Shown in pieces: positions 1 to 64,000 of a stretch of 64,000 nucleotides of DNA; the stretch's first letter is position 1, and every line of letters starts with the position of its first letter. This DNA is from Methanomassiliicoccales archaeon LGM-DZ1. Its GTDB lineage: Archaea > Thermoplasmatota > Thermoplasmata > Methanomassiliicoccales > Methanomethylophilaceae. The stretch spans positions 1,488,001 to 1,552,000 of the forward strand of contig CP115556.1 of assembly GCA_030168595.1 (NCBI GenBank), given 5' to 3'. Made by a program: the position numbers and the translations under genes. The notes below the pieces were generated by a model that did no database searches, was not told where the DNA came from, and was given only the letters and a program-made list of their open reading frames with translations.

Positions 1-527
1 CAGATGCGAATGTCATCATTGATCCATACGCCAATCAGCCTGGATTCAAAAGCATCTTTAGTTGTGATGCGTGTATAGAAAATCGCCATGCCGCAGCCCA
101 GGGAATAATAGATTGTTTTCCCTATACCCCAAGAGCCGCCGGATTCTTCGTGTTTCGAACTGTCCATTATCCCTTTGACCAGGTTGATAAAATTGCAGTC
201 TTCCGGTGACTTTTCAGCATCTTTCATGGCCGTCGGGCCAGTAAGTCCAGTTGTTCCTCTGTCACGTATGCACAGAAAGTCCCCTGTCATTTTCAGAGCA
301 GCCTGTTCCAGTGAATCGAAATGTGGGACCAATTCGAAGGGAGAGTACTTTCCGATGGTGAAATCTACCTGCACCGGCCCTGATTCTCTGTCGGCGGCAT
401 CGAGGCTGTTTTGAATGGATTCCCTGACCAACAGTTCTAGTCGTATCCTGTCTCCTGATTGGTTGATGTTTCTGATGGATGATGCTTTCAGAGAATAAAT
501 CCCTCTTTTCAGGTTGTATGCATCCAC
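1..527 (-). CDS. GHKL (MORC/MutL-like) ATPase, partial, runs off left edge
   Basis: Read on the minus strand from a GTG at 527-525, five bases after the stop of the Z1 gene, this frame stays open to the window edge (about 175 residues). It shows the three GHKL ATP-binding motifs in order: E36 and N40 in RESIQNSLDA, the DRGTTG loop at about 89-94, and a glycine-rich lid SGGSWGIGK at about 129-137. GHKL ATPases of this kind are known partners of Z1 helicases in MORC-type restriction-like operons (Iyer, Abhiman and Aravind). No ATG lies in frame upstream, so GTG is the likely start, translationally linked to the Z1 gene. The C-terminal part lies outside the window. I am confident of the family; the role in DNA defence is an inference from context. 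Confidence 0.85.
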   Translation of the reverse strand, partial: MDAYNLKRGIYSLKASSIRNINQSGDRIRLELLVRESIQNSLDAADRESGPVQVDFTIGKYSPFELVPHFDSLEQAALKMTGDFLCIRDRGTTGLTGPTAMKDAEKSPEDCNFINLVKGIMDSSKHEESGGSWGIGKTIYYSLGCGMAIFYTRITTKDAFESRLIGVWINDDIRI

Positions 528-531
528 AGAA

Positions 532-3411
532 TCATCTCATAGAATCCAGATACACGTAACCAGTATCCGTTGTATCGACTTCTCTGTCATCCCTTACGCC
601 TGTCGGAATCAAGACTGTCAGTGTGACCACGTTAGATGGATATTCTTTTTCTTCATCGTTTGCTATGCCTATCAAAAGCAGGGGGGTTTTGTCCCAACCC
701 GACTCTTTTCTGGCGATGTCTCTTTTGCCGACATCCCCGCTCTGGATGGCATCTTTGAACGTTCTGTTGTTTCCTTTGTTCCAATCAATATCGGCGGTCA
801 GATGAATTTTATCTCTCACTGTTTTTATTTGTATAAGTTTATCATTGCGAATCTCCGCGCGCCTGTTTACAACATTGACCGTCTTTCCGTTTCCGAGATC
901 AAAAATAGGATTGCTGAGAGTGACCAATTTATTCTTCCTGCCGGCAAGTACGATGTTGAAATCTTTGATTATTGAACGATCAATCATGCGCAACCAATGG
1001 AAACAACATTCTCCTGATTTTACATTCACTGGACCCGAGTCCGAATCGCCCTTCCTAAAGTCTGCCAAATAGTCCAATACTGCATTTTTATCTACCCCTC
1101 TGTAAAGGAGAACGGCGCCATCCATTGCCGGAGTGATTGAGGATTCAGAAATTCCGTTGAGAAGTTTTCTGGTTATCTCCAGATTATAGTCCAGGGATTC
1201 TTTGTCGCCGCGATATTTGCTGATTGACTTATCGAGTCCGTTTCCGAAAGACACTTTGATTCTAGTGTGCGCGGCGTTCTGCATTTTGTTTCTGGATGTC
1301 AAAGACTTCAGCATATGCGCCTCGGGAACGTCTTTTATTCTCACTGCAAACTCTCTGGGGGATATCGATTCGCGGCTGTGTTCAACAATCTCCGCCCTCA
1401 GGGAATCGTTGATGTCGTTCAGATCTTCATATGAAGTTATGGCCGTTCTGTCCATCCAGATTCTCGGCAGAAGCTCATACCCTTTCCTAAAGCCAAACCA
1501 TCTGGCCATCTGAAGGAGAGTATCGGCCTGTTTCACTGTCCTCCTGAAATATGAAACCACCAGTCCTTCGATGGTTAATCCACGGGACAGTGTATTCCCC
1601 CCTATTACGATAAATGCGGGGGCATACTCTTCCACCTTATCTTTTTCGCTCGGATACACTATCCGAATGGTAAAATTGATTTCATTCCTGATTGGGTCGC
1701 TGTTTTTCGATGAGTTATCGACACATATGTGAATCTGTCTTGTATAAGTGTTGATTTTTTGTCCCGTTTCCTCGTCCTGAACAAAGTTGATGCGAGTAGG
1801 ATCGGAATCGATGAGATAATCTATTTCAGACTTAATTCTCTCGAATTTCGGATAATCTCTGATCTCTGCGGTTGAATTATCATCTTCAGAATTTTCGATA
1901 CCGTAATCGGGGACGCATTCTCTGAATGATTCGGGAGTCAGTGCTTTTGTCTGTATCTCATACTGTTCTCTGCAGAGGCTGCGGAGCTCGTCCTTGCAAT
2001 TTTCGAGATAATATACTACAGCCCTGTCCACTGCAACATGCTCTCTGATTTTAGAATCCACGTTCATCAGCATGCTGACTGGCGTTATCTTGTCCTGCTT
2101 TTCCGAACGATTCCAATACCTTCTGATTGCAACACAACAGATGAACCAGGCAATGGCTTCTTTCATCGATGGCGGCATCATTTCAGGATGCCCCTCCAGA
2201 TTCCCAATATTGGCTGGCATCTCTGTTTCGATGACCATTTTATTCGACAGGGCAGAATCATCTCCGGAGAATATCCTGTGAAGCCCCAGATAATAACTGG
2301 ACGGAGTAAGAGCGAAAATGAAATCGGCAGGATATAAGGTCGAATTCTTATCCGGCGAATTGGTCTCACCCTCATTGAGAAGATTGGCATACGGAGTCGC
2401 AGTATAACATAGGTAGTTCACTGAGCGGAAAGGATCCATTCTCTTCCCACTAGTGGATTTTCCATTGATTAGATAGATTATCAAACGGTTGATCTTTGTT
2501 CTCTCATCATATGCTTCTATCTCTTCCTGTGTCATCGTTTCTTTTTCTTTATTGCTGAGCGTTTTGGTGTTGATACTGGCCAAATCTGCTTCGTCATCAA
2601 TGACGATAAGGCGGATTTCCGACCGTTGGTTTCCTTTACGCTGAAGAGTGATCAACAAATCTCTGAGGCGGTCGCTGTTCTTCAGACAGACCCATAGATA
2701 GCGTTCGGGGCTGTTTTCATCTAGGCTCTGAAGTTCGTTGCTGGCGATATCGGCGGGCTTCCGCCCCGGTTCAATGATGTGCCAGTTATAGCGAAGCTTG
2801 TCAGATGGATCTTCGGCATCTCTCTTCAATTCGCTCTCCATTCTCGACTGGGTCTGTTCCCTGAGATTGTCGATGGTTCCAGAAAGTATCACGAACAGAT
2901 TCCAACCGAGATCCGCCGCCATAGAAATAATCCCTATCATGTTGGCTGTTTTCCCAGATTGGACTTCGCCGAAGATCAGCCCTTCATTGGGATTGTTCTG
3001 GGCCGTATTGTCTTTAAGAAGTTCAACTACATTCCTAGATGATTCTTCCAATTCGGGAATGTTTTCAAATCCTTTTGATTCAAGTATGTGCTTATAATGG
3101 CCCCATTGAGTTTCTCTAGAGTCTGAAATCAAGCGAACTGTCCTTTCATTACTAGTAATTGTATTTTTTTTATCGAGGTCATAACTGGGCGCCGATCTTT
3201 CCTGGTATCTGACATATCCAGTCATGTAATTGTAAAATCCAGGATAATCAGCACGGCATATTTTCATCAGCGTTTTGAAATTATTTCCTCTTTCATCTTG
3301 AGGTATAGTGTCAGGATTATTTGACCAAAACAGCAGTTCTTTATTATCACATCCCATAGTATTGGCAGTTTCACGTATAGTTCTGTAAAATTCTTTCGGA
3401 TGCTCTTCCAT
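532..3411 (-). CDS. Z1-domain superfamily II helicase-like protein of a MORC-type defence cluster
   Basis: About 959 residues. A Walker A motif GEVQSGKT lies near residue 150, a DDEAD Walker B-like motif near 275, and a C-terminal half with GGNTLSRGLTIEGL and QMARWFGFRKGY, the hallmark of the Z1 domain (PF10593). Z1 proteins are ATPases found in restriction-like operons with GHKL ATPases, Vsr nucleases and DNA methylases. The frame is open from a TTG at 3438, but the ATG at 3411 (MEEHPKEF) is the better start because a TATA-like AGATATTTATC lies on the minus strand at 3447-3457. It is followed directly by the GHKL gene, so the two form an operon. Base composition is visibly AT-richer than in the centre of the window, in keeping with a transferred island. 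Confidence 0.85.
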   Translation of the reverse strand: MEEHPKEFYRTIRETANTMGCDNKELLFWSNNPDTIPQDERGNNFKTLMKICRADYPGFYNYMTGYVRYQERSAPSYDLDKKNTITSNERTVRLISDSRETQWGHYKHILESKGFENIPELEESSRNVVELLKDNTAQNNPNEGLIFGEVQSGKTANMIGIISMAADLGWNLFVILSGTIDNLREQTQSRMESELKRDAEDPSDKLRYNWHIIEPGRKPADIASNELQSLDENSPERYLWVCLKNSDRLRDLLITLQRKGNQRSEIRLIVIDDEADLASINTKTLSNKEKETMTQEEIEAYDERTKINRLIIYLINGKSTSGKRMDPFRSVNYLCYTATPYANLLNEGETNSPDKNSTLYPADFIFALTPSSYYLGLHRIFSGDDSALSNKMVIETEMPANIGNLEGHPEMMPPSMKEAIAWFICCVAIRRYWNRSEKQDKITPVSMLMNVDSKIREHVAVDRAVVYYLENCKDELRSLCREQYEIQTKALTPESFRECVPDYGIENSEDDNSTAEIRDYPKFERIKSEIDYLIDSDPTRINFVQDEETGQKINTYTRQIHICVDNSSKNSDPIRNEINFTIRIVYPSEKDKVEEYAPAFIVIGGNTLSRGLTIEGLVVSYFRRTVKQADTLLQMARWFGFRKGYELLPRIWMDRTAITSYEDLNDINDSLRAEIVEHSRESISPREFAVRIKDVPEAHMLKSLTSRNKMQNAAHTRIKVSFGNGLDKSISKYRGDKESLDYNLEITRKLLNGISESSITPAMDGAVLLYRGVDKNAVLDYLADFRKGDSDSGPVNVKSGECCFHWLRMIDRSIIKDFNIVLAGRKNKLVTLSNPIFDLGNGKTVNVVNRRAEIRNDKLIQIKTVRDKIHLTADIDWNKGNNRTFKDAIQSGDVGKRDIARKESGWDKTPLLLIGIANDEEKEYPSNVVTLTVLIPTGVRDDREVDTTDTGYVYLDSMR

Positions 3412-3599
3412 AGTAACACAAACTTGATTGTAATCCAATTGACCAGATAAATATCTTGATTGTTATTTTACGGTATTCGATAATTCAAATCTGATGAAAA
3501 GTGAGATTGCCTAGCACTGCCTTCGGCGGTCACGCTCACAAACAGTTTAGCATCGGGGTGTTGCCAACGACTCGTTGGTGACTGCATAGCAATTATTTT

Positions 3600-4983
3600 G
3601 GTTCTATAACATTTCGTGTGGAATCGGGCAGAGGAGCAGGCTCATAACGACCTGCAGCTGTCGCGGAAGAACACTATCCTTCCGAGACGCATCTCCTTCC
3701 CGTAACCTCTCGCCAATCCCTTGGACAGCTGCACCCTGCCGTTGAGGGATTCCTGGTAGCCGTTGTTGATGCCGGTCTCTATGGCCTTCAATATCCCTTC
3801 GAGATGCTTCTTCACGGTCTTGGCCAATGCTCTGAAACCCGCGGATCCTTCCTCTGCGGCCCACTGCGCCCATCTGACCAGATGGGCACGTGCCAGATCG
3901 ATCTGCTCGTATGAGTAGTCGAACACCTGCCTGAGGGACTCCTTCATCTGATAGGATGTACCTACAAGCTCGTTGTCCTTGGTTATGTCCATGAGCTCAT
4001 GCATCTCATCCGGACGGAGGTTCTCGGGGTTCTTCAGCAGCGCGTAACGGACGGATTTCCTCCTCTGGCCGTTGATCTGCGTCGATGCGCGGTCGCGGTC
4101 CAGATGCCTGTTGGCGATCTGGACCAGATGGAACGGGTCGTAGACCGGCTCGGCGTTGGGGAGATATTCTTTGGCGCCGGCGATGAACGCATCGCCGAAG
4201 TCCGTGGCAATCAGTTCGATGGCCCGCGGGTCGCCGTCATGTTCACAGAGCCAGACAGCGAATTCCCTGATGGTATCGGAATCCTTCCCCTTGGTTATGA
4301 ACACGATATCCCCGGTATCGGCGTCGGTCACTGCCGTGATGTACTTATGGTGCTTCTTCGCCGCCGTCTCATCCACACGGATGCGCCTCAGTCCGGACAG
4401 GTCCATGGAATCGAGATGGCGGTCGACAACGGCCCCGACTATATCGTCCAGCACCTTCCAGGACACCTTGAGAAGCCTCGATGCCGCTGCAAGCGACATC
4501 TGTGCCATATGTTCGATGGCCGCCTCCATGAACCTCTTCGTATAGCTCACGCGCTGATCCGCCCAGGGTATGTCCGCCTGGGTTATCTTCCCGCACTTGG
4601 GACACATGCAGCGCGGTATCGCGGCATGGATGTAGCAGACGGTATCGTCCAGATTGGCATGTCTCCATACCCTGACCCTGGCGTCGTGGATCGAACGTCT
4701 GCATCCGCACTCCGGACATATTCCGGGGTCTCCGATGAAATCCATGTCGATGTGGGTGACCTTCACGTCATCCTCCACTCCTCCCCGGATCGCCGTTATT
4801 TTCCACTGATCGGTCTCCACCCCGAGGATGAATTTCATCGACTGCTCCAATGTCATCGGGGCGCATCCTTCGCCCTTCGGCGAAGGTGCCTTACAGCTCC
4901 TTTTGGCGCACACAGGTGCGTATGCGCATGATCGATTATGAGCCTGCTCCTCTGCCCGATTCCACACGAAATGTTATAGAACC
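3600..4983 (-). mobile_element. ISL3-family insertion sequence, complete
   Basis: A 1,384-bp element bounded by perfect 48-bp inverted repeats (3600-3647 and 4936-4983) that begin GGTTCTATAAC. It is flanked by an exact 8-bp direct repeat ATTATTTT (3592-3599 and 4984-4991). Ends starting with GG and 8-bp target duplications are typical of the ISL3 family, which agrees with the transposase inside. Intact ends and an exact duplication argue for a fairly recent insertion. It sits between the divergent Z1 and vsr genes. Confidence 0.93.
3642..4856 (-). CDS. ISL3-family transposase
   Basis: About 404 residues from the ATG at 4856 (MTLEQSMKF). An N-terminal zinc ribbon (CPEC at 47-50, CMCPKCG near 84-89) and a helix-turn-helix stretch precede the DDE_Tnp_ISL3 catalytic domain (RVDETAAKKHH, then DFGDAF and DPFHLVQIANRH, then ESLNGR). 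The open frame continues upstream through the inverted repeat to 4967, but that extension encodes the repeat itself and is unlikely to be translated. The stop lies inside the left inverted repeat, as is common in compact insertion sequences. No frameshift or internal stop is seen, so it is probably active. Confidence 0.93.
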   Translation of the reverse strand: MTLEQSMKFILGVETDQWKITAIRGGVEDDVKVTHIDMDFIGDPGICPECGCRRSIHDARVRVWRHANLDDTVCYIHAAIPRCMCPKCGKITQADIPWADQRVSYTKRFMEAAIEHMAQMSLAAASRLLKVSWKVLDDIVGAVVDRHLDSMDLSGLRRIRVDETAAKKHHKYITAVTDADTGDIVFITKGKDSDTIREFAVWLCEHDGDPRAIELIATDFGDAFIAGAKEYLPNAEPVYDPFHLVQIANRHLDRDRASTQINGQRRKSVRYALLKNPENLRPDEMHELMDITKDNELVGTSYQMKESLRQVFDYSYEQIDLARAHLVRWAQWAAEEGSAGFRALAKTVKKHLEGILKAIETGINNGYQESLNGRVQLSKGLARGYGKEMRLGRIVFFRDSCRSL

Positions 4984-4991
4984 ATTATTTT

Positions 4992-5653
4992 GCTAGTATC
5001 GAGGTTGCGATAATGTGGAAATGAAGCCAGATGCGGTTATTCAAGCATCTCTTCCGCATCTTTTCACAACCTGTTCGTGCAAGAGAGGTCCACAGTCTGA
5101 AAGCGTTTATCCCTATCCTCTGACACGATCAATCATGTGCAACGACGTGTATGCAGACAGAATCCTGCCCTGTATTCCCGTCTGATTTCGGATTTCTCAT
5201 CCAGATTTGTGTTCCGCAGCAAGGATGCGACCCCCAAGGATTCAAGTACGGCGGCGTCAACACATCTGTTTTGTATTACTCCTCTCGGCGACGTTTCTCT
5301 CTCTACCGCCCGGCTGCTTGTTCCCAGACGACTTCCCACGTATCTCAATTTGAAGAAGAAGTGCCATTTATTCTCAAAAGCTATCTGTGCTATAATCAGA
5401 ATGACTTCAGATAATGTCCAAATTAATTTCATCTATGATTTGAGCAATCACTATAATATCTTTACAAACAAAACAAAAATTCTTCAATGAGCCAACATTC
5501 GGAAATTTTTGTCTCTGTTTTCACTGAAACACCCCGGATCTATCTTCGTCTTGTCTCTGAAAACTTTCAATTGCTCAGCCTCGAAATTGTTGAAGACAGA
5601 ATCATAGTTTTCAAACTAACAATTGACTAATATGCTCCAGCCAATACACGGAT
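4992..5653. other. No convincing gene; possible decayed coding fragment at 5484-5615 on the minus strand
   Basis: This AT-rich stretch holds several open frames of 80-117 codons on both strands with no recognisable motif, and I do not call them. One minus-strand stretch (5615 to 5484, about 43 codons, ending in TGA) reads as plausible protein (FENYDSVFNNFEAEQLKVF...) but begins right after a stop. It could be the 3' remnant of a lost gene. The family is not recognised. Confidence 0.3.
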
Positions 5654-6073
5654 GTGGACAACCATACCCCCGAACAACGCCACAGGAACATGGCCGCCAT
5701 CAAATGTAAGGATACAGGGATTGAGGTGAAGCTTCGGAAGGAACTGTGGTCGCGGGGACTCCGCTATCGGAAGAACTGTAAAGATGTTCCGGGGAAGCCT
5801 GATGTTGTTTTCAAGAGGGCGAAAGTGGCAGTTTTCTGCGATTCCGAGTTCTGGCACGGGAAGGATTGGGAAACGAGAAAGAATCAGATCCATTCGAACC
5901 GCGATTACTGGATTCCAAAAATAGAGCGCAATATCGAACGTGACAGAGAGGTAAATGAGCAGCTGAATGAGATGGGGTGGACTGTCCTGAGATTCTGGGG
6001 GAAAACCATCGACAAAGAAACCGCTACATGCGCAGATGAGATAGAGCGCCTGGTGCATGAATCAAAACATTGA
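5654..6073 (+). CDS. vsr: Vsr-type DNA mismatch/nicking endonuclease
   Basis: 139 residues from a GTG start. The sequence follows the very-short-patch-repair endonuclease pattern: TPEQRHRNMAAIKCKDTGIE at the N-terminus, the catalytic region PGKPDVVF (the Asp being the metal ligand), FWHG, and then a basic helix with ERNIERDREV and a WTVLRFWGK strand. Known Vsr proteins nick next to T:G mismatches left by deamination of 5-methylcytosine and usually sit beside a cytosine-5 methylase. No methylase is visible in the window. Together with the Z1 and GHKL genes it fits a MORC-type restriction-like island. An ATG at 5690 is an alternative start, but it would lose the conserved N-terminal residues. 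Confidence 0.9.
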   Translation: MDNHTPEQRHRNMAAIKCKDTGIEVKLRKELWSRGLRYRKNCKDVPGKPDVVFKRAKVAVFCDSEFWHGKDWETRKNQIHSNRDYWIPKIERNIERDREVNEQLNEMGWTVLRFWGKTIDKETATCADEIERLVHESKH

Positions 6074-6811
6074 CTTCAGGACCGGCGCAAATTCTAACAA
6101 GTGTCCTGAACTACGGGGTTAAAAACCCATGACTTTGCTTATTCCCCCGAAGTATTCTGTGAGCCGAGTTGACACTTGCGACATAAAGCGGATTGTCTGT
6201 CGAGAGCATCTTCGGGACTGCGGCAAATCGTAATAAGAGGCCTTTCGTTTATTTCATTCGCCAAACACAAACTGTCGAAAGGTCATTTCTTGCGATTGTT
6301 TCATCAGTCTTAAAGTTACGTCCTAATGGGCGGCATGTTGGGCCGGGAAATGATGAGTTTTGGTCTGCTACAAAATCAGGTTGCATACGAGGATCCTGAA
6401 CTGAACAATAGTATTACAATGACTGTCGGCAACTGAAATTCTTGCTCATTTTAGGTACTTATTTGGGGTGAATTCACAATGTTCGGTCTGGTGATCTTCT
6501 CTAGCATTGTGGTGCCCATGGTTGTCGGGAGTCATAGGTTCCAGCTGTGCAATGGTTATACTTCATCCCTTGGCATCTCGCATGCCTATGAGAGTGTCAG
6601 GCGACTGTGGGGGACGACTGCGCTGAAATTCTATCCTTAGTATCTACTAGTTTACCCGTCGTGAATAACAGTATCTGTATGGCAAACATTGACTCAGGCG
6701 GATTTTGTCGTTTGTCAGCAATCAGAGCACCATCTTCTGCCGCTCTGTCAATGCTGTCCCTGAGGACGTAGAACACATGTTTAAAATAAATCACATCGAA
6801 TTTTTTTTACT
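6074..6811. other. AT-rich intergenic stretch after vsr, no confident gene
   Basis: About 740 bases between vsr and the first importer operon. Apart from the small frame at 6479-6640 and an unremarkable minus-strand frame (6794-6597, GTG start), I see no coding signal, RNA gene or repeat. It probably marks the junction between the defence island and the importer block. Confidence 0.4.
6479..6640 (+). CDS. Possible small protein of 53 residues
   Basis: A short frame starts at ATG 6479, preceded by GGGGTGA about nine bases upstream, a good match to the methanogen Shine-Dalgarno GGTGA. It begins with a hydrophobic segment (MFGLVIFSSIVVPMVV). It ends in TAG, which no intact gene annotated in this window uses. 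That argues against it being a normal gene, or suggests the frame continues. No family is recognised. Confidence 0.2.
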   Translation: MFGLVIFSSIVVPMVVGSHRFQLCNGYTSSLGISHAYESVRRLWGTTALKFYP

Positions 6812-6881
6812 TTGGATAATCTGGTCAAATGAATCCAATTATTCCGAAAAAGTTTTATAACAGCTAATATAGTGTATTGTC

Positions 6882-6904
6882 CAATTGGATTATACATCCA
6901 ATTG
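6882..6904. promoter_or_regulatory. Palindromic operator O1 upstream of the first binding protein
   Basis: A perfect 9-bp inverted repeat CAATTGGAT/ATCCAATTG around a TATAC spacer. The 17-bp core (6885-6901) recurs at five further promoters in this window. A TATA box (TTTATAA) lies near 6854-6860, so transcription should start within or at the edge of the palindrome. That position suits a repressor. The gene starts at 6912. A second pair of the same half-sites lies upstream at 6812-6817 and 6833-6838. Confidence 0.75.
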
Positions 6905-6911
6905 TGATATT

Positions 6912-8303
6912 ATGCCTAAAAACCAAATGTACTTGCTGATCGGCGCCATCATCGTTGTAGTAGCAGTCGCAGCGGTTGCCGCCGTCGTGATCTCTGATGA
7001 CGATGATGACAACAATAACGGGACGTCCAAGGAAATCGGGGAGCTCGGGACATATATCACCGTGTACGGAAACGCGAACAACGACCTGTACATCAACGAC
7101 GGCGATATCGATCAGCTTCAGGCAATCATCGACAGCGAGAACGGATGGGAGAAGAGCAAATATCCCTATGCGGACGCAAACCAGGACGGCACTGTAGACT
7201 CTAAAGACATCGATTTCGTCAGGTCGATGATAAACGGCGACTCGATGCAAGTCTACTATGAGGATTACTACGGCGACGTCACTACCGTCAACTATCCTCT
7301 GACCAATGTCAATATCGCGGTCACATACTATCAGCAGGCCGAAGCATGTGCGGTACTCGGCGTGCTGGATGACGTCAAGGTCGTATCCAAGGCAGCCAGC
7401 GTGTATGGGACCATGTGGCCCACGCTCGCGGATGAAGTGGAGTGGGGGACTACCGGAAGCAGTGCAATCACCGACGACGCCGTCGAGAAATTCATCTCTA
7501 ACAACGTGAAACTTGTCGTCTGCACCCCCAGGACGGAAAACCATGAACTTGCCACTGAATTGTTCGAAGAACGCGGCATCAGTTTCATCCAGCTCTGGTA
7601 CAACGGGGAGTACTGCATCCCGACCATGATGACCATGGGATTCCTCATGGATAAGATGGACAAGGCCCAGGCGTACACAGATTACTGCAACGATACCATC
7701 AAAGATCTTACATCGAAGATCACCGACAGTTCCGCGAAGACGGCATTGGTGATCAGCGGTTACACCGCAGATACCGACAGCATCTCCATATTGGGAAATG
7801 AAAGGCACGGCACTTACGTTCTTATCAACAAATATCTTGCCAAGTGTTACACTGAAAGCGGAACGAACCAGTTCGGCTTCGTTTACCACAATGTAGAGTG
7901 GCTCATCACCAACAGCTCGAATTTTGATTACATTGTCTATGCGATGTCCGGCAACTCGGGCTACTCGGATGATCAGACAACGAACACGTACTACACCCAG
8001 AGCTCCTATAACGAGAAATTCGAGGATACTGTTTCTTATTTCATCAAAACCAACGCGTACAAGAACGGAAACATCATCGGAAGCGAATATCCCAACACCT
8101 TCGGATATTCTGCTTATGCGATTCTTCCGATTATCGCGGCCCAGATGTATCCCGATCTCTTCGATCTCAATGATGCATTCGATCATCTGCAGGAGTGGTT
8201 CGACAAGTACAATGTCGTCAACATCGACGTCAAGAAGAACGGCCCGATCACCTATACCGGAACCGTGTTCCAGGCGAGCTATCCCCAACTGGCCGTCAGC
8301 TGA
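6912..8303 (+). CDS. Membrane-anchored FecB/BtuF-type binding protein with dockerin-like repeats (importer 1)
   Basis: 463 residues from ATG 6912. An open frame begins earlier at a TTG inside the operator, which I reject as a start. An N-terminal hydrophobic anchor (about 7-28) and an acidic linker precede two dockerin-like calcium loops: VYGNANNDLYINDGDID at about 51-67 and YADANQDGTVDSKDID at about 86-101. The remaining 350 residues resemble iron-complex/corrinoid binding proteins of class III importers. This is the extracellular receptor for the permease and ATPase that follow. The ligand is unknown; a metal chelate or tetrapyrrole is the usual substrate of the family. A hairpin separates it from the permease gene. 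Confidence 0.8.
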   Translation: MPKNQMYLLIGAIIVVVAVAAVAAVVISDDDDDNNNGTSKEIGELGTYITVYGNANNDLYINDGDIDQLQAIIDSENGWEKSKYPYADANQDGTVDSKDIDFVRSMINGDSMQVYYEDYYGDVTTVNYPLTNVNIAVTYYQQAEACAVLGVLDDVKVVSKAASVYGTMWPTLADEVEWGTTGSSAITDDAVEKFISNNVKLVVCTPRTENHELATELFEERGISFIQLWYNGEYCIPTMMTMGFLMDKMDKAQAYTDYCNDTIKDLTSKITDSSAKTALVISGYTADTDSISILGNERHGTYVLINKYLAKCYTESGTNQFGFVYHNVEWLITNSSNFDYIVYAMSGNSGYSDDQTTNTYYTQSSYNEKFEDTVSYFIKTNAYKNGNIIGSEYPNTFGYSAYAILPIIAAQMYPDLFDLNDAFDHLQEWFDKYNVVNIDVKKNGPITYTGTVFQASYPQLAVS

Positions 8304-8326
8304 ATTCTGAGCAGGGAAACAACTTA

Positions 8327-8343
8327 GCGGCCGCTATGGCCGC
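8327..8343 (+). terminator. Intra-operon hairpin between binding protein and permease (importer 1)
   Basis: Stem GCGGCC/GGCCGC with a 5-base loop, 24 bases after the stop of the binding protein gene and with no T-run. A hairpin at the same position occurs in all four importer operons. It probably stabilises the upstream transcript end or attenuates read-through, so that the receptor is made in excess. Confidence 0.5.
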
Positions 8344-8360
8344 ACATCACGGGGCACAAA

Positions 8361-9470
8361 ATGTCCGAAAAGAGCGACCGCATCATAGAGAATGCTGTGA
8401 ACGCCTGGCTGGCAGATGACATCAAGATCAATGAGGTCTTGGTCAATTACCACAGGAATACACTCAAGAAAGTCTTCGTTATCGTGCTGTGTCTGACGCT
8501 AGCCGCCATAGTCGCTGGTTTTGCTATCACGATCGGAGATTTGCATGTAGGATTTTTCAATTCTTACGGAGTCATCCTCGCTCACCTCACGGGCGATGTA
8601 ACCGACGATAACGCCGACTACATCATCTGGGAATGGAGGCTGCCGAGGGTACTTACCGGGCTTATTGCCGGGGCCGGGCTGGGCATCGCCGGAGCCGTGA
8701 TGCAGTGCATTCTCAGGAATCCTCTTGCCGATCCGTATACGACAGGGATATCCTCGGGGGCTAGCCTGGGGGCTTCTATCGCCATAGGCCTCGGCGTATC
8801 ATTCGTCAGCGGAGTCTATGGGACAGTCATCACCGCTTTCATATTCTCTCTCATACCGATGGCCATCATCATGGCGGTCTCCAAAATGAAGGGGGCAACG
8901 CCGACAACGATGATCATGGCCGGTATCGCCGTCATGTATATCTTCAATGCATGCACGATGATGATCAAGCTCTGGGTGGATCCCGATAAATTGGAGGAGA
9001 TATACAGATGGTCGGTCGGAACGATCGACGGCGCCAAATGGGACCAAGTCTACGTCATGTTCATCGTGGTCTTTGCTGGATATGTCGCTGTCCAGCTGCT
9101 GTCCCGCCGCCTCAATGTTCTGTCTACCGGAGATGAAAGCTCAAGGTCAATCGGCGTCAATGCCAACCAGTTGAGGCTGCTGTGCATGTTCATCGTTTCG
9201 TTGCTGACTGCAGGCGTTGTAAGTTTCACCGGCCTCATCGGGTTCATCGGCCTTGTCAGCCCTCATATCGTCCGCCTGGTAATCGGTTCCGACAATCGTT
9301 TCCTCATTCCGGCTTCCGGAGCCTTCGGAGCTGCGCTACTGATACTTTCAGATACTGTAGGCAGAACGCTGATCGAGGGCACGGTCATACAGGTCGGCGT
9401 CATCACTGCGTTCATCGGAGGTCCGATGTTCCTGTATCTTATCATCAGGCAGAAAAAGGAGGAGATCTGA
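8361..9470 (+). CDS. FecCD/BtuC-type ABC importer permease (importer 1)
   Basis: 369 residues with about ten membrane segments. Family signatures are clear: LPRVLTGLIAGAGLGIAG, RNPLADPYTTGISSGA, GLIGFIGLVSPHIVR and a conserved C-terminal GVITAFIGGPMFLYLI. It forms the channel dimer of a class III importer that takes the ligand from the preceding binding protein. The ATPase gene follows after two bases. N-terminal residues 1-45 are a charged cytoplasmic extension also seen in the other three permeases here. The start ATG 8361 gives the full family length. Confidence 0.92.
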   Translation: MSEKSDRIIENAVNAWLADDIKINEVLVNYHRNTLKKVFVIVLCLTLAAIVAGFAITIGDLHVGFFNSYGVILAHLTGDVTDDNADYIIWEWRLPRVLTGLIAGAGLGIAGAVMQCILRNPLADPYTTGISSGASLGASIAIGLGVSFVSGVYGTVITAFIFSLIPMAIIMAVSKMKGATPTTMIMAGIAVMYIFNACTMMIKLWVDPDKLEEIYRWSVGTIDGAKWDQVYVMFIVVFAGYVAVQLLSRRLNVLSTGDESSRSIGVNANQLRLLCMFIVSLLTAGVVSFTGLIGFIGLVSPHIVRLVIGSDNRFLIPASGAFGAALLILSDTVGRTLIEGTVIQVGVITAFIGGPMFLYLIIRQKKEEI

Positions 9471-9472
9471 GC

Positions 9473-10264
9473 ATGTCCATAATCTCTGTCGAAGATCTTC
9501 ATGTGGGTTACAGTGAAGGTTCTGAGATTCTGCACGGCATCTCTTTCGAGATTGATGAGCCGGAATACGTATGCATCATCGGGCCGAACGGCGTCGGGAA
9601 ATCTACTCTGATCAAAGCCGTCGGCGGCATAATAAAGCCCCGCTCGGGGCACGTGAAAGTATTCGACACAGACGTCGGAGAATACAGTCTGAGGGAACTG
9701 TCGAAACTCGTAGGATATGTCCCTGTTATCTCCTCCGATTTCAATGTTCTTTCCGTGCTCGATACCGTCCTGATCGGCCGCTATTCCCACCAGAAATGGC
9801 GCACGACGCAGAAGGACATCGCGATCGCCATGAAGTCGCTGAAAGCCATGGAGATCAGCGATCTTGCAGAACGCCGCTTCAACGAGCTGTCTGCCGGACA
9901 GCACCAGAAGGTCGCGATTTCCAGAGGTCTTGTGCAGGAGCCCAAGATTCTGATGCTTGATGAGCCTACTGCCAACCTGGATATTCGCCATCAGATTTAC
10001 GTCTCGGCTTTTCTGAGGAAACTCAGTGAAAAGACCCAGACAACTTGTTTCACCGTAAGTCACGATCTCAATCTGGCTGCCAAGTACGCTACGAAGGTGA
10101 TCGTCCTGCAGAGGCCCGGGAGGATATATGCGATCGGGAAGCCCAAGGATGTGATCACAGAGCAGATGATCCGCGACGTTTATGAGGTTGAGAGCAAGGT
10201 GATCGATGATAACGGGGTCCCTCACGTCATACTGGATGGTGTAATGGAAGAGTCGCACGAATGA
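9473..10264 (+). CDS. FecE/BtuD-type ABC importer ATPase (importer 1)
   Basis: 263 residues from ATG 9473, behind a strong GGAGGAG ribosome-binding site. Walker A GPNGVGKST at 37-45, signature LSAGQHQK, Walker B ILMLDEPTANLD and switch SHDLN are all intact. It powers the permease encoded two bases upstream. The C-terminal extension (DVYEVESKVIDDNGVPHVIL) recurs in the ATPases of importers 2-4, which marks the four as recent paralogues. Confidence 0.93.
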   Translation: MSIISVEDLHVGYSEGSEILHGISFEIDEPEYVCIIGPNGVGKSTLIKAVGGIIKPRSGHVKVFDTDVGEYSLRELSKLVGYVPVISSDFNVLSVLDTVLIGRYSHQKWRTTQKDIAIAMKSLKAMEISDLAERRFNELSAGQHQKVAISRGLVQEPKILMLDEPTANLDIRHQIYVSAFLRKLSEKTQTTCFTVSHDLNLAAKYATKVIVLQRPGRIYAIGKPKDVITEQMIRDVYEVESKVIDDNGVPHVILDGVMEESHE

Positions 10265-10277
10265 GGCGCCGGTGGAA

Positions 10278-10394
10278 ATGAAAATGCCGGGAAATTCTGT
10301 CTTGCTGGAGTCCATCAGGGATGCGCCCCCGCTTATGCTGCCGGCGGGCATGCTGCAGCCTGCGGAATCGGGCGCATCCTGTCATCATGTTTGA
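10278..10394 (+). CDS. Possible 38-residue protein behind importer 1
   Basis: ATG 10278 lies five bases after GGTGG, a plausible ribosome-binding site, 14 bases behind the ATPase gene. It encodes MKMPGNSVLLESIRDAPP and a hydrophobic middle. Nothing similar stands behind the other importers and no family is recognised. It may be chance. Confidence 0.2.
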   Translation: MKMPGNSVLLESIRDAPPLMLPAGMLQPAESGASCHHV

Positions 10395-10603
10395 ATTGTC
10401 AAATACAGCAGAGCATCAATCCAACATATGCCGGTCAGTGTTAACACAACTGCAATTGCGACCGATTCAACTCCCATGTACAGGGACCTGACCTTCTTTC
10501 GAAAATATGATTCTGACCTAACGGTTTCGTAAAAGTGCGCAATTCTCTGCGAATCCGTCCAACGGCGGAAATCCTATAATAGGGACATCAGGTCCGAACC
10601 TAA

Positions 10604-10620
10604 ATGGATTATACATCCAG
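10604..10620. promoter_or_regulatory. Palindromic operator O2 upstream of binding protein 2
   Basis: ATGGAT-TATAC-ATCCAG, matching the O1 core with intact TGGAT/ATCCA arms. A TATA-like TATAAT lies at 10575-10580, placing the expected transcription start at the operator's left arm. The preceding 200 bases hold an ATCAATCCAAC element (10415-10425), also found upstream of cbiD and cbiJET, and nothing else that I recognise. Confidence 0.7.
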
Positions 10621-10628
10621 TGATTGAC

Positions 10629-12026
10629 ATGATGAAGAGCCAGATGTATATGATTGCAGGAGCTGTGGTCGTCATCGCGGTAATCGCGGCCGCCGCCTAC
10701 GTTGTGCTGTCCGGCGATGATGATAGCGATGACGAGACGGCTTACGATCTCACGGTCACGCGCCTCACTGTCTTCGGCAACGCGGACAACGACGATGACC
10801 TCGACAGCGATGATGTCGTGTTCATCAATAAGATTGTCAGCGGGGAGGCCGAGTGGGACTCTTCGGCGAACCCATATGCCGATGCCGACGGGAACGGTGT
10901 CGTCGACAGCAAGGACGCCGACTACCTGAACGCCATAATCAGCAAGGATACGGCGGCCGCCCCGAAGATATTCTATGCGGACGTCAACGGCAGGATGGCC
11001 TCCGTTTCCCAGCCTGTCTCCAAGCTGGGCGCCGATTACTGGCCGACCATCGACGGCATCATCGCGATCGGGGCCCAGGGCCTCGTCACCTATGTCGACA
11101 GCGGGATCTACAACCAGCTGTCAAGCAACGCCCTCAAGTACAACACGCTGACCCAGAGTTCCGTGCAGAACTTCGGAAGCGGGTTCGGCACCGGCTATGA
11201 TTTCGAGACGGTCGTGGCCACCGGGGTGGATGCGATGGTCTGCGGTTCTGCCGACATCTACTTCGTCGGGATCGAGAACAAGTTCGACGACAGCACCCGC
11301 ATCGATATGATCAGGCTGCCGTTCTGGGAGGGCGACAGGGTCGACTCTGCCGTCATCACTCTCGCATACCTGCTCAACAACGACACGTACATCGCCAAAG
11401 CGAAGGAGTTCCTGAGCTTCGAAGACGGAATAACCCAGACTATCGAGAACGGCCTGTCCGGCATCACAGAGAAGGCCACTTCCCTCGTCATCTACATCGG
11501 TTCCTCGACCGAGAAGAACCTCGATGTCGAGATCGAAGCCAGAGGGTGCGGCAGTTTCGAATGGTCGGTCATGGGAGGAACGGACAACCTATCCTCCGAC
11601 ATCAACAGCTCCGGTGCCCTCAGGTCCGATTCCATGTACTATCAGACCGATCAGGATTATGTCATCAGCAAGAACCCGGACTACGTGTTCATCCTCGGGA
11701 AGGCAGGGTTCAACAGGACCGCCTCCGACTCGCAGGCCTCATTCGATGCCGGCGCGGCCTATCTGACCACCACCGACGCTTACAGGAACGGGCACATCTG
11801 GGTCTCCGGCTCCGGCGTCACTTCCGGAACCATGCAGAAGGTCACCGCCCTCCTGCTGGCCACGATGGTGTACGAGGACAGGTTCTCAGGTGTGGACGCG
11901 CACTCCTATCTGCAGGAGTTCGTCGACACCTTCACCCTCGCCAACGCAGGCGTCAGTTCTTCGGATGACGGGTACTACAACGTCCGCGAATCCGGGGAAT
12001 GGATCTACAAGCCGACCTCGTCCTGA
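10629..12026 (+). CDS. Membrane-anchored FecB/BtuF-type binding protein with dockerin-like repeats (importer 2)
   Basis: 465 residues from ATG 10629; ATG 10632 is equally possible, and the open frame begins at a GTG on the operator edge. The layout matches the first receptor: hydrophobic anchor at about 8-28, acidic linker, dockerin-like loops FGNADNDDDLDSDD at 49-62 and YADADGNGVVDSKD at 83-96, then a binding-protein fold of about 350 residues. The ligand domain is clearly diverged from receptor 1, so the two may bind different ligands. It heads the operon that precedes the nitrogenase-like pair. Confidence 0.8.
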   Translation: MMKSQMYMIAGAVVVIAVIAAAAYVVLSGDDDSDDETAYDLTVTRLTVFGNADNDDDLDSDDVVFINKIVSGEAEWDSSANPYADADGNGVVDSKDADYLNAIISKDTAAAPKIFYADVNGRMASVSQPVSKLGADYWPTIDGIIAIGAQGLVTYVDSGIYNQLSSNALKYNTLTQSSVQNFGSGFGTGYDFETVVATGVDAMVCGSADIYFVGIENKFDDSTRIDMIRLPFWEGDRVDSAVITLAYLLNNDTYIAKAKEFLSFEDGITQTIENGLSGITEKATSLVIYIGSSTEKNLDVEIEARGCGSFEWSVMGGTDNLSSDINSSGALRSDSMYYQTDQDYVISKNPDYVFILGKAGFNRTASDSQASFDAGAAYLTTTDAYRNGHIWVSGSGVTSGTMQKVTALLLATMVYEDRFSGVDAHSYLQEFVDTFTLANAGVSSSDDGYYNVRESGEWIYKPTSS

Positions 12027-12035
12027 GGCGGAAAA

Positions 12036-12051
12036 GGGGCCGTAAGGCCCC
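12036..12051 (+). terminator. Intra-operon hairpin between binding protein and permease (importer 2)
   Basis: Stem GGGGCC/GGCCCC with a GTAA loop, ten bases after the binding protein stop and 18 before the permease start. It is followed by a short pyrimidine run. Same position as in importers 1, 3 and 4. Confidence 0.5.
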
Positions 12052-12068
12052 GATTCTTCCATGATACC

Positions 12069-13163
12069 ATGTGGGGAATAAGCAGCGACAGTTATGATCC
12101 CGAGAGCGGAGGCTCCAAGCGCGACTTCGTGATCTCCAGGTACGGGCGTTACATCCGTTTCAAGTTCCTCTTCATGGCCGTCTGCGCGGTCGTGGCCGTC
12201 TTTGTGTCCCTGTATGCGCTGACCGTCGGCGGATACCACATAGAGTTCGCCGAGACCTATCGGATCCTGGCGGACCACATACGCGGGGACGTCTCGGACC
12301 CTACGAAGGACCTGATAGTCTGGGACACCAGGCTCCCGAGGGTCATCACGGGGATAGTGGTGGGGGTCGCCCTTGCATCGGCGGGCGCCGTCATGCAGAG
12401 CATCATGAAGAACCCGCTGGCCGACCCGTACACAACCGGCATCTCATCGGGCGCCTCCTTCGGCGCCACCCTGGCGATGACCATGGGCTTCACCGTCGCC
12501 GGCGGTTCCGCCGGGCTGATCGTCAACGCCTTCGTCTTCTCGCTCATACCGGCGGCCATAATCATCCTGGTGTCCGGGATGAAGGGCGCCACCCCGACGG
12601 TCATGATCCTGTCGGGGATCGCCGTCATGTACATCTTCAACGCGTTCACGACGCTGTTCATGCTCCTCGCAGACCCAGAGGACCTGGCGGCAGTGTACAG
12701 CTGGCAGGTAGGGTCGCTCGGAAGGTCCAGCTGGGACTACATCCCGGTGATGACGGCCGTGACCGCCGCCGGGGTGCTGGCGCTCCAGTTCCTGGCGGGC
12801 AAGATCAATGTCCTGACCACAGGAGACGACAACGCGAAGTCCCTGGGCATCGAGGCCGGGAAGCTGAGGATATTCTGCCTCATCGTGGTGTCGCTGGTCA
12901 CGGCCAGCGTTGTCAGCTTCACAGGGATCATCGGCTTCGTCGGGCTGGTCTGCCCTCATGTCGTCAGGATCTTCCTCGGCTCCGACAACCGCTATCTGAT
13001 ACCTGCCTCAGCGCTGTTCGGCGTGGTCCTCGTGCTCGTTTCCGACGTGGTCGGCAGAACCCTGCTGTACCCCACCGTCCTGCAGGTTGGAGTGGTCACT
13101 GCCTTCATCGGCGGCCCGATGTTCCTGTATCTGATAATCAAAGCGAACAGGAGAGCCCTCTGA
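12069..13163 (+). CDS. FecCD/BtuC-type ABC importer permease (importer 2)
   Basis: 364 residues with the family motifs LPRVITGIVVGVALASAG, KNPLADPYTTGISSGASF, GIIGFVGLVCPHVVR and GVVTAFIGGPMFLYLI. About ten membrane helices follow a cytoplasmic N-terminal extension. The stop overlaps the ATPase start (TGATG), so the two subunits are translationally coupled. Its closest relatives in the window are the other three permeases. Confidence 0.92.
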   Translation: MWGISSDSYDPESGGSKRDFVISRYGRYIRFKFLFMAVCAVVAVFVSLYALTVGGYHIEFAETYRILADHIRGDVSDPTKDLIVWDTRLPRVITGIVVGVALASAGAVMQSIMKNPLADPYTTGISSGASFGATLAMTMGFTVAGGSAGLIVNAFVFSLIPAAIIILVSGMKGATPTVMILSGIAVMYIFNAFTTLFMLLADPEDLAAVYSWQVGSLGRSSWDYIPVMTAVTAAGVLALQFLAGKINVLTTGDDNAKSLGIEAGKLRIFCLIVVSLVTASVVSFTGIIGFVGLVCPHVVRIFLGSDNRYLIPASALFGVVLVLVSDVVGRTLLYPTVLQVGVVTAFIGGPMFLYLIIKANRRAL

Positions 13164-13972
13164 TGGAGATCGATGTTGCCGATCTGGAATTCTCCTACGG
13201 CATGGGGAAGAAGGTCCTCGACGACATATCGTTCCGTCTCTCGGACGCCGGCCTGATCTGCATCATAGGTCCCAACGGCGTCGGGAAATCGACCCTCGTC
13301 CGCTGCATGAACAAGATCCTGAAACCGACCGGAGGCACGGTGACCGTCGACGGGCGCGACATCTCCGAAATCAGGCTCAGGGAACTGGCTCAGCATATGG
13401 GGTACGTCCCCACATCCTCCGAGGACGATTTCCCGATGACCGTCTTCGACACGATACTCCTGGGAAGGACGCCGAAGCAGGCGTTCGGCACTTCCAAAGA
13501 GGATTACGACAAGGTCTACGACGTCATGGAGATGCTTGGCATAGAGGACCTGGCCATGAGGCCGTTCAACGAGCTCTCGGCGGGCCAGCACCAGAAGGTG
13601 GCCATCGCCAGGGGGCTTGTCCAGGAACCGGAGGTGCTGATCCTCGACGAGCCCACTGCGAACCTGGATGTGAAGCACCAGGTCGTCGTGCTGAAGATGC
13701 TGAGGAGACTGGCGGCCGAGAAGAAGATGAAGGTCGTTATGATCGTCCACGACCTCAATATAAGTGCCAGATACGCGGATAGGATAATCCTGATGTCGCC
13801 TCCGGGCATCATCAGGCAGATCGGGACCGCAGAGGAGGTCCTGACCGAGGAGAACATGGCCGCCATCTACGGGGTCCGCACGAAGATCATCACCGTCGAA
13901 GGCAAACCCCATGTCATCGTGCTAGACGACCTGGAAGGAACGGACCGAGGCCATCCATGTTATGGAACATGA
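13163..13972 (+). CDS. FecE/BtuD-type ABC importer ATPase (importer 2)
   Basis: 269 residues. Walker A GPNGVGKST at 36-44, signature LSAGQHQK, Walker B VLILDEPTANLD and the switch His in VHDLN are intact. The first codon overlaps the permease stop. The tail (LEGTDRGHPCYGT) is about ten residues longer than in the paralogues. The nitrogenase-like gene begins 178 bases downstream with its own operator, so it is controlled in parallel rather than simply co-transcribed. Confidence 0.93.
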   Translation: MEIDVADLEFSYGMGKKVLDDISFRLSDAGLICIIGPNGVGKSTLVRCMNKILKPTGGTVTVDGRDISEIRLRELAQHMGYVPTSSEDDFPMTVFDTILLGRTPKQAFGTSKEDYDKVYDVMEMLGIEDLAMRPFNELSAGQHQKVAIARGLVQEPEVLILDEPTANLDVKHQVVVLKMLRRLAAEKKMKVVMIVHDLNISARYADRIILMSPPGIIRQIGTAEEVLTEENMAAIYGVRTKIITVEGKPHVIVLDDLEGTDRGHPCYGT

Positions 13973-14113
13973 TCGGGCCCCTGCTTTCATTCATTTCTCG
14001 GACGGCCGCTGATGTCCCGCTAGAACTTTTTCTCTCCGATCGGCAGCGGTCCTCCTCAGGTCCGCGGCCGTTCAAAACTCCGTGAAATCAATTCCGGCTT
14101 GCTTCCTATAACA

Positions 14114-14130
14114 ATGGATTATATATCCAA
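14114..14130. promoter_or_regulatory. Palindromic operator O3 upstream of the nitrogenase-like genes
   Basis: ATGGAT-TATAT-ATCCAA, the same 17-bp palindrome as at the importer promoters, 20 bases before the nifH-nifD-like start. The inner TTATATA is itself a good archaeal TATA box, and another candidate (CTATAAC) lies at 14106-14112. Either way a protein bound here would block initiation. Its presence ties the nitrogenase-like enzyme to the same regulon as the importers. Confidence 0.7.
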
Positions 14131-14150
14131 CTCTACCCATCCCCCTTCAG

Positions 14151-16304
14151 ATGTACCGTCTCGCCGTCTACGGCAAAGGCGGGGTCGGCAAGTCTGCCGT
14201 CTCCTCCAACCTCTCCTATCTGCTGAGCCTCCGCGGCCACAAGGTCCTCCACATCGGCTGCGACCCGAAGCACGACTCCACCCGCCTCCTGACCGGGGGC
14301 GTCCCCCAGCGGACCTTCCTGGACTGCATGGTGGAGAAGGAAGGCAGCGCTGTGCAGGAAGGGGAGAACGGGATCTCATGCGTCGAATGCGGCGGCGCCG
14401 AGCCCGGCATCGGCTGCGCCGGGAAGGGCATGACCGCCATGTTCTCCTACATGGAGGACCACACACCCGAGGGCACCGACATCCGCATCTGCGACGTCCT
14501 CGGCGACGTTGTCTGCGGCGGGTTCAGCGTCCCCATGCGCCGGAACAACGTCGACGGCATACTCATCGTCGTATCGGAGGAGTTCATGGCCCTGTACGCC
14601 GCCAACAATATCCTGCGCGGGATCGCCAACCTCAACGGCACGCCCTGCGTTCTGGGCCTGATTCTCAACAGCCGCGACCCCCAGGACCGCGCCAGGGCCG
14701 AATCTTTCTCCGCGGCCTCCGGGGTGCCGATCATCGCCGAGATCTCCAGGAGCCCCCTGTTCTCAAGGGCGGAGGCCGCCGGGAGGGCGCTCTGCGCCCT
14801 GTTCCCGGACTCGGAGCCTGCCCGTCAGCTCAATGCCCTGGCCGATGCGGCCGAAAGGGCGATGGCCGGGGAGCTGAAGGGAGTGAAGGCCTCCCCCCTG
14901 TCGGACAGGGCCATGACCCAGATCGCCGCCGGGCAGCCGGTCACCGACACCTCCGGCGCGGGCACCCGAAAGACCTGCGGCTTCGACTCCTACGACAGCG
15001 AGCGCGGGATCTCCTACCGCGGGAGGTTCGTCATGCCCGCCTGCACTTCGCACGGGGCCTTCGAGCTGCTGTCGGGCATCGTGGACGCCGCCGTGGTCAT
15101 GCACGGTCCCCGGAACTGCGCCTTCCTGGACGAGTACGCCTGGGAGAGGGAGACCTATTGGACCTCGTTCTCCAGGGGAGGGCCCAGGGCCTGCAACGTC
15201 TACAGCAGCGGGCTGGACGGGCTCTCGTCCTTCGCGGGGGACGCGGAGGCCCTGCGGAATGCTGTCATGAGGGCTTATGCCGACGGGTTCAGGTGGATCT
15301 TCGTCGTTCGCACCTGCGCCTCGGAGATCCTCGGCTCCGACCTCCAGAGCATCATAGAGGATATGCATCTGGAAGATGCGCACGTTATCGTCATTCCCTC
15401 CGACAGGAAGTTCCTGGGCTCCAAATGGGGGTGCTTCGGCGGGGCCGCGGGGGTCCTGGCGGATCTGGTCGACTGGGACAGAGAGCCTGTGCCGGGCACC
15501 GCCGCCATGCTCGGCATGGGCGGGAGCATGGCATCCACTGCCGAAGGGCGCGCGGAGCTGGACAGGGTGCTGGGCGCCTTCGGCCTCAGGAGGGCGGCGG
15601 GGTTCACCGACACCGCCCGCATGGAGGACATCCTGTCGGTATCGGAGGCGCAGTACCTGCTGCAGGTGGAGCCCCGCGGGCTCTACTCGAAGATCGCGGG
15701 CGCGGTGAAGGAGCACAGGACGGTCCGCACGGTGCCGTTCATGCACGGCATGAGGGGGCTGGAAGGATGGGTGAACGTCCTATCTGAGATGACCGGGAAG
15801 GCAGGCGAAGGGGAGGCGTTCCTGGCGGCCGAGAGGAAGCGCTATGAAGAAGGGCTCTCCCGCCTCCGGCCGAAGGCCGCCGGGAAGAGGGCCCTGATCT
15901 ACTCCAGGTCGGACTTCGACCTCGACTGGCACATCGATGTCCTGCAGGACCTGGGCATGGAGGTGGCGGAGGTCGCCCACTGGCCGGCGAACTTCGTCGA
16001 CCGCGGGGAGCCTCCGTCGGAGCACCCGGAGATCCCCCGGGCCGAGGAGGTCCCGCTGTGCGCCCTCCGGGAGGAGGCAGAGAAGGTTTACGCGGACCTG
16101 ATCGTCTCCGGTGATATGCGCGCCGGGAGGGCCGGCCTCCCGTGGACCGGCCTCGGCGAGAGGTATTACGGCACGGTTGGCGCCCTCGACTGGGCCGGGA
16201 GGATCGTGCGCTCCCTGCATCTCCCGCCGGAGGCGGTCGCGTACCGTTCGGACGGTCATGCCGGGTGCGGCGCCGGGAACGGTCCCGGGGGGTGCTGCGG
16301 ATGA
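14151..16304 (+). CDS. Nitrogenase-like NifH-NifD fusion protein
   Basis: 717 residues. Residues 1 to about 245 are a NifH/BchL-type reductase: P-loop GKGGVGKS at 8-15, the two 4Fe-4S ligand cysteines in GCAGKGM (C89) and DVLGDVVCGGF (C122). From about 275 a NifD-like component 1 domain follows, with cysteines at 298 (PACTSHGA), 323 (HGPRNCAF), 348 and 389 (RTCASEILGSD) in the places of the metallocluster ligands of the superfamily. The tail is cysteine/glycine-rich. Known relatives reduce N2, protochlorophyllide or, as CfbCD, Ni-sirohydrochlorin diamide. No cofactor-assembly genes (nifB, nifE, nifN) are near, so true nitrogenase activity is unlikely. The fused architecture is unusual. The stop overlaps the nifK-like start (ATGA). 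By eye it is GC-richer than its neighbours. Confidence 0.88.
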   Translation: MYRLAVYGKGGVGKSAVSSNLSYLLSLRGHKVLHIGCDPKHDSTRLLTGGVPQRTFLDCMVEKEGSAVQEGENGISCVECGGAEPGIGCAGKGMTAMFSYMEDHTPEGTDIRICDVLGDVVCGGFSVPMRRNNVDGILIVVSEEFMALYAANNILRGIANLNGTPCVLGLILNSRDPQDRARAESFSAASGVPIIAEISRSPLFSRAEAAGRALCALFPDSEPARQLNALADAAERAMAGELKGVKASPLSDRAMTQIAAGQPVTDTSGAGTRKTCGFDSYDSERGISYRGRFVMPACTSHGAFELLSGIVDAAVVMHGPRNCAFLDEYAWERETYWTSFSRGGPRACNVYSSGLDGLSSFAGDAEALRNAVMRAYADGFRWIFVVRTCASEILGSDLQSIIEDMHLEDAHVIVIPSDRKFLGSKWGCFGGAAGVLADLVDWDREPVPGTAAMLGMGGSMASTAEGRAELDRVLGAFGLRRAAGFTDTARMEDILSVSEAQYLLQVEPRGLYSKIAGAVKEHRTVRTVPFMHGMRGLEGWVNVLSEMTGKAGEGEAFLAAERKRYEEGLSRLRPKAAGKRALIYSRSDFDLDWHIDVLQDLGMEVAEVAHWPANFVDRGEPPSEHPEIPRAEEVPLCALREEAEKVYADLIVSGDMRAGRAGLPWTGLGERYYGTVGALDWAGRIVRSLHLPPEAVAYRSDGHAGCGAGNGPGGCCG

Positions 16305-17605
16305 AGGTCCGGCCCGACGGCCTCATCGGGGCCGTCCTGGCCGCCGAAGGGTGCGGCCTGAAGGCGATGATAAACGGGCCCGGGGGCTGCCGCTCCCGCG
16401 CCCTGAACCTCTGGCGGGAGCTCTCCGAGGAGTATCTCGGCGAGGATCCCGGCAGCTGCCGCACCGAGTTCCTCTCCAGGCAGTCCGCCCTCCCCTGCAC
16501 CTACCTCAACAGCGACGACATGGTCCTCGGCTCGGGAGAGAAGATCTCCGAGGGCCTGCGCTCGGTCCTGGCGGCCTCCCCGGGGGACATCATGCTCATC
16601 GACACCCTCGCCTCGGGCCTGCAAGCGGCGGACGAGATGAAGTCCATCCGCGACGCCGGCGCGGAAGGGAAGGTGCTCCTGGCCCCGCCGGAGCTTTCGT
16701 CGATGTCCGCGGCGGAAGGGTACGATGCCTCCGCTGCCCTCATCGCCGAGAGGTACGCAGGGGACGGAGGGGAGGGCCGGAGGCCCTCCCTGACCGTCCT
16801 CGGCTACACCATGGCGGACAGCAGCTGGCACTTCGGCATGCAGAACCTGCGGGAGCTCCTCTCATCGATGGGGATCGGCGAGGTGCATTTCATCGGCTGC
16901 CGTTCCTCCGCGGGAGAGGTCCCGGAATCCTTCCGGTCCTCCGCCGCCGTCGAGGTCCATCCGGAGAACAGTACTCTTACCGCGGAAGTGTACAGGAAGA
17001 GGGGGATCCCCGCCGTTGTCCCGAAGGCCGGTTCTCCGATAGGCTTCGATTCGGTGCGCTCCTTCCTCGAAGACGTCTCGGATGCGACCGGGACCTCCCC
17101 TGATGCGGCCTTCAAGAAAGTTCAGGAAGAGGAGGACCGCTGCCTGCGGGTCCTCCGCAACTGCGACAAGGACGCCCGCGCCTTCCGCGGGCAGTGCTGC
17201 GCCCTGTCCGGGATGCCCTCGGACACGCTCCCGCTCATGAGGTTCCTGCGGGACTGGTTCGGCCTGGTCCCCTGCTCGGTGAGGAAGCAGTACTGCGGCC
17301 CGTCCGTCTACGACGGGGAGGTCTCCGCGTTCCTGAAGGAGTGCGGGGCGGAGGAGGCCGCCGATGCCCGGCCCGACCCGTTCGCCACCGCCGTCTTCAT
17401 GTCAGACGGCTACGAGGCGGAGGAGTACAGGCGGGAGCACTCCAGGTGCTCCTGCATGGGGATCTCCGCGCCGTATGCGCGCAAGGCGGAGTTCAGGGAC
17501 TCCAGCCTGGTGGGGCTGGGAGGATGCAGGTACCTCCTCGACGGGATCATCAACGGCAGGGGAGAGTTCAGCTGCGGGCAGCCGACGATGGCGGACTTCA
17601 GGTGA
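16301..17605 (+). CDS. Nitrogenase-like NifK/NifE-type component 1 subunit
   Basis: 434 residues from the ATG that overlaps the upstream stop; the frame is open further upstream, but the coupled start gives the right length. Family marks are MINGPGGC (C30) and LPCTYLNSDDMVLGSGEKI (C66), which match the GPxGC and C-x-L-x-E/D-D-x-V-x-G-G-x-x-K patterns of NifD/NifK/BchN/BchB proteins. C18 and C53 may add ligands. It should form the heteromeric catalytic component with the NifD half of the fusion. The gene overlaps the convergent methyltransferase gene by 8 bases. Its last 25 codons recur as a remnant at 22276-22354. Confidence 0.85.
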   Translation: MKVRPDGLIGAVLAAEGCGLKAMINGPGGCRSRALNLWRELSEEYLGEDPGSCRTEFLSRQSALPCTYLNSDDMVLGSGEKISEGLRSVLAASPGDIMLIDTLASGLQAADEMKSIRDAGAEGKVLLAPPELSSMSAAEGYDASAALIAERYAGDGGEGRRPSLTVLGYTMADSSWHFGMQNLRELLSSMGIGEVHFIGCRSSAGEVPESFRSSAAVEVHPENSTLTAEVYRKRGIPAVVPKAGSPIGFDSVRSFLEDVSDATGTSPDAAFKKVQEEEDRCLRVLRNCDKDARAFRGQCCALSGMPSDTLPLMRFLRDWFGLVPCSVRKQYCGPSVYDGEVSAFLKECGAEEAADARPDPFATAVFMSDGYEAEEYRREHSRCSCMGISAPYARKAEFRDSSLVGLGGCRYLLDGIINGRGEFSCGQPTMADFR

Positions 17606-18725
17606 TCCTGCGGGATGACAGCGACCTCGCCGCCTCCAGCATGCACCCGACGGCGTCTGCGTCGGTAAGCGAGTACACAGAGGAACGCCCCGCTCTCTCA
17701 GCTCTCACGATGCCTCCTTCTTTCATGATCCTCAGATCATAGGAAACGAGGTTCTGAGGGAGGCCTGTCACTTCCTGGATCTCCTTCACGCTCATCGGCG
17801 ACGCGCTCAGCAGGGCGGCGATGCGGATCCTGTCCTCCGTTGCCAAAGCGGACACGGCTGACTTGGCGCCTGTCATGCCGCTCTCGAAAGCAGGGTGTCT
17901 GTCCAGAACCTCATTCTGTCTGCAGCTGAACGGGGTGCGGGCGCAGACCGCATATGTCATCGGAACAGACATCTTGCCGAGCCGGGAAAGATAGGTGAAA
18001 TGCTCGGAGTCTGTGCTCTCGATCTTTATCTCCTTGATTCCCAGTTCCATGAGGAACCAAGTCTCCCAGCTCGGCCGCCTTATCCGGTTGACATAGAGAT
18101 TGCGGCATATGCCCCTGAGCCGCTGATAGTCGATGTTCCCGATGTCGGGGCGGATCTCGAGCTCCTCTTTGGAGTACTTAGTTCTCATGTAGTCGCTCCT
18201 CTGCCTGTACTCTTCGAGGGTCGTATCGAAGAAGTAGTTCCCGTCGGCTATGAAGAGGAATCCTCCCGGTCTCAGGAGACGCACCCATTCGCTGACTGCC
18301 TTTCCCGGGTCGCAGATCGTGAAAAGCGTGTCGTTGGCGACCACAGCATCGAAAGAGCAGCTTTCGAGACCGGGATTCTCAGCGTTCCCCAGAACGAAAT
18401 CTATGTCGGCCCCGTAGTAATCCGCGTTCCACCTGGCCTGTTCCAGCATTTTAGGGCTTATATCCATCGATGTGACGTCGTGGCCCATGGCGGACAGGGT
18501 TATCGATGAGTAGCCGGCACCGGAGCCCATGTCTGCTATCTTCAGGCATCTCCCTGTTCCGACCATCCTGCTGAACATCTTCTCAAGGCAGTCGGATGTT
18601 TTAAGGTACATGCGGGTGGAGAGACCGTATCCGCGAGCGTTATCCTCCCAGAAGCCCGTCACTTCCTTCTGCACTTCCGCATCAGATATGCGGCCGATCA
18701 CCTGCTCCTTGGTAAGATCGCTCAT
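17598..18725 (-). CDS. SAM-dependent methyltransferase fused to ArsR-type winged helix (1)
   Basis: 375 residues. The N-terminal half is a class I methyltransferase: motif I IADMGSGAGYSS near 63-74, acidic motif II end SMDIS, and NDTLF...LLRPGGFLFIADGNYF around motifs III-IV. From about 285 a winged helix of ArsR type follows (LATEDRIRIAALL...MSVKEIQEVTGLPQNLVSYDLRIMKEGGIV). It is convergent to the nifK-like gene and divergent from binding protein 3. A half-site TTGGAT of the shared operator lies at 18770-18775 beside its TATA-like TTATTAACG. I infer either a ligand-sensing regulator built on a methyltransferase fold, or a methyltransferase that controls its own regulon. Confidence 0.85.
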   Translation of the reverse strand: MSDLTKEQVIGRISDAEVQKEVTGFWEDNARGYGLSTRMYLKTSDCLEKMFSRMVGTGRCLKIADMGSGAGYSSITLSAMGHDVTSMDISPKMLEQARWNADYYGADIDFVLGNAENPGLESCSFDAVVANDTLFTICDPGKAVSEWVRLLRPGGFLFIADGNYFFDTTLEEYRQRSDYMRTKYSKEELEIRPDIGNIDYQRLRGICRNLYVNRIRRPSWETWFLMELGIKEIKIESTDSEHFTYLSRLGKMSVPMTYAVCARTPFSCRQNEVLDRHPAFESGMTGAKSAVSALATEDRIRIAALLSASPMSVKEIQEVTGLPQNLVSYDLRIMKEGGIVRAERAGRSSVYSLTDADAVGCMLEAARSLSSRRIT

Positions 18726-18861
18726 TCGGCCGGTTTCACTCCGTCAACCCGTTAATAAGGTCGGTCTTATTGGATTAATTTCCTGTCAAATCAAATTTTT
18801 TTGATAGATCTGCGGGCTTTCCGCAAACGCTTATATCCTGTCTCAAGGTCCGATGCATCAA

Positions 18862-18878
18862 TTGGATTATACATCCAA
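18862..18878. promoter_or_regulatory. Palindromic operator O4 upstream of binding protein 3
   Basis: TTGGAT-TATAC-ATCCAA, identical to the O1 core. A TATA-like TTATAT lies at 18831-18836, about 30 bases upstream, so transcription starts at the left arm. The gene follows at 18892 behind AAGGGG. The region also serves the divergent methyltransferase gene. Confidence 0.75.
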
Positions 18879-18891
18879 ATAAGGGGATAAC

Positions 18892-20235
18892 ATGAACATG
18901 AAGATACTGACCGTCGCAGCAGTGGCGGCGGTCATCGCGGTCGCAGCAATTGCGTTTGCGGTCATGGACGACGACAACGACAGCAGCAAGCCGGACCTGA
19001 CAATCAGTGATGTCGACGGCATCAGGCTGATCGTCTACGGGAACGCCAACAATGATGACACGATCGATTCGAACGACCGTGCCATAATAGAATCCATAAT
19101 CGACGGGGAGACTGTCTGGGACAGCAGCAAGGCCCCTTACGCGGATGCTAACGCCGACGGCACGGTCGACAGCAAGGACCTGGACCTTGTCGATGCGATC
19201 ATCAACGGGACCGAGGGGACGTACGTTTACTACTCGAACTATCAGGGGCATGCTACGAAGGTGGCGTACCCGACCCCGACCGATAACGTCGGCACGATGT
19301 ATTACCAGGCGGCGCAGATTTCCATCCTCTTCGGCATCTGGGACAATGTGAAGGCATGCGGAGTGACATCTCTGAACGACACCGCGAACCCCGGTTACGA
19401 GAGCAAGATTTCTTACGGATCCGGATACAACGTCGACCCCCAGACGGTCGTGAGCTCCGGCGTGACCACGATCATCTGCTACACTCAGACCGATACGACG
19501 GCGGCCGACATGGTCAACCTCGTCGAAACCACCGGATACGGGCTCAATGTCCTCTGCGTGAACCATGAGCATCTCCTGCAGTGCGTCTGCACTTACGGGT
19601 TCCTCTTCGGTCTGACAGACATCTCGGACAGGTATCTGGAACTGGCCGACAGGTGCTCCGAGAGCATCCAGGCATCGATGTCCGGCGTAGCCTCGCAGGA
19701 CCAGCCCACCGTCACCGGAGTGATGCTCTACAGCACTGCCACGACGGAAAAGATCCGCGTGCTCGGATGGAATCCTGCAGGGAACACCCACAACCTCGCC
19801 AAACTGATCCACTCCGTGCCCAATGTCAACTGGCTGAGGGCAGACAGCGACGAATCTCCTGCATACGGCGTGTACGTCAAGACCGAATGGTTCCTGACGG
19901 AAAAGCCTGACTACATCCTCGTCGTCGGTTCGGGGCTGACATCATCCTCGATGACTGCGGAAGAGTGCCAGGAGACTTATCATGCGAAATGCAAGGAGGT
20001 CTTCGGGGAGACCGAGGCGTACAAGAACAACCATATCATATGCACCAGCAACGGGATGCTGAACACCTACTCTAACCCGCTTGTCTCTCTCCGCATTCTG
20101 TCCTACGTCTACAGCGAGATCGACAGTTCGCTTGCCGATGAGGCGTACAGTGCGTGGTATACGTTCACGCTGCACAAGGAGGGCGATCTCGCCACCGAAG
20201 GCATCTACGTGATCGGGTCCGCGCTTGATTCGTGA
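18892..20235 (+). CDS. Membrane-anchored FecB/BtuF-type binding protein with dockerin-like repeats (importer 3)
   Basis: 447 residues. Hydrophobic anchor at about 4-25, then VYGNANNDDTIDSND at 48-62 and YADANADGTVDSKD at 83-96 (dockerin-like loops), then the ligand-binding lobes (GTMYYQAAQISILFGIWD, TTIICYTQTD, FLTEKPDYILVVG). It is preceded by O4 and a ribosome-binding site AAGGGG and followed by a 9-bp hairpin. It is the receptor of importer 3. Ligand unknown. Confidence 0.8.
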   Translation: MNMKILTVAAVAAVIAVAAIAFAVMDDDNDSSKPDLTISDVDGIRLIVYGNANNDDTIDSNDRAIIESIIDGETVWDSSKAPYADANADGTVDSKDLDLVDAIINGTEGTYVYYSNYQGHATKVAYPTPTDNVGTMYYQAAQISILFGIWDNVKACGVTSLNDTANPGYESKISYGSGYNVDPQTVVSSGVTTIICYTQTDTTAADMVNLVETTGYGLNVLCVNHEHLLQCVCTYGFLFGLTDISDRYLELADRCSESIQASMSGVASQDQPTVTGVMLYSTATTEKIRVLGWNPAGNTHNLAKLIHSVPNVNWLRADSDESPAYGVYVKTEWFLTEKPDYILVVGSGLTSSSMTAEECQETYHAKCKEVFGETEAYKNNHIICTSNGMLNTYSNPLVSLRILSYVYSEIDSSLADEAYSAWYTFTLHKEGDLATEGIYVIGSALDS

Positions 20236-20241
20236 ACCCGC

Positions 20242-20263
20242 CCGCCGGCCGGAAGGCCGGCGG
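20242..20263 (+). terminator. Intra-operon hairpin between binding protein and permease (importer 3)
   Basis: Perfect 9-bp stem CCGCCGGCC/GGCCGGCGG with a GGAA tetraloop, six bases after the binding protein stop. No T-run, so it is a pausing, processing or stabilising element rather than a strong terminator. Confidence 0.55.
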
Positions 20264-20288
20264 ACCGGAACCTGCGGCGTGATCCAAT

Positions 20289-21437
20289 ATGGCAGGAAGT
20301 GTTGAAACAGACCCTCTGATCGGCGATATTGTCCGCGAATCCATCCTTTCGTGGGATGATGCGGGGCCGGACAAGAAGAAGGAGCAGGTGCTGGACGGCT
20401 ACCGCCGTTATTATGCCAGGCGGTGGATCTTCATATCGGCATGCGCCGCCGCGCTCATCGTCCTCTCCGGAGTATCGCTCACCATCGGGGATTACAAGAT
20501 AGATTTCTTCAGATGCTTCTCCGTCGTATGGGAACACATCACGGGGAACGTCGGTACCTCTGAGGAGGCCAGGCTCCAGGATTATGTCATTTGGAACCTG
20601 AGGCTGACGACCGTATGCGGCGGCATAATCGCCGGAGTGGCCCTGTCGATATGCGGGGTCGCCATGCAGAGCATCCTCAAGAACCCCCTGGCGGACCCGT
20701 ATACGACCGGGGTCTCGTCGGGAGCAGGTTTCGGTGCGACGCTGGCCATAGTCGCCGGATCATCCGTGGTCACCGACCAGTATGCTGTCGTCGGCAATGC
20801 GTTCATCTTCGCACTGGTGCCTACGGCGGTGATCCTCGCAGTCGCGAAAATCAAGAATTCGTCGCCGGCGACGATGATAATGGCGGGCGTCGCCGTGATG
20901 TACGTGTTCAATGCGCTGTCCACGATCATCAAACTGTGGGGAGACCCGAACTCCCTGTCGGCAATCCTGGAATGGCAGGTCGGATCCATCGGAGGCATAT
21001 CGTGGAAGAACCTGACGCTCATGTTCTTCGCCACGGTGATAGGCCTGATCATAATCCAGTCCCTGGCCAGGGAACTCAACGTCCTGGCGACGGGCGAGGA
21101 CAGCGCCAAGGCCCTGGGCCTGGACGTGGAAAGGCTCAGGAACCTGACCATGATCGTGGTGGCGCTGTTGGCGGCGGCCATCGTCAGCTTCACCGGTCTC
21201 ATCGGTTTCGTCGGGCTCATAGCCCCGCATGCGGCCCGGATAATCATCGGAGCGGACAATAGGTATCTCGTGCCTGCATCCGCTCTCCTCGGTGCAGTCG
21301 TGCTGATCTCCGCAGAAATCGTCGGGAAGACCCTGATGTCCCCGTCCGTCATCCCGGTAGGGGTGATAACCTCGCTCCTGGGAGGCCCGATATTCCTCTG
21401 GCTCCTGCTTCGGCGCAAATCGGAGGTGTGGGGATGA
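20289..21437 (+). CDS. FecCD/BtuC-type ABC importer permease (importer 3)
   Basis: 382 residues, the longest of the four permeases because of a 55-residue acidic cytoplasmic N-terminus. Family signatures are KNPLADPYTTGVSSGAGF, GLIGFVGLIAPHAAR and GVITSLLGGPIFLWLL. Its stop overlaps the ATPase start by ATGA. It carries the ligand delivered by receptor 3. Confidence 0.92.
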   Translation: MAGSVETDPLIGDIVRESILSWDDAGPDKKKEQVLDGYRRYYARRWIFISACAAALIVLSGVSLTIGDYKIDFFRCFSVVWEHITGNVGTSEEARLQDYVIWNLRLTTVCGGIIAGVALSICGVAMQSILKNPLADPYTTGVSSGAGFGATLAIVAGSSVVTDQYAVVGNAFIFALVPTAVILAVAKIKNSSPATMIMAGVAVMYVFNALSTIIKLWGDPNSLSAILEWQVGSIGGISWKNLTLMFFATVIGLIIIQSLARELNVLATGEDSAKALGLDVERLRNLTMIVVALLAAAIVSFTGLIGFVGLIAPHAARIIIGADNRYLVPASALLGAVVLISAEIVGKTLMSPSVIPVGVITSLLGGPIFLWLLLRRKSEVWG

Positions 21438-22213
21438 AGCTGGAGATCAAAGGCATGTCGTACAGGTATTCAGGCGGCAGCTCGGTTCTCAGAGACATAG
21501 ATCTGGAACTGATCGGTCCGGAGCTCGTCTGCATAATCGGACCCAACGGCGTCGGGAAATCCACCCTCGTGAAATGCATCAACCGCCTCGTGAGGCCCGG
21601 AGAGGGAACGGTCCTCCTGGACGGTGTAGATGTATCGTCATATTCCCGCAAGGACCTGGCCATGAGGATAGGGTACGTTCCGCCGGACTCGAGGGACATG
21701 TTCTCGATACCTGTCCTCGATGCCATCATGATCGGCAGGCACAACATCCAAGGATGGAGGAACACAGAGGCTGATGTGGATGCTGTCTACGGGATAATGA
21801 AACTACTGGGAATCGAAGACCTGGCTATGAGGAATTTCAACAGGCTCTCCTCGGGGCAGCGTCAGATGGTGAGCATAGCCAGGGGACTGGCCATGGATAC
21901 GCCGGTTCTCATCCTGGACGAGCCGACCTCCAATCTTGATGTGCGTTATCAAGTGTATGTGACCGAGATGCTCAGAGGCATAGCCGAGAAGAAGGACAGG
22001 CTTATCATCATGATAAGCCACGATCTCAATATCGCGGCTAAGTATGCCGATGAGGTCGTCGTCATGTCAGAGCCCGGTATCGTGTACGCGCACGGCAGTC
22101 CGAAGGAAGTCATCACAAGGCAGACCGTCCGCGATGTCTATGGGGTGGACTGCGAGATCGAGGACCATTCGGGCATTCCGCATGCGGTCCTCGGTTCCGT
22201 TCTCAGGAAATGA
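21434..22213 (+). CDS. FecE/BtuD-type ABC importer ATPase (importer 3)
   Basis: 259 residues from ATG 21434, which overlaps the permease stop and lies behind GGAGGTG. Walker A GPNGVGKST at 36-44, signature LSSGQRQM, Walker B VLILDEPTSNLD, switch SHDLN. The signature differs slightly from the LSAGQHQK of the other three, which suggests this is the more diverged copy. A remnant of the nifK-like gene follows 60-odd bases downstream. Confidence 0.93.
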   Translation: MKLEIKGMSYRYSGGSSVLRDIDLELIGPELVCIIGPNGVGKSTLVKCINRLVRPGEGTVLLDGVDVSSYSRKDLAMRIGYVPPDSRDMFSIPVLDAIMIGRHNIQGWRNTEADVDAVYGIMKLLGIEDLAMRNFNRLSSGQRQMVSIARGLAMDTPVLILDEPTSNLDVRYQVYVTEMLRGIAEKKDRLIIMISHDLNIAAKYADEVVVMSEPGIVYAHGSPKEVITRQTVRDVYGVDCEIEDHSGIPHAVLGSVLRK

Positions 22214-22275
22214 CCCTCTCGCGCCGATCATTCTATTTTGATGTACCAGATTCCGCCCCGAACCACGTAGGCGGG

Positions 22276-22354
22276 GTCGCAGATACTTCCTCGACAGGAT
22301 CATCAACGGCAGGGGAGAGTTCAGCTGCGGGCAGCCGACGATGGCGGACTTCTG
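22276..22354 (+). pseudogene. 3' remnant of a second nifK-like gene
   Basis: Bases 22297-22352 are identical over 56 positions to 17544-17599, the 3' end of the intact nifK-like gene, and the match extends with a few changes to about 22276. The frame still reads RYFLDRIINGRGEF...ADF and then TGA. No other part of the gene remains between importer 3 and methyltransferase 2. The first bases after the ATPase gene (ATGTACC at 22241 and GGCGGGGTCG at 22270) resemble the start of the nifH-nifD gene, but that match is weak. Confidence 0.85.
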
Positions 22355-22360
22355 ATGAAG

Positions 22361-23578
22361 TCAGGCCGAAGTTCGCTCCGGAGCCCGCCTGTCCTTCTTC
22401 TCGCGGATGACCTCGCACATCTCCACAATGTGCCTGATGCACTGTCTGTCCGACAGGCGGTAGAGAGTCTCCTTGCCGCTCTTCTCCGCTTCCACCACGC
22501 CGGCGTCCTTCAGGAACCGGAGATTATGGGAAGTTAGCGATTGGGAGCACCCTGATACTTCGGCCAATTGGCTGACGTTCAGCCTCCCCGCCATCAGAGC
22601 CGAGATCATGCGCATGCGCTTCTCGTCCGACATGGCCTTCAGCACGAGCATGATGTTCTTCTCGAAGGCATCCGCGTAGCCATGGATGCCCAGGACGTCG
22701 CCGGTGTCGATTATGGGATAATTGGTAGCGTCCTCCAGCGGGCTGACATTCCCGGCGGGCGACTTGGCGCTGATGACGAAGTTCGACGGCAGCTCCGTAA
22801 GGCCGTTGTGCGTGAGGACGGAATACGGCTGGCTGTCCAGCGATCTCACGCGGATGTCCGTCATCCCTATCCCCATGAAGGCGGAAACATCCCACGCCGG
22901 CCTTCTGGCACGGCTCATGGGGAGGTCCTTGGCGATGTCGCGGATGATGTTGAAGTCCACATGGTCCACGTTGGTCTCCGCATGCAGGCCGTCGTTCATC
23001 CCGTGCTTGGTCATCTCCATGTACCGCGAGCGCCGGCGGTAATCTTCGTCATAAAGGTCGAGGTAATAGTTGCCGTCTATCACCACTATGCTCCCTCCCG
23101 GAAGCAGGAGCTCTTTCCATGCCGAGTACGCGCCGGCCGGGTCGGTCAGGTTCCAGACCGTGTTGCGCGATACCGCCAGGTCGAAGGAGCCCTTCTTCAG
23201 AGGAGGGTCCTGGACGTCACCGAGGACGAAATCGATGTCGACCCCTGCCGCGGCGGCGTTCTCGCGGGCGCAGTCCAGCATTTCCGGGGAATTGTCTACG
23301 GCGGTCACCTCATGCCCTCTGAGGGCCAGCTGGATAGCGGTCAGCCCGGCGCCTGTTCCCATGTCGGCGACCCTGAGGCGGCGGTCGAGGTTGACGGAGC
23401 TGCCGATGATGCGGAGGATGCGGTCGTTCTCGCGCTCAAGGGATACGCGGGTGGCGCGGCTGTACCCTTCAGCGCGCATGTCCCAGTATCTGCGTATCCT
23501 CTCCTCCAGGGAGCCCTCGCACAGATGCTGGCCGCAGGCGTCGCTGTCCTCCGGAACGGCCATCTGATCAGATTCCAT
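22361..23578 (-). CDS. SAM-dependent methyltransferase fused to ArsR-type winged helix (2)
   Basis: 405 residues from ATG 23578; the frame is open to 23605, but those codons lie inside operator O6. Motif I ADMGTGAG at 71-78, AVDNSPEM as the SAM-binding acidic end, SRNTVWNLTDP and LLPGGSIVVIDGNYYL in the methyltransferase half. A winged helix follows from about 325 (MSDEKRMRMISALMAGRLNVSQLAEVSGCSQSLTSHNLRFLKDAGVV). It is the paralogue of the gene at 17598-18725 and sits in the same relative place, behind a nifK-like 3' end. The promoter carries the regulon operator, so it is probably autoregulated or co-regulated with the importers. Confidence 0.87.
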   Translation of the reverse strand: MESDQMAVPEDSDACGQHLCEGSLEERIRRYWDMRAEGYSRATRVSLERENDRILRIIGSSVNLDRRLRVADMGTGAGLTAIQLALRGHEVTAVDNSPEMLDCARENAAAAGVDIDFVLGDVQDPPLKKGSFDLAVSRNTVWNLTDPAGAYSAWKELLLPGGSIVVIDGNYYLDLYDEDYRRRSRYMEMTKHGMNDGLHAETNVDHVDFNIIRDIAKDLPMSRARRPAWDVSAFMGIGMTDIRVRSLDSQPYSVLTHNGLTELPSNFVISAKSPAGNVSPLEDATNYPIIDTGDVLGIHGYADAFEKNIMLVLKAMSDEKRMRMISALMAGRLNVSQLAEVSGCSQSLTSHNLRFLKDAGVVEAEKSGKETLYRLSDRQCIRHIVEMCEVIREKKDRRAPERTSA

Positions 23579-23583
23579 TTCTG

Positions 23584-23600
23584 TTGGAACTATAATCCAA
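23584..23600. promoter_or_regulatory. Palindromic operator O6 upstream of methyltransferase 2
   Basis: Reads TTGGATTATAGTTCCAA on the minus strand, 17 bp with TGGA/TCCA arms, six bases before the methyltransferase start. A minus-strand TATA box TTTATATG lies at 23603-23610. A separate perfect palindrome ATGAATATTCAT sits just upstream, around 23610-23621. Confidence 0.65.
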
Positions 23601-23680
23601 TCCATATAAATGAATATTCATTCATATGAAAACGGCCGCGCAGGATAGGTTTAAATCGGGACATGGGCAAGCAATCACTA

Positions 23681-23697
23681 TTGGATGTATATTCCAA
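23681..23697. promoter_or_regulatory. Palindromic operator O5 upstream of binding protein 4
   Basis: TTGGAT-GTATA-TTCCAA, same length and TGGA/TCCA arms as the other copies but with a changed spacer. A TATA-like TTTAAAT lies at 23650-23656, about 28 bases upstream, and the gene starts at 23707. This repeats the layout of O1, O2 and O4. Confidence 0.7.
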
Positions 23698-23706
23698 GTG
23701 ATTGAA

Positions 23707-25074
23707 ATGGACAATAAAATAATCGGAGCGATCGCCGTCGTGGCGATCCTCATAGCGGCGGGCGCGGCAGCCGTTGTTCTGATCAAGGACGACGGCGACG
23801 ATAATGTCGCCGACAGCAACAGCATGGTCGGCCGCCTGACCGTTTTCGGAAACGCCAACAACGACGATTACATCAACAGCGATGACGTCGACGAGGTCAA
23901 AGCGATCCTCGCGGGCGAGAAGGAGCCGGTATACTTCAGCTGTTACAAGGAGTACAAGGGCAGCGTTGCCAAAAGGTCCTTCGCGGACGCCAATGCGGAC
24001 GGGACGATCGATGAGACCGACCTGCAGCTGATCCAGGACATGGTCGACCGCAAGGAGGGCATGAAGATCTACTTCTACGATGTGGATGGGGTCATCAGCT
24101 CCTGCACCTATCCACTCACCACGGCGGCCGTCGGATACAAGAGCAACTACGAGTCGCTCAAGATCATCGGCGCGGTGGACACCGTCAAGTACATCTGCAA
24201 CCAGGTCGGAGATAACGGAGCATACCACAAGTGGTATGCCGATTTCGACAATGATAACACGGAATGCTTCGGCAGCCGCTTCACTCCCGACTATGAGGTC
24301 ATGAAGGACGATTCTCCGAGCTACATCCTTTCCGGCACCAGGGCCTGGTTCGATTCCAACATGGAGAGCACCGTGGCCCCCCTGGGGTGCGACGTGGTCC
24401 GCCTCCCGTTCTGGGAGGACAACCAGACCGTGCCTGCGATCATCACCCTCGGATACCTGACCGGCCACGAGGATAACGCCTACGCCTACGCTGAGAAGGC
24501 GGACGCGGTCTACAAGACCATCGAGAACGAGCTTTCCGGAGTTGAGCTCAAGGACAGGCCGCTGGTGTTCGCATCCTACAACGGCACCAGCATCTCGACC
24601 ATGCATAACGGTATCCAAGAGCTCGTCACCCTGGCGGGCGGAAGGACGCCCATCGATGCCGGGTATACGAGCGGCAGCATTGACCTCGAGGAGGTCGCCG
24701 ACAACATGAATCCCGACTGGATCGTCCTGGATACCTACTTCGGATTCCTCGAAACCTACACGACGCTCGAGGAGACCAAGAACAAGGAGGTCGATCAGCT
24801 CACCAATACCGACAACAAGTATGTCCAGGCCATCGACCACACCCAGGCCTACAAGAACGGCAATGTCCTGTTCCTGACCCAGGGCGTCTACATGGGGCCC
24901 GCCAGCTACATCTCGTGCGCGTACCTGGCCAACCATCTGTATCCGGACAGGTTCAGCTTCGACGTCGACGCGATGTTCGCCGACTACGTCTCGTCCTACC
25001 ACTCCGACTACAGCGCCTCGGACTTCGCCGGCATCGAGTACTTCGACCTGGAGACCCTGAAAACCTACCTCTGA
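23707..25074 (+). CDS. Membrane-anchored FecB/BtuF-type binding protein with dockerin-like repeats (importer 4)
   Basis: 455 residues from ATG 23707; the open frame begins upstream of the operator, which I reject. Anchor at about 5-26, dockerin-like loops FGNANNDDYINSDD at 47-60 and FADANADGTIDETD at 92-105. A 22-residue insert with SCYKEYKG separates them and is absent from the paralogues. The binding domain contains VVRLPFWEDNQTVP, close to the IRLPFWEGD segment of receptor 2, so receptors 2 and 4 are nearest relatives. It heads an operon that also contains a methyltransferase gene. Confidence 0.8.
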   Translation: MDNKIIGAIAVVAILIAAGAAAVVLIKDDGDDNVADSNSMVGRLTVFGNANNDDYINSDDVDEVKAILAGEKEPVYFSCYKEYKGSVAKRSFADANADGTIDETDLQLIQDMVDRKEGMKIYFYDVDGVISSCTYPLTTAAVGYKSNYESLKIIGAVDTVKYICNQVGDNGAYHKWYADFDNDNTECFGSRFTPDYEVMKDDSPSYILSGTRAWFDSNMESTVAPLGCDVVRLPFWEDNQTVPAIITLGYLTGHEDNAYAYAEKADAVYKTIENELSGVELKDRPLVFASYNGTSISTMHNGIQELVTLAGGRTPIDAGYTSGSIDLEEVADNMNPDWIVLDTYFGFLETYTTLEETKNKEVDQLTNTDNKYVQAIDHTQAYKNGNVLFLTQGVYMGPASYISCAYLANHLYPDRFSFDVDAMFADYVSSYHSDYSASDFAGIEYFDLETLKTYL

Positions 25075-25080
25075 ACGGGC

Positions 25081-25103
25081 AGGGAGGGGCTATGCCCCTC
25101 CCT
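25081..25103 (+). terminator. Intra-operon hairpin behind binding protein 4
   Basis: Perfect 10-bp stem AGGGAGGGGC/GCCCCTCCCT with a TAT loop, six bases after the stop of the binding protein. It is the fourth example of a stable hairpin at this place in the importer operons. Confidence 0.55.
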
Positions 25104-25121
25104 GATGGTCATTGAGATAAA

Positions 25122-25847
25122 ATGCAGCTTTCCGAAGATATCTGCAGATACTGGGACATGAGGAGCGACGGGTTCTCCGATGCCGTCCTCCATGAACTGG
25201 GCACCCGCGGAGAGGAGGTCTCCCGCGAAGTGGCGGGCAGGCTGGGGGTCGTTCCCGGCTCGCGCGTCCTGGATGTCGGATGCGGCCCCGGGTTCCTGTC
25301 GATCCTCCTCGCTCAGAGGGGCGCCTCGGTCACCGGGATAGATATGTCCGAGATGATGGTGCGCCGTGCCCGGGAGAATGCCGGTAACTTCGGCCTCGAC
25401 ATAGATTTCAGAGTGATGGACGCCCAGAAGATGGATTTCCGGGAAGGGAGTTTCGACGCAGCGGTCTCGCGGAGCGTGATGTGGGGCCTGACCGAGCCGG
25501 AAAGGGCATATTCCGAGATGGTCCGCGTCCTGAAGGCCGGCGGCCGCGGATACGTGTCGGACGGCAACTTCTACCGCCGGCTTTTCGATCCGCGTTATGA
25601 GTTCGTGCGGGGAGAGGATGCCTCCGGGCATGAGCGCTTCAACCGCGGCGGCGTAGACTTCGGCATCATGGAGAGGATCGCGGAAGACCTTCCGCTGAGC
25701 CGCGCCGACCGTCCGCAATGGGATTTCGGCGCATTGTGCCAGCTGGATGTTTCCGACATCGACGTCCGGATCTTCAGGAGGCCGAACGTCTCCGGCGTCC
25801 GGACGATCGCAGGATTCAGCGCAGTGTTTTCAAAAGGAGGGAACTGA
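25122..25847 (+). CDS. SAM-dependent methyltransferase inside the importer 4 operon
   Basis: 241 residues. Motif I VLDVGCGPGFLS near 49-60, GIDMSEMMVRRA, and SRSVMWGLTEPERAYSEMVRVLKAGGRGYVSDGNFY, closely parallel to the two ArsR-fused methyltransferases (the SR-x-x-V/L-W-x-L-T-x-P and DGN-F/Y-Y motifs are shared). The winged helix is missing: the protein ends after the catalytic domain. Its place between receptor and permease genes ties methylation directly to the imported ligand or its product. Small-molecule methylation is an inference; the substrate is not visible. Confidence 0.87.
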   Translation: MQLSEDICRYWDMRSDGFSDAVLHELGTRGEEVSREVAGRLGVVPGSRVLDVGCGPGFLSILLAQRGASVTGIDMSEMMVRRARENAGNFGLDIDFRVMDAQKMDFREGSFDAAVSRSVMWGLTEPERAYSEMVRVLKAGGRGYVSDGNFYRRLFDPRYEFVRGEDASGHERFNRGGVDFGIMERIAEDLPLSRADRPQWDFGALCQLDVSDIDVRIFRRPNVSGVRTIAGFSAVFSKGGN

Positions 25848-25899
25848 GATCGAACCGACCGCAGAATCCGTCCTCCCGGCAGGCGAAGATTCCGCCGAG

Positions 25900-26943
25900 A
25901 TGGAATCAGATTATCGTTTCTATATCCTGAAGAAGATCGCTTTCATCGGCATATGCATCGCCCTGATGGTCCTGGTGACAGGTTACGCGGTCACCGTGGG
26001 CTCATCGCATATCAGCATGGCGGATGTGTACCGCGACATCTGGTATCACGTGTTCGATCCGGACAGATGCGACGAGATGACGGACTGGGCTGTGTTCACC
26101 ATCAGGCTTCCGCGCATCATGACCGGGCTGGTGGCAGGCATGTCGCTGGGAGTATCGGGCGCCGCCATGCAGAGCATGATGAAGAACCCGCTGGCCGATC
26201 CGTATACCACCGGGATATCGTCGGGTGCTTCTTTCGGCGCTACCCTGGCGATCGCCATGGGTATCACGGTCGCCGGCTTCGGCGGTTCCGTGGGGCTAGT
26301 CATCACCGCGTTCGTGTTCGCGCTGATCCCGGCGGCGGTGATCATCCTGGTGTCCTCGCTGAGGAACACCTCGGCCGCCACTATGATCCTGGCCGGTATC
26401 GCCGTCATGTATCTGTTCAACGCCTGCACCACGATAATCAAGCTCAGCATCTCCGAGCAGTCGCTCTCAGCGGTCTACCAATGGTCCATCGGCGACCTGA
26501 GCGGGTCCACCTGGACATCGTTCGACGTGATCCTCGCGTTCACGGTCGTGGGGACCGCTGTTCTGATGGCGATGTCGAAGAAACTGAACATCCTCATCAC
26601 CGGCGACAAGAACGCCACCGCTCTTGGCCTCGATGCCCATAAGCTGAGGATCGTGCTGCTCCTGGTGATCTCCCTGATGGCCGCCTCGGTGGTCTGCTTC
26701 ACCGGTATCATCGGCTTCATCGGCCTGGTGGCTCCCCACATAGTGAGGATCTTCCTCGGATCCGACAACCGCTACCTGATACCCGCGTCGGCGGCTTTCG
26801 GCGCCGTCCTGCTGATGGTTGCAGACCTTATATCGAGGACGATCATCGCCCCCACGTTCCTGCCGGTCGGAGTGATAACTGCGTTCATTGGATGCCCGCT
26901 GTTCCTGTACCTGCTCATCAAGCAGAGGAAATCGATGTGGTGA
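25900..26943 (+). CDS. FecCD/BtuC-type ABC importer permease (importer 4)
   Basis: At least 347 residues from ATG 25900. Motifs are LPRIMTGLVAGMSLGVSG, KNPLADPYTTGISSGASF, GIIGFIGLVAPHIVR and GVITAFIGCPLFLYLL. The frame is open upstream and encodes a further acidic stretch (IEPTAESVLPAGEDSAE) like the N-terminus of permease 3, but it has no ATG, GTG or TTG near the strong AAGGAGGG at 25833-25841. The only codon at a suitable distance is ATC, so the true start is uncertain. The ATPase gene begins four bases after the stop. Confidence 0.9.
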   Translation: MESDYRFYILKKIAFIGICIALMVLVTGYAVTVGSSHISMADVYRDIWYHVFDPDRCDEMTDWAVFTIRLPRIMTGLVAGMSLGVSGAAMQSMMKNPLADPYTTGISSGASFGATLAIAMGITVAGFGGSVGLVITAFVFALIPAAVIILVSSLRNTSAATMILAGIAVMYLFNACTTIIKLSISEQSLSAVYQWSIGDLSGSTWTSFDVILAFTVVGTAVLMAMSKKLNILITGDKNATALGLDAHKLRIVLLLVISLMAASVVCFTGIIGFIGLVAPHIVRIFLGSDNRYLIPASAAFGAVLLMVADLISRTIIAPTFLPVGVITAFIGCPLFLYLLIKQRKSMW

Positions 26944-26947
26944 TGCC

Positions 26948-27727
26948 ATGAAGGTAGACCTCAGAGAACTGGAGTTCGGGTACGATCCGAAGGACCCCGT
27001 CCTGAAGGGGATATCATATGTCCTCGACAGGCCGGAGTTCGTCTGCATCATGGGCCCCAACGGCGTCGGGAAGTCGACCCTGATACACTGTATCAACAAG
27101 ATCCTCAGGCCGACAGGCGGGGCAGTGTTCGTCAATGACATGGACGTTTCGAAGACCAAGCTTCGTGACCTGTCCTCACATATGGGATATGTTCCCGCGT
27201 CGAGCGAGGACTCCTTCCCGCTGACTGTCGTCGACACGGTCATGGTGGGCCTGCAGAACGATTATAAGTTCGGCGGGAACAAGGACGACCTGAAGAAGGT
27301 CCATGATGTCCTCAAGCTGCTGAAGATTGAACATCTGGCTATGCGCGATTTCAACGAACTCTCCGCCGGGCAACACCAGAAGGTGGTGCTTGCGAGGGGC
27401 CTGGTCAGGTCCCCGGAGATCGTCCTCCTGGACGAACCAACTTCCAACCTCGACATCAAGCATCAGATCGAGGTCACGAAGGTCCTGAGCAGGCTTCCGA
27501 AGGAAAAGGGGATGCTGGTCATCATGATCAGCCACGACATCAACATCACAGCGAAGTTCGCCGATCGGATAATCATGCTCCACGACGGGAAGATCTTCGC
27601 AGTAGGCACTCCCGAAGAGGTTCTGACGAAAGAGAACATAAGGACCGTCTACGGGGTCGACGCGGACATCATCCAGGTGCGCGGGAGGCCTCACGTGGTG
27701 CTGAACGATTCGATCGACGATGAATGA
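26948..27727 (+). CDS. FecE/BtuD-type ABC importer ATPase (importer 4)
   Basis: 259 residues. Walker A GPNGVGKST at 36-44, signature LSAGQHQK, Walker B IVLLDEPTSNLD, switch SHDIN. It pairs with the permease just upstream. The C-terminal DVYGVD-type segment (RTVYGVDADIIQVRGRPHVVL) is shared with the other three ATPases. It is the last gene of the importer block. Confidence 0.93.
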   Translation: MKVDLRELEFGYDPKDPVLKGISYVLDRPEFVCIMGPNGVGKSTLIHCINKILRPTGGAVFVNDMDVSKTKLRDLSSHMGYVPASSEDSFPLTVVDTVMVGLQNDYKFGGNKDDLKKVHDVLKLLKIEHLAMRDFNELSAGQHQKVVLARGLVRSPEIVLLDEPTSNLDIKHQIEVTKVLSRLPKEKGMLVIMISHDINITAKFADRIIMLHDGKIFAVGTPEEVLTKENIRTVYGVDADIIQVRGRPHVVLNDSIDDE

Positions 27728-27784
27728 GCTCCCGGCGGCCGAGCTCCTGAACCCTTCAAATACGCCTGCTCCAATCCTCTCTCC

Positions 27785-28378
27785 ATGTTCGGCCGCAAAC
27801 CCAAATCTCCTGCGGACAAGGTCTTCAAAGAGGCATGCGAGCTCTACAAGAAGTGCGACTACAGCAAGGCGGCCGAGCTCTACCGCCAGGCCGCCGACCT
27901 CGGCAGCGCCGAGGCCATGTCGGACATGGGCCTGCTGTACTATCTGGGGCAGGGGGTCCCGCAGGTGAAGCAGTACGCCATAGAGTGGTGGACCAAGGCG
28001 GCCGAGGCGGGGGAGATGAAGGCGCAGCACAACCTCGGCACCGCTTACGCCTCGGGGGAGGGCGTGAAGCAGGATTTCGAGACCGCCAGGAAATGGTACG
28101 AGAAGTCTGCCGCCCAGGGCTACTACAAGAGCCAGTACTCCCTGTACCACATCTACGCCGAGGGGCTCGGCGTGCCGGTCGACACCGTGAAGGCGGCATC
28201 GTACCTCCGCCAGGCCGCCGACCAGATGTACCCCAAGGCCGAGAAGGAGCTGGGCCTGCTGTACATCTCCGGCGAGGGCGTCGAGGCCAGCCAGCGGGAG
28301 GCCGTGCGGTGGCTGAAGAGGGCCGCCAACCACGGGGACGAGTCCGCATTGGACGTTCTGAAGGAGATCAAGGACTGA
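27785..28378 (+). CDS. Sel1-repeat protein
   Basis: 197 residues made of about five Sel1-like repeats of some 36 residues (A-x-x-LYRQAADLGSAEAMSDMGLLYY...GQGV, AAEAGEMKAQHNLGTAYASGEGV, and so on). Such alpha-solenoids mediate protein-protein contacts. No signal peptide or membrane segment is seen, so it should be cytoplasmic. It lies 57 bases behind importer 4 in the same direction, but nothing shows that it belongs to that operon. Confidence 0.88.
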   Translation: MFGRKPKSPADKVFKEACELYKKCDYSKAAELYRQAADLGSAEAMSDMGLLYYLGQGVPQVKQYAIEWWTKAAEAGEMKAQHNLGTAYASGEGVKQDFETARKWYEKSAAQGYYKSQYSLYHIYAEGLGVPVDTVKAASYLRQAADQMYPKAEKELGLLYISGEGVEASQREAVRWLKRAANHGDESALDVLKEIKD

Positions 28379-28392
28379 TTCCGGGTTCGGGA

Positions 28393-29691
28393 TCAGTCGC
28401 CTTCAGGCTTCTTGGCCCGGGCCGTTCCTTCTGTCCCCGTCGGCATGTACCTGGTGCTTTTCCCAGCGCCGTATTTCGTTATCCTGCCCTGCTGCGAAAG
28501 CTCTCTGATCTTCGCGACCGCTTCATTCCTGCTCATGCCGAGAGTATCCTGCAGCTCCTGACGCGTGAACGTGCTGTGAGTCATCAGGAAACTGTCTGTC
28601 CTGTCCAGATACGATCCGATCGCCGGCAGGGTTATGGTGAATATCGAGGATCCGGATTTCACGGAAGGGGTCAGGCCGAACGGCATGTACTTGTCCATGA
28701 TCCTGGGAAGCCCGGTGCCGAATGATTCTATCAATTCGAGCCTGTACATCACGTTGGCGAGGTTTCTGTTCCTCAGCGACGATACTCCGCTGAACAGATC
28801 GCTTTCCGTATAGTATGTGTAAAGCTCGCCCGGTGACACGATCGTCAGGCAATCCGGGTAGATGCTGATCAGTATCGTTCCTTCGCGGCTGTAGTCCCGG
28901 TGGACGACAGCGTTGAGAACAGCCTCCCTTACTGCAGCTTCAGGGAACTGCAGCGTGTCCTGGCGGTAGATGCCTGCAATGGTCGAGACCGTTCTGTTGT
29001 GGTCCATGATGTATTTTATGGCCTTTTCTGCCTGTTCCAGAGCGGATCCGTCTGCAATCTCACGATCGATGAACCTTGACTTGTGGTGGTCCGGGTAGGA
29101 GGCCATTTTTATGGGCTGGTCGAACTGATCGGAAAGGATGAATGCCAGATTGGTGTACTTGCCTCCCCTGACCATATGAAGGGCCTCCATGCGGTCCGCA
29201 TCTAGTTCCAACTTCTTCTCTCCGGACACTTTCTTCAGGTAATCGAACGTGAGGTCCTGGCGCAGGGAGATCAGTTCACCGTACCGGGATGAGTACTCTT
29301 TATGCTCCAGGTGGCGGAACAGTCCCTCGCCGGTAGGCACGGTGAACGTCCCCACCCTCACGTAAATGCCGTTCTGGCTCATGTTCTTCCCGCAGAGACG
29401 GTAAGGTTTGCAGGCTCCCTCGCTCACATCGACCGATACGACGTCTTTATCGTCTATGCTCTCGATGCTGATCCTGCTCGCGGCGGAGATGTCCGGCATT
29501 ATCATGCCGGCCATTTCCCGGGCGCATTTACTGCGCACTTTTTCCGGATCGGGCAGTCCGGCGGCCGTTCCGCCGCTGTCGATCCCAATGACAATCCTTC
29601 CTCCGGAGCCGTTGCTGAACGCGACCGCGGTCTTCAGCACTTCGATAGAATATTCCCGTTCCAAATCTGTCGATAGGTCTTCCTGCAACAT
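28393..29691 (-). CDS. AlbA_2 (Schlafen-like) plus HATPase_c_4 putative transcriptional regulator
   Basis: 432 residues. The N-terminal third has the AlbA_2 DNA-binding domain pattern (LKTAVAFSNGSGGRIVIGID). The middle has the RecG-like HATPase_c_4 segment (REAVLNAVVHRDYSREGTILISIYPDCLTIVSPG, ESFGTGLPRIMDKY). The C-terminus is a winged helix (FTRQELQDTLGMSRNEAVAKIRELSQQGRI). Members are common archaeal and bacterial regulators of unclear target. It is convergent to the Sel1 gene. Upstream lies a short repeat of TTCGAATTA at about 29810-29827. Confidence 0.85.
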   Translation of the reverse strand: MLQEDLSTDLEREYSIEVLKTAVAFSNGSGGRIVIGIDSGGTAAGLPDPEKVRSKCAREMAGMIMPDISAASRISIESIDDKDVVSVDVSEGACKPYRLCGKNMSQNGIYVRVGTFTVPTGEGLFRHLEHKEYSSRYGELISLRQDLTFDYLKKVSGEKKLELDADRMEALHMVRGGKYTNLAFILSDQFDQPIKMASYPDHHKSRFIDREIADGSALEQAEKAIKYIMDHNRTVSTIAGIYRQDTLQFPEAAVREAVLNAVVHRDYSREGTILISIYPDCLTIVSPGELYTYYTESDLFSGVSSLRNRNLANVMYRLELIESFGTGLPRIMDKYMPFGLTPSVKSGSSIFTITLPAIGSYLDRTDSFLMTHSTFTRQELQDTLGMSRNEAVAKIRELSQQGRITKYGAGKSTRYMPTGTEGTARAKKPEGD

Positions 29692-29871
29692 GTCCCAGCT
29701 TCTGTTCTCTATCGGTTCCGATTGGACGAGTCCCGCAGGCCTCGGTCCGGAGCCCGGTATATTCCTGCGGACTGTGCGAGCTCCTGTTCTCAGCTTTCGA
29801 TCCGTATTCGAATTATTCGAATTATACGTATCACGAATCAGACGAATGCATGAAGCACAGTCTGTTGATCC

Positions 29872-30216
29872 TTACCTCATCGCCGCGATGCACTTCGAGA
29901 TGTCCTCATGGGACAGTTCGCCGAGCTTCTGCACGAAAGCGTCCGCGCCGGCTTCGGAGGGCTTCTTCACCTTCACCGCCGAGGGGCGGTCCTGCCCCGC
30001 GCGGGCAGGGTCGGAGAGCCTCGCGTCCAGGCCCCCGGACGCCGACGCGGGGACGAGCTCGTAGACCGTCCACGTCATCCCGTTCCGCTTCCCGACCACC
30101 ACCGGGCGCCTCTTCTTCTCCGAACCCGGGAAGGCGGCGTCCGCCAGCCACACCTCCCACTGCCTCGGGGGGCTGCGGCGGGACTGCCCCGGGTTGGGCT
30201 TGTAATTGATCTTCAT
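29872..30216 (-). CDS. PemK/MazF-like toxin-family protein
   Basis: About 114 residues from ATG 30216 (MKINYKPNPGQ). The conserved PemK-like core is PRQWEVWLADAAFPGSEKKRRPVVVGKRNG...TVYELV. A C-terminal helix (HEDISKCIAAM) closes the fold. Proteins of this family are endoribonuclease toxins, usually paired with a small antitoxin; no antitoxin gene is recognisable next to it. The longer open frame up to 30366 overlaps a remnant on the other strand and is probably not used. Part of its 5' region is duplicated at 30571-30658. Confidence 0.65.
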   Translation of the reverse strand: MKINYKPNPGQSRRSPPRQWEVWLADAAFPGSEKKRRPVVVGKRNGMTWTVYELVPASASGGLDARLSDPARAGQDRPSAVKVKKPSEAGADAFVQKLGELSHEDISKCIAAMR

Positions 30217-30253
30217 AATTCGGAGACCGCCGTGTCGGTTCATATCGGTTGCG
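30167..30253. repeat. Direct repeat copy 1: PemK-like 5' end and leader
   Basis: This stretch, covering the first codons of the PemK-like gene and its leader, recurs at 30571-30658. Shared blocks are GGGGCTGCGGCGGGA, GATCTTCA and the 22-base block at 30228-30249, CCGCCGTGTC plus GGTTCATATCGG. Confidence 0.75.
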
Positions 30254-30295
30254 ATGGATGTCCGTGCGTTCAGGATGTCCCAGAGCATCGGCTGA

Positions 30296-30466
30296 GAAAC
30301 CGAACTGCGGAAGATGCATCCGCACCTTTCTATCCGGGATTCGTTCAGAAAGGTCATCATCACCATGGACGGTGGGAAGAGACGTTATGATGAGGACGGG
30401 ATCGAAAGGATAGGGCTCACAGAATTCCTGATGGATCCCGAAAGCGTCCGAATATGTTACGGATAA
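30296..30466 (+). pseudogene. C-terminal remnant of an AAA/DUF4143-type ATP-binding protein
   Basis: An open stretch of 56 codons reading MHPHLSIRDSFRKVIITMDG...YDEDGIERIGLTEFLMDPES and ending in TAA. It matches the typical C-terminal tail of archaeal DUF4143-type ATPases (DSFRK-x-V-I near the end, then DE-x-GI-x-x-x-x-L-x-x-FL-x-x). The frame is closed upstream by TGA at 30293-30295, and none of the ATPase core is present. I read it as the end of a deleted gene. Confidence 0.5.
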
Positions 30467-30570
30467 TTTGCACATGTAACATTTTCTCGGAGTTCATCGG
30501 ATGCCGGCGGGGTATGCGGAACAACTTCCCGGCATATGCCTTCCATTCGGGAGACTGCTCAATGTGCCAG

Positions 30571-30658
30571 GAGGGGCTGCGGCGGGATTGCACCGGATCT
30601 AGCCTGCAATCGATCTTCACGGATAAGGTGCCGCCGTGTCGGTTCATATCGGCCGCGA
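30571..30658. repeat. Direct repeat copy 2: decayed partial duplicate of the PemK-like 5' end
   Basis: Aligns over its whole length with 30167-30253. On the minus strand it still reads MNRHGG-x-x-x-VKIDCRLDPVQSRRSP, parallel to MNRHGG-x-x-x-MKINYKPNPGQSRRSP, but the toxin core does not follow. It is therefore a truncated second copy. The rest of the interval 30467-30846 shows no gene apart from the glycosyltransferase promoter (TATA-like AATATTTATC at 30811-30820). Confidence 0.7.
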
Positions 30659-30846
30659 AGAGCGGAACTGGGTCCGATACATCCCGGGGCCCGGTATCTC
30701 CCTCTGTTTTTCCTTATTAGTATCTGTGCGCGTACGTGAGCAGCGAAGTGTCTGTACTTATGCCTGGCATATCTGTACAGAGAAGTTCTAGCTCTCTTCT
30801 GCCCGACTAAAATATTTATCAAACCCGAAGGTTGGGAACTCAAACC

Positions 30847-32006
30847 ATGGCGGAGTTCATCATCTTCTTCATGCTCCTTTTCTACGCCCCTTACGCCCTG
30901 TTCCAGATCTACCTGATGTTCTCTTCCGTCATTTACGACAGCAGGTAGCCGTTCGTGAAGGAGAAGCCCCTGCCCGAGGCCAACGACGTCATAGTCGCGA
31001 TAACCACCAACGGGATGGCCACGGACGTTGTCGAGAAGATCATACGCAAAGTGCGCAGCTACAATCTGGTCTCGGAGATCTTCGTCATCAAGGAGGCCCG
31101 CGACACCTTCAGATACTCATGCAGGGAGATCGTGGTGCCCGCGGAATACGTCTGCAAAGGGAAGTCCCGCAACAAGATGCGCGCGATGCAGTACGGTATC
31201 GAGGCGCTTCATGCGATGGGATACGGAAGGGGGGGGGGAAGAAGACTTACATCTGCCACCTGGATGACGACAGCGTCGTCGACAAGCCCTACCTCATGTA
31301 CGTGAAGTACTACCTCAGGGCCGAAGGTGCGCAGGGATGCATACGCCTGAGGGCCTTCGGAAGGCATCTGTTCTCATCCCTTTCGGACCTCATCAGGATC
31401 TCCAACTGCGAGGCCTGGTGCAAGTTTTGCAACTCGAGGGGCACGCCGATGTTCGTCCATGGGGAGGGCATAGTGATACGGGCCGACGTTGAGTACGACA
31501 TCGGATGGGACTACGGGACCTACGGGGCGGAGGACCTTCTGATGGGCCTGAACATCTCCAAGAAGTACCATTTCTCGCTCATACCCATCGGCAACATCTA
31601 CATAGCGCCGCCCACCTCCACGAAGGATTATTACAAGCAGCGCAGGAGATGGTTCTGGTCGATCCTGAACAACGACGGCAAGATCAGGAAGCTGAGCCCC
31701 AGCACTTACCTGTTCTACATCTACATGTACATAAACGGGGTGCTGGGACTCATCATGCTGCTGGCGTTCCCGTTCATCCTCATGTTCACGGAGTTCAGCG
31801 GCCTGATGATCGCCGTATCCGTCCTGAACGTGGCCAGTTTCTACGCCTATTATCAGTTCGGGGCTTCGTACATGCATTCCCTGCCCGTATCCGTGCTGAT
31901 GTTCATCCTGCAGGTCCCGGTGGCGTTCTATGACGGCCTGACGACGATATACGCGCTTGTGAAGAGGCCGGATTTCACGACCTTCGAGACCATAAAGAAG
32001 GTCTGA
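30847..32006 (+). pseudogene. Family 2 membrane glycosyltransferase, interrupted by TAG and a ten-G frameshift
   Basis: Reading starts at ATG 30847 with a membrane helix (MAEFIIFFMLLFYAPYALF) and meets TAG at 30946-30948. It then continues in frame as a GT2 domain (NDVIVAITTNGMATDVVEK) to a run of ten G (31229-31238), after which the protein continues in another frame: KKTYICHLDDDS (DxD motif), GAEDLLMG (catalytic acid), QRRRWFW, and C-terminal membrane helices. Eight or eleven G would restore the frame. All catalytic motifs survive, so the gene may be functional if TAG is read as pyrrolysine and the G-run varies in length or was misread. Otherwise it is a pseudogene. Confidence 0.8.
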
Positions 32007-32247
32007 ATCGTTTCTTTTCCGCATCGGAGTCCAGAACTGGGTCCAGGGGGTCGTACATCCTGTTGCGCATGATCAGCAGGTATGAGATCGCCGTGATGCC
32101 CGCGATTATGCTGAGCACCGTGAGCAGCAGGACGGCGAGGCCGAAATCCTCTAGGATGTTCCTGCTGACGAAGTATGATATGGCTGCGGAAACTACGAGC
32201 ATCATCGTGAAGACGACGATCACGGCGCGCCCGAAGAGATCGCTCAT
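31975..32247 (-). CDS. Small membrane protein with two helices
   Basis: 90 residues from ATG 32247 (MSDLFGRAVIVVF). Two strong hydrophobic segments at about 8-27 and 37-60 precede a charged tail. It is convergent to the glycosyltransferase gene and overlaps its 3' end by 32 bases. No family is recognised. Confidence 0.5.
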   Translation of the reverse strand: MSDLFGRAVIVVFTMMLVVSAAISYFVSRNILEDFGLAVLLLTVLSIIAGITAISYLLIMRNRMYDPLDPVLDSDAEKKRFRPSLWSRRS

Positions 32248-32436
32248 GGCGCCGCCATCTCGCATCCATGTAATTAAACCATCCATCCCGGAACCGCAGA
32301 CCCAGGCACGGCCGGCATAGGTATCTCCGAGAGCATCGGCGCAGATCCCCTTCAGGATATGCCGCGATCGGCAGGAGCAGGCATCTGCAACGGAGCATGA
32401 CGCCGTGCTGCGCAGAGATGATGGATTAAAAACAAT

Positions 32437-32522
32437 GGCGCCGAGAGGGAGATTTGAACTCCCGAGGGTATGCACCCACAAGCTTTCCAGGCTTGCGTCT
32501 TACCGGGCTGGGCTATCTCGGC
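32437..32522 (-). tRNA. tRNA-Ser (anticodon GGA), CCA encoded
   Basis: On the minus strand a 7-bp acceptor stem GCCGAGA/TCTCGGC, an anticodon stem CAAGC/GCTTG with loop CTGGAAA (anticodon GGA), the long variable arm typical of serine tRNAs (TGGGTGCATACCC region), a T-arm with GTTCAAATC, discriminator G and an encoded CCA at 32437-32439. A TATA-like TTTTTAA lies on the minus strand at 32548-32554, about 26 bases upstream of the mature 5' end. Confidence 0.93.
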
Positions 32523-32570
32523 CTCGTCCGCTCGTATCTGGTGCTTGATTAAAAAGGTTTGCGCGCTTTG

Positions 32571-33870
32571 GGCCTCATTGAAACCCTCTTCGATTTTTTC
32601 TTGATCCTGCGAGGCAGGGCAATCCGGGAGCGGGGATTCTTGGCATGCCGGGCAGTCAGCATCCGTCTCCGAGGCCGCTGTCCGGCTGAATTCATTGTAT
32701 TTCTTTTTTGCGATAAACATAAATATATTATGTTTGGAGGACATATGGCGTAAGGGCAAAGAGCCAGACATTGGAGAACAGAGGAACGCCCCCTGTGAGT
32801 TGCGAACATAGAGGGGGCGGCCACCCGGAAGCGATTCGGATGACGAACGAAGATAGCGCTGACAGCATAGTTAATGGTATTGTGCCCCGCGGGAACCGCG
32901 GGGCCAACAGGGGGATGAGATATTCGAGGATGCCGGCCCGCGGCGACGCCGCCAGGGAGTTCGGCGAGACGGTCATGGCGGCCCTGGAGGCCGCCGGGGT
33001 GCCGGAACGCTCCTCGAAGTACAGCAACCGCATCTACTCGGACCGCCAGAAGCTGGCGGTCCTGGCCTTCATGGTCTGGTGCGGGATCGGGTACGGAGCG
33101 GTCCGCAGCGCCCTCGGCATGTACCGGGGCCTCCTGGAGGGTATCGGCCTGGAGCGCATCCCTGACGGCTCGACCCTGTGCAAGTTCCTGAAACGGACGG
33201 AGAAGAGCGTCCTGGAGACGGCGGTGAGGGCCTTCGCGGCCGCCGCGGACAGCCGCGCGATCGTGGCGGTCGACAGCACCGGCCTGTCCGATTTCGACCG
33301 GTCCGCCCATTACGAGAAGCGCCTGGACGACTTCGGGGCCAAGCGCAGCAGGTCGTTCACGAAGCTGTCGCTGGCGGTGGACACGGCGACGAGGATCGTC
33401 CTGAGCGCGTCGGCCTCCGCCGACGGGCACAGGAACGACACGACGTTCATGCCGGGGCACATCGCGGACCTGGCGCAATCGGGCATCAGGGTGATCTGGG
33501 TCACAGCGGACAAGGCCTACGATTCCTCGGACAACCACCGGCGCATACGGATAGAGCTGGGCGCCAGGGCGGCCATACCGGTCCGCCGCGGCGCTCCCGG
33601 CCGCGGCACGGCCGTCCACGGCCCGTACAGGCGCATGATGGAAGAGGCGCTGTCCGATCCGGACAGCGCCGAGAGCATGGTTTACAGGCGCAGAGCGATC
33701 GTCGAATCGACCAACTTCATGATCAAGAGGGCCGCCGGCCCTTCGGTATCGGCCAGGATACCGGCCTGCAAGGAAGGCCAGGCGATCCTCAAGGTGATCG
33801 CCTTCAACGTCCTGAGGGTCATCAGGCTGGGACGTGCGGAAAAGTTGCGGAGAGGGTTTCAATGAGACCC
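32571..33870 (+). mobile_element. IS4/IS5-superfamily insertion sequence
   Basis: Imperfect inverted repeats GG(C/T)CTCATTGAAACCCTCT mark the ends (32571 and 33870). A direct repeat CGCGCTTTG flanks the element (32562-32570 and 33871-33879), a 9-bp target duplication. It lies just upstream of the tRNA-Ser promoter and before the 3' end of the hydrolase gene. The interval 32571-32839 before the transposase holds no other gene. Confidence 0.85.
32840..33865 (+). CDS. DDE transposase (DDE_Tnp_1 type, IS4-like)
   Basis: About 341 residues from ATG 32840 (MTNEDSADSIV); the open frame starts at 32771. Catalytic residues are visible as VAVDSTGLSDF, VTADKAYDSSDN and the YREK signature of IS4-like enzymes in YRRRAIVESTNFMIK (Y-2-R-3-E-6-K). 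No internal stop or frameshift. The stop lies inside the right inverted repeat. The gene is very GC-rich, and a 708-codon antisense open frame over it is a compositional shadow. Confidence 0.88.
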   Translation: MTNEDSADSIVNGIVPRGNRGANRGMRYSRMPARGDAAREFGETVMAALEAAGVPERSSKYSNRIYSDRQKLAVLAFMVWCGIGYGAVRSALGMYRGLLEGIGLERIPDGSTLCKFLKRTEKSVLETAVRAFAAAADSRAIVAVDSTGLSDFDRSAHYEKRLDDFGAKRSRSFTKLSLAVDTATRIVLSASASADGHRNDTTFMPGHIADLAQSGIRVIWVTADKAYDSSDNHRRIRIELGARAAIPVRRGAPGRGTAVHGPYRRMMEEALSDPDSAESMVYRRRAIVESTNFMIKRAAGPSVSARIPACKEGQAILKVIAFNVLRVIRLGRAEKLRRGFQ

Positions 33871-33888
33871 GCGCTTTGGGCGGGATTC

Positions 33889-34656
33889 TCACGGTATCCA
33901 GTGGATATCGTCCCTGAGGTCCCTGAGCTGGGGCCTCTCGCTGCGCGCGTGCTCCACGACGCTGCCGTCGGCGTAGGTGATGAGGACCTGCTGGTCCGCC
34001 CCGGCCTTGGCGATCTCGTCGCCCAGGGGGCTGTAGAGCGCCGAGCCGCCGAAGAACGGGTTGCCGTCGGCGAACTGCCCGCAGCTGTTGCAGAACACGG
34101 TGTAGACGGTGTTCTCCAGGGACCTGGCGGGCAGGATGGTCTCCATAGCCTTCCTGGATCTCTCGCTGGACGCCGAGATCACGATCACCATCTCCGCGCC
34201 GTGGACGGCGTAGAACCTGTGGATCTCGGGGAAGAACACGTCGTAGCAGATCTCGAACCCGATCTTCATCCCTTTGAAGGTCACCATGAGCGGGGCGCTG
34301 CCCCTCTCGAACCTGCTTTCGTCGTACGGGCCGAAATTGGCCGTGTACAGCTTGTCGTAGCGGTAGGTCTCGTTGGGGGTGATGAACAGCAGGGAATCGG
34401 TGACGCCGTTGTACCACTGCATGGGCGTCCCGAGCACGGCGGCGCAGTCGCGGTTGTTGCAGATCACCTGCAGCCGGTTGACCGCGGTCTCGGCATCCTC
34501 GCTGTCGAAGGAATCGTATCCGTAGCCTGTGAGGTACAGTTCCGGGAAGACGTAGAGGTCGGCCTGGTTCTGCATGATCGTGCCCTCGACCAGCCTGAGG
34601 TTCTCCTCCGGGGAGCCTCCTCCGGCCATCTGGCATATCGCGATCCTTATTCCCAT
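33889..34656 (-). CDS. Carbon-nitrogen hydrolase (nitrilase/omega-amidase superfamily)
   Basis: 255 residues, full length for the family. The catalytic triad is visible: E39 in FPELYLTGYG, K102 in YDKLYTANFG and C137 in GFEICYDVFFPE. Members hydrolyse amides or nitriles, or supply ammonia for NAD synthesis. The NAD synthetase gene lies divergently 110 bases away and is of the short NH3-dependent type, so a glutaminase-like partner role is conceivable, but the sequence does not prove it. Confidence 0.88.
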   Translation of the reverse strand: MGIRIAICQMAGGGSPEENLRLVEGTIMQNQADLYVFPELYLTGYGYDSFDSEDAETAVNRLQVICNNRDCAAVLGTPMQWYNGVTDSLLFITPNETYRYDKLYTANFGPYDESRFERGSAPLMVTFKGMKIGFEICYDVFFPEIHRFYAVHGAEMVIVISASSERSRKAMETILPARSLENTVYTVFCNSCGQFADGNPFFGGSALYSPLGDEIAKAGADQQVLITYADGSVVEHARSERPQLRDLRDDIHWIP

Positions 34657-34766
34657 GGAGAAGAATCTGGGTCATCGTTTATAAAGGAACCGCAGGAATG
34701 ACGCATTTCCGCGGTGTACCGCGCGCGACGATTAATTAAATTAAGTTCCACCGCTATCAGCGCGCC

Positions 34767-35549
34767 ATGGAGTACAAGGGGCTGAAGAAGGCGACTCTGG
34801 AGGATGCGGAGAGGATAGAGGCGTTCATCAGGGACGCCGTGAAGAGGGCCGGGGCCGAAGGCGCGGTCCTCGGCATATCCGGAGGGGTCGATTCCGCTGT
34901 CGTGGCTAAGCTCTGCGCCGATGCCCTGGGAGGGGACAGGGTCCTGTGCGTGTTCATGCCCACTGCCTCCACTCCGGGGGAGGACTACAGGCAGACCCGC
35001 TCCATGTGCAGGGAGTGGGGGATCCGCTACAACGCCATCAGCATCCAGCCGGCCGTGGACGTCTTCTCCGGCATGCTCCTGACCGGGAAGGAGGCCCCCC
35101 TCGAGAAGGGGAACATCATGGCCCGCTGCCGGATGATCGTCCTCTACGACAAGGCGAAGAAGGAGAACTCCCTGGTGGTCGGGACCACCAACAGGAGCGA
35201 ACTCCTGATGGGCTACATGACGAAGTACGGCGACGGCGCCGAGGACATCATCCCCATGTACCGCCTCTACAAGACCCAGGTGTGGGAGATGGCCGAGGTC
35301 CTCGGCGTTCCGGACGAGATCGTCCGCAAGGTCCCCACCGCCGGGCTGTGGGAAGGGCAGACCGACGAGGACGAGATGGGCATAAGCTACAAGTCGCTGG
35401 ACCTCGCCCTGAACGTCTTCGAGCAGGGCGGGTCCGCCGAGGACATGGCCTCGGCCGCCGGGATACCGGCCGGCAAGGCGCAGGAGCTCATATCCCAGAT
35501 AAGGTCCATGGAGCACAAGCGCTCCCTGCCCGGGGTGCCTCCGGAATGA
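34767..35549 (+). CDS. nadE: NH3-dependent NAD(+) synthetase
   Basis: 260 residues. PP-loop SGGVDSAVV at 38-46, MPTASTPGEDYRQT, GTTNRSELLMGYMTKYGDG and KVPTAGLWEGQTDEDEMG are characteristic of NadE, which adenylates and amidates nicotinate adenine dinucleotide. The N-terminal glutaminase domain is absent, so ammonia is the donor, as usual in archaea. A TATA-like TTAATTAAATT lies around 34732-34742. The stop overlaps the next start (ATGA). Confidence 0.93.
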   Translation: MEYKGLKKATLEDAERIEAFIRDAVKRAGAEGAVLGISGGVDSAVVAKLCADALGGDRVLCVFMPTASTPGEDYRQTRSMCREWGIRYNAISIQPAVDVFSGMLLTGKEAPLEKGNIMARCRMIVLYDKAKKENSLVVGTTNRSELLMGYMTKYGDGAEDIIPMYRLYKTQVWEMAEVLGVPDEIVRKVPTAGLWEGQTDEDEMGISYKSLDLALNVFEQGGSAEDMASAAGIPAGKAQELISQIRSMEHKRSLPGVPPE

Positions 35550-35947
35550 GCCGGGGGCCTGAGCCGACCGTTTACTGCCCCCGCTGCGGGAAGGAGGTCG
35601 TCACCCGCAGGGAGGCGTTCCCGAGGATGGTCGCCACCGCCGGGACGGGGTGGGCTGTCCTGGTCTTCCTGATCTGGTTCGTCTCAGGCAGCGCGGTCAT
35701 GACGGCCGCCGCCGGGGTATTCTCGCTGCTCATGCTGTCCGCGGTGGTCATCGTTGCCGGCTCCGCGCTGGTGAAGTCGTGCCCGTTCTGCGGCATGACC
35801 GAGCCGGAGATGAAGCGCGCGGCAGACAGAACGGAGTCCAGGAAGACTGTGAAGAAGCGCCGATCGGGGATCCAGCGGATCTCGTTGCCTGCGGTTCGAT
35901 TTTCACGGTTTTCAAATCCATTCACGACTGTGTTGAATAAGTCTTGA
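35546..35947 (+). CDS. Zinc-ribbon membrane protein, 3' end replaced by an insertion sequence
   Basis: A CPRCGK zinc knuckle, two hydrophobic segments (about 30-75) and a second CPFCG knuckle are followed by a basic tail. The element at 35923 begins within the frame, and the last eight codons and the stop are supplied by its inverted repeat. The original C-terminus is therefore unknown and the gene may be truncated. It overlaps nadE by four bases, so the two were co-expressed. Confidence 0.55.
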   Translation: MSRGPEPTVYCPRCGKEVVTRREAFPRMVATAGTGWAVLVFLIWFVSGSAVMTAAAGVFSLLMLSAVVIVAGSALVKSCPFCGMTEPEMKRAADRTESRKTVKKRRSGIQRISLPAVRFSRFSNPFTTVLNKS

Positions 35948-37431
35948 CCCCCCATGTCTCAAGCCTTCAGCATAATCTCCCGATGGATGTCGTACAGCGA
36001 ATACCGGTACTGCATCGTAAGACACATCCTGTCGAAAAGCCTGTTTGCTATGCGGTCGCTGTACAGTTTCTTGAACGCCGAGAAGAACGCTTCCACATGC
36101 CAGCGCGAGTTGTAACCGGTGATCCTATGTGCCAGCTTCTTCCCGAAGTGCCTGTCCAAATCCTTAAGCGCCTCGCGTCTGGGGAGCGTGTCGCAATCTT
36201 CGAATTTTTCCTTCAGATTGGGGCAGAATGCTATTTCCGCCTCATCCATGAACTCCCAGTTCGCCACGGTATCGTACGCGCTGTCCGCCGACACCCATTT
36301 CAGACGCACGCCGGTCCGAAGCGCCCCCGATACCAGGGGGGCCATCATCCGGGCATCGCCGGGTTTCTCCATGGTAGTGGCGAAGGCCACCACCTTTTTG
36401 GTGCGGAGGTCGACCATCGCGTGCTGTTTGATGAACCTCCGGTTGTTCGTCAGCCAGATATGTTCCAGATATATCCCGGGACCGGATATTCCTTCCCCGG
36501 AACCGTCGACGGCGGCGAAGATGTTCTCTCCGCCGACGGCCGATTTCAGAACCTTGACCTCCATGGATTCCCTTATCTTCTCCGCTTCCTAGTCCCTTTC
36601 CGCCTGGATATCGGCTTCGGCCTGCGAGGTCGGTATCATCCGGGGGGCTTTGTACTCCGGAAAGATGCCCGAACATATGATCCTGAGAGGGTCGAATTCT
36701 TCCCTGATCCCTCTGCCGGCCAGTATCACCGTCGCTTCGGAGATGACCTTCAGTCCGAATCCGCCCTTTTCGAACTTCAGCTGGGATTTGTGCAGGGTCG
36801 CATAGTTCGGTTCGGGGAGGCCCCGGGACTCCAGCAGGACGCTGGTCCTGCTGATGGTACGGCGGTAGCTTCTTTCGCCGTCCTCCTTGAGATATGAGAG
36901 ATACAGTATCAGCGACGGCGGATATTCGTAAGGACGTCCGATCTTTCCGGGCGGATTCAGTATCTCCAGTTCCGCCGCCACCCGCTCCGGCTTAAGCCAG
37001 GTGTCCAAAATGCGGCCTTCCTTCAGGACCGCCTTGTCCAAGGCGGTCCAATGTCCTTTTCTGGTATCGTATTTCACTCCGAGCGCGTCGGCGTTCTTGC
37101 TGCGTTCGGGGTTTTTGCCCCCGCTCTTTTTATCCTTCCTCTCCCTTCTGCAACCTGTCATGAAAATGACACCCCTGGGAGGAGTGTCAAGCGTCGAAAC
37201 TTGAGGCACCCCTCCCTACTTCTTTTCAACAACCTGCTGTCTGGCTATGCTGTTTTAAGCGATTTTCCTTATGCGTTTTATATATAAATATATGCGTAAA
37301 AACTAAATATTAAAACAATGAATAAAAACATACATTCAGGCCTAGAACAGACAAAAACCGACTCTCATTCAAAGAAAACGGAAGACGGACGGGCCGGATC
37401 TCCTTTGCCCGACTTATTCAACACAGTCGTG
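35923..37431 (-). mobile_element. Insertion sequence with 21-bp inverted repeats and no visible target duplication
   Basis: Perfect inverted repeats CACGACTGTGTTGAATAAG plus TC at 35923-35943 and 37411-37431 (21 bp). The bases outside the two ends (CCATT and TCCGG) show no direct repeat. Both flanking genes are truncated at the element, so the insertion was probably followed by a deletion or recombination between copies. Confidence 0.8.
35959..37161 (-). CDS. DDE transposase with one in-frame TAG (possible pyrrolysine codon)
   Basis: Read from ATG 37161 the frame runs 400 codons with a single TAG at 36591-36589, in the context AERD-TAG-EAEKIRESM. The N-terminal half carries DNA-binding helices. 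The catalytic residues lie behind the TAG: AAVDGSGEG, VSADSAYD and RWHVEAFFSAFKK. Without read-through no active enzyme can be made. Transposases with in-frame TAG have been reported from pyrrolysine-using methanogens. A GTG at 37209 is an alternative start. The product belongs broadly to the IS4/IS5 type DDE group. Confidence 0.8.
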
Positions 37432-38055
37432 TCCGGCGGCGAGACGGTCAGGTTCGATGCCGTCTGGACCCCGATCAGCTACACAATAGTCTACGATGCC
37501 AACGGAGGAACGGCCGACCCGCCTGTGGACAGCAGCGTCTACATTGTGGGCGACCAGATATCCCTGGCCGACAGTTCCGTCCTCGGAAAGATGGGCAACA
37601 AGTCGGCGGTCGGCTGGTCCCTGGAGCGCGGCGACAGCAACTCCGCCATATCGGTGACGAAGTTCACCGAGGGGCTGGCGTCCAATGCGGATGCGGGAGG
37701 GATAATCACCTTCTACGCCGTATGGAAGGCCGGCCAGTGCAGAGTGAGCCTGGACCTGTCCGGGGTCTCCGTCTCCGGCGCCCCCTCCGACTGGACGGTC
37801 GCTGACGGAGTCTACACCAAGACGGTCGACGGCTCATCGGACCTGAAGGAGATACTTTCCGACTGGGACGGGGCATCCCTGTCCAAGGACGGGTACCACT
37901 TCGAGGGCTGGAACCGCACCAGCGGCACGGTGAACTCGGACATAGTGATATCCCCGGAGTTCGAGAAGGTCGACCAGAGCCTGATCTGGGTGCTGGCCGG
38001 CGTGCTGGCAGTGTTCGTGTGCGCGGCGGTAATCGTCGCGAGGATGAGGTCCTGA
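37432..38055 (+). pseudogene. Surface protein with InlB-type repeats, 5' end lost to the insertion sequence
   Basis: The frame is open from the element's edge: GGETVRFDAVWTPISYTIVYDANGG is the typical Listeria/Bacteroides (InlB B) repeat, followed by a related unit ending in ITFYAVWKAG, a FEGWNRTSG repeat end, and a C-terminal membrane anchor (LIWVLAGVLAVFVCAAVIVARM). No signal peptide remains. It is the 3' part of a larger cell-surface protein gene. A three-base gap separates it from the next surface protein gene. Confidence 0.75.
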
Positions 38056-38067
38056 GGTGTGATGCAG

Positions 38068-40953
38068 ATGCAGAACCATATGTCAGCAGCATGGAAGCGC
38101 GCGGCCGTTGCGGCCGCGGTCGTCATCGCATCGGCGGCCTTGGCCCTGGCGCTCTTCCCGGCGGAGGGATCGGAGGCGGCCGCCGTAGGCGGGCTGTCAG
38201 TCGATGTCTACGACCAGGACTCGGAGGACTATGGGTCCCTCGCCTACATGAACGAGAAGCTGCCAAGGTCGCTGGAGCCCGAGGAGTGGACGTTATCCGA
38301 TCAGGGGTTCTGGTACGGCCTGTCATCCGGTTCCTCGGCGGGCAGCATCCTCACCTACTCTGAGACCGGCGCATCCCTGTCGGACATCAGGGGGGACATA
38401 CGCGCCCGCCTGGGTCTCGGAAGCTCCGACGGGTTCGCGATCCTCCAGGTAATGTTCACATCGTCGTACGGAGCATCCGCGACAGTAGCCGTCGAGAAGG
38501 ACGGGGTGCAGACGGAGATCTCAGGCAGTGACCGTGCCTCCGTGACCGTCGGCGGGGGGATACCCCTGTCTACTGCCATGCAGCATGCATGCATATTCAC
38601 GGTCGGTTCATCGGAGAGCTGCGATATCCGCACAGGCTCGGTCTCCGGCACCTATTCCGCAGAAGTGGAGTCCGGAGGATATTCGATCTCGGCCCAGACA
38701 TTCTTCGCGAGGGACTTCGTCAAAGTATCGGGGACCGTCGCCGATGCCTCCGGGAGCGCGATCGAAGGCGCATCCGTTTCCTACGCATCGGCCGGGGGAA
38801 GGACCGATACCGGCACCGTCAGCACAGCATCGGACGGATCCTTCTCGTTCAGAGTGCCGAAGGGATCGACGGTATCTCTGACCTCAGTGTCCTGCAGCGG
38901 GTACACGTTCCCATACATCCCGCAGCCCGGCACGGCGATCTCGGACACTGCGCTTCCCGAGGTGCGCGCTTCCGAGAAGACCCTCTGGGTCACTGTCTCG
39001 GATGCAGGGGGCGTTCCGGCGGCAGGCGTGGAAATCAATGCCGTATGGCTCATACAGAACGCGTCCTCCGACGACCCGTCGATGTACGACAAGTCGGCCG
39101 TATCCGGCATGTGCTCTGTGATATCCGCCACCGACAGCTCCGGCAGGGCCGGGATATCGTACACCGTCCCGAAGGGGGATACGGTGTACCTTTATGTCCG
39201 CGCCGTGAGCGGAAGCATCTATACTTTCCAGGCCAACGACGGCGACGGAGGGATCCTCGACGGCCTTCCGAAGACTGAGGGCAGCCCGTTCCCGTCGAGC
39301 CTTCTCGAGGGGAACGTTCTGTGGTCGCCTTCGTCCTCCGCAGAGATTGCCCTGACCGCCGTTGAGTCGTCTGTATCCGTCTCCGCGGAATCTTCCAACG
39401 GACGCCCTCTCAGGGATGCGACGGTATCGGCTGTCTGGTACTATCAGACGGGGAGCGGCAGCCCGTATGCGATAACCGATGATCCATCAACCATATCGAC
39501 TGCCATCGCCGCCGGCCATGCCGCCGCTGTCGGGCCGACCGGCGCCGGCGGCCTGACCTCGGTGGTCTACAAGGTCCCGAGCGGCCTGCCGTCAGGATGC
39601 GCAGCATACCTCGTCATCTCGTTCGCCGGGTTCACGGCCGGGTCCCCCAGGGACGTGTACTCGTTCTCGGTCGCCGACATAAAAGCTGCTGACTCCTCGC
39701 CGTCCGGCATACCCGACCTGGCCTCCGGGAAGAACGGCACCGCCGTCCTCTCCGGGACCTTCACAGGGGTCGCATTGGCATCGGATGATGCGGCATACAA
39801 ATGCTCCGGCACCCTCGCCGGCACCATGCCGCAGGGAGCATCCGCAGCCGTATCGTACGGGGCATCGCAGTCCAGCATGGCGGACCTCATCGTTCCGGCG
39901 TCCGACGGCACCTTCTCCTTCTATGTGAAGGCCGGAACGTCGGCGACCGTCACCTGGGCAACCGTCGATGGGTATGCTTTCAGCAACGACCGTTTCACGA
40001 CGGCTGCCGCCTTCGCGGACTTCACGTATTCCTCAGAGGTGTCCGCGGTCCCCTCGTCCTTCGAGAGGGCGGTCCCCTCAGCCATCGGAGCGTACACGGT
40101 CTCGGGGCTCCCGTCCGGAGCAGAGGCCCTGTTCGCTTACACTGTCTCAGGCGCCGGCCACAGGGCTTCCTTCACCTCCGACGGCGGCAGCCTGCGGTTC
40201 AGCATCCTGGGATGGGAGGGCGATGCGGTGACCGGCCTGTCCGTCTCCTCCGAAGGGTACTATATGTCGGCCTCGGGGGCGGATTACACTGCGCATGCGA
40301 TAGTGAAGAAGCAGATCGTGACCTACGCCTCACAAGGCGGTGCCCTGACGAGGAACAACACCGTACCGAACATCTCGCTGACCGTCTACTGCGACGGAAC
40401 CCAGTATGCCAAGGTCAGCACCGGGTCGGACGGCAGGGCCACCGCCAGCCTGCCCCTGACCGCCGGCCTGAAGTACGTCTACGGGGATTACACGGTGACG
40501 GACCGGGTGTCCGAGGCCTCCGACCCGTTCGACGGGTTCCTTTCCGTGAACCTGTACGGGCTGGTGGACACCGAGACGAGCGTGGTCGTGCATGCCAGGT
40601 TCATGGCGGTGACGGCCGCAACCGAAGACCAGGCCCCGACATCCGTGGACCTGATTCCGGTGCAGGAGATAAGCGCGAAGACCGGGTCGGAGATACGCCT
40701 TGAGGCCCCCGACATGACCGGCTTCAGGTTCAGCGGCTGGATGCTGGACGGCAGCCTGGTCGGGACGGATGCGGTATGCACCCTGCCTGTGACCGCCGAC
40801 ATGGACGGCAAGGCCGTCGTGGCCGCGTACAGCGCAGAGCCTGAGGACAGCGGCAGCGGGATAGACCCGGCGGCCCTTGCCGTCGGGATGCTGGGAGTAG
40901 TGATCGCGGTGCTGGCACTTGCTTTCGTGCTCCTCCAGACCAGGAGGGTATGA
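38068..40953 (+). CDS. Large secreted, membrane-anchored surface protein
   Basis: About 961 residues. A signal peptide (AAVAAAVVIASAALALALF, cleavage after SEA or AAA) leads into several beta-sandwich modules resembling carboxypeptidase-regulatory or Ig-like repeats (VSGTVADASGSAIEGASVSYASA and similar). An FSGWMLDGSLVG segment of InlB type and a single C-terminal helix (AALAVGMLGVVIAVLALAFVLL) with a short basic tail follow. ATG 38068 lies eight bases after GAGGTG; upstream ATGs at 38062 and further ones downstream are alternatives. Likely role: adhesin or cell-wall-like glycoprotein in a wall-less archaeon. Confidence 0.7.
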   Translation: MQNHMSAAWKRAAVAAAVVIASAALALALFPAEGSEAAAVGGLSVDVYDQDSEDYGSLAYMNEKLPRSLEPEEWTLSDQGFWYGLSSGSSAGSILTYSETGASLSDIRGDIRARLGLGSSDGFAILQVMFTSSYGASATVAVEKDGVQTEISGSDRASVTVGGGIPLSTAMQHACIFTVGSSESCDIRTGSVSGTYSAEVESGGYSISAQTFFARDFVKVSGTVADASGSAIEGASVSYASAGGRTDTGTVSTASDGSFSFRVPKGSTVSLTSVSCSGYTFPYIPQPGTAISDTALPEVRASEKTLWVTVSDAGGVPAAGVEINAVWLIQNASSDDPSMYDKSAVSGMCSVISATDSSGRAGISYTVPKGDTVYLYVRAVSGSIYTFQANDGDGGILDGLPKTEGSPFPSSLLEGNVLWSPSSSAEIALTAVESSVSVSAESSNGRPLRDATVSAVWYYQTGSGSPYAITDDPSTISTAIAAGHAAAVGPTGAGGLTSVVYKVPSGLPSGCAAYLVISFAGFTAGSPRDVYSFSVADIKAADSSPSGIPDLASGKNGTAVLSGTFTGVALASDDAAYKCSGTLAGTMPQGASAAVSYGASQSSMADLIVPASDGTFSFYVKAGTSATVTWATVDGYAFSNDRFTTAAAFADFTYSSEVSAVPSSFERAVPSAIGAYTVSGLPSGAEALFAYTVSGAGHRASFTSDGGSLRFSILGWEGDAVTGLSVSSEGYYMSASGADYTAHAIVKKQIVTYASQGGALTRNNTVPNISLTVYCDGTQYAKVSTGSDGRATASLPLTAGLKYVYGDYTVTDRVSEASDPFDGFLSVNLYGLVDTETSVVVHARFMAVTAATEDQAPTSVDLIPVQEISAKTGSEIRLEAPDMTGFRFSGWMLDGSLVGTDAVCTLPVTADMDGKAVVAAYSAEPEDSGSGIDPAALAVGMLGVVIAVLALAFVLLQTRRV

Positions 40954-40990
40954 TCATGACGGCTGCAGACCGCGCAACGGAGGCGGAGAT

Positions 40991-41836
40991 ATGCTGAAGA
41001 TACTTGGAACGAGCAGGGTAGACGACTTCAACAGGGTCGTCCTCGAGAACGGCGTGATGGATGCATTGGACATAACTCCGGGAGACAGCGTCCTGCTGTA
41101 CCGGAGGGAGAACGAGAGCGGAGTGGGCTTATACAAATCGGAGGGGGCGGTCACCACAGACGAGCGCGACTGCCCGAGAAGGAACCATCTCAACGGCCTC
41201 CCTGTTGCCTTCAGGGCGGCGTTAGCCGTCTGCCTGGTCCTCGCCACCGCGGCCACAGCGTTCGCGGCGGCTGCCTTCTCAGACCTGTCCGATCCCCTGT
41301 TCATAGCCGTTGTGATCATGTGGGCCGTGACGGCCGCGCTGACCGTGTCCGCCATATCGCTGTCCAAGACGGTGGACAGGTACTATGAGTCCCAGGGATT
41401 CGCGACCGCCGGCAACCCGTACGTCAGGGACCGCCAGGTCGGCTTCTCGAAGCTCACCGGCGACGGGTACATCTACAGCGGGGAGATCTACATCAACAGC
41501 CTGTTCGGCTCCAACCCCTTCGAGGTGGAGGTCAATCTGAGCCTGAAAGACGGCCGCACCCTGCCTATCCTCACGGTCTGCTCCAAGTCCGTCCCGGGGT
41601 ACAGCGTCTACAAGTTCAGGTTCAAGGAGACCTCGCTGTACGACGGGAGGTTCGATGTTACTATCTCTTATCAGTTCAGCGGGAAGAAGGCGGTCCTCGA
41701 CGCCAAGTTCGATCTCATCATCGACGACAGCGGGAAGACGGTCATCTCCGACGGGCCTATCGACGCTGAAATGATATTCGATCCGCAGGATGTGCCCGCC
41801 TCAGAGGAGGTCCGGACCGAGGAGAGCGGAGCATGA
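40991..41836 (+). CDS. Membrane protein with N-terminal AbrB-like domain
   Basis: 281 residues from ATG 40991. Residues 1-45 (SRVDDFNRVVLENGVMDALDITPGDSVLLYRR) follow the SpoVT/AbrB swapped-hairpin pattern. Two membrane helices at about 76-122 and a beta-rich C-terminal domain follow. The stop overlaps the McrB-like start (ATGA). Function unknown; the coupling suggests a partner of the AAA protein. Confidence 0.5.
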   Translation: MLKILGTSRVDDFNRVVLENGVMDALDITPGDSVLLYRRENESGVGLYKSEGAVTTDERDCPRRNHLNGLPVAFRAALAVCLVLATAATAFAAAAFSDLSDPLFIAVVIMWAVTAALTVSAISLSKTVDRYYESQGFATAGNPYVRDRQVGFSKLTGDGYIYSGEIYINSLFGSNPFEVEVNLSLKDGRTLPILTVCSKSVPGYSVYKFRFKETSLYDGRFDVTISYQFSGKKAVLDAKFDLIIDDSGKTVISDGPIDAEMIFDPQDVPASEEVRTEESGA

Positions 41837-43200
41837 GCGCTGACGTGAAGGAAGCGATCTCCAACAACCTCCTGCTCTACGGGCCCCCGGGCACAGGCAA
41901 GACGTACAACGTCGTCAACTACGCCGTGGCCATCATCGAAGGCAGGCCCCTGAAGGACGTCATCGCCGGCGGCTACGACCTGGCACTGAGGAAGTACGAC
42001 CGGTACACGAAGATCAGGAGGATCGACTTCATGACCTTCCACCAGTCCCTCAGTTACGACGACTTCATCGAGGGGATTAGGCCTGAGGTCCGCGACGACG
42101 GGTCGCTCATCTACTCGCCGGTCCCCGGAGTGTTCTATTCCTTCTGCCACGATTCCAAGAAACCGGTGCATGTCGGGGACGGCGTGCCCAAGGACCTGCT
42201 GTCCGCCGATCCGGACGCCGCTGTATGGGCGGTGTCCCCAGGAGGGTTTGGTGCCAATCCGGCCAGGGAGAAGGCACTCTCGGACGGCAGCCTTCCGGCC
42301 GGATGCCTTCCGAAAGGGATAAGGCCGGGGGACATCGTCATCTCCATGTTCTCTCGCGGCTCGTCCGATGCAGTGGGGATCGTGAAGGATGTAGCCGGCA
42401 CCGCTGCCTCCGTCGAATGGGCGATCGTGAGGGAGCAGGGCCCGCTGTGCGGCATCGAATCCGATGCACCGGCCCGGCTGAGCTGCACTGCCTCGGATTT
42501 CCTCGCCTCCATGGAGAAGGAGTACCCGGTCTTCGAGGACACGGGGAACTGCGTCTTCATCATCGACGAGATAAACAGAGGCAACATCTCGAGGATCTTC
42601 GGAGAGCTGATCACTCTGCTCGAATCCTCGAGGAGGCAGGGCATGCCCGAGTGCCTCGAGGTCTTCCTCCCCCAGCTGAAGGTCAAGTTCTCAGTTCCGC
42701 AGAAGGTGTACGTGCTCGGAACCATGAACACCGCGGACAGGTCCCTGACCGCGCTCGACACCGCTCTCAGGAGGAGGTTCCAGTTCGTCGAGATGATGCC
42801 GGACCCGGACGTGCTAAAGGGCATGAGGATCATGGACGTGGACCTCTCCCGGCTGCTGAGGACCATCAACAAGCGCATCGAGGCCCTGTACGACAGGGAG
42901 CATACGCTGGGTCATGCTTATTTCATACACATCAGGAACATGGATGACCTGGCCAAGGTGTTTACCAAGAACATCATCCCCCTCCTGCAGGAGTACTTCT
43001 TCGACGATTACGAGAAGATGTGCTGGGTCCTCGGCCATGCGGCGGACCCGAGAAAATGCGATTTCATAAAGCCCAGGAAGCGCACTAACTTCCAGATGAT
43101 GTTCAACCTCCCGGACGTCTATGATATCGTCTCGAACCCGAGCGTCTACCGCGACCCCGAGTCATACATCGCCATCTACCGCGGAGAGGACGACAGCTGA
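41833..43200 (+). CDS. McrB-like AAA+ NTPase, orphan, with inserted domain
   Basis: 455 residues. Walker A GPPGTGKT at 17-24, DFMTFHQSLSYDDFIEGIRP, Walker B FIIDEINRGNISRIFGE near 240-255, and TMNTADRSLTALDTALRRRF near 296-315 are the marks of the McrB/5-methylcytosine restriction AAA family. Between the Walker motifs sits a stretch of roughly 100 residues with GDIVISMFSRGSSDAVGIVK that looks like a small PUA/EVE-type beta-barrel. No McrC nuclease gene is adjacent: the cobalamin operon follows. It may work with the membrane protein encoded upstream rather than in restriction. Confidence 0.8.
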   Translation: MSADVKEAISNNLLLYGPPGTGKTYNVVNYAVAIIEGRPLKDVIAGGYDLALRKYDRYTKIRRIDFMTFHQSLSYDDFIEGIRPEVRDDGSLIYSPVPGVFYSFCHDSKKPVHVGDGVPKDLLSADPDAAVWAVSPGGFGANPAREKALSDGSLPAGCLPKGIRPGDIVISMFSRGSSDAVGIVKDVAGTAASVEWAIVREQGPLCGIESDAPARLSCTASDFLASMEKEYPVFEDTGNCVFIIDEINRGNISRIFGELITLLESSRRQGMPECLEVFLPQLKVKFSVPQKVYVLGTMNTADRSLTALDTALRRRFQFVEMMPDPDVLKGMRIMDVDLSRLLRTINKRIEALYDREHTLGHAYFIHIRNMDDLAKVFTKNIIPLLQEYFFDDYEKMCWVLGHAADPRKCDFIKPRKRTNFQMMFNLPDVYDIVSNPSVYRDPESYIAIYRGEDDS

Positions 43201-43215
43201 CCCCGGCGGACACCG

Positions 43216-43227
43216 AATCAATCCAAC
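43216..43227. promoter_or_regulatory. AATCAATCCAAC element upstream of cbiD
   Basis: The same 12 bases stand upstream of cbiJET at 45481-45492, and 11 of them at 10415-10425. Each cbi copy lies about 28-31 bases before a TATA-like sequence (AAGATTAAT here). It contains ATCCAA, the half-site of the importer operators, but without a facing partner. Confidence 0.35.
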
Positions 43228-43287
43228 AATCGGCGGTCTGCGAATAAGATTAATGGGCCGGACCGATACCCTCAGCGGAGGCCGTCA

Positions 43288-44436
43288 ATGGAACCTATCG
43301 GCGAGGAACAGGCGTTCGTGTACGTGGAGGGCAGGAAGCTCAGAAGAGGCTATACGACCGGAACATCGGCCGCGGCGGCGGCAGGCGCTGCCGCACGCCT
43401 GCTCCTCACCGGCGCTGCCCCGCCCTACATGCGCATACTGACGCCGAAGGGGATAGACGTGGCCGTCGAGGTGGTCTCGGCAGAGGCGACCCAAGATTGT
43501 GCGCGTGCATCCGTCCGCAAGGACGGGGGCGACGACGCCGACGATACCAACGGGGCGGAGATCTGCGCCGAGGTCTCCCGCATCCCGGAGGGTTTCGAGG
43601 TCGACGGGGGCAGAGGTGTCGGGCGCGTCACCCGCAGGGGGCTGGACCAGCCCGAGGGGAACGCGGCCATCAACCATGTGCCGAGGCAGATGATCGCGGA
43701 TGCGCTCAGGGATGCCGCGGCCGCCGCCGGCTACGGGGGCGGGCTGAAGGCGGTCATAACCGTGCCGGAGGGGGAGGCCATCGCCAGGAAGACGTTCAAC
43801 CCCCGCCTGGGCATCGTCGGGGGCATATCGATCCTGGGGACGTCCGGGATCGTGGAGCCCATGAGCGAAACCGCGCTCCTCGGGTCCATAAAGGCGGAGA
43901 TGAAGGTATTCATGGCCCAGGGCAGGAAATATCTGCTCACGGTGCCGGGGAACTACGGCAAGGATTTCGCCAAGGCATATCCCGGCCTGGAAGGGGACAC
44001 GCCAGTCGAGTGCAGCAATTTCATAGGGGATTTCCTGGACATGGCTGTCGAGATGGGCGCCGAAGGGGTCCTCCTCGTGGGCAACCTGGGCAAGCTGGTG
44101 AAGGTCGCCGGCGGCATCATGAACACCCATTCCCGGAACGCGGACGCCAGGATGGAGATCCTCGCGTCCAATGCGGTCATGGCGGGCGCGGACGCGGAGA
44201 CGGCGAAGCGCATCATGGGCTGCATATCCACCGACGATGCCCTGGAGGTCCTCGCGGAGAAAGGGCTCATCGGGCCCACCATGGACATCCTGATCCCCAA
44301 GATTGAGTTCCATATGCAGCACCGCGTCAGGGGCTCCATTGCGACGGCGGCTGTCGTTTTCTCGACCGAGTTCGGGATACTCGGGGAGACTACGTCCGCG
44401 AAGGCCCTGCTGGCCAAGGTGGAGGCGAAAGAATGA
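43288..44436 (+). CDS. cbiD: Cobalt-precorrin-5B C1-methyltransferase
   Basis: 382 residues with the typical RRGYTTGTSAAAAAGAAA N-terminus, NHVPRQMI, GGISILGTSGIVEPMSE and VLLVGNLGKLVKVAGG. CbiD methylates C1 of the corrin precursor in the anaerobic cobalamin pathway after CbiG has opened the lactone. The stop overlaps the cbiG start by four bases. First gene of the cobalamin run. Confidence 0.95.
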   Translation: MEPIGEEQAFVYVEGRKLRRGYTTGTSAAAAAGAAARLLLTGAAPPYMRILTPKGIDVAVEVVSAEATQDCARASVRKDGGDDADDTNGAEICAEVSRIPEGFEVDGGRGVGRVTRRGLDQPEGNAAINHVPRQMIADALRDAAAAAGYGGGLKAVITVPEGEAIARKTFNPRLGIVGGISILGTSGIVEPMSETALLGSIKAEMKVFMAQGRKYLLTVPGNYGKDFAKAYPGLEGDTPVECSNFIGDFLDMAVEMGAEGVLLVGNLGKLVKVAGGIMNTHSRNADARMEILASNAVMAGADAETAKRIMGCISTDDALEVLAEKGLIGPTMDILIPKIEFHMQHRVRGSIATAAVVFSTEFGILGETTSAKALLAKVEAKE

Positions 44437-45470
44437 AAGCAAGCGTGATAGCGTTCAGCACCAAAGGCTGCGAAACTGCGAAGAAGGTCGCGGAGGCGTT
44501 CCCCGAAGGGGCCGCCGAAGTGTATGCGAAGACGTCCATGGACACTCTCGGAGTCCAAAAGGTAGAATGCAGCATGCACAAATGGACCGAGAATGCGTTC
44601 GCGGAGGACGACGTCATCGTCTTCGTGGGGGCGATCGGCATTGCCGTCAGGGAGATCGCTCCGTTCGTGAAGAGGAAGGACCTCGACCCCGCGGTCATCG
44701 GCATCGATGAGCTGGGACATTACTGCGTGCCTCTACTCTCGGGCCATATCGGGGGCGCGAACGGGTATGCTGTGGAGATCGCCAGGAAGGTCGGGGCCGT
44801 GCCGGTCGTGACCACCGCCACCGACATCAACGGGAAGATCTCCATCGATGCCTGGGCGGTGACCAACGGCCTAGACGTCCAGAACCTCGGCGCTATCAAG
44901 GACGTCTCGTCTGCGGTCCTCTCCGGATCCCCGGTCGGCCTCGTATCGGACATCCCCGTCGCCGGGGAGGTCCCTGAGGAGCTGTCCGGCGGGAAGGATG
45001 CGCCCGTGGGAGTCTACATCGGCTACGATACGTCCGCGAAGCCCTTCCCGGCCACGCTGAGGCTGGTTCCGAGGACCTGCGCCGTCGGCATCGGCTGCCG
45101 CCGCGGCACGCCCGAGGAGGCGATCGCCGCCGCGGTCGACGAAGCGTTCGCGAAGATCGGGCTCCCGAAGGAATCCGCCTGCGGGTTCGCCACCATCGAC
45201 CTGAAGAAGGACGAGGAGGGCCTGATCTCTCTGGCCGGCAGGAGAGGGCTCCCCCTGGCCTGCTATACGGCGGAGGAACTGAAGGAGGTCCCCGGCGAGT
45301 TCTCATCCTCCGGGTTCGTGAAATCGGTCACCGGAGTGGACTGCGTCTGCGAGAGGTCGGCGGTGAGGCTCGCCGGCGGCGGGAAGCTCCTCCTGCGGAA
45401 GCAGGCCGGCAACGGGGTCACCGTCGCCATCGCCGAAAGGGGCATCTCGCCGTCTTTCGGGAAGCGCTGA
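44433..45470 (+). CDS. cbiG: Cobalt-precorrin-5A hydrolase
   Basis: 345 residues. The central domain has FVGAIGIAVREIAPFV and LLSGHIGGANGYAVEIA, and the C-terminal domain has VGIGCRRGTPEEAI and the LASIDLKKDE-like CGFATIDLKKDE. CbiG removes the C2 unit as acetaldehyde before ring contraction is completed. Translationally coupled to cbiD. Confidence 0.95.
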   Translation: MKASVIAFSTKGCETAKKVAEAFPEGAAEVYAKTSMDTLGVQKVECSMHKWTENAFAEDDVIVFVGAIGIAVREIAPFVKRKDLDPAVIGIDELGHYCVPLLSGHIGGANGYAVEIARKVGAVPVVTTATDINGKISIDAWAVTNGLDVQNLGAIKDVSSAVLSGSPVGLVSDIPVAGEVPEELSGGKDAPVGVYIGYDTSAKPFPATLRLVPRTCAVGIGCRRGTPEEAIAAAVDEAFAKIGLPKESACGFATIDLKKDEEGLISLAGRRGLPLACYTAEELKEVPGEFSSSGFVKSVTGVDCVCERSAVRLAGGGKLLLRKQAGNGVTVAIAERGISPSFGKR

Positions 45471-45480
45471 CGGGAGCCTC

Positions 45481-45492
45481 AATCAATCCAAC
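45481..45492. promoter_or_regulatory. AATCAATCCAAC element upstream of cbiJET
   Basis: Second identical copy of the element at 43216-43227, followed after about 20 bases by CCTATTAACGG as the likely TATA region and by the gene at 45543. It suggests that the second cobalamin transcript has its own, similarly controlled promoter. Confidence 0.35.
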
Positions 45493-45542
45493 CCAGGCTT
45501 CCGCGCGTTATCCTATTAACGGGATAGCCCATATGCCGGAGC

Positions 45543-47516
45543 ATGGCAAAGGCACTGGTCTTCGCGGGCACCACCGAAGGCGGGGACATAACAGAGGTTC
45601 TGGCCGCGGCGGGCGTGAAGGTTCATGCCTGCGTGGCCACCGAATACGGCAGGACATCCGTCCGGAAAGCGGAGGGCATCGAGGTCTCCGCGCACCCGCT
45701 GGCACATGATGAGATGCTCGCCCTGATGAAGGAGTATCCTGTGGTGGTCGACGCCACCCATCCCTATGCGTCGAGGATATCTCAGCACGTCAGGGAAGCA
45801 TGCGCGGAGGCAGGCGCGGACTACATAAGGCTGGTCCGCCCCGGGTCCGATGCCGGCGGCGCTGTAATAGTCGGATCGGTCAGGGAGGCCGCCGAGTACC
45901 TCAGTGACAAGGAAGGGAACATCCTCGCCACGACCGGATCCAAGGAGCTTTCGGAGTACACGGCCATACCGGATTACCGGAACAGGGTGTTCGCCCGCGT
46001 CCTCTCGCTCCCCAAGGTGGCCGAGGAGTGCGCGGCCCTGGGGTTCGAGGGGAAGAACATCTTCCTCATGCAGGGCCCGTTCTGCGAGGAGCTCGACTAC
46101 GGCATGCTCCTGCAGACCGGCGCCAAATGGCTGGTGACCAAGGACTCCGGCGTCCCCGGCGGTTTCGGCGAGAAGATGCGCGCCGCCGCCCGCGCAGGCG
46201 CCAGGGTCGTCCTCGTCGGCAGGCCCCCCGAGCAGCCGGGGCAGGGCTTCGCGGAGACCGTCCGCATCCTGGAGGAGAAGCTTGGTGTCCCTCTGCAGAT
46301 GCCCAAGCGCCGCATCGCCGTCGTCGGCATCGGCGTGGGCCCCGGGACCGGCCTGACCTCCGCCGCGGCCGAGGCCGTCCGCTCCAGCGATCTCGTCGTC
46401 GGAGCAGGACGCATGCTGGCTATCCCGGAGGCCGAAGGCAAGCCGAAGCTCGAGGAATATGCCGCGCCGAAGATACTGGCATATCTGAAGGACCATCCCG
46501 AGTACAGGAATGCCGCCCTGCTGTGCTCCGGCGACGTCGGGTTCTACAGCGCCGCCCGGCAGATGCTGGAGCAGGCCGACCCGGAGGAGTTCGAGACCGA
46601 GGCCCACTGCGGCATCTCGTCAGTGCAGTACATGTGCGCCCGCGCGGGCATCCCGTGGCAGGACGTGAACCTGGTCAGCGCCCACGGAAGGGACGCGAAC
46701 GCGGCGGGAGAGGTCAGGACCCACCCCGTATCTTTCCTGATACTGAACGGCGCCGAAGGGACCAGGGAGGTCTGCAGGCAGCTGAACGGGTACGGTCTGG
46801 AAGATGTATCGGTCGATGTCGGCTGCGACCTCGGATACCCGGAGGAGATGTTCGTCAGCGGGCATCCCGCGGACATCCTGAAGGCCGAGCTTGGCAATCT
46901 GTGCTGCGCCCTTGTGTTCAACCCGAGGCCCGACACCAGGGACCCGATCGGCATCCCGGATGCAGATTTCATCAGGGGCGATGCCCCCATGACCAAGTCC
47001 GAGATCAGGTCGCTGTCCGTGGCCAAGCTGAGGCTCTCCCCCGATTCCGTCGTCTACGATGTGGGGGCGGGGACCGGCTCCGTATCGGTAGAGATGGCGC
47101 TGGCGGCATACCGCGGCAGGGTCTATGCGGTGGAGAAGGAGGAAGCGGCCGCGGATCTCATCGATGCCAACAGGAAGAAGCTGGGGGCGCCCAATGTCGA
47201 GATCGTCAAAGGCTTCGCCCCCGAGGCGCTGGAAGGCCTTCCGGCCCCCACCCATGCGTTCATCGGAGGGTCCTCCGGGAACCTGAAGGAGATCGTCTCC
47301 TGCATCCTGGCCAAGAACCCGTCCTGCCGGATAGCGGTCAATGCCGTCACCCTCGAGACCCTCTCCGAGATCCTGGAGATACCCAAGGCCTGCGCCGCCG
47401 ACCAGGAGGAGATCGTCTGCGTGAACGCCGCGGGCGCGAGGCATCTCGGCCGCTACAGCCTCATGACGGCGCAGAACCCCGTGTACATAGCGGTCTTCAG
47501 GGGGCGCGGGAACTGA
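45543..47516 (+). CDS. CbiJ-CbiE-CbiT triple fusion of the anaerobic cobalamin pathway
   Basis: 657 residues. Residues 1 to about 250 are a precorrin-6A reductase (CbiJ/CobK: LVFAGTTEGG, VVDATHPYASRISQHV, LMQGPFCEELD). About 257-470 is the CbiE methylase (RRIAVVGIGVGPGTGLT, LLCSGDVGFYSAARQM, VNLVSAHGRD). About 475-657 is CbiT (FIRGDAPMTKSEIRSLSVAKL, YDVGAGTGSVSVEMA, FIGGSSGNL). It thus reduces the macrocycle and carries out the C5/C15 methylations with decarboxylation. CbiE-CbiT fusions (CobL) are common; adding CbiJ is unusual. No internal stop. Confidence 0.93.
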   Translation: MAKALVFAGTTEGGDITEVLAAAGVKVHACVATEYGRTSVRKAEGIEVSAHPLAHDEMLALMKEYPVVVDATHPYASRISQHVREACAEAGADYIRLVRPGSDAGGAVIVGSVREAAEYLSDKEGNILATTGSKELSEYTAIPDYRNRVFARVLSLPKVAEECAALGFEGKNIFLMQGPFCEELDYGMLLQTGAKWLVTKDSGVPGGFGEKMRAAARAGARVVLVGRPPEQPGQGFAETVRILEEKLGVPLQMPKRRIAVVGIGVGPGTGLTSAAAEAVRSSDLVVGAGRMLAIPEAEGKPKLEEYAAPKILAYLKDHPEYRNAALLCSGDVGFYSAARQMLEQADPEEFETEAHCGISSVQYMCARAGIPWQDVNLVSAHGRDANAAGEVRTHPVSFLILNGAEGTREVCRQLNGYGLEDVSVDVGCDLGYPEEMFVSGHPADILKAELGNLCCALVFNPRPDTRDPIGIPDADFIRGDAPMTKSEIRSLSVAKLRLSPDSVVYDVGAGTGSVSVEMALAAYRGRVYAVEKEEAAADLIDANRKKLGAPNVEIVKGFAPEALEGLPAPTHAFIGGSSGNLKEIVSCILAKNPSCRIAVNAVTLETLSEILEIPKACAADQEEIVCVNAAGARHLGRYSLMTAQNPVYIAVFRGRGN

Positions 47517-47530
47517 GCGTCCGTCCCCGC

Positions 47531-48880
47531 GTGATGATCGCCGCGCCCTCGTCGGGGAGCGGGAAGACCACCGCCGTCTGCGGAATCCTGCAGGCGCTGG
47601 TCAACCGGAAGATGAAGGTCTCGTCGTTCAAGTGCGGGCCCGATTACATCGACCCGATGTTCCATGAGAAGGTCATCGGGACCAAGTCCAGGAACCTCGA
47701 CAGCTTCTTCACCGACGACGGAACGCTCCGCTACCTGTTCGTGCGCGGGTCCGAGGGGACGGACATCTCGGTCATCGAGGCGGTCATGGGCTTCTACGAC
47801 GGCAGGTCGACTGACTCCGTGATCGGCTCGTCGTATGAGATATCAGAGAAGACCCAGACTCCCGTGATACTGCTGGTCAACGGCCGCGGGGCTGCGATCT
47901 CCATCGCAGCTATGGTCAAGGGCTTCAGGGACTTCAGGCCCAACCTCATCAGGGGCTGCATCCTGAACAACGTCAGCGCCCAGACCTTCGCTTCGCTGAA
48001 GCCGGTAATCGAGAAGGAGACCGGGGTCGAAGTTATCGGATACATACCCAAGCTGAAGGACATGGTGCTCAGCAGCAGGCATCTCGGGCTTGTTCTCCCT
48101 GATGAAGTGGAGGAGCTCAGGGACGGCCTGAACAAACTGGCCGGCATCCTCGAGGAATCTCTGGACATCGGGAGGATCATCGAGATCGCCGGGACCGCTC
48201 CGGAGATCTCCGGCGAGGCTCCCGCCCACGGGAAGCTGGACAGGACGGTGAAGGTCGGCCTGGCCTCCGACGAGGCGTTCTGCTTCACCTATGCCGACAA
48301 CATTCTGCTCCTGCAGGAGTGCGGGGCCGAGATCGTCCCCTTCTCGCCCATGAGGGATGCCCGCATACCGGACGGCGTGGAGGGCATAATCCTCTCCGGA
48401 GGGTATCCGGAGCTGCACGGCGCCGAGCTCAGCGGCAACACATCCATGCTCGAGGACATGCGCAGGAAGATCGGCGCCGGGATGCCCGTCCTCGCCGAGT
48501 GCGGCGGCTTCATGTACCTCCACGAGAGGATGGAGGACGCCGACGGGAAGGTATGGCCGATGGCCGGCATAATCAAGGGAGAGGTCAGGAACACGGGGCA
48601 CCTGAAGAGGTTCGGCTACGTCACCCTCTCGTCGGAGGACCCGGGATCCATCATCGCAGGCGGGGTGAAAGGCCACGAGTTCCACTACTGGGACAGTTCC
48701 AACTGCGGCAGCTCGTGGAAGGGCGTGAAGACGTCCGGCAAGGTCTACGACTGCGGCCATGAGGAGGGGAACATATCGGTCGGGTTCCCTCATCTCTATT
48801 ATTATTCCAATCCCGAAGTCCCCTACCGCTTCCTGAAAAGATGCGAAGCGTGGGGCTCCGGGAAGAAGGCCCGATTGTAA
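47531..48880 (+). CDS. cbiA: Cobyrinate (or Ni-sirohydrochlorin) a,c-diamide synthase
   Basis: About 449 residues from a GTG at 47531; ATG 47534 is equally likely. The P-loop is APSSGSGKTTAV and FKCGPDYIDPMFH is diagnostic of CbiA/CobB. The C-terminal class I amidotransferase domain has the nucleophile in VLAECGGFMYLHE and the ILSGGYPELH motif. CfbB of coenzyme F430 synthesis is a close homologue and may be the same protein in some methanogens. The location behind cbiJET supports the cobalamin role. The open frame extends far upstream in the shadow of cbiJET and should be ignored. It is one of the few genes here ending in TAA. Confidence 0.92.
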   Translation: MMIAAPSSGSGKTTAVCGILQALVNRKMKVSSFKCGPDYIDPMFHEKVIGTKSRNLDSFFTDDGTLRYLFVRGSEGTDISVIEAVMGFYDGRSTDSVIGSSYEISEKTQTPVILLVNGRGAAISIAAMVKGFRDFRPNLIRGCILNNVSAQTFASLKPVIEKETGVEVIGYIPKLKDMVLSSRHLGLVLPDEVEELRDGLNKLAGILEESLDIGRIIEIAGTAPEISGEAPAHGKLDRTVKVGLASDEAFCFTYADNILLLQECGAEIVPFSPMRDARIPDGVEGIILSGGYPELHGAELSGNTSMLEDMRRKIGAGMPVLAECGGFMYLHERMEDADGKVWPMAGIIKGEVRNTGHLKRFGYVTLSSEDPGSIIAGGVKGHEFHYWDSSNCGSSWKGVKTSGKVYDCGHEEGNISVGFPHLYYYSNPEVPYRFLKRCEAWGSGKKARL

Positions 48881-48890
48881 AACAGAACGG

Positions 48891-48921
48891 GCCGGAAAGG
48901 GGCCTGCGCCCCTCTCCCGGC
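48891..48921. terminator. Bidirectional hairpin between cbiA and the ZIP gene
   Basis: Inner stem GGGGC/GCCCC with a CTGC loop (48899-48912) inside an outer GCCGG/CCGGC arm (48891-48921). It lies between two convergent genes that end at 48880 and 48922, as expected for a shared transcript end. Confidence 0.5.
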
Positions 48922-49704
48922 TCAGATATCGACGCCGCCCATCAGCGATTCGCTGACCAGGGCGACGGCGAAGCAGATGGCTATCCCGATCAGGAAGATC
49001 AGCATCTGCGTGTTGTCCCTCTTCTCGTGGCGGAACGCCTCCGGGATCATGTCGCACATGGTCACGAAGGCGAAGATGCCGACGGAGAAGCACAGCGCGA
49101 TGCCGGCGGTCTCGAGCCCGCCGGTGTCCATGGCGAAGTACGACACGATGGCGGCCAGCGGGGATATGGCGCTGAAAGCGACAAGGTACAGCCAGGCACG
49201 GTTGTGGCTGTGGGACATGAGCATGGTGGAGGACAGGGAGAACACCACCACGGACTTGTGGAGGCACAGGGCTATGAGCACCATGATGCCGACATCCTCT
49301 CCGGCGATGAACGCCGCCGCGAGGGCGAGGCCGTCGAAGAAGGAATGGATCGCGAGGCCGATGAAGGCCGAGAGCGACGTGATGTCGTGCTCCGTCTCCT
49401 CGCAGGCATCTTCTTTCATCAGATATTTCTTGACCAGGAAATCCGCTACGAACAGCAGGAGGAACCCGCAGAGCATGGCGACGGCCATGGTGTCCTCGGA
49501 GACTCCGTTGTCCCAGCTCCTCTCGAGGGCCTCCGGGAGCAGCATAAGGAACAGCACTCCGACCATCACTCCCGCGCTGAACGTGATCAGGCGGTGCAGG
49601 TCCCTGTGCTTCTCCCTTCCGATGATGAAGGGGATCCTCGCGGCCGCCAGGGTGACCGCGAATATGACCAGTGCGAACACTATGATCGCGGTGTCGTCGT
49701 TCAT
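48922..49704 (-). CDS. ZIP-family metal transporter
   Basis: 260 residues, about eight membrane helices. Helices IV and V hold the metal-site motifs LAIHSFFDGLALA and LCLHKSVVVFSLSS (the HKS-type motif). An acidic/histidine loop (EDACEETEHDI) replaces the usual His-rich loop. ZIP proteins carry Zn, Fe or other divalent metals into the cytoplasm. It is divergent from nikR with palindromic sites between them, which makes nickel-linked control plausible. Confidence 0.9.
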   Translation of the reverse strand: MNDDTAIIVFALVIFAVTLAAARIPFIIGREKHRDLHRLITFSAGVMVGVLFLMLLPEALERSWDNGVSEDTMAVAMLCGFLLLFVADFLVKKYLMKEDACEETEHDITSLSAFIGLAIHSFFDGLALAAAFIAGEDVGIMVLIALCLHKSVVVFSLSSTMLMSHSHNRAWLYLVAFSAISPLAAIVSYFAMDTGGLETAGIALCFSVGIFAFVTMCDMIPEAFRHEKRDNTQMLIFLIGIAICFAVALVSESLMGGVDI

Positions 49705-49779
49705 GCTCCGCCCATTCCCTTCTTTTATTATTAAAAGATGTTTGACTTGTTATTAACAAACGCTTCCGTGCGGCTTCTA

Positions 49780-49812
49780 TGTTATTAATCGGTTTGCAAT
49801 CTCTTAATAACA
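49780..49812. promoter_or_regulatory. Candidate NikR operator
   Basis: TGTTATTAA (49780-49788) and TTAATAACA (49804-49812) form a perfect 9-bp inverted repeat with a 15-base spacer. Such widely spaced half-sites are the style of NikR operators. A further palindrome TTGTTATTAACAA lies at 49747-49759, closer to the ZIP promoter. nikR starts at 49818, so the site covers its promoter. Confidence 0.65.
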
Positions 49813-49817
49813 TCCAC

Positions 49818-50216
49818 ATGTGTAACTCGGACATGGCGATTGTGAGCGTTTCCCTCAGCGAGGAGAACATTGCCGAGCTCGACAGGATACAGGAGACATT
49901 CGGATTCAGCGGGCGCTCGGAGGCTGTCCGTGCGGCCATCGCGTCCGAGATAGAGAAGATGGACGACATGGAGAATCTGAAAGGCCTGACGGAGGGGGTT
50001 CTCATCACCATCCGCCGCGACCATTCGGACCCGTGGATGAGCATAATCCAAGCAAAGCATCAGGACGCCATCAAGACGCAGCTCCATTCTCACCTGAAGA
50101 ACAAGAAATGCCTCGAGGTGATGGTGATCTCCTGCGACGCCGAGGACCTCAAGGAGATGCTCCGGGAGATAGAGCGCACAGGGAAGGCGGACTACGTCAG
50201 ATTCGTGAGCGGGTGA
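49818..50216 (+). CDS. nikR: NikR-type nickel-responsive ribbon-helix-helix regulator
   Basis: About 132 residues from ATG 49818; ATG 49833 (MAIVSVSL) is an alternative. An N-terminal ribbon-helix-helix (VSVSLSEENIAELDRIQETFGFSGRSEAVRAAI) and a C-terminal ACT-like domain follow the NikR plan. The nickel ligands are recognisable as KHQDAIKTQLHSHLKNKKC: the H-x-H pair followed six residues later by Cys, as in E. coli H87, H89, C95, plus an upstream His. It should repress metal uptake or cofactor genes when nickel is sufficient, including itself through the palindrome upstream. Confidence 0.9.
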   Translation: MCNSDMAIVSVSLSEENIAELDRIQETFGFSGRSEAVRAAIASEIEKMDDMENLKGLTEGVLITIRRDHSDPWMSIIQAKHQDAIKTQLHSHLKNKKCLEVMVISCDAEDLKEMLREIERTGKADYVRFVSG

Positions 50217-50354
50217 CCCTCCGAGAACATAGCCAGATGCCGATTTTTTACAAGCGATGGCTTCCCGTCCGCGCGGCCGTCGCGCTCCGTCCAGCACATG
50301 CTCGGAGAATCTATTAAATATCGACTTTCCGATAGAGTTGGCGGATGGATTCAA

Positions 50355-52097
50355 ATGCACTCGGGAAATGCATTAGCGGACAGCGTCAGCGCTGTTTTTT
50401 CGAAGATAGCCGGCAAGCTTAAGACTCTGGGGCGGCGCATCAGGCTCTCCGTCGAGAACGAGGACGAGGAGCTCGAGCCCAGGGACTTCAGCTCTCAGCG
50501 CACGGCCCGCATATCGTCTCCTTCGGCCCGCGGGCTCGGAGCAGGCTATGAGGGGAAGGACGGGAACGGCTCGCCCGTCTACATCAGGAAGCAGTCCGAG
50601 GACGCGGACTTCGGCGGAACGCCGGAGTACACGCCCGTGTACAGGCCGGTCTACGACGACCAGATGAAGGGCTTCGAGACCACCGAGGCCCCCGCCGCCG
50701 AGACCGATGAGGACATGCCCTTTATGTTCCAGAGGAAGAGGCCCGAGTACAAGCGCGTCGATTATACCAAGACCGAGGTCATCACAGGCGAGCCGATCAA
50801 CCAGTACAGCGATGATGCTGTCCCCGACGGTCTCATGGACATAGGGAAGACCGCGCCCGCCGAGGCAGCCCCTGCAGCGGAGGTCCCGGAGGTCCCTGTC
50901 GCTGCCGCTGTTTCCGATCTGACCGAGGAAGCGCCCGCTGCCGAGGTTTCCGCAGAGGTTCCCGAGGCCCCTGTCGCCGTCATCGAGGAGGTGCCTGCAG
51001 AGCCTGAGGCGGCTCCCGTCACAGAGATTCCCGAGGTTCCAGCGGCTGTCAGTGTCTCCGACCTGACCGAGGAGGCCCCCGCCGTTCCTGCGGCAGCAGC
51101 ATCGGAAGCTCCTGCCGAGGCTGCCGCTGTTCCCGAGGCGGAGGTCCCTGAGATTGCTGAGGTATCCGTTCCCGCCGAGCCTGCAGCGGAGGTCCCCGAG
51201 GCACCTGCAGAGGACTCTGCCGAGCCCGAGATCAGCACTGACGACATCATGTTCCAGCTGGCCATCGCAAGCACCGACGCAGAGGCCCTCTATGCCGCGA
51301 TCGAAGAGGCAAGCGCCTTCGTCCGCCCCGAGGCCATCGCGGCCGAGCAGTCTGAGTACGAGGAGAGCAGCGTAGACGCGGCCCTCCTCAGCGAGGCCGC
51401 TGAGGCGGTTCCCGCAGCAGAGGTCCCCGCCGCCGCTGAGGCGCCTTCCGAGCCGGAGCAGCCCGCACATCCGTACAGGATCCCGGAGACCGGCATGCTG
51501 GCACTTCCTGCCGCGGTCTCCGTCGAGGCCCTCGGTGCGCCTGCAGCCTCCGCGCCTGCCATCGCCGCGGCGGCCGAGGTGCCTGTCCTGCCCGCTCCTT
51601 CCGCATCCGCGCCGGTCACCAGCACCGTGGTGGCCGTTCCCAGGCTGCCCAAGAAGACCCTCGAGGAGCTCGAGGCGGAGGCGTCCGAGCGCCAGCCCTT
51701 CCCGGAGCCGTCCTCCGAAGGCATCGCGGCCGGAGAGGACATAGACTACATCGTCCCCTCCTCGCCGCTCAATGTCGCCGAGACCAGGATGACCGGCACC
51801 GTGTCCGGCGTCAGGACCAGGACCGTCACCGAGATCGTCGACCTCGACCGCGACCTGCTGTTCACGGCCAGGGGCGACATGCTCAGCGACGAGATCCTCT
51901 CCATGGACTGCACCTCCGACGATGACTCGGAGCTCCCCGAGGACGGCCTCGAGGGCTATGACCGCAGGTTCAAGATCAGGATGAAGCCCCAGCCCAGGGA
52001 GGCTCCCCGCGCCGCAGTCCAGATCCCCCCGGTCCTGATGAAGATGGGGTACGTCCCCTACCGCTTCACCGGCGACCTGAGGTCCCTGAGGCACTGA
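50355..52097 (+). CDS. Alanine/proline/glutamate-rich protein of unknown function
   Basis: About 580 residues from ATG 50355 (MHSGNALADSVSAVF), with a TATA-like TTAAATAT at about 50322-50329, so the transcript is nearly leaderless. After a basic N-terminal helix the middle (about 180-430) is a low-complexity array of APAAEVPEVPVAA-type units, acidic and probably extended or disordered. A conserved-looking C-terminal part (about 470-580: DLDRDLLFTARGDMLSDEIL, ending VLMKMGYVPYRF) is more regular. No membrane helix is seen. It could be a scaffold or linker protein; I recognise no family. Confidence 0.6.
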   Translation: MHSGNALADSVSAVFSKIAGKLKTLGRRIRLSVENEDEELEPRDFSSQRTARISSPSARGLGAGYEGKDGNGSPVYIRKQSEDADFGGTPEYTPVYRPVYDDQMKGFETTEAPAAETDEDMPFMFQRKRPEYKRVDYTKTEVITGEPINQYSDDAVPDGLMDIGKTAPAEAAPAAEVPEVPVAAAVSDLTEEAPAAEVSAEVPEAPVAVIEEVPAEPEAAPVTEIPEVPAAVSVSDLTEEAPAVPAAAASEAPAEAAAVPEAEVPEIAEVSVPAEPAAEVPEAPAEDSAEPEISTDDIMFQLAIASTDAEALYAAIEEASAFVRPEAIAAEQSEYEESSVDAALLSEAAEAVPAAEVPAAAEAPSEPEQPAHPYRIPETGMLALPAAVSVEALGAPAASAPAIAAAAEVPVLPAPSASAPVTSTVVAVPRLPKKTLEELEAEASERQPFPEPSSEGIAAGEDIDYIVPSSPLNVAETRMTGTVSGVRTRTVTEIVDLDRDLLFTARGDMLSDEILSMDCTSDDDSELPEDGLEGYDRRFKIRMKPQPREAPRAAVQIPPVLMKMGYVPYRFTGDLRSLRH

Positions 52098-52205
52098 ACC
52101 TGCCGGGCCTCCCCGGCCCGGAAACATCTTCCGCTGTTCCTTTTCCGTCATTCCGCGCGCGCGGACTCGTGCGTTTTATAAGCCCAATCCAGATATCTCT
52201 TCCCC

Positions 52206-53510
52206 ATGGAACTGCTTCCGATCCTTCTGATGCTGGTAGTGCTCTTCTTCTTGGCACGCATCGGAAACCGTGTCGTTGAGCACTTCGGCATCCCCGGCCT
52301 TATCGGGGAGATAATCGTCGGCATAATCATCGCCAACCTGACATTCGGGGACTGGTCGCTGCTCGAGGACGGCCTGGAACTGATCATGCCGGAGCCCGGG
52401 GAGGACTCCACGAACACCAATTATTCCGTGCTCTATGCTCTGAGCGAGCTCGGCGTCATCTTCCTGCTGTTCTCGGTAGGCCTGGAGACCAAGGTCAACG
52501 ACCTGCTGAAAGTGGGCAAGAGCGCCATGTACGTCGCGGTGCTGGGTGTCATCGTCCCGTTCATCCTCGGATACGCCTACATCGAGCTCAACGACGGGAA
52601 CTTCCACCATGCGATGTTCCTCGCCGCCGCCATGGTCGCCACCTCCGTGGGCATCACCGCCCGCGTCATCAAGGAGATGGGGATGATGAACAAGCTCGAA
52701 TCGAGGATCATCATCGGCGCCGCCGTCATCGATGATGTTCTCGGCATGATCGTCCTCGCGATCGTCAAAGGGGTCGCAGGGACCGACGGGGGCATATCCG
52801 TCGGAGCAGTGGCCGAGGTCATAATCGTGGCCGCGGTGTTCGTCCTCGTGGCCATCGCCTTCGCCAAGTACGCCATGCCGAAGATAGTGGACAAGGCGGC
52901 CGGCTACGCGAGGAGGAAGGAGAAGACCCAGGGAGTCGATGTGTTCGCCATCGCCATCCTCGTCTGCCTGTTCATGGCCTGGCTGGCGGAGTCCATCGGC
53001 CTGGCGGCCATCATCGGGTCCTTCCTCGCCGGCATGCTGTTCGCCGATTACGCCGAGAAATGGAACCTCAGCCACAAGGTGGACGTGCTGACCACCTTCA
53101 TGATCTCGTTCTTCTTCCTCCACGTCGGGATGCAGGTCAACATCAGCGACTTGAAGGACACCGAGGTCATCATCGAGGCGGTGGTGGTCATAATACTCGC
53201 GGTGATCGGCAAGTACGTCGGCTGCGGGCTCGGCGCCAAGGCCGCGGACAGGAGCCTGTCCAAGAGCTCTGTCAACATCGTCGGCGTGGGCATGATCCCC
53301 AGGGGAGAGGTGGGCATAATCGTCGCCTCCATCGGCCTGAACACCATCGTGGACGGCGCGCCTGCGCTTTCCAACTCCCTGTACACGGTCATCGTGCTGA
53401 TGGCGGTCGCCACCACCATAATCGCGCCTCCGATCCTCTCGAAGCTGTACGCGAAGAAGTACCCGCCCGAGGCCATGGAGCTGGAGACGGACAACAACTG
53501 CCCCATCTGA
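52206..53510 (+). CDS. CPA2-type cation/proton antiporter
   Basis: 434 residues, 12 or so membrane helices. Features of the Kef/NapA family: FGIPGLIGEIIVGIIIANL in helix 2, LFSVGLETK, AATSVGIT-like MVATSVGITARVI, the AAVIDDVLGMIVL segment with the two adjacent Asp of electrogenic exchangers, and a C-terminal MIPRGEVGIIVASIGL. No regulatory TrkA domain. It exchanges Na+ or K+ for H+. A strong terminator follows. Confidence 0.92.
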   Translation: MELLPILLMLVVLFFLARIGNRVVEHFGIPGLIGEIIVGIIIANLTFGDWSLLEDGLELIMPEPGEDSTNTNYSVLYALSELGVIFLLFSVGLETKVNDLLKVGKSAMYVAVLGVIVPFILGYAYIELNDGNFHHAMFLAAAMVATSVGITARVIKEMGMMNKLESRIIIGAAVIDDVLGMIVLAIVKGVAGTDGGISVGAVAEVIIVAAVFVLVAIAFAKYAMPKIVDKAAGYARRKEKTQGVDVFAIAILVCLFMAWLAESIGLAAIIGSFLAGMLFADYAEKWNLSHKVDVLTTFMISFFFLHVGMQVNISDLKDTEVIIEAVVVIILAVIGKYVGCGLGAKAADRSLSKSSVNIVGVGMIPRGEVGIIVASIGLNTIVDGAPALSNSLYTVIVLMAVATTIIAPPILSKLYAKKYPPEAMELETDNNCPI

Positions 53511-53520
53511 TGAAGGGGCG

Positions 53521-53560
53521 CCGGGCCTAACGGCCCGGAACATTTTTTATTTTCTTTTTC
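53521..53560 (+). terminator. Terminator behind the antiporter gene
   Basis: Stem CCGGGCC/GGCCCGG with a TAAC loop (53521-53538), followed by a T-rich run (ATTTTTTATTTTCTTTTT, 53542-53559). Confidence 0.75.
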
Positions 53561-53686
53561 AGCCGCAAGGAATAGGTTCCGGCGGAACAGACCCAGCAAG
53601 ATAACAGGCCGATGATAATTATTGCAGCGGATGCTTCGCGCATCCGCCGGTTCTTTAAGAAAATAGGGGCGATGCCCCAGTCCCGC

Positions 53687-53857
53687 TCAGTTCACAGGGA
53701 TGAACACAGGCAGGACGATGATGAGGATGGTGAAGGCTATCGCGAGGGCGACGACCGTCCTGGGGCCTACCTTGATTCCTTTCTGATCTTCGGAGTCGAA
53801 GTACCTCATCAGCCCTGCGGACGATGAGAAGGATTGGCCCTTGTCTTCTTTTGCCAT
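53687..53857 (-). CDS. secG: Preprotein translocase subunit Sec61 beta (SecG)
   Basis: 56 residues, below the usual ORF cut-off. It reads MAKEDKGQSFSSSAGLMRYF, then a DSEDQKGIKVGPRTVVA segment and one membrane helix. The SSAGLxRYF and IKVGP-x-x-V motifs identify archaeal Sec61 beta, the small tail-anchored subunit of the protein-conducting channel. A minus-strand TATA box ATATATTAAATAC lies at about 53880-53892. The interval between its stop and the antiporter terminator holds no gene. Confidence 0.93.
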   Translation of the reverse strand: MAKEDKGQSFSSSAGLMRYFDSEDQKGIKVGPRTVVALAIAFTILIIVLPVFIPVN

Positions 53858-53981
53858 TGCGCTTTCGTATCATAGGACCGTATTTAATATATTCCCTTAT
53901 AGGCGCGGAAACGGATCCTCCCGGACGCCCGGATTTGGGCAAATAATTTTTATAAGATACACCTAGACGCGCACGATCGCA

Positions 53982-55532
53982 ATGCACTGGGCAGACGTAA
54001 TCGCCAAGGACATCGCCGAGAAGGCGGAGCATCCCCTCATCGCCACCGGCATCAGTCCCACCGGCATCATTCATGTAGGCAGCCTCAGGGAGGCAATCAC
54101 CGGAGAATCCATCAGGAGCGCCGTCGAGGGGCTCGGGAAGGACGTCAGGCTCATCTACCTCATCGATTCCTTCGATCCTCTCAGGAAGAGGTACGATTTC
54201 CTTCCGGCGGAGTACGAGAAATACGTCGGGATGCCCATCTGCAGGATACCCTGCCCCTGCGGGAAGCACAAGAACTACGCCCACCACTTCGTGCAGCCTT
54301 TCCTCGATGCAGTCAACGACCTCGGGGTCCACTGCGAGATCATCTGGACCTCCGACCTCTACAGGGAGGGCAAGTTCGACAAGGCCATCGACCTGACGTT
54401 CAAGAAGAGGCAGCAGATCATCCAGATCCTGCACGAGGTCTCCGGCAAGCCCGCCGACCCCAACTACGCCCCGTACAACCCCATCTGCTCGAAGTGCGGC
54501 AGGTACACCAAGCCCATCTTCGACACGTACGAGTACCCGTACGTCGAGTACCAGTGCAGCTGCGGGTTCCACGGCAAGGCTGACATCCGCACGGACGACG
54601 GCAAGCTGACGTGGAGATGCGAGTGGCCGGCCAAGTGGATGATCTTCGGCACCTCCGCCGAGCCCTTCGGGAAGGACCACGCCGCCGCTGGAGGGTCCTA
54701 CGACACCGGGAAGAGGATCGTCAAGGAGATCTTCGGATGCGAGCCCCCGTACCCCGTGCCCTATGAGTTCGTCCAGCTCAAGGGCGTCGGGCAGATGCAC
54801 AAGTCCACCGGCTCGTCCGTCACTGGCCTCGACGCCATCAAGATGACCCCTCCCGAGGTCCTCAACTACCTGTTCCTCAGGGTCCTGCCGTCCAGGGCCA
54901 TCGATTACGACTCCGGCCTGGGCCTCCTCGACATGGCCGACGAGTACGACCGCATGGAGGTCGCCTACTTCACCAAGCAATACTCCGAGGCGGAGGAGAA
55001 CGCCGTCCGCGCCTACGAGATCGCTCAGCACAACCACGTTCCCAAGAGGCAGCCCGTCGAGGTGTCCATGAAGCACCTGTGCAACGTCGTCCAGATGGCC
55101 CCCGGCGACTTCGAGAAGCAGCTCGAGATCGTGAAGAGGACCGTCGACCTCTCCGATGCCTCTGCCGACGACATCGCAAGGCTGAAGGTCAGGTGCCAGT
55201 GCCTCGAGTTCTGGCTGATGGCCTTCGCTCCCGACGTGGTCAAGTTCTCGATCCAGAAGACCATCCCCGCAGGCACCAAGCTCATGATGAACGACAAGGG
55301 ATTCCTGCAGTCCCTGGTGGCGAGGATGAACGACTGCAACTGGGATTCTGACACCATCGTCAACATCATATCCGAGTGCGGGAAGGCCTCGCCCATCGGC
55401 ATGAAGAACGCTTACAAGGTCATCTACAACCTCATCATCGGCAAGGACAGGGGGCCGAGGCTCGGTCCCTTCCTGGCCTCGATGGACAAGCAGTTCGTCA
55501 TAAATAGGTTCAATCAGGCCGCTTACAACTGA
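53982..55532 (+). CDS. lysS: Class I lysyl-tRNA synthetase
   Basis: 516 residues. The HIGH-like motif is SPTGIIHVGS at 25-34 and the KMSKS-like motif is QMHKSTGSS near 271-279. Zinc-binding cysteines are seen in CPCGKHKNYAHHF and CSKCGRY...QCSCGFHG. Class I LysRS is the archaeal type, unrelated to the bacterial class II enzyme. A TATA box TTTTATAAGATA lies at about 53948-53959. A terminator hairpin with eight T follows the stop. Confidence 0.95.
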   Translation: MHWADVIAKDIAEKAEHPLIATGISPTGIIHVGSLREAITGESIRSAVEGLGKDVRLIYLIDSFDPLRKRYDFLPAEYEKYVGMPICRIPCPCGKHKNYAHHFVQPFLDAVNDLGVHCEIIWTSDLYREGKFDKAIDLTFKKRQQIIQILHEVSGKPADPNYAPYNPICSKCGRYTKPIFDTYEYPYVEYQCSCGFHGKADIRTDDGKLTWRCEWPAKWMIFGTSAEPFGKDHAAAGGSYDTGKRIVKEIFGCEPPYPVPYEFVQLKGVGQMHKSTGSSVTGLDAIKMTPPEVLNYLFLRVLPSRAIDYDSGLGLLDMADEYDRMEVAYFTKQYSEAEENAVRAYEIAQHNHVPKRQPVEVSMKHLCNVVQMAPGDFEKQLEIVKRTVDLSDASADDIARLKVRCQCLEFWLMAFAPDVVKFSIQKTIPAGTKLMMNDKGFLQSLVARMNDCNWDSDTIVNIISECGKASPIGMKNAYKVIYNLIIGKDRGPRLGPFLASMDKQFVINRFNQAAYN

Positions 55533-55539
55533 GCGGCCC

Positions 55540-55568
55540 CGGGGGACCGGGTCCCCCGATTTTTTTTC
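55540..55568 (+). terminator. Terminator behind lysS
   Basis: Stem CGGGGGAC/GTCCCCCG with a CGG loop (55540-55558) and a T-run at 55560-55568. Confidence 0.85.
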
Positions 55569-55695
55569 CATTTCATCCGAAGCATGCGCGGACGTGGATC
55601 GCCCGCGGGTGTCCGAAATAAGGCCTGTATGTCTGTCAGGCGGTCATGCCGGGACATGACGGCCGTCCGATATCAGCGGACGGCCGCATCCACCG

Positions 55696-56784
55696 TCACA
55701 GCAGACCGAGGGCGCTCAGCTTCTCGGGGAGGTACGTATCGGTTACGTAATCCAGCCCGTACTTCGCCAGCGCCTGCTGCTCAGCTTTCTTCCCCATGTC
55801 GAGCATGGCGTGGATCTCGCTGTCCCAGAACTCGTCGTTGAACCTCGGGTCGGAGAGCTCCGCATGGAGGGCCCCGATATCCTTGTCGTTCAGCTTGTCG
55901 GTCGGGAGGTCGTAGTTTAGGATGTCTGACGCGGTGATGCCGATGAACTGGGCGGTGGGAGTGGCCAGGTAATCGGAGATGTGCGCGGTCTTGATGGCCC
56001 CGTAGGCGACGGAGGCGAAGATCCTGAACGACCACGGGTCGCCGTCGGTGAAGACCACGACCGGGAGGCCGTTCTCCTCGTTCAGTCTCTTTATGAGCCT
56101 CCTGGTGGACCTGGCGGGCTGTCCGGAGAGGTGGACGAGGCAGCAGTTCGCCCTCTCGGGGAAACCGTTCTCGATCAGCCTGGCGTACATACCTCCTGTC
56201 TCCAGGGCCATCACGAACTTGACGTCCTGGCTCTTGATCTGGAAGGTCTCGTTCTCGACGCTGTAGGGCACGGCGAAGCCCTGCTCGGACACATCGTCCA
56301 TGCAGTTGATGTCCTTCATGCCCTTCTTCGTCATGGTGCGGAAGGTGACGTTCCCGTAGACGTGCGCGCCGGACTCCTCGGGCCTGAGCTTGAAGTCCTC
56401 CCTCATGCAGTGGGTCATGGTCTCCAGGTCCTCGGCCAGGAGGTTGCCTTCGTCCTGTGTGTGGAACTTGGCCGCGTACCAGCCCTCGGAGATGTAGTAC
56501 ATCTCCCTTAGGGTGGAGGACTTGTTCTCCCTGATCATCTCGTTGATGAAGTCGGTGGTGTAGGCCGTCCTCAGCATGGTCGTGGCGCCCTGGGTCGTCT
56601 TCGCGGTCCTGACGGTCTTCATGCTGCCGTACTTCCAGACCTGGGTCATGGGGTCGAACTCGATGTTCCTCTTCGACCTCAGCGGGAGGGTCATCGTGGG
56701 GATGTCCCCTCTGTCCAGGGCATCGTACACACCGGTGGCGACCCCCGTGAGCTTCTCCATCGCGTCCTTCTGCCTGTCGTTCAT
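55696..56784 (-). CDS. top6A: DNA topoisomerase VI subunit A
   Basis: 362 residues from ATG 56784, which overlaps the top6B stop (ATGA). The catalytic tyrosine region is [13 protein letters not shown] (REMYY at 93-97) in the winged-helix domain. The Toprim domain is seen as [16 protein letters not shown] and [15 protein letters not shown]. It cleaves DNA in the A2B2 type IIB topoisomerase that relaxes and decatenates archaeal chromosomes. The longer open frame upstream is a shadow in top6B. Confidence 0.95.
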
Positions 56785-58829
56785 TCGTCTCCCTCCTCTT
56801 TCTCGAATTCCTCTTCTTCCAGTTCCTCCTCCTTCTCGGACTCTTCGTCGGAGTCGTCCGCCGGGACGTCCTCCTCCGACTCGGTTATCTCCATGCCCTT
56901 GATGCCCCAGTCCCCGGGCAGGGCCTCGGCGCCCATGACTATGACAGGATTGATCCCGGAGACGTAGATGTCGTCCGGGTCGAAGGTGTCGGCCATCTCC
57001 CCGGTGAGCTCGAAGGAGATCTGCACGGACTTGGAGGATTCCAGGTCCCTCACCACCCACTGCGTCTTCCCTTCCTCGTTCGAGGAGTCGTAGAACGGCG
57101 ATCCGGTCACGCGCTCGTTGACGCAGTCGGCTGGGAGCGCGGCATGGAGCATGAAGGTGTGGGGGCGGACCGTGTAGTTGTAGATGGTGTAGCTGATCGC
57201 GTACCCCTTCTCGGTTTTCTCCTTCTTCGGCTCTATCCATACCACGTTCATGATCTTCGTGATGGTGCGGCTGAGGTCAGGCACCGGCCTGCCGAGCTGG
57301 GCGGAGATCTTGTTCGCCAGGTCCGGGAGGATTTTCTGGACGATGTCGAACTTCTCGTGGGTCTTGCTCTTGCGCTCCATCTTGTTCAGGTGCGACTTGA
57401 GGTTCCTGGCGACCAGCCTGAGGGCGTTGATGATCTCGTCGTAGATCTCCGGGATGGAGGCGATGGCCTCCTTCCCTTCGGAGGTGAACGGGACCTTGGT
57501 GGATGCGACGTGCACGAGGATGATGGCGGGGCCGAACGGCATGCCCTTCCCGCCTCTCTGCTCCAGGCCGTACCTGCGCCAGTCGAAGTCCTGGACGGCC
57601 TTGGTTATGACGTCCGCGCCCTGCTGGTAGAGCAGGGGGACGCGGTTGGCGAACCTCATGATGGTCACCTGCCCGTCCGAGGGGATCTCGCCTCCGTAGA
57701 CGATGCCTGCTTCGACGGTGAACGGGTTCCCGGACACCGCATGGGCGGGGCGGGTGACCGGGGTCGCGTAGTATTCGGGGCGCAGTCCGTCGAGGATGTG
57801 CATGAGCCCCTTCTTGATCAGTATGTCCCCTATGGGCGAGAGGCAGTCGGCGGGCGGCTCCATGATCTTCGTGTCCGCGATGGCCGAGATGAGCTTCATG
57901 CTGCCCTCGCGGCCGAGGTCCGCCGGTTTCGATGCGGGGTCGACGCCTGCTTTCTTGCAGATGTCGTTGGCGATGCGGGCGGTCATCCTGCAGAAGTCGT
58001 TCTTCAGGAAGTCCCTGACCGTGGGCTGCTCCGAAAGGGAGGAATAGGTCATCATGTCGCCTATCTCCATGCCTTTAGGATGGGGCTTGATCTCGACGGC
58101 CTTCGGCGGCATGATGTCCGTCGCCCTCTCGAAGGTGTAGACCTTGCCGTCGGGGTCGTGGAACTCGATCCTGGCATGGGGGTTGACGATGGCAGTCTCC
58201 TTCAGATACTCGAAGATGGACTGCTTCCCGGTGATGTAGCGTCCTTTGGTGGTGTACTCTATGAGCGTCCCGTGGGCCTTGTCGACCCAGGGGAACGGGC
58301 GGTCGTTGGTAACGATCGGGCGGTTGGTCTTCGTATCGACGGCGATGTCCATCTCCCAGGCTACCTCATCCTCGCCCTCGATCCTCGAAGCGATGTGGGC
58401 GGGCCTCCCCGTCGACACGTTGGCGTACATGACGGTGGCGGAGATCCCGATACCCTGCTGCCCCCTGGACTGCCTCATGGCGTGGAAGCGGGAGCCGTAG
58501 AGCAGGCGCCCGAAGACGTTCGGCATGGCGCGGTGCACGATGCCGGGCCCGTTGTCCTCGATCGAGACATGGAAATCCTCGTCGCCGACCTTCGATATCT
58601 TGACAATCACGTCAGGGAGGATCTCGGCCTCCTCGCAGGCATCCAACGAATTGTCGACCGCCTCCTTCACTCCCATCAGGAGCGATTTGGCGCGCGAGTC
58701 GAATCCGAGGATTTGCTTGTTCTTCTCGAAAAATTCGGTGACGGAGATCTCATGCTGTTTGTCGGCGAGCTCCTCCGCGGTAGCCCTCCGAGTCCTGGAC
58801 GCCTTTGCCGTCCCGGTATCGTTTCCCAT
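56781..58829 (-). CDS. top6B: DNA topoisomerase VI subunit B
   Basis: 682 residues from ATG 58829, behind GGAGGTCCG. The open frame to 59012 has no support. The Bergerat ATP-binding fold shows [10 protein letters not shown] (E56, N60), EDNGPGI and RGQQGIGIS; the transducer domain follows, and the last 60 residues are strongly acidic ([17 protein letters not shown]). Four-base overlap with top6A. The 300-base interval between it and the membrane protein gene at 59140 contains only promoter-like AT-rich sequence. Confidence 0.95.
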
Positions 58830-59139
58830 CGGACCTCCAATGGGATTGAAGTTTATTATCGTTGCCCAGGATATCAGCGGTATATCATCTGGCACATTGT
58901 TTCGGCATGGCATATGCCAGCATACGGTGGAGTCTGCCTGCGGCCGATACGGGGCAGAGAAGAGAGGGCATGCAGGAACCCTGCGGCGATAGCCAGAAGT
59001 GCAATTGAACATGCCACAATCAGACGCTGTTTTCAGGGAATCAAATTGTACGAATATAATACCCAGAGAATTGGCGCTTCTACATTTTCGGAATCAGTAA
59101 GACCAACAATATTCATATAGGAAAAGCAATTCCGTACTC

Positions 59140-59796
59140 ATGTCATTCCTTGACGACACTAAAACCGTAGGAACGGCAATATGGGCTATCGGTATCCTCG
59201 AGATCATCGCAGCCATCATCCTCTTCGTCGGAGCATTCGTCGATGACGACATGAACGACGAGGTTGTTGGCTGGGTTATCCTCGGAGTCGGAGAGCTCAT
59301 CTGCGCCATTATCTACTTCGCATTCGGACAGCAGATTCGCGGTGGAAAGCAGGTCCACAACAAGATCATCGACAAGCTCGAAGTCACCTCCGGCGAGGAC
59401 ACCTCCTCCAAATTCGGAGTCCTGACCCAGCTCGTCCACGTTGTCGGATACACCACCGTTGTTATCGGTATCTTCTACATCATCGGGTCCTTCGGATTCG
59501 ACGACATCGGAGGAAGCATCGTTACCGGAATCATCGATCTGATCATCGGTATCATCATCCTCTGGGTCTACAAGAAGATCACCGACGGCAACGTCACCAC
59601 CTTCGACAAGGTCATGTGGGTCGTCCTCATCGTCGTCTTCATCATCTGCATCATCTCGGCTCTGCTGAGCATGTTCGGCGGCGACGGCGTCGGGCTCATC
59701 ATCTCCCTGATCGTCGGTATCCTCAACTTCATCGTCTACATCTGCATGCTCGTTTGGATGTTCGACGCTGACGTTAAGGCCAAGTTCGGAATGTGA
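59140..59796 (+). CDS. Polytopic membrane protein of unknown function
   Basis: 218 residues, five or six hydrophobic helices rich in Ile, Val and Gly (AIGILEIIAAIILFVGAFV, TTVVIGIFYIIGSFGF and so on) in an arrangement suggesting an internal duplication. TATA-like TTCATATAGG lies near 59109-59118. Codon use (CTC, ATC, GGA) looks like that of a highly expressed gene. A terminator follows. No family is recognised. Confidence 0.65.
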   Translation: MSFLDDTKTVGTAIWAIGILEIIAAIILFVGAFVDDDMNDEVVGWVILGVGELICAIIYFAFGQQIRGGKQVHNKIIDKLEVTSGEDTSSKFGVLTQLVHVVGYTTVVIGIFYIIGSFGFDDIGGSIVTGIIDLIIGIIILWVYKKITDGNVTTFDKVMWVVLIVVFIICIISALLSMFGGDGVGLIISLIVGILNFIVYICMLVWMFDADVKAKFGM

Positions 59797-59815
59797 AACC
59801 GATTTAAACTGAAAA

Positions 59816-59856
59816 TGGGCGCCCTCGGGCGCCCAACCTTCTTTTTCTTCTTCTCT
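59816..59856 (+). terminator. Terminator behind the membrane protein gene
   Basis: Stem TGGGCGCC/GGCGCCCA with a CTCG loop (59816-59835), then a T/C-rich run. Confidence 0.8.
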
Positions 59857-60350
59857 ATAATTCTGTGATGCCGGGTATACTCCGGAAGCAAGTCTGCGCC
59901 GATCGGCCCCCCTAATAGGAATCCCATCTGCAGTGCTGTGCTTCACCGACGTCTTCTGTGCCTTTATCCACGGCTGTTCCTCCTATCCGCGCTTGCAGTG
60001 CCTTCAGAGGGCTGTTAGATCGGGTGACAGTCAGGGCTCTCCGACACCCTGAGCATACAGTATATTTCCATTGCATCCGCATTCCGCATTCTTCTGTATG
60101 GCCGGCTGTGCACCCTTGCAGGACCAGCATACGGCCGTGTGCCGGCAATCGTTTCAAATCTGCGCATGGTGCGGGTGTTTGCGGTCGACGGGGCAGGCAC
60201 ATTCAACGGTGTCTGCCATCTGTGATGCGTGCATCGTAATGAGGCTGAGGGGCTGGGGCCCTGTTCATCAGATCTCAGCATAGAACAATGAAAACCGCCC
60301 CTGTTCGGGGCCAAAGGGTTTCGGGGGGGAGCTCCCCCCGTTTTGCAGCT
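59857..60350. other. Intergenic stretch, no gene recognised
   Basis: About 490 bases between two convergent membrane protein genes. Open frames on both strands are short, overlap each other and have no motif. I see no tRNA, rRNA or known RNA fold. A local hairpin GGGGGG-GAGCT-CCCCCC (60324-60341) next to the downstream gene may be a transcript end. Confidence 0.35.
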
Positions 60351-61586
60351 TCAGAGCTTCCTGCCGCACTTGGGGCAGACCTCTGCGCCGTCAGGCAGCT
60401 CGCATCCGCATCCGGGGCAGACGGCCCTCTCGGATACTTTCTCGATGCTGCCGTCGGACTTCACGATGTCCTGCTCCTCGCCGTCGAACTTGGCTCCGCA
60501 CTTGGGGCAGACCTTGGCATCGGAGGGGACCTCGGCGCCGCATTCGGAGCACTGGAAGAAGTCGGTCTTCTTCGGCTTCATGGATTCGGGGCGGTTGATG
60601 TAGGTCCCGCACTTCCTGCACTTGATCTCTCCCGGGAGGATCAGCGCGCCGCAGTTGTCGCACCTGCCGTATCCCTGGGGGTACAGCCTGCCTTCCTTCT
60701 CCATCTTGGACCTGGTCTTGTTGACCCTGTCCCTGATGAGCCAGACCATTCCGACTATGAGGAAGAACATGATCATGACGTACAGCATGGCATCGGCGCA
60801 TCCGACGAAGCTGGGGCCGTTCTTGTCCGCTCCGGTGTAGCCGGTGAGGCTCGCGGTGGACACAGAGCTGCTGTCGAAGGCCCAGTCCGATGCGCTGTCC
60901 CTGTAGGTGTAAACGGCAGTCCCGGAGGACTCATCCTTATCGAAGCAGGTTCCGACGATCAGGTCGAGCTCCCAGAGGGTGTCGGTGCTGAGGGTCTTCT
61001 CGTTGAGGGTGAAGACTGCGTGCCCGGTGGTGCCGGACTCGTTGGTGACGGTCACCGTATTGCTGCTCGCAGGCGCGGTCGCGCCGCTTTCGATGGTCTT
61101 GATGACATAGGCGTCGGCCGAGTCGGCCCGGGGATAGGTGAACAGGATCTGGTTGACGTGCGCAGTGTACAGGACGATGGAGTCGCCCTCGTATCCTTCG
61201 GTGTTGTAATCGAACTCGACGGTGTAGATGCCGTCATCGGTATAGGTGTACGTTACATTGGAGAATGCGCCGTGGTCGCTCGGGGTCTTGTCGCTGTTAG
61301 CGTCGATGAACTCGGGGGCCACAGATAGACCGCCTACGACGATCCCGACGACAGCGAACACAGCTCCGAAGGCCGCGATATCCCTGGTCTTGACCTTAGT
61401 CAGCCTGGGGAAGATGTAGAGGATGACGGCGGTCAGCAGCCATCCGATGACCGATCCTCCCAGTCCGATGCAGAGGATTATCAGGCCCAGCGCGAAGGCG
61501 ATGATCATCGCCACGAACTGTTTGGTGGTGATCGAGCGGAACACTGTTTTGTTCCAGTCGATGCTGCCTCCCTTTTTGTCTGCCAT
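60351..61586 (-). CDS. Membrane protein with three C-terminal zinc ribbons
   Basis: 411 residues. Three helices near the N-terminus (about 25-110), an extracellular beta-rich domain of some 150 residues, one further helix (AMLYVMIMFFLIVGMVWLI), then three zinc ribbons: CDNCG...CRKCG, CSECG...CPKCG, CPGCG...CPKCG. The ribbons face the cytoplasm. Function unknown; many such proteins are annotated only as zinc-ribbon domain proteins in Thermoplasmatota. Confidence 0.75.
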   Translation of the reverse strand: MADKKGGSIDWNKTVFRSITTKQFVAMIIAFALGLIILCIGLGGSVIGWLLTAVILYIFPRLTKVKTRDIAAFGAVFAVVGIVVGGLSVAPEFIDANSDKTPSDHGAFSNVTYTYTDDGIYTVEFDYNTEGYEGDSIVLYTAHVNQILFTYPRADSADAYVIKTIESGATAPASSNTVTVTNESGTTGHAVFTLNEKTLSTDTLWELDLIVGTCFDKDESSGTAVYTYRDSASDWAFDSSSVSTASLTGYTGADKNGPSFVGCADAMLYVMIMFFLIVGMVWLIRDRVNKTRSKMEKEGRLYPQGYGRCDNCGALILPGEIKCRKCGTYINRPESMKPKKTDFFQCSECGAEVPSDAKVCPKCGAKFDGEEQDIVKSDGSIEKVSERAVCPGCGCELPDGAEVCPKCGRKL

Positions 61587-61646
61587 GGTCGGGAGTTATC
61601 CCACCTGTTCATATAAAGATACCCGACAGGCTCTGGACGGGCGCTA

Positions 61647-62477
61647 TTACAGCTTCCGGGGCTGGCATTCGGGGCACCAATAGGCGCTCCTGCCGCAGAT
61701 GCGCGAGCGTATCAGAGGCGTTCCGCACACGGAGCACGGTTCCCCCTCCCGTCCGTAGACGTTCAGGTAATCGATGTCGTAATACTTCCTTCCCTTTCCC
61801 CCGAGGTAGTCCTCGGCGGTGACAGCGTTCTTGGCTATCGCGAACTCAACGGTCTCGCGTATGCAGTGCGCAACAGCATCCCAATCGCTCGGGCTCAGCG
61901 AAGAGCACGGGTCCAGGGGGCAGATCCCGGCGCGGAACAGGGTCTCGCCCGCCCAGATGTTGCCGAGGCCGGCCACTGCGGACTGGTCCATGATAGCGGC
62001 CTGCACAGGCGTGCTCCTGCCGGACAGCGTCATGCACAGGTATTCGCCGGTGAGAGATAGGTCGCCGGGCTCCGGGCCCATCGAGCCGATCCCGGAACAG
62101 TCATCCTTCTCCCCCTTTCCGAAGACCCAGACTGCTCCGAAGCGCCGCATGTCCGAGAAACGCATCTGCGAGCCGTCATCGAAGGAGGCCGTGATGTGCG
62201 TGTGCTTCTCTATAGGGAACTCTGCGGGGCAGACGTACAGTTGCCCCGTCATCCCGAAGCGGATGACCGCGGTAATTCCGCTGTCATGGCTTATGATCAG
62301 CGCTTTCCCGCGCCTGCCGATCCCCGTCACGGTGCTCCCCTCCAGCATCCGCATGCCCTCCGGCGTCGTGTTCTTCAGTATGCGGGTGCCGTCGGCCTTC
62401 ACTGAGACGATCCGGCGCCCGACGGCCAGAGGGGCGACGTTCCTCCTGACCGTTTCTATCTCGGGAAGTTCTGGCAT
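61647..62477 (-). CDS. Formamidopyrimidine-DNA glycosylase (Fpg/Nei family)
   Basis: 276 residues. The mature N-terminus PELPEIETV carries the catalytic Pro and Glu; K58 lies in the beta-hairpin GRRGKALII. The helix-two-turn-helix segment contains GLGNIWAGETLF. The C-terminal zinc finger is CSVCG...GRSAYWCPECQ with the DNA-contacting Arg. It excises oxidised purines by base excision repair. The family is mainly bacterial, so transfer into this archaeon is likely. Ends in TAA. Confidence 0.92.
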   Translation of the reverse strand: MPELPEIETVRRNVAPLAVGRRIVSVKADGTRILKNTTPEGMRMLEGSTVTGIGRRGKALIISHDSGITAVIRFGMTGQLYVCPAEFPIEKHTHITASFDDGSQMRFSDMRRFGAVWVFGKGEKDDCSGIGSMGPEPGDLSLTGEYLCMTLSGRSTPVQAAIMDQSAVAGLGNIWAGETLFRAGICPLDPCSSLSPSDWDAVAHCIRETVEFAIAKNAVTAEDYLGGKGRKYYDIDYLNVYGREGEPCSVCGTPLIRSRICGRSAYWCPECQPRKL

Positions 62478-62561
62478 ATTGATGCGTTATATGCTGAGGA
62501 CGGTTAAAAACGATAAGCCCTTAATATGCGATACCAATCAGCAGGGCAGGAGGCGTGACGG

Positions 62562-63674
62562 ATGGCGACGATCGAAGAACAGATTGAAGAGCTCGAGAAG
62601 GAGATCTCCAACACCAAGAAGAACAAGGCCACCGAAGCGCACATAGGCAAGCTGAAGGCGAAGATAGCCAAGCTCTCCATGGAGAGGGAGCACAGGCTGG
62701 AGCAGTCGAGGGCAGGCGGAGGGACCAGAGGGTTCTACGTCAAGAAGGCCGGCAACGCGACGGTCGCGCTGGTCGGTTTCCCGTCCGTGGGAAAGTCCAC
62801 GCTGCTCAACCAGCTGACCGGGGCGCATTCCGAGGTGGGAGCGTATCACTTCACCACCCTCGATGTCGTGCCCGGAGTCATGGAATACAACCACGCGAAG
62901 ATCCAGATCCTGGATATGCCGGGGCTGATCAAGGATGCATCCCGCGGGAAGGGAAGGGGAAGGGAGGTCATCGCGGCCGCCCGTTCCGCAGATATCATCC
63001 TGCTCGTCGTGGACATCTTCAACCCGGACCTGAGCGTGCTGATGAAGGAGCTCTACAACTCCGCCATCAGGCTCAACCAGTATCCCCCGGACGTCAACAT
63101 CACGACGTCCCAGTCGGGAGGAATCATAGTAAAGCCGACGCTCAAGCTGACCAAGATCGACGTCGATACCATCAAGGACATGGTGGCGGCCTATGGCCAC
63201 ATCAACGCCACCGTCGTCGTCCGCGAGGATATCGACGTGGAGCAGATGCTGGATGTTCTCGCAGGCAACCGCGTCTACATCAAGGCGGTCATGGCCATCA
63301 ACAAGGTCGACCTGGCCAAGCCCGGCCAGCTGGAGGCGGTCATGGAGATGCACAAGGCGTACAAGAGCGTCGGTGTCTCCGCGGCCACCGGCTACAACAT
63401 CGATGCCCTGAAGCAGGAGATCTACGACCAGATCGACATGATCAGGATCTACCTCAAGCCGCAGGGGCAGGAGGCCGACATGAAGGAGCCCCTCATCGTC
63501 AAGAGGGGGAACACCGTCGGCGATGTCTGCGAGCTGATCCACAGGGACTTCAGGAACGCGTTCCGTTATGCCATGGTCTGGGGCAAGAGCGCTAAGTTCC
63601 CCGGGCAGACCGTCGGAATGGATCATGTCGTGGAGGATGAGGACATCCTCTGCATCATAGTCAAGAGGTCCTGA
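62562..63674 (+). CDS. DRG/Rbg-family GTPase
   Basis: 370 residues. A coiled N-terminus (EEQIEELEKEI) and HRLEQSRAGGG lead to the G domain: G1 GFPSVGKST at 72-80, the DRG-type FTTLDVVPG switch, G3 DMPGLIKDASRGKGRG, and NKVDLAK as G4. A C-terminal TGS domain follows (KRGNTVGDVCELIHRDF...MVWGKSAKF). Developmentally regulated GTP-binding proteins are universal in archaea and eukaryotes and act with ribosomes. Confidence 0.95.
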   Translation: MATIEEQIEELEKEISNTKKNKATEAHIGKLKAKIAKLSMEREHRLEQSRAGGGTRGFYVKKAGNATVALVGFPSVGKSTLLNQLTGAHSEVGAYHFTTLDVVPGVMEYNHAKIQILDMPGLIKDASRGKGRGREVIAAARSADIILLVVDIFNPDLSVLMKELYNSAIRLNQYPPDVNITTSQSGGIIVKPTLKLTKIDVDTIKDMVAAYGHINATVVVREDIDVEQMLDVLAGNRVYIKAVMAINKVDLAKPGQLEAVMEMHKAYKSVGVSAATGYNIDALKQEIYDQIDMIRIYLKPQGQEADMKEPLIVKRGNTVGDVCELIHRDFRNAFRYAMVWGKSAKFPGQTVGMDHVVEDEDILCIIVKRS

Positions 63675-63702
63675 GACGGATCTGGGATTTTACGGCCGGA
63701 CA

Positions 63703-63728
63703 GGCGGCGGAAAGGCCGCCGCCGGCCG
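63703..63728. terminator. Hairpin between convergent drg and hemD genes
   Basis: Stem GGCGGC/GCCGCC (63703-63708 and 63715-63720) between the two convergent genes, followed by a short T-run (GTTTTC at 63731-63736). Confidence 0.45.
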
Positions 63729-63748
63729 CTGTTTTCAAGAAACCGGTA

Positions 63749-64000
63749 TCAGTCGCTGCCGGCGAAGCGGCCTGCAACAGTATCCAGCATTCCGGCGAAT
63801 GTGGATTTCTCCGGGATCGCGTCGGGCGCGAACCCCTGCCTGCGCATGGATTCCGCCGTCGGCCTGCCGATTGCCACCTTGAAAGTGCCGTTCAGCGCTT
63901 CGGCGGCCCTGTCCTTCCCGCACCAGTTCTCAAGCTCGCTGAGGAAAACCCTGAACGATTCGGGGCTGGTCATGAGGAGGGCGTCGAGCGTGCCGGACGA
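63749..64000 (-). CDS. hemD: Uroporphyrinogen-III synthase, C-terminal part (runs off right edge)
   Basis: 84 codons are visible on the minus strand. LDALLMTSPESFRVFLSEL, VAIGRPTAESMRRQGFAPDAIPEKSTFAGML are the conserved C-terminal segments of HemD: the TS-x-x-x-x-x-x-F strand, the IG-x-x-TA loop and the P-E-x-T-x-x-G-M/L end. HemD cyclises hydroxymethylbilane to uroporphyrinogen III, the common precursor of cobalamin, F430 and siroheme. The N-terminal domain lies outside the window. Confidence 0.85.
   Translation of the reverse strand, partial: SSGTLDALLMTSPESFRVFLSELENWCGKDRAAEALNGTFKVAIGRPTAESMRRQGFAPDAIPEKSTFAGMLDTVAGRFAGSD

Follow-up and report, generated by a model that had tools for sequence, protein, structure and literature searches.

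What is a nitrogenase-like enzyme doing among four FecBCD-type importers in a gut methanogen? The question is posed by a 64,000-nucleotide stretch of the genome of Methanomassiliicoccales archaeon LGM-DZ1 (the window), in which a preliminary description had recognized dockerin-tagged importers, a NifH-NifD fusion coupled to a NifK-like subunit, three related methyltransferases thought to methylate the imported ligand, and shared promoter elements.

Gene content of the locus

The fusion (NifHD; 14151..16304, forward strand) is 717 residues long and comprises a NifH domain (residues ~1-262), a linker and a NifD-like domain (~290-700), with profile scores of 205 bits for Fer4_NifH and 107 bits for Oxidored_nitro. 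As described earlier, it has an intact P-loop and both [4Fe-4S] cysteines (C89 and C122), these cysteines being kept in 100% of 81 homologues, and it is coupled through an ATGA overlap to the NifK-like subunit (16301..17605, forward strand; 75 bits). The AF2 model of NifHD has a pLDDT of 86; in a fold search the NifH half dominates the result, which does not place the NifD half, and a phmmer search of the PDB with NifK gave no useful match. The same genome encodes a second NifHD-NifK pair (L010), which adjoins an SBP-FecC-FecD set, and a third (L009), with neither importer nor operator nearby. Fusions of this clade were matched in 119 of 147 genomes of the order. Some relatives have in-frame TAG codons, but their positions differ, so we do not take them as conserved pyrrolysine. 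For scanning the collection with D sequences, an alignment across the whole family proved too diverse, and a closer subset served instead.

The four class III importers proved complete, and all their genes lie on the forward strand. The first consists of SBP1, a membrane-anchored class III substrate-binding protein (6912..8303; Peripla_BP_2, weak Dockerin_1), the permease FecC1 (8361..9470) and the ATPase FecD1 (9473..10264); the second of SBP2 (10629..12026; 25-28% against the other SBPs by blastp), FecC2 (12069..13163) and FecD2 (13163..13972); and the third of SBP3 (18892..20235), FecC3 (20289..21437) and FecD3 (21428..22213). In the fourth, the methyltransferase gene MT3 separates SBP4 (23707..25074; Peripla_BP_2, 43 bits) from FecC4 (25900..26943; mechanical ORF from 25747) and FecD4 (26948..27727; mechanical ORF from 26888). 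Peripla_BP_2 fold, FecCD permease and FecD ATPase place the sets in the FecBCD/BtuFCD class, SBP1 by its model and SBP2 by homology only. Pairwise identity is 43-56% among the permeases and 25-32% among the SBPs; the several receptors may, as the preliminary description suggested, correspond to several ligands. The genome is rich in FecCD, with 17 matches in 1.77 Mb; four within 21 kb is nevertheless above the expectation from that density.

The AF2 model of SBP1 (pLDDT 74) finds its top PDB fold matches among ferric-siderophore SBPs rather than BtuF or a heme receptor. We rejected naming a ligand from this match, as the fold is not discriminating here, but it does favor the main rival to a tetrapyrrole function: that the enzyme would reduce an imported ferric (or Co/Ni) non-tetrapyrrole chelate and so release the metal, an explanation we consider unlikely, though stronger than any other rival.

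The dockerin label holds in part. All four SBPs show two readable F-hand-like repeats; SBP3 (26.9 bits) and SBP4 (24.4 bits) exceed the Pfam Dockerin_1 cut-off, SBP1 falls just under it and SBP2 has no match. Cohesin (PF00963) has no match in the genome, which led us to reject cellulosome-type docking. Because the repeats follow the N-terminal membrane anchor and precede the binding domain, a calcium-binding spacer is just as likely as a docking tag.

All three proteins described as methyltransferases do have the SAM-methyltransferase fold, but only MT3 (25122..25847, forward strand) is a plain methyltransferase; its best NCBIfam match, to the corrinoid protein-associated CpaM, reaches 81 bits where the cut-off is 180. 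MT1 (17598..18725) and MT2 (22361..23578), both on the reverse strand, end in a C-terminal ArsR/SmtB helix-turn-helix (HTH_metalloreg, 60 and 70 bits; cut-off 55). This DNA-binding domain argues for regulators rather than pathway methylases, and the earlier proposal that the ligand is methylated by all three is not supported. MT1 and MT2 are likely to be ligand- or SAM-sensing ArsR-type regulators, possibly of the operator described below, matches of which lie in their divergent promoters.

Cluster ligands and descent of the pair

The NifD-like domain carries cysteines at 298, 323 and 389; NifK has an invariant Cys30, with Asp6 at the NifK Cys70 site and Cys153 absent. The equivalents of nitrogenase Cys62, Cys88 and Cys154 are present in 26/27, 27/27 and 27/27 D sequences, and that of Cys95 in 28/28 K sequences, in which Cys70 is replaced by Asp (25/28) and Cys153 by Pro or Leu (28/28). 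The family thus keeps four of the six P-cluster cysteines, three in D and one in K, and the equivalent of the FeMoco ligand Cys275 is missing from all 27 D sequences. In the same alignment, BchY has all three D cysteines and BchZ the Cys95 equivalent only, whereas MarD and MarK retain all six together with Cys275. These ligands are diagnostic: three cysteines from D with one from K make a chlorophyllide reductase (COR) pattern and not a Mar or Nif pattern. The pair shares the three-subunit logic of COR (BchXYZ) and DPOR (BchLNB), and a single bridging [4Fe-4S] would be expected. The NifH domain also shares with BchL a GCDPKHDST motif, the PKHDST portion included, which is found in 74 of 81 family members and not in NifH, CfbC or MarH.

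The trees do not follow this likeness. As the preliminary description had asked, trees were built against Cfb, Bch, Mar and Nif references, and the pair belongs to a deep NifHD-fusion clade outside all four. It does not group with Bch subunits, and it further differs from COR and DPOR in its fused H and D subunits, in a host without photosynthesis, and in being linked with importers and an operator of cobalt type. For the D subunit the nearest branch, in sister position, is NifDE+MarD and not the tetrapyrrole reductases.

A nitrogenase NifHDK is ruled out by the retention of only four P-cluster cysteines and the uniform loss of the Cys275 equivalent. The F430 reductase CfbCD is another methanogen nitrogenase-like enzyme with [4Fe-4S] only, and CfbC is the top model for the NifH domain (218 bits). 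That score, however, lies under the CfbC cut-off of 402; CfbD ranks near the bottom among D profiles (44 bits, against 170 bits for MarD) and is a homodimer without K, whereas the pair has NifK. The preliminary description had tied this explanation to a genome holding no other cfbC or cfbD. Because the complete genome contains a genuine cfbC-A-E-D-B cluster elsewhere (L011), the pair is not CfbCD, an identity that we regard as refuted and to which we assign almost no probability.

The nearest known enzyme by D and K profile score (MarD/NflD2 and MarK-like sequences) and by D branch position is MarHDK, which would suggest cleavage of a C-S bond to harvest sulfur or methyl from an imported compound. 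MarDK binds its P-cluster through six cysteines and has a Cys-ligated [Fe8S9C], whereas tetrapyrrole sites are found in DPOR and Cfb, the members with [Fe4S4] only (PMC12552129). The pair lacks two of the P-cluster cysteines and the cofactor cysteine, and is not MarHDK. The Group IV isethionate reductase IsrHDK could be set beside it by description only (PMC11423573). Mar and Isr have a radical SAM partner (MarB/IsrB); none was noticed beside the pair, although no radical SAM model was run against its neighborhood, nor was a NifB/NifX-type gene noticed at the locus. Sulfonates and thioethers are not known cargoes of FecBCD importers. We hold C-S cleavage to be very improbable. NifHD-NifK is a nitrogenase-related enzyme not classified before, and probably a cofactor-processing reductase of a new kind.

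Ca. Methanomassiliicoccus intestinalis has a "fused nifH/nifE", apparently a fusion of this kind, that is mentioned in passing in an origin-of-replication table, and we found in that paper no analysis of its family, ligands, neighbors or regulation (PMC4153887). Our literature search found no description of nitrogenase-like genes with FecBCD, siderophore or CobN genes.

A shared operator and a conserved neighborhood

The shared promoter elements are a 17-bp palindrome, TTGGAT-N5-ATCCAA, at six gene-linked sites. It stands before SBP1 as TTGGATTATACATCCAA (6885..6901, no mismatches), before SBP2 (10604..10620, two), 20 bp ahead of the NifHD start codon (14114..14130, one), in the MT1/SBP3 divergent promoter (18862..18878, none), and on the MT2 (23584..23600, one) and SBP4 (23681..23697, one) sides of the next divergent pair. 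With up to two mismatches the window has 10 matches, against 2.55 ± 1.47 in shuffled sequence, where 0 of 100 shuffles gave as many. For SBP1, SBP2, MT2 and SBP4, the called ORF passes through an operator or begins ahead of it (mechanical ORFs from 6885, inside the operator, from 10620, to 23605 on the reverse strand, and from 23626); the next in-frame ATGs directly after the operator (about 6912, 10629, 23578 and 23707) are more plausible.

Between -250 and +40 of the start codon, the operator occurs at 42/85 NifHD, 22/29 SBP, 11/14 SBP12 and 9/15 MT genes, compared with 14/265 other genes; a control palindrome of the same composition was found at 0/85 NifHD genes. Elsewhere in the same genome it precedes CbiM-CbiN-CbiQ-CbiO (cobalt uptake; CbiM 266 bits, cut-off 184), CobN and ChlID; among relatives it also stands before CbiQ and a precorrin-2-dehydrogenase-like gene.

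The preliminary description would have been abandoned had the neighborhood not recurred in relatives; it does recur. FecC lies within ~9 kb of NifHD-NifK in 39/65 loci, against ~17% expected, and the NifHDK-FecBCD link extends over 10 genera in two families. Among neighbors of the pair, FecC was counted in 43 loci, CobN in 17, ChlI/D-like genes in 10 and CbiZ in 9, in several genera belonging to at least two families. For CobN the binomial p relative to genome density is ~2e-10; the p-values are optimistic because the loci share kinship and are not phylogenetically independent. What relatives keep is thus the pair with importers, often with CobN, ChlID or CbiZ; four importers around one pair were seen in the same species only (L020, fragmented in assembly). 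In genome G055, a NifHD of the window's subfamily has two CbiZ and four operator-linked SBP12 genes alongside (L026), and CobN genes a few kb outside that stretch. The BchH/CobN-type chelatases encoded near the pair in relatives are a further likeness to COR and DPOR. At the locus in the window, CobN, ChlID and CbiZ are all lacking. The corrin pathway genes of the same window (cbiD, cbiG, a fused cbiJ-cbiE-cbiT and a CbiA/CobQ-type amidotransferase; 43288..48880, forward strand) are not adjacent to the pair and lack the operator; since the genome encodes de novo corrin genes, corrinoid salvage is not obligatory.

These neighbors bear on the siderophore rival. The Sporomusa termitida plasmid pSPTER speaks for it, with the order TonB siderophore receptor, AraC, SBP, two FecCD permeases, ATPase, NifH-NifD-NifK and esterase (PF00756), so that NifHDK directly follows SBP-FecC-FecC-FecD. 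However, that NifHDK is unfused, its H branches with CfbC and its D and K fall outside the archaeal clade; a scan of viral contigs with the Sporomusa NifD gave no match. Reduction of a ferric chelate would also leave CobN, ChlID, CbiZ, CbiMNQO and the precorrin-2-dehydrogenase-like gene unexplained, and Fe(III) reduction demands less than a low-potential, ATP-driven reductase. In Elusimicrobia, NifH paralogue groups reportedly lie near corrinoid transporters, and a tetrapyrrole-type role has been proposed.

An ABC-2 permease (PF01061) and its ATPase lie near NifHD-NifK, together with importers, in 21 loci of several genera. They suggest a cycle in which NifHD-NifK, with a chelatase encoded elsewhere, would make a modified tetrapyrrole for ABC-2 to export and FecBCD to re-import loaded with metal. 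We think this improbable: the window locus has no ABC-2 pair, none of the 21 exporter permease genes has its own operator, and no dedicated ring-making genes were seen.

A proposed reductase for imported tetrapyrroles

We infer the substrate class, the direction of the reaction and the role of the methyltransferases from this context. The reading we favor, with confidence and doubt about evenly balanced, is that an ATP-driven [4Fe-4S] enzyme belonging to a cobalt/tetrapyrrole regulon reduces an imported ligand of tetrapyrrole or corrinoid type. FecBCD-type importers would bring in a metal-chelate or tetrapyrrole-type ligand, which NifHD-NifK would reduce at low potential at the expense of ATP. 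The NifH [4Fe-4S] would pass single electrons to one [4Fe-4S] bridging D and K (three cysteines from D, one from K), and from there, by analogy with DPOR and COR, electrons would go straight to a ring held in the cavity where nitrogenase houses FeMoco. The reduced ring, or a ring demetallated or remetallated by CobN-ChlID encoded elsewhere, would feed the corrinoid or nickel-tetrapyrrole pool. Against this reading stand the siderophore-receptor fold matches of SBP1, the capacity of CbiM-type transporters to carry nickel too, the de novo corrin genes of the genome, the lack of CobN, ChlID and CbiZ at the window, the third pair (L009) without importer or operator, and the proximity of the D branch to NifDE+MarD.

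A bolder and rather doubtful extension is that gut methanogens possess a novel reductive branch of tetrapyrrole metabolism, in which the several NifHD-NifK paralogues of a genome would each reduce a different macrocycle, served by importer paralogues, chelatases of CobN type and a repressor that is dedicated to the system and responds to cobalt. The macrocycles, scavenged or self-made, might, equally tentatively, be dietary chlorophyll breakdown products, foreign corrinoids or some cobalt or nickel tetrapyrrole.

Few nitrogenase-like enzymes have an assigned job. To these the pair adds a clade that is deep, multi-copy and COR-like in its cluster site, from a family of methanogens common in gut and rumen. 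Its regulon and genomic context name a testable substrate class, where Group IV orphans usually come without both. If our reading is true, it would clarify the relation of [4Fe-4S]-only reductases to the Nif/Mar line, and would link methane-forming gut archaea to the scavenging or remodeling of cobalt tetrapyrroles, on which their methylotrophic metabolism depends.

Genes of the locus and its genome

The genes that the preliminary description placed between 6.9 and 27.7 kb of the window are real. This interval holds four importers, each a substrate-binding protein (SBP) with FecC and FecD, and a 717-aa NifH-NifD fusion (NifHD; 14151-16304, plus strand), the stop codon of which overlaps the ATG of the NifK-like gene (16301-17605, plus). 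Three methyltransferases had also been proposed. MT3 (25122-25847, plus) is a plain methyltransferase, whereas in MT1 (17598-18725, minus) and MT2 (22361-23578, minus) a SAM-methyltransferase fold is followed by an ArsR/SmtB helix-turn-helix scoring above the curated cut-off; the three are therefore probably one enzyme and two regulators. Just upstream, inspection by eye suggests a transposase-like ORF at 3642-4967 and, at 5654-6073, a short ORF resembling a Vsr-type endonuclease. De novo corrin genes (cbiD, cbiG, fused cbiJ-cbiE-cbiT and a CobB/CobQ-type amidotransferase; 43288-48880) lie 16-21 kb from the importers and lack the operator described below.

The window belongs to a complete 1.77-Mb genome with 17 FecCD matches and, in another stretch, a separate F430 cluster (cfbC, cfbA, cfbE, cfbD, cfbB), assigned by gene order and sequence and, for its NifH and NifD members, also by Pfam. 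Two more NifHD/NifK pairs are present: one adjoins an SBP-FecC-FecD set, and near the other there is no importer and no operator. Another part of the genome (L108, L109), devoid of NifHD, groups two CobN genes with ChlID and five FecCD permeases; here an operator-preceded, SBP-like ORF (L109:13263-16541), unusually large for such a protein at 1092 aa, lies upstream of two FecC permeases. In a same-species relative, Candidatus Methanomethylophilus sp. 1R26, NifHD is 89-92% identical.

Neighborhoods and a shared operator

A search with the window NifHD gave matches in 119 of 147 genomes of the order (at most seven per genome), a count that includes some stand-alone NifH or CfbC proteins. NifK almost always follows NifHD in the 80 loci read, and 39 of 65 long loci have a FecC permease within ~9 kb, versus ~17% expected from density. 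With conservative seeds, all finds of the window's own subfamily across 84,980 species genomes came from gut or faecal Methanomethylophilaceae-type archaea. Four relatives' NifHD genes (L040, L063, L089, L097) each contain one in-frame TAG, at differing positions, which may reflect either pyrrolysine read-through or decay; some CobN genes do likewise.

When flanking ORFs were clustered and representatives scanned, NifHD neighbors included CobN/Mg-chelatase H (17 loci), ChlI/ChlD-like subunits (10), the adenosylcobinamide amidohydrolase CbiZ (9) and an ABC-2 exporter permease (21), besides additional SBPs. CobN, encoded by 76 of 102 family genomes and often multi-copy, is strongly enriched near NifHD (17/65 versus ~4% expected), although these loci are not phylogenetically independent.

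A 17-bp palindrome, TTGGAT-N5-ATCCAA, occupies the promoters of SBP1, SBP2, NifHD, SBP3/MT1 and SBP4/MT2; by position, MT1 and MT2 are candidates for its regulator. Allowing up to two mismatches, the genome has 67 sites versus 11 for the reversed pattern. It also has sites upstream of CobN, of ChlID and of CbiM-CbiN, after which come CbiQ and CbiO. Among relatives, the operator is found ahead of roughly half of the NifHD genes, the majority of SBPs and many MTs, as well as CbiQ and a precorrin-2-dehydrogenase-like gene, and is rare before other genes. Some sites precede genes with no evident connection (NaPRTase, zinc-ribbon proteins, an MntP-like gene), so the gene set is not pure. One relative (L026:2900-8900) has a tandem array of four class III SBP genes (cluster 12) adjoining two CbiZ genes, with exact operator copies between and beside the SBP genes and at the NifHD promoter; at L132:4100-4161, two tandem copies precede a 271-aa zinc-ribbon-like protein adjoining an aldehyde dehydrogenase.

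Relationship to known nitrogenase-like enzymes

Maximum-likelihood trees, which have weak support at deep nodes and small reference sampling, group the H domains into a single clade (93) apart from both the NifH/MarH and the CfbC/Sporomusa branch. The D domains also cluster together (81), with NifDE and MarD as their sister group, and the K subunits make up a clade of their own (100). At the cluster site, the alignment shows three Cys from D and a single one from K; Asp stands at the NifK Cys70 position and Pro/Leu at Cys153, and the FeMoco position lacks Cys. This 3+1 set is shared by BchY/BchZ but not by MarDK, NifDK or the Treponema pairs; the MarDK P-cluster takes all six Cys, and the clusters of DPOR and Cfb, enzymes with tetrapyrrole sites, are exclusively [Fe4S4] (PMC12552129). 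The family also shares a PKHDST motif with BchL. NifHD-NifK therefore probably acts like DPOR/COR while belonging to neither.

A literature search found no account of the family, its ligands or its operator; a "fused nifH/nifE" is mentioned in a relative (PMC4153887).

The putative imported ligand

Because the nearest solved folds to SBP1 are siderophore receptors, and a Sporomusa plasmid places NifHDK of another branch within a siderophore-type operon, a siderophore or metallophore reductase stays the main rival. That stretch (Sporomusa termitida L104, NZ_CP036260.1, 1574-14023) encodes a TonB siderophore receptor, a FecBCD importer, unfused NifH-NifD-NifK and a PF00756 esterase, and looks like a separate nitrogenase-like/siderophore system. 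On a Treponema saccharophilum plasmid (L100, NZ_AP025290.1, 5266-14669), an ABC importer is flanked by two divergent NifD/K-like pairs and adjoins nifH, nifB-like, NifX-like and sulfur genes, a Mar-type neighborhood.

Cobalt uptake, cobaltochelatase-type, corrinoid-salvage and importer genes share neighborhoods and an operator with the reductase, the cluster site of which is, from its sequence, of the tetrapyrrole-reductase type. Because of both, the simplest interpretation is that NifHD-NifK would carry out an ATP-driven reduction of an imported, putatively tetrapyrrole-type ligand.
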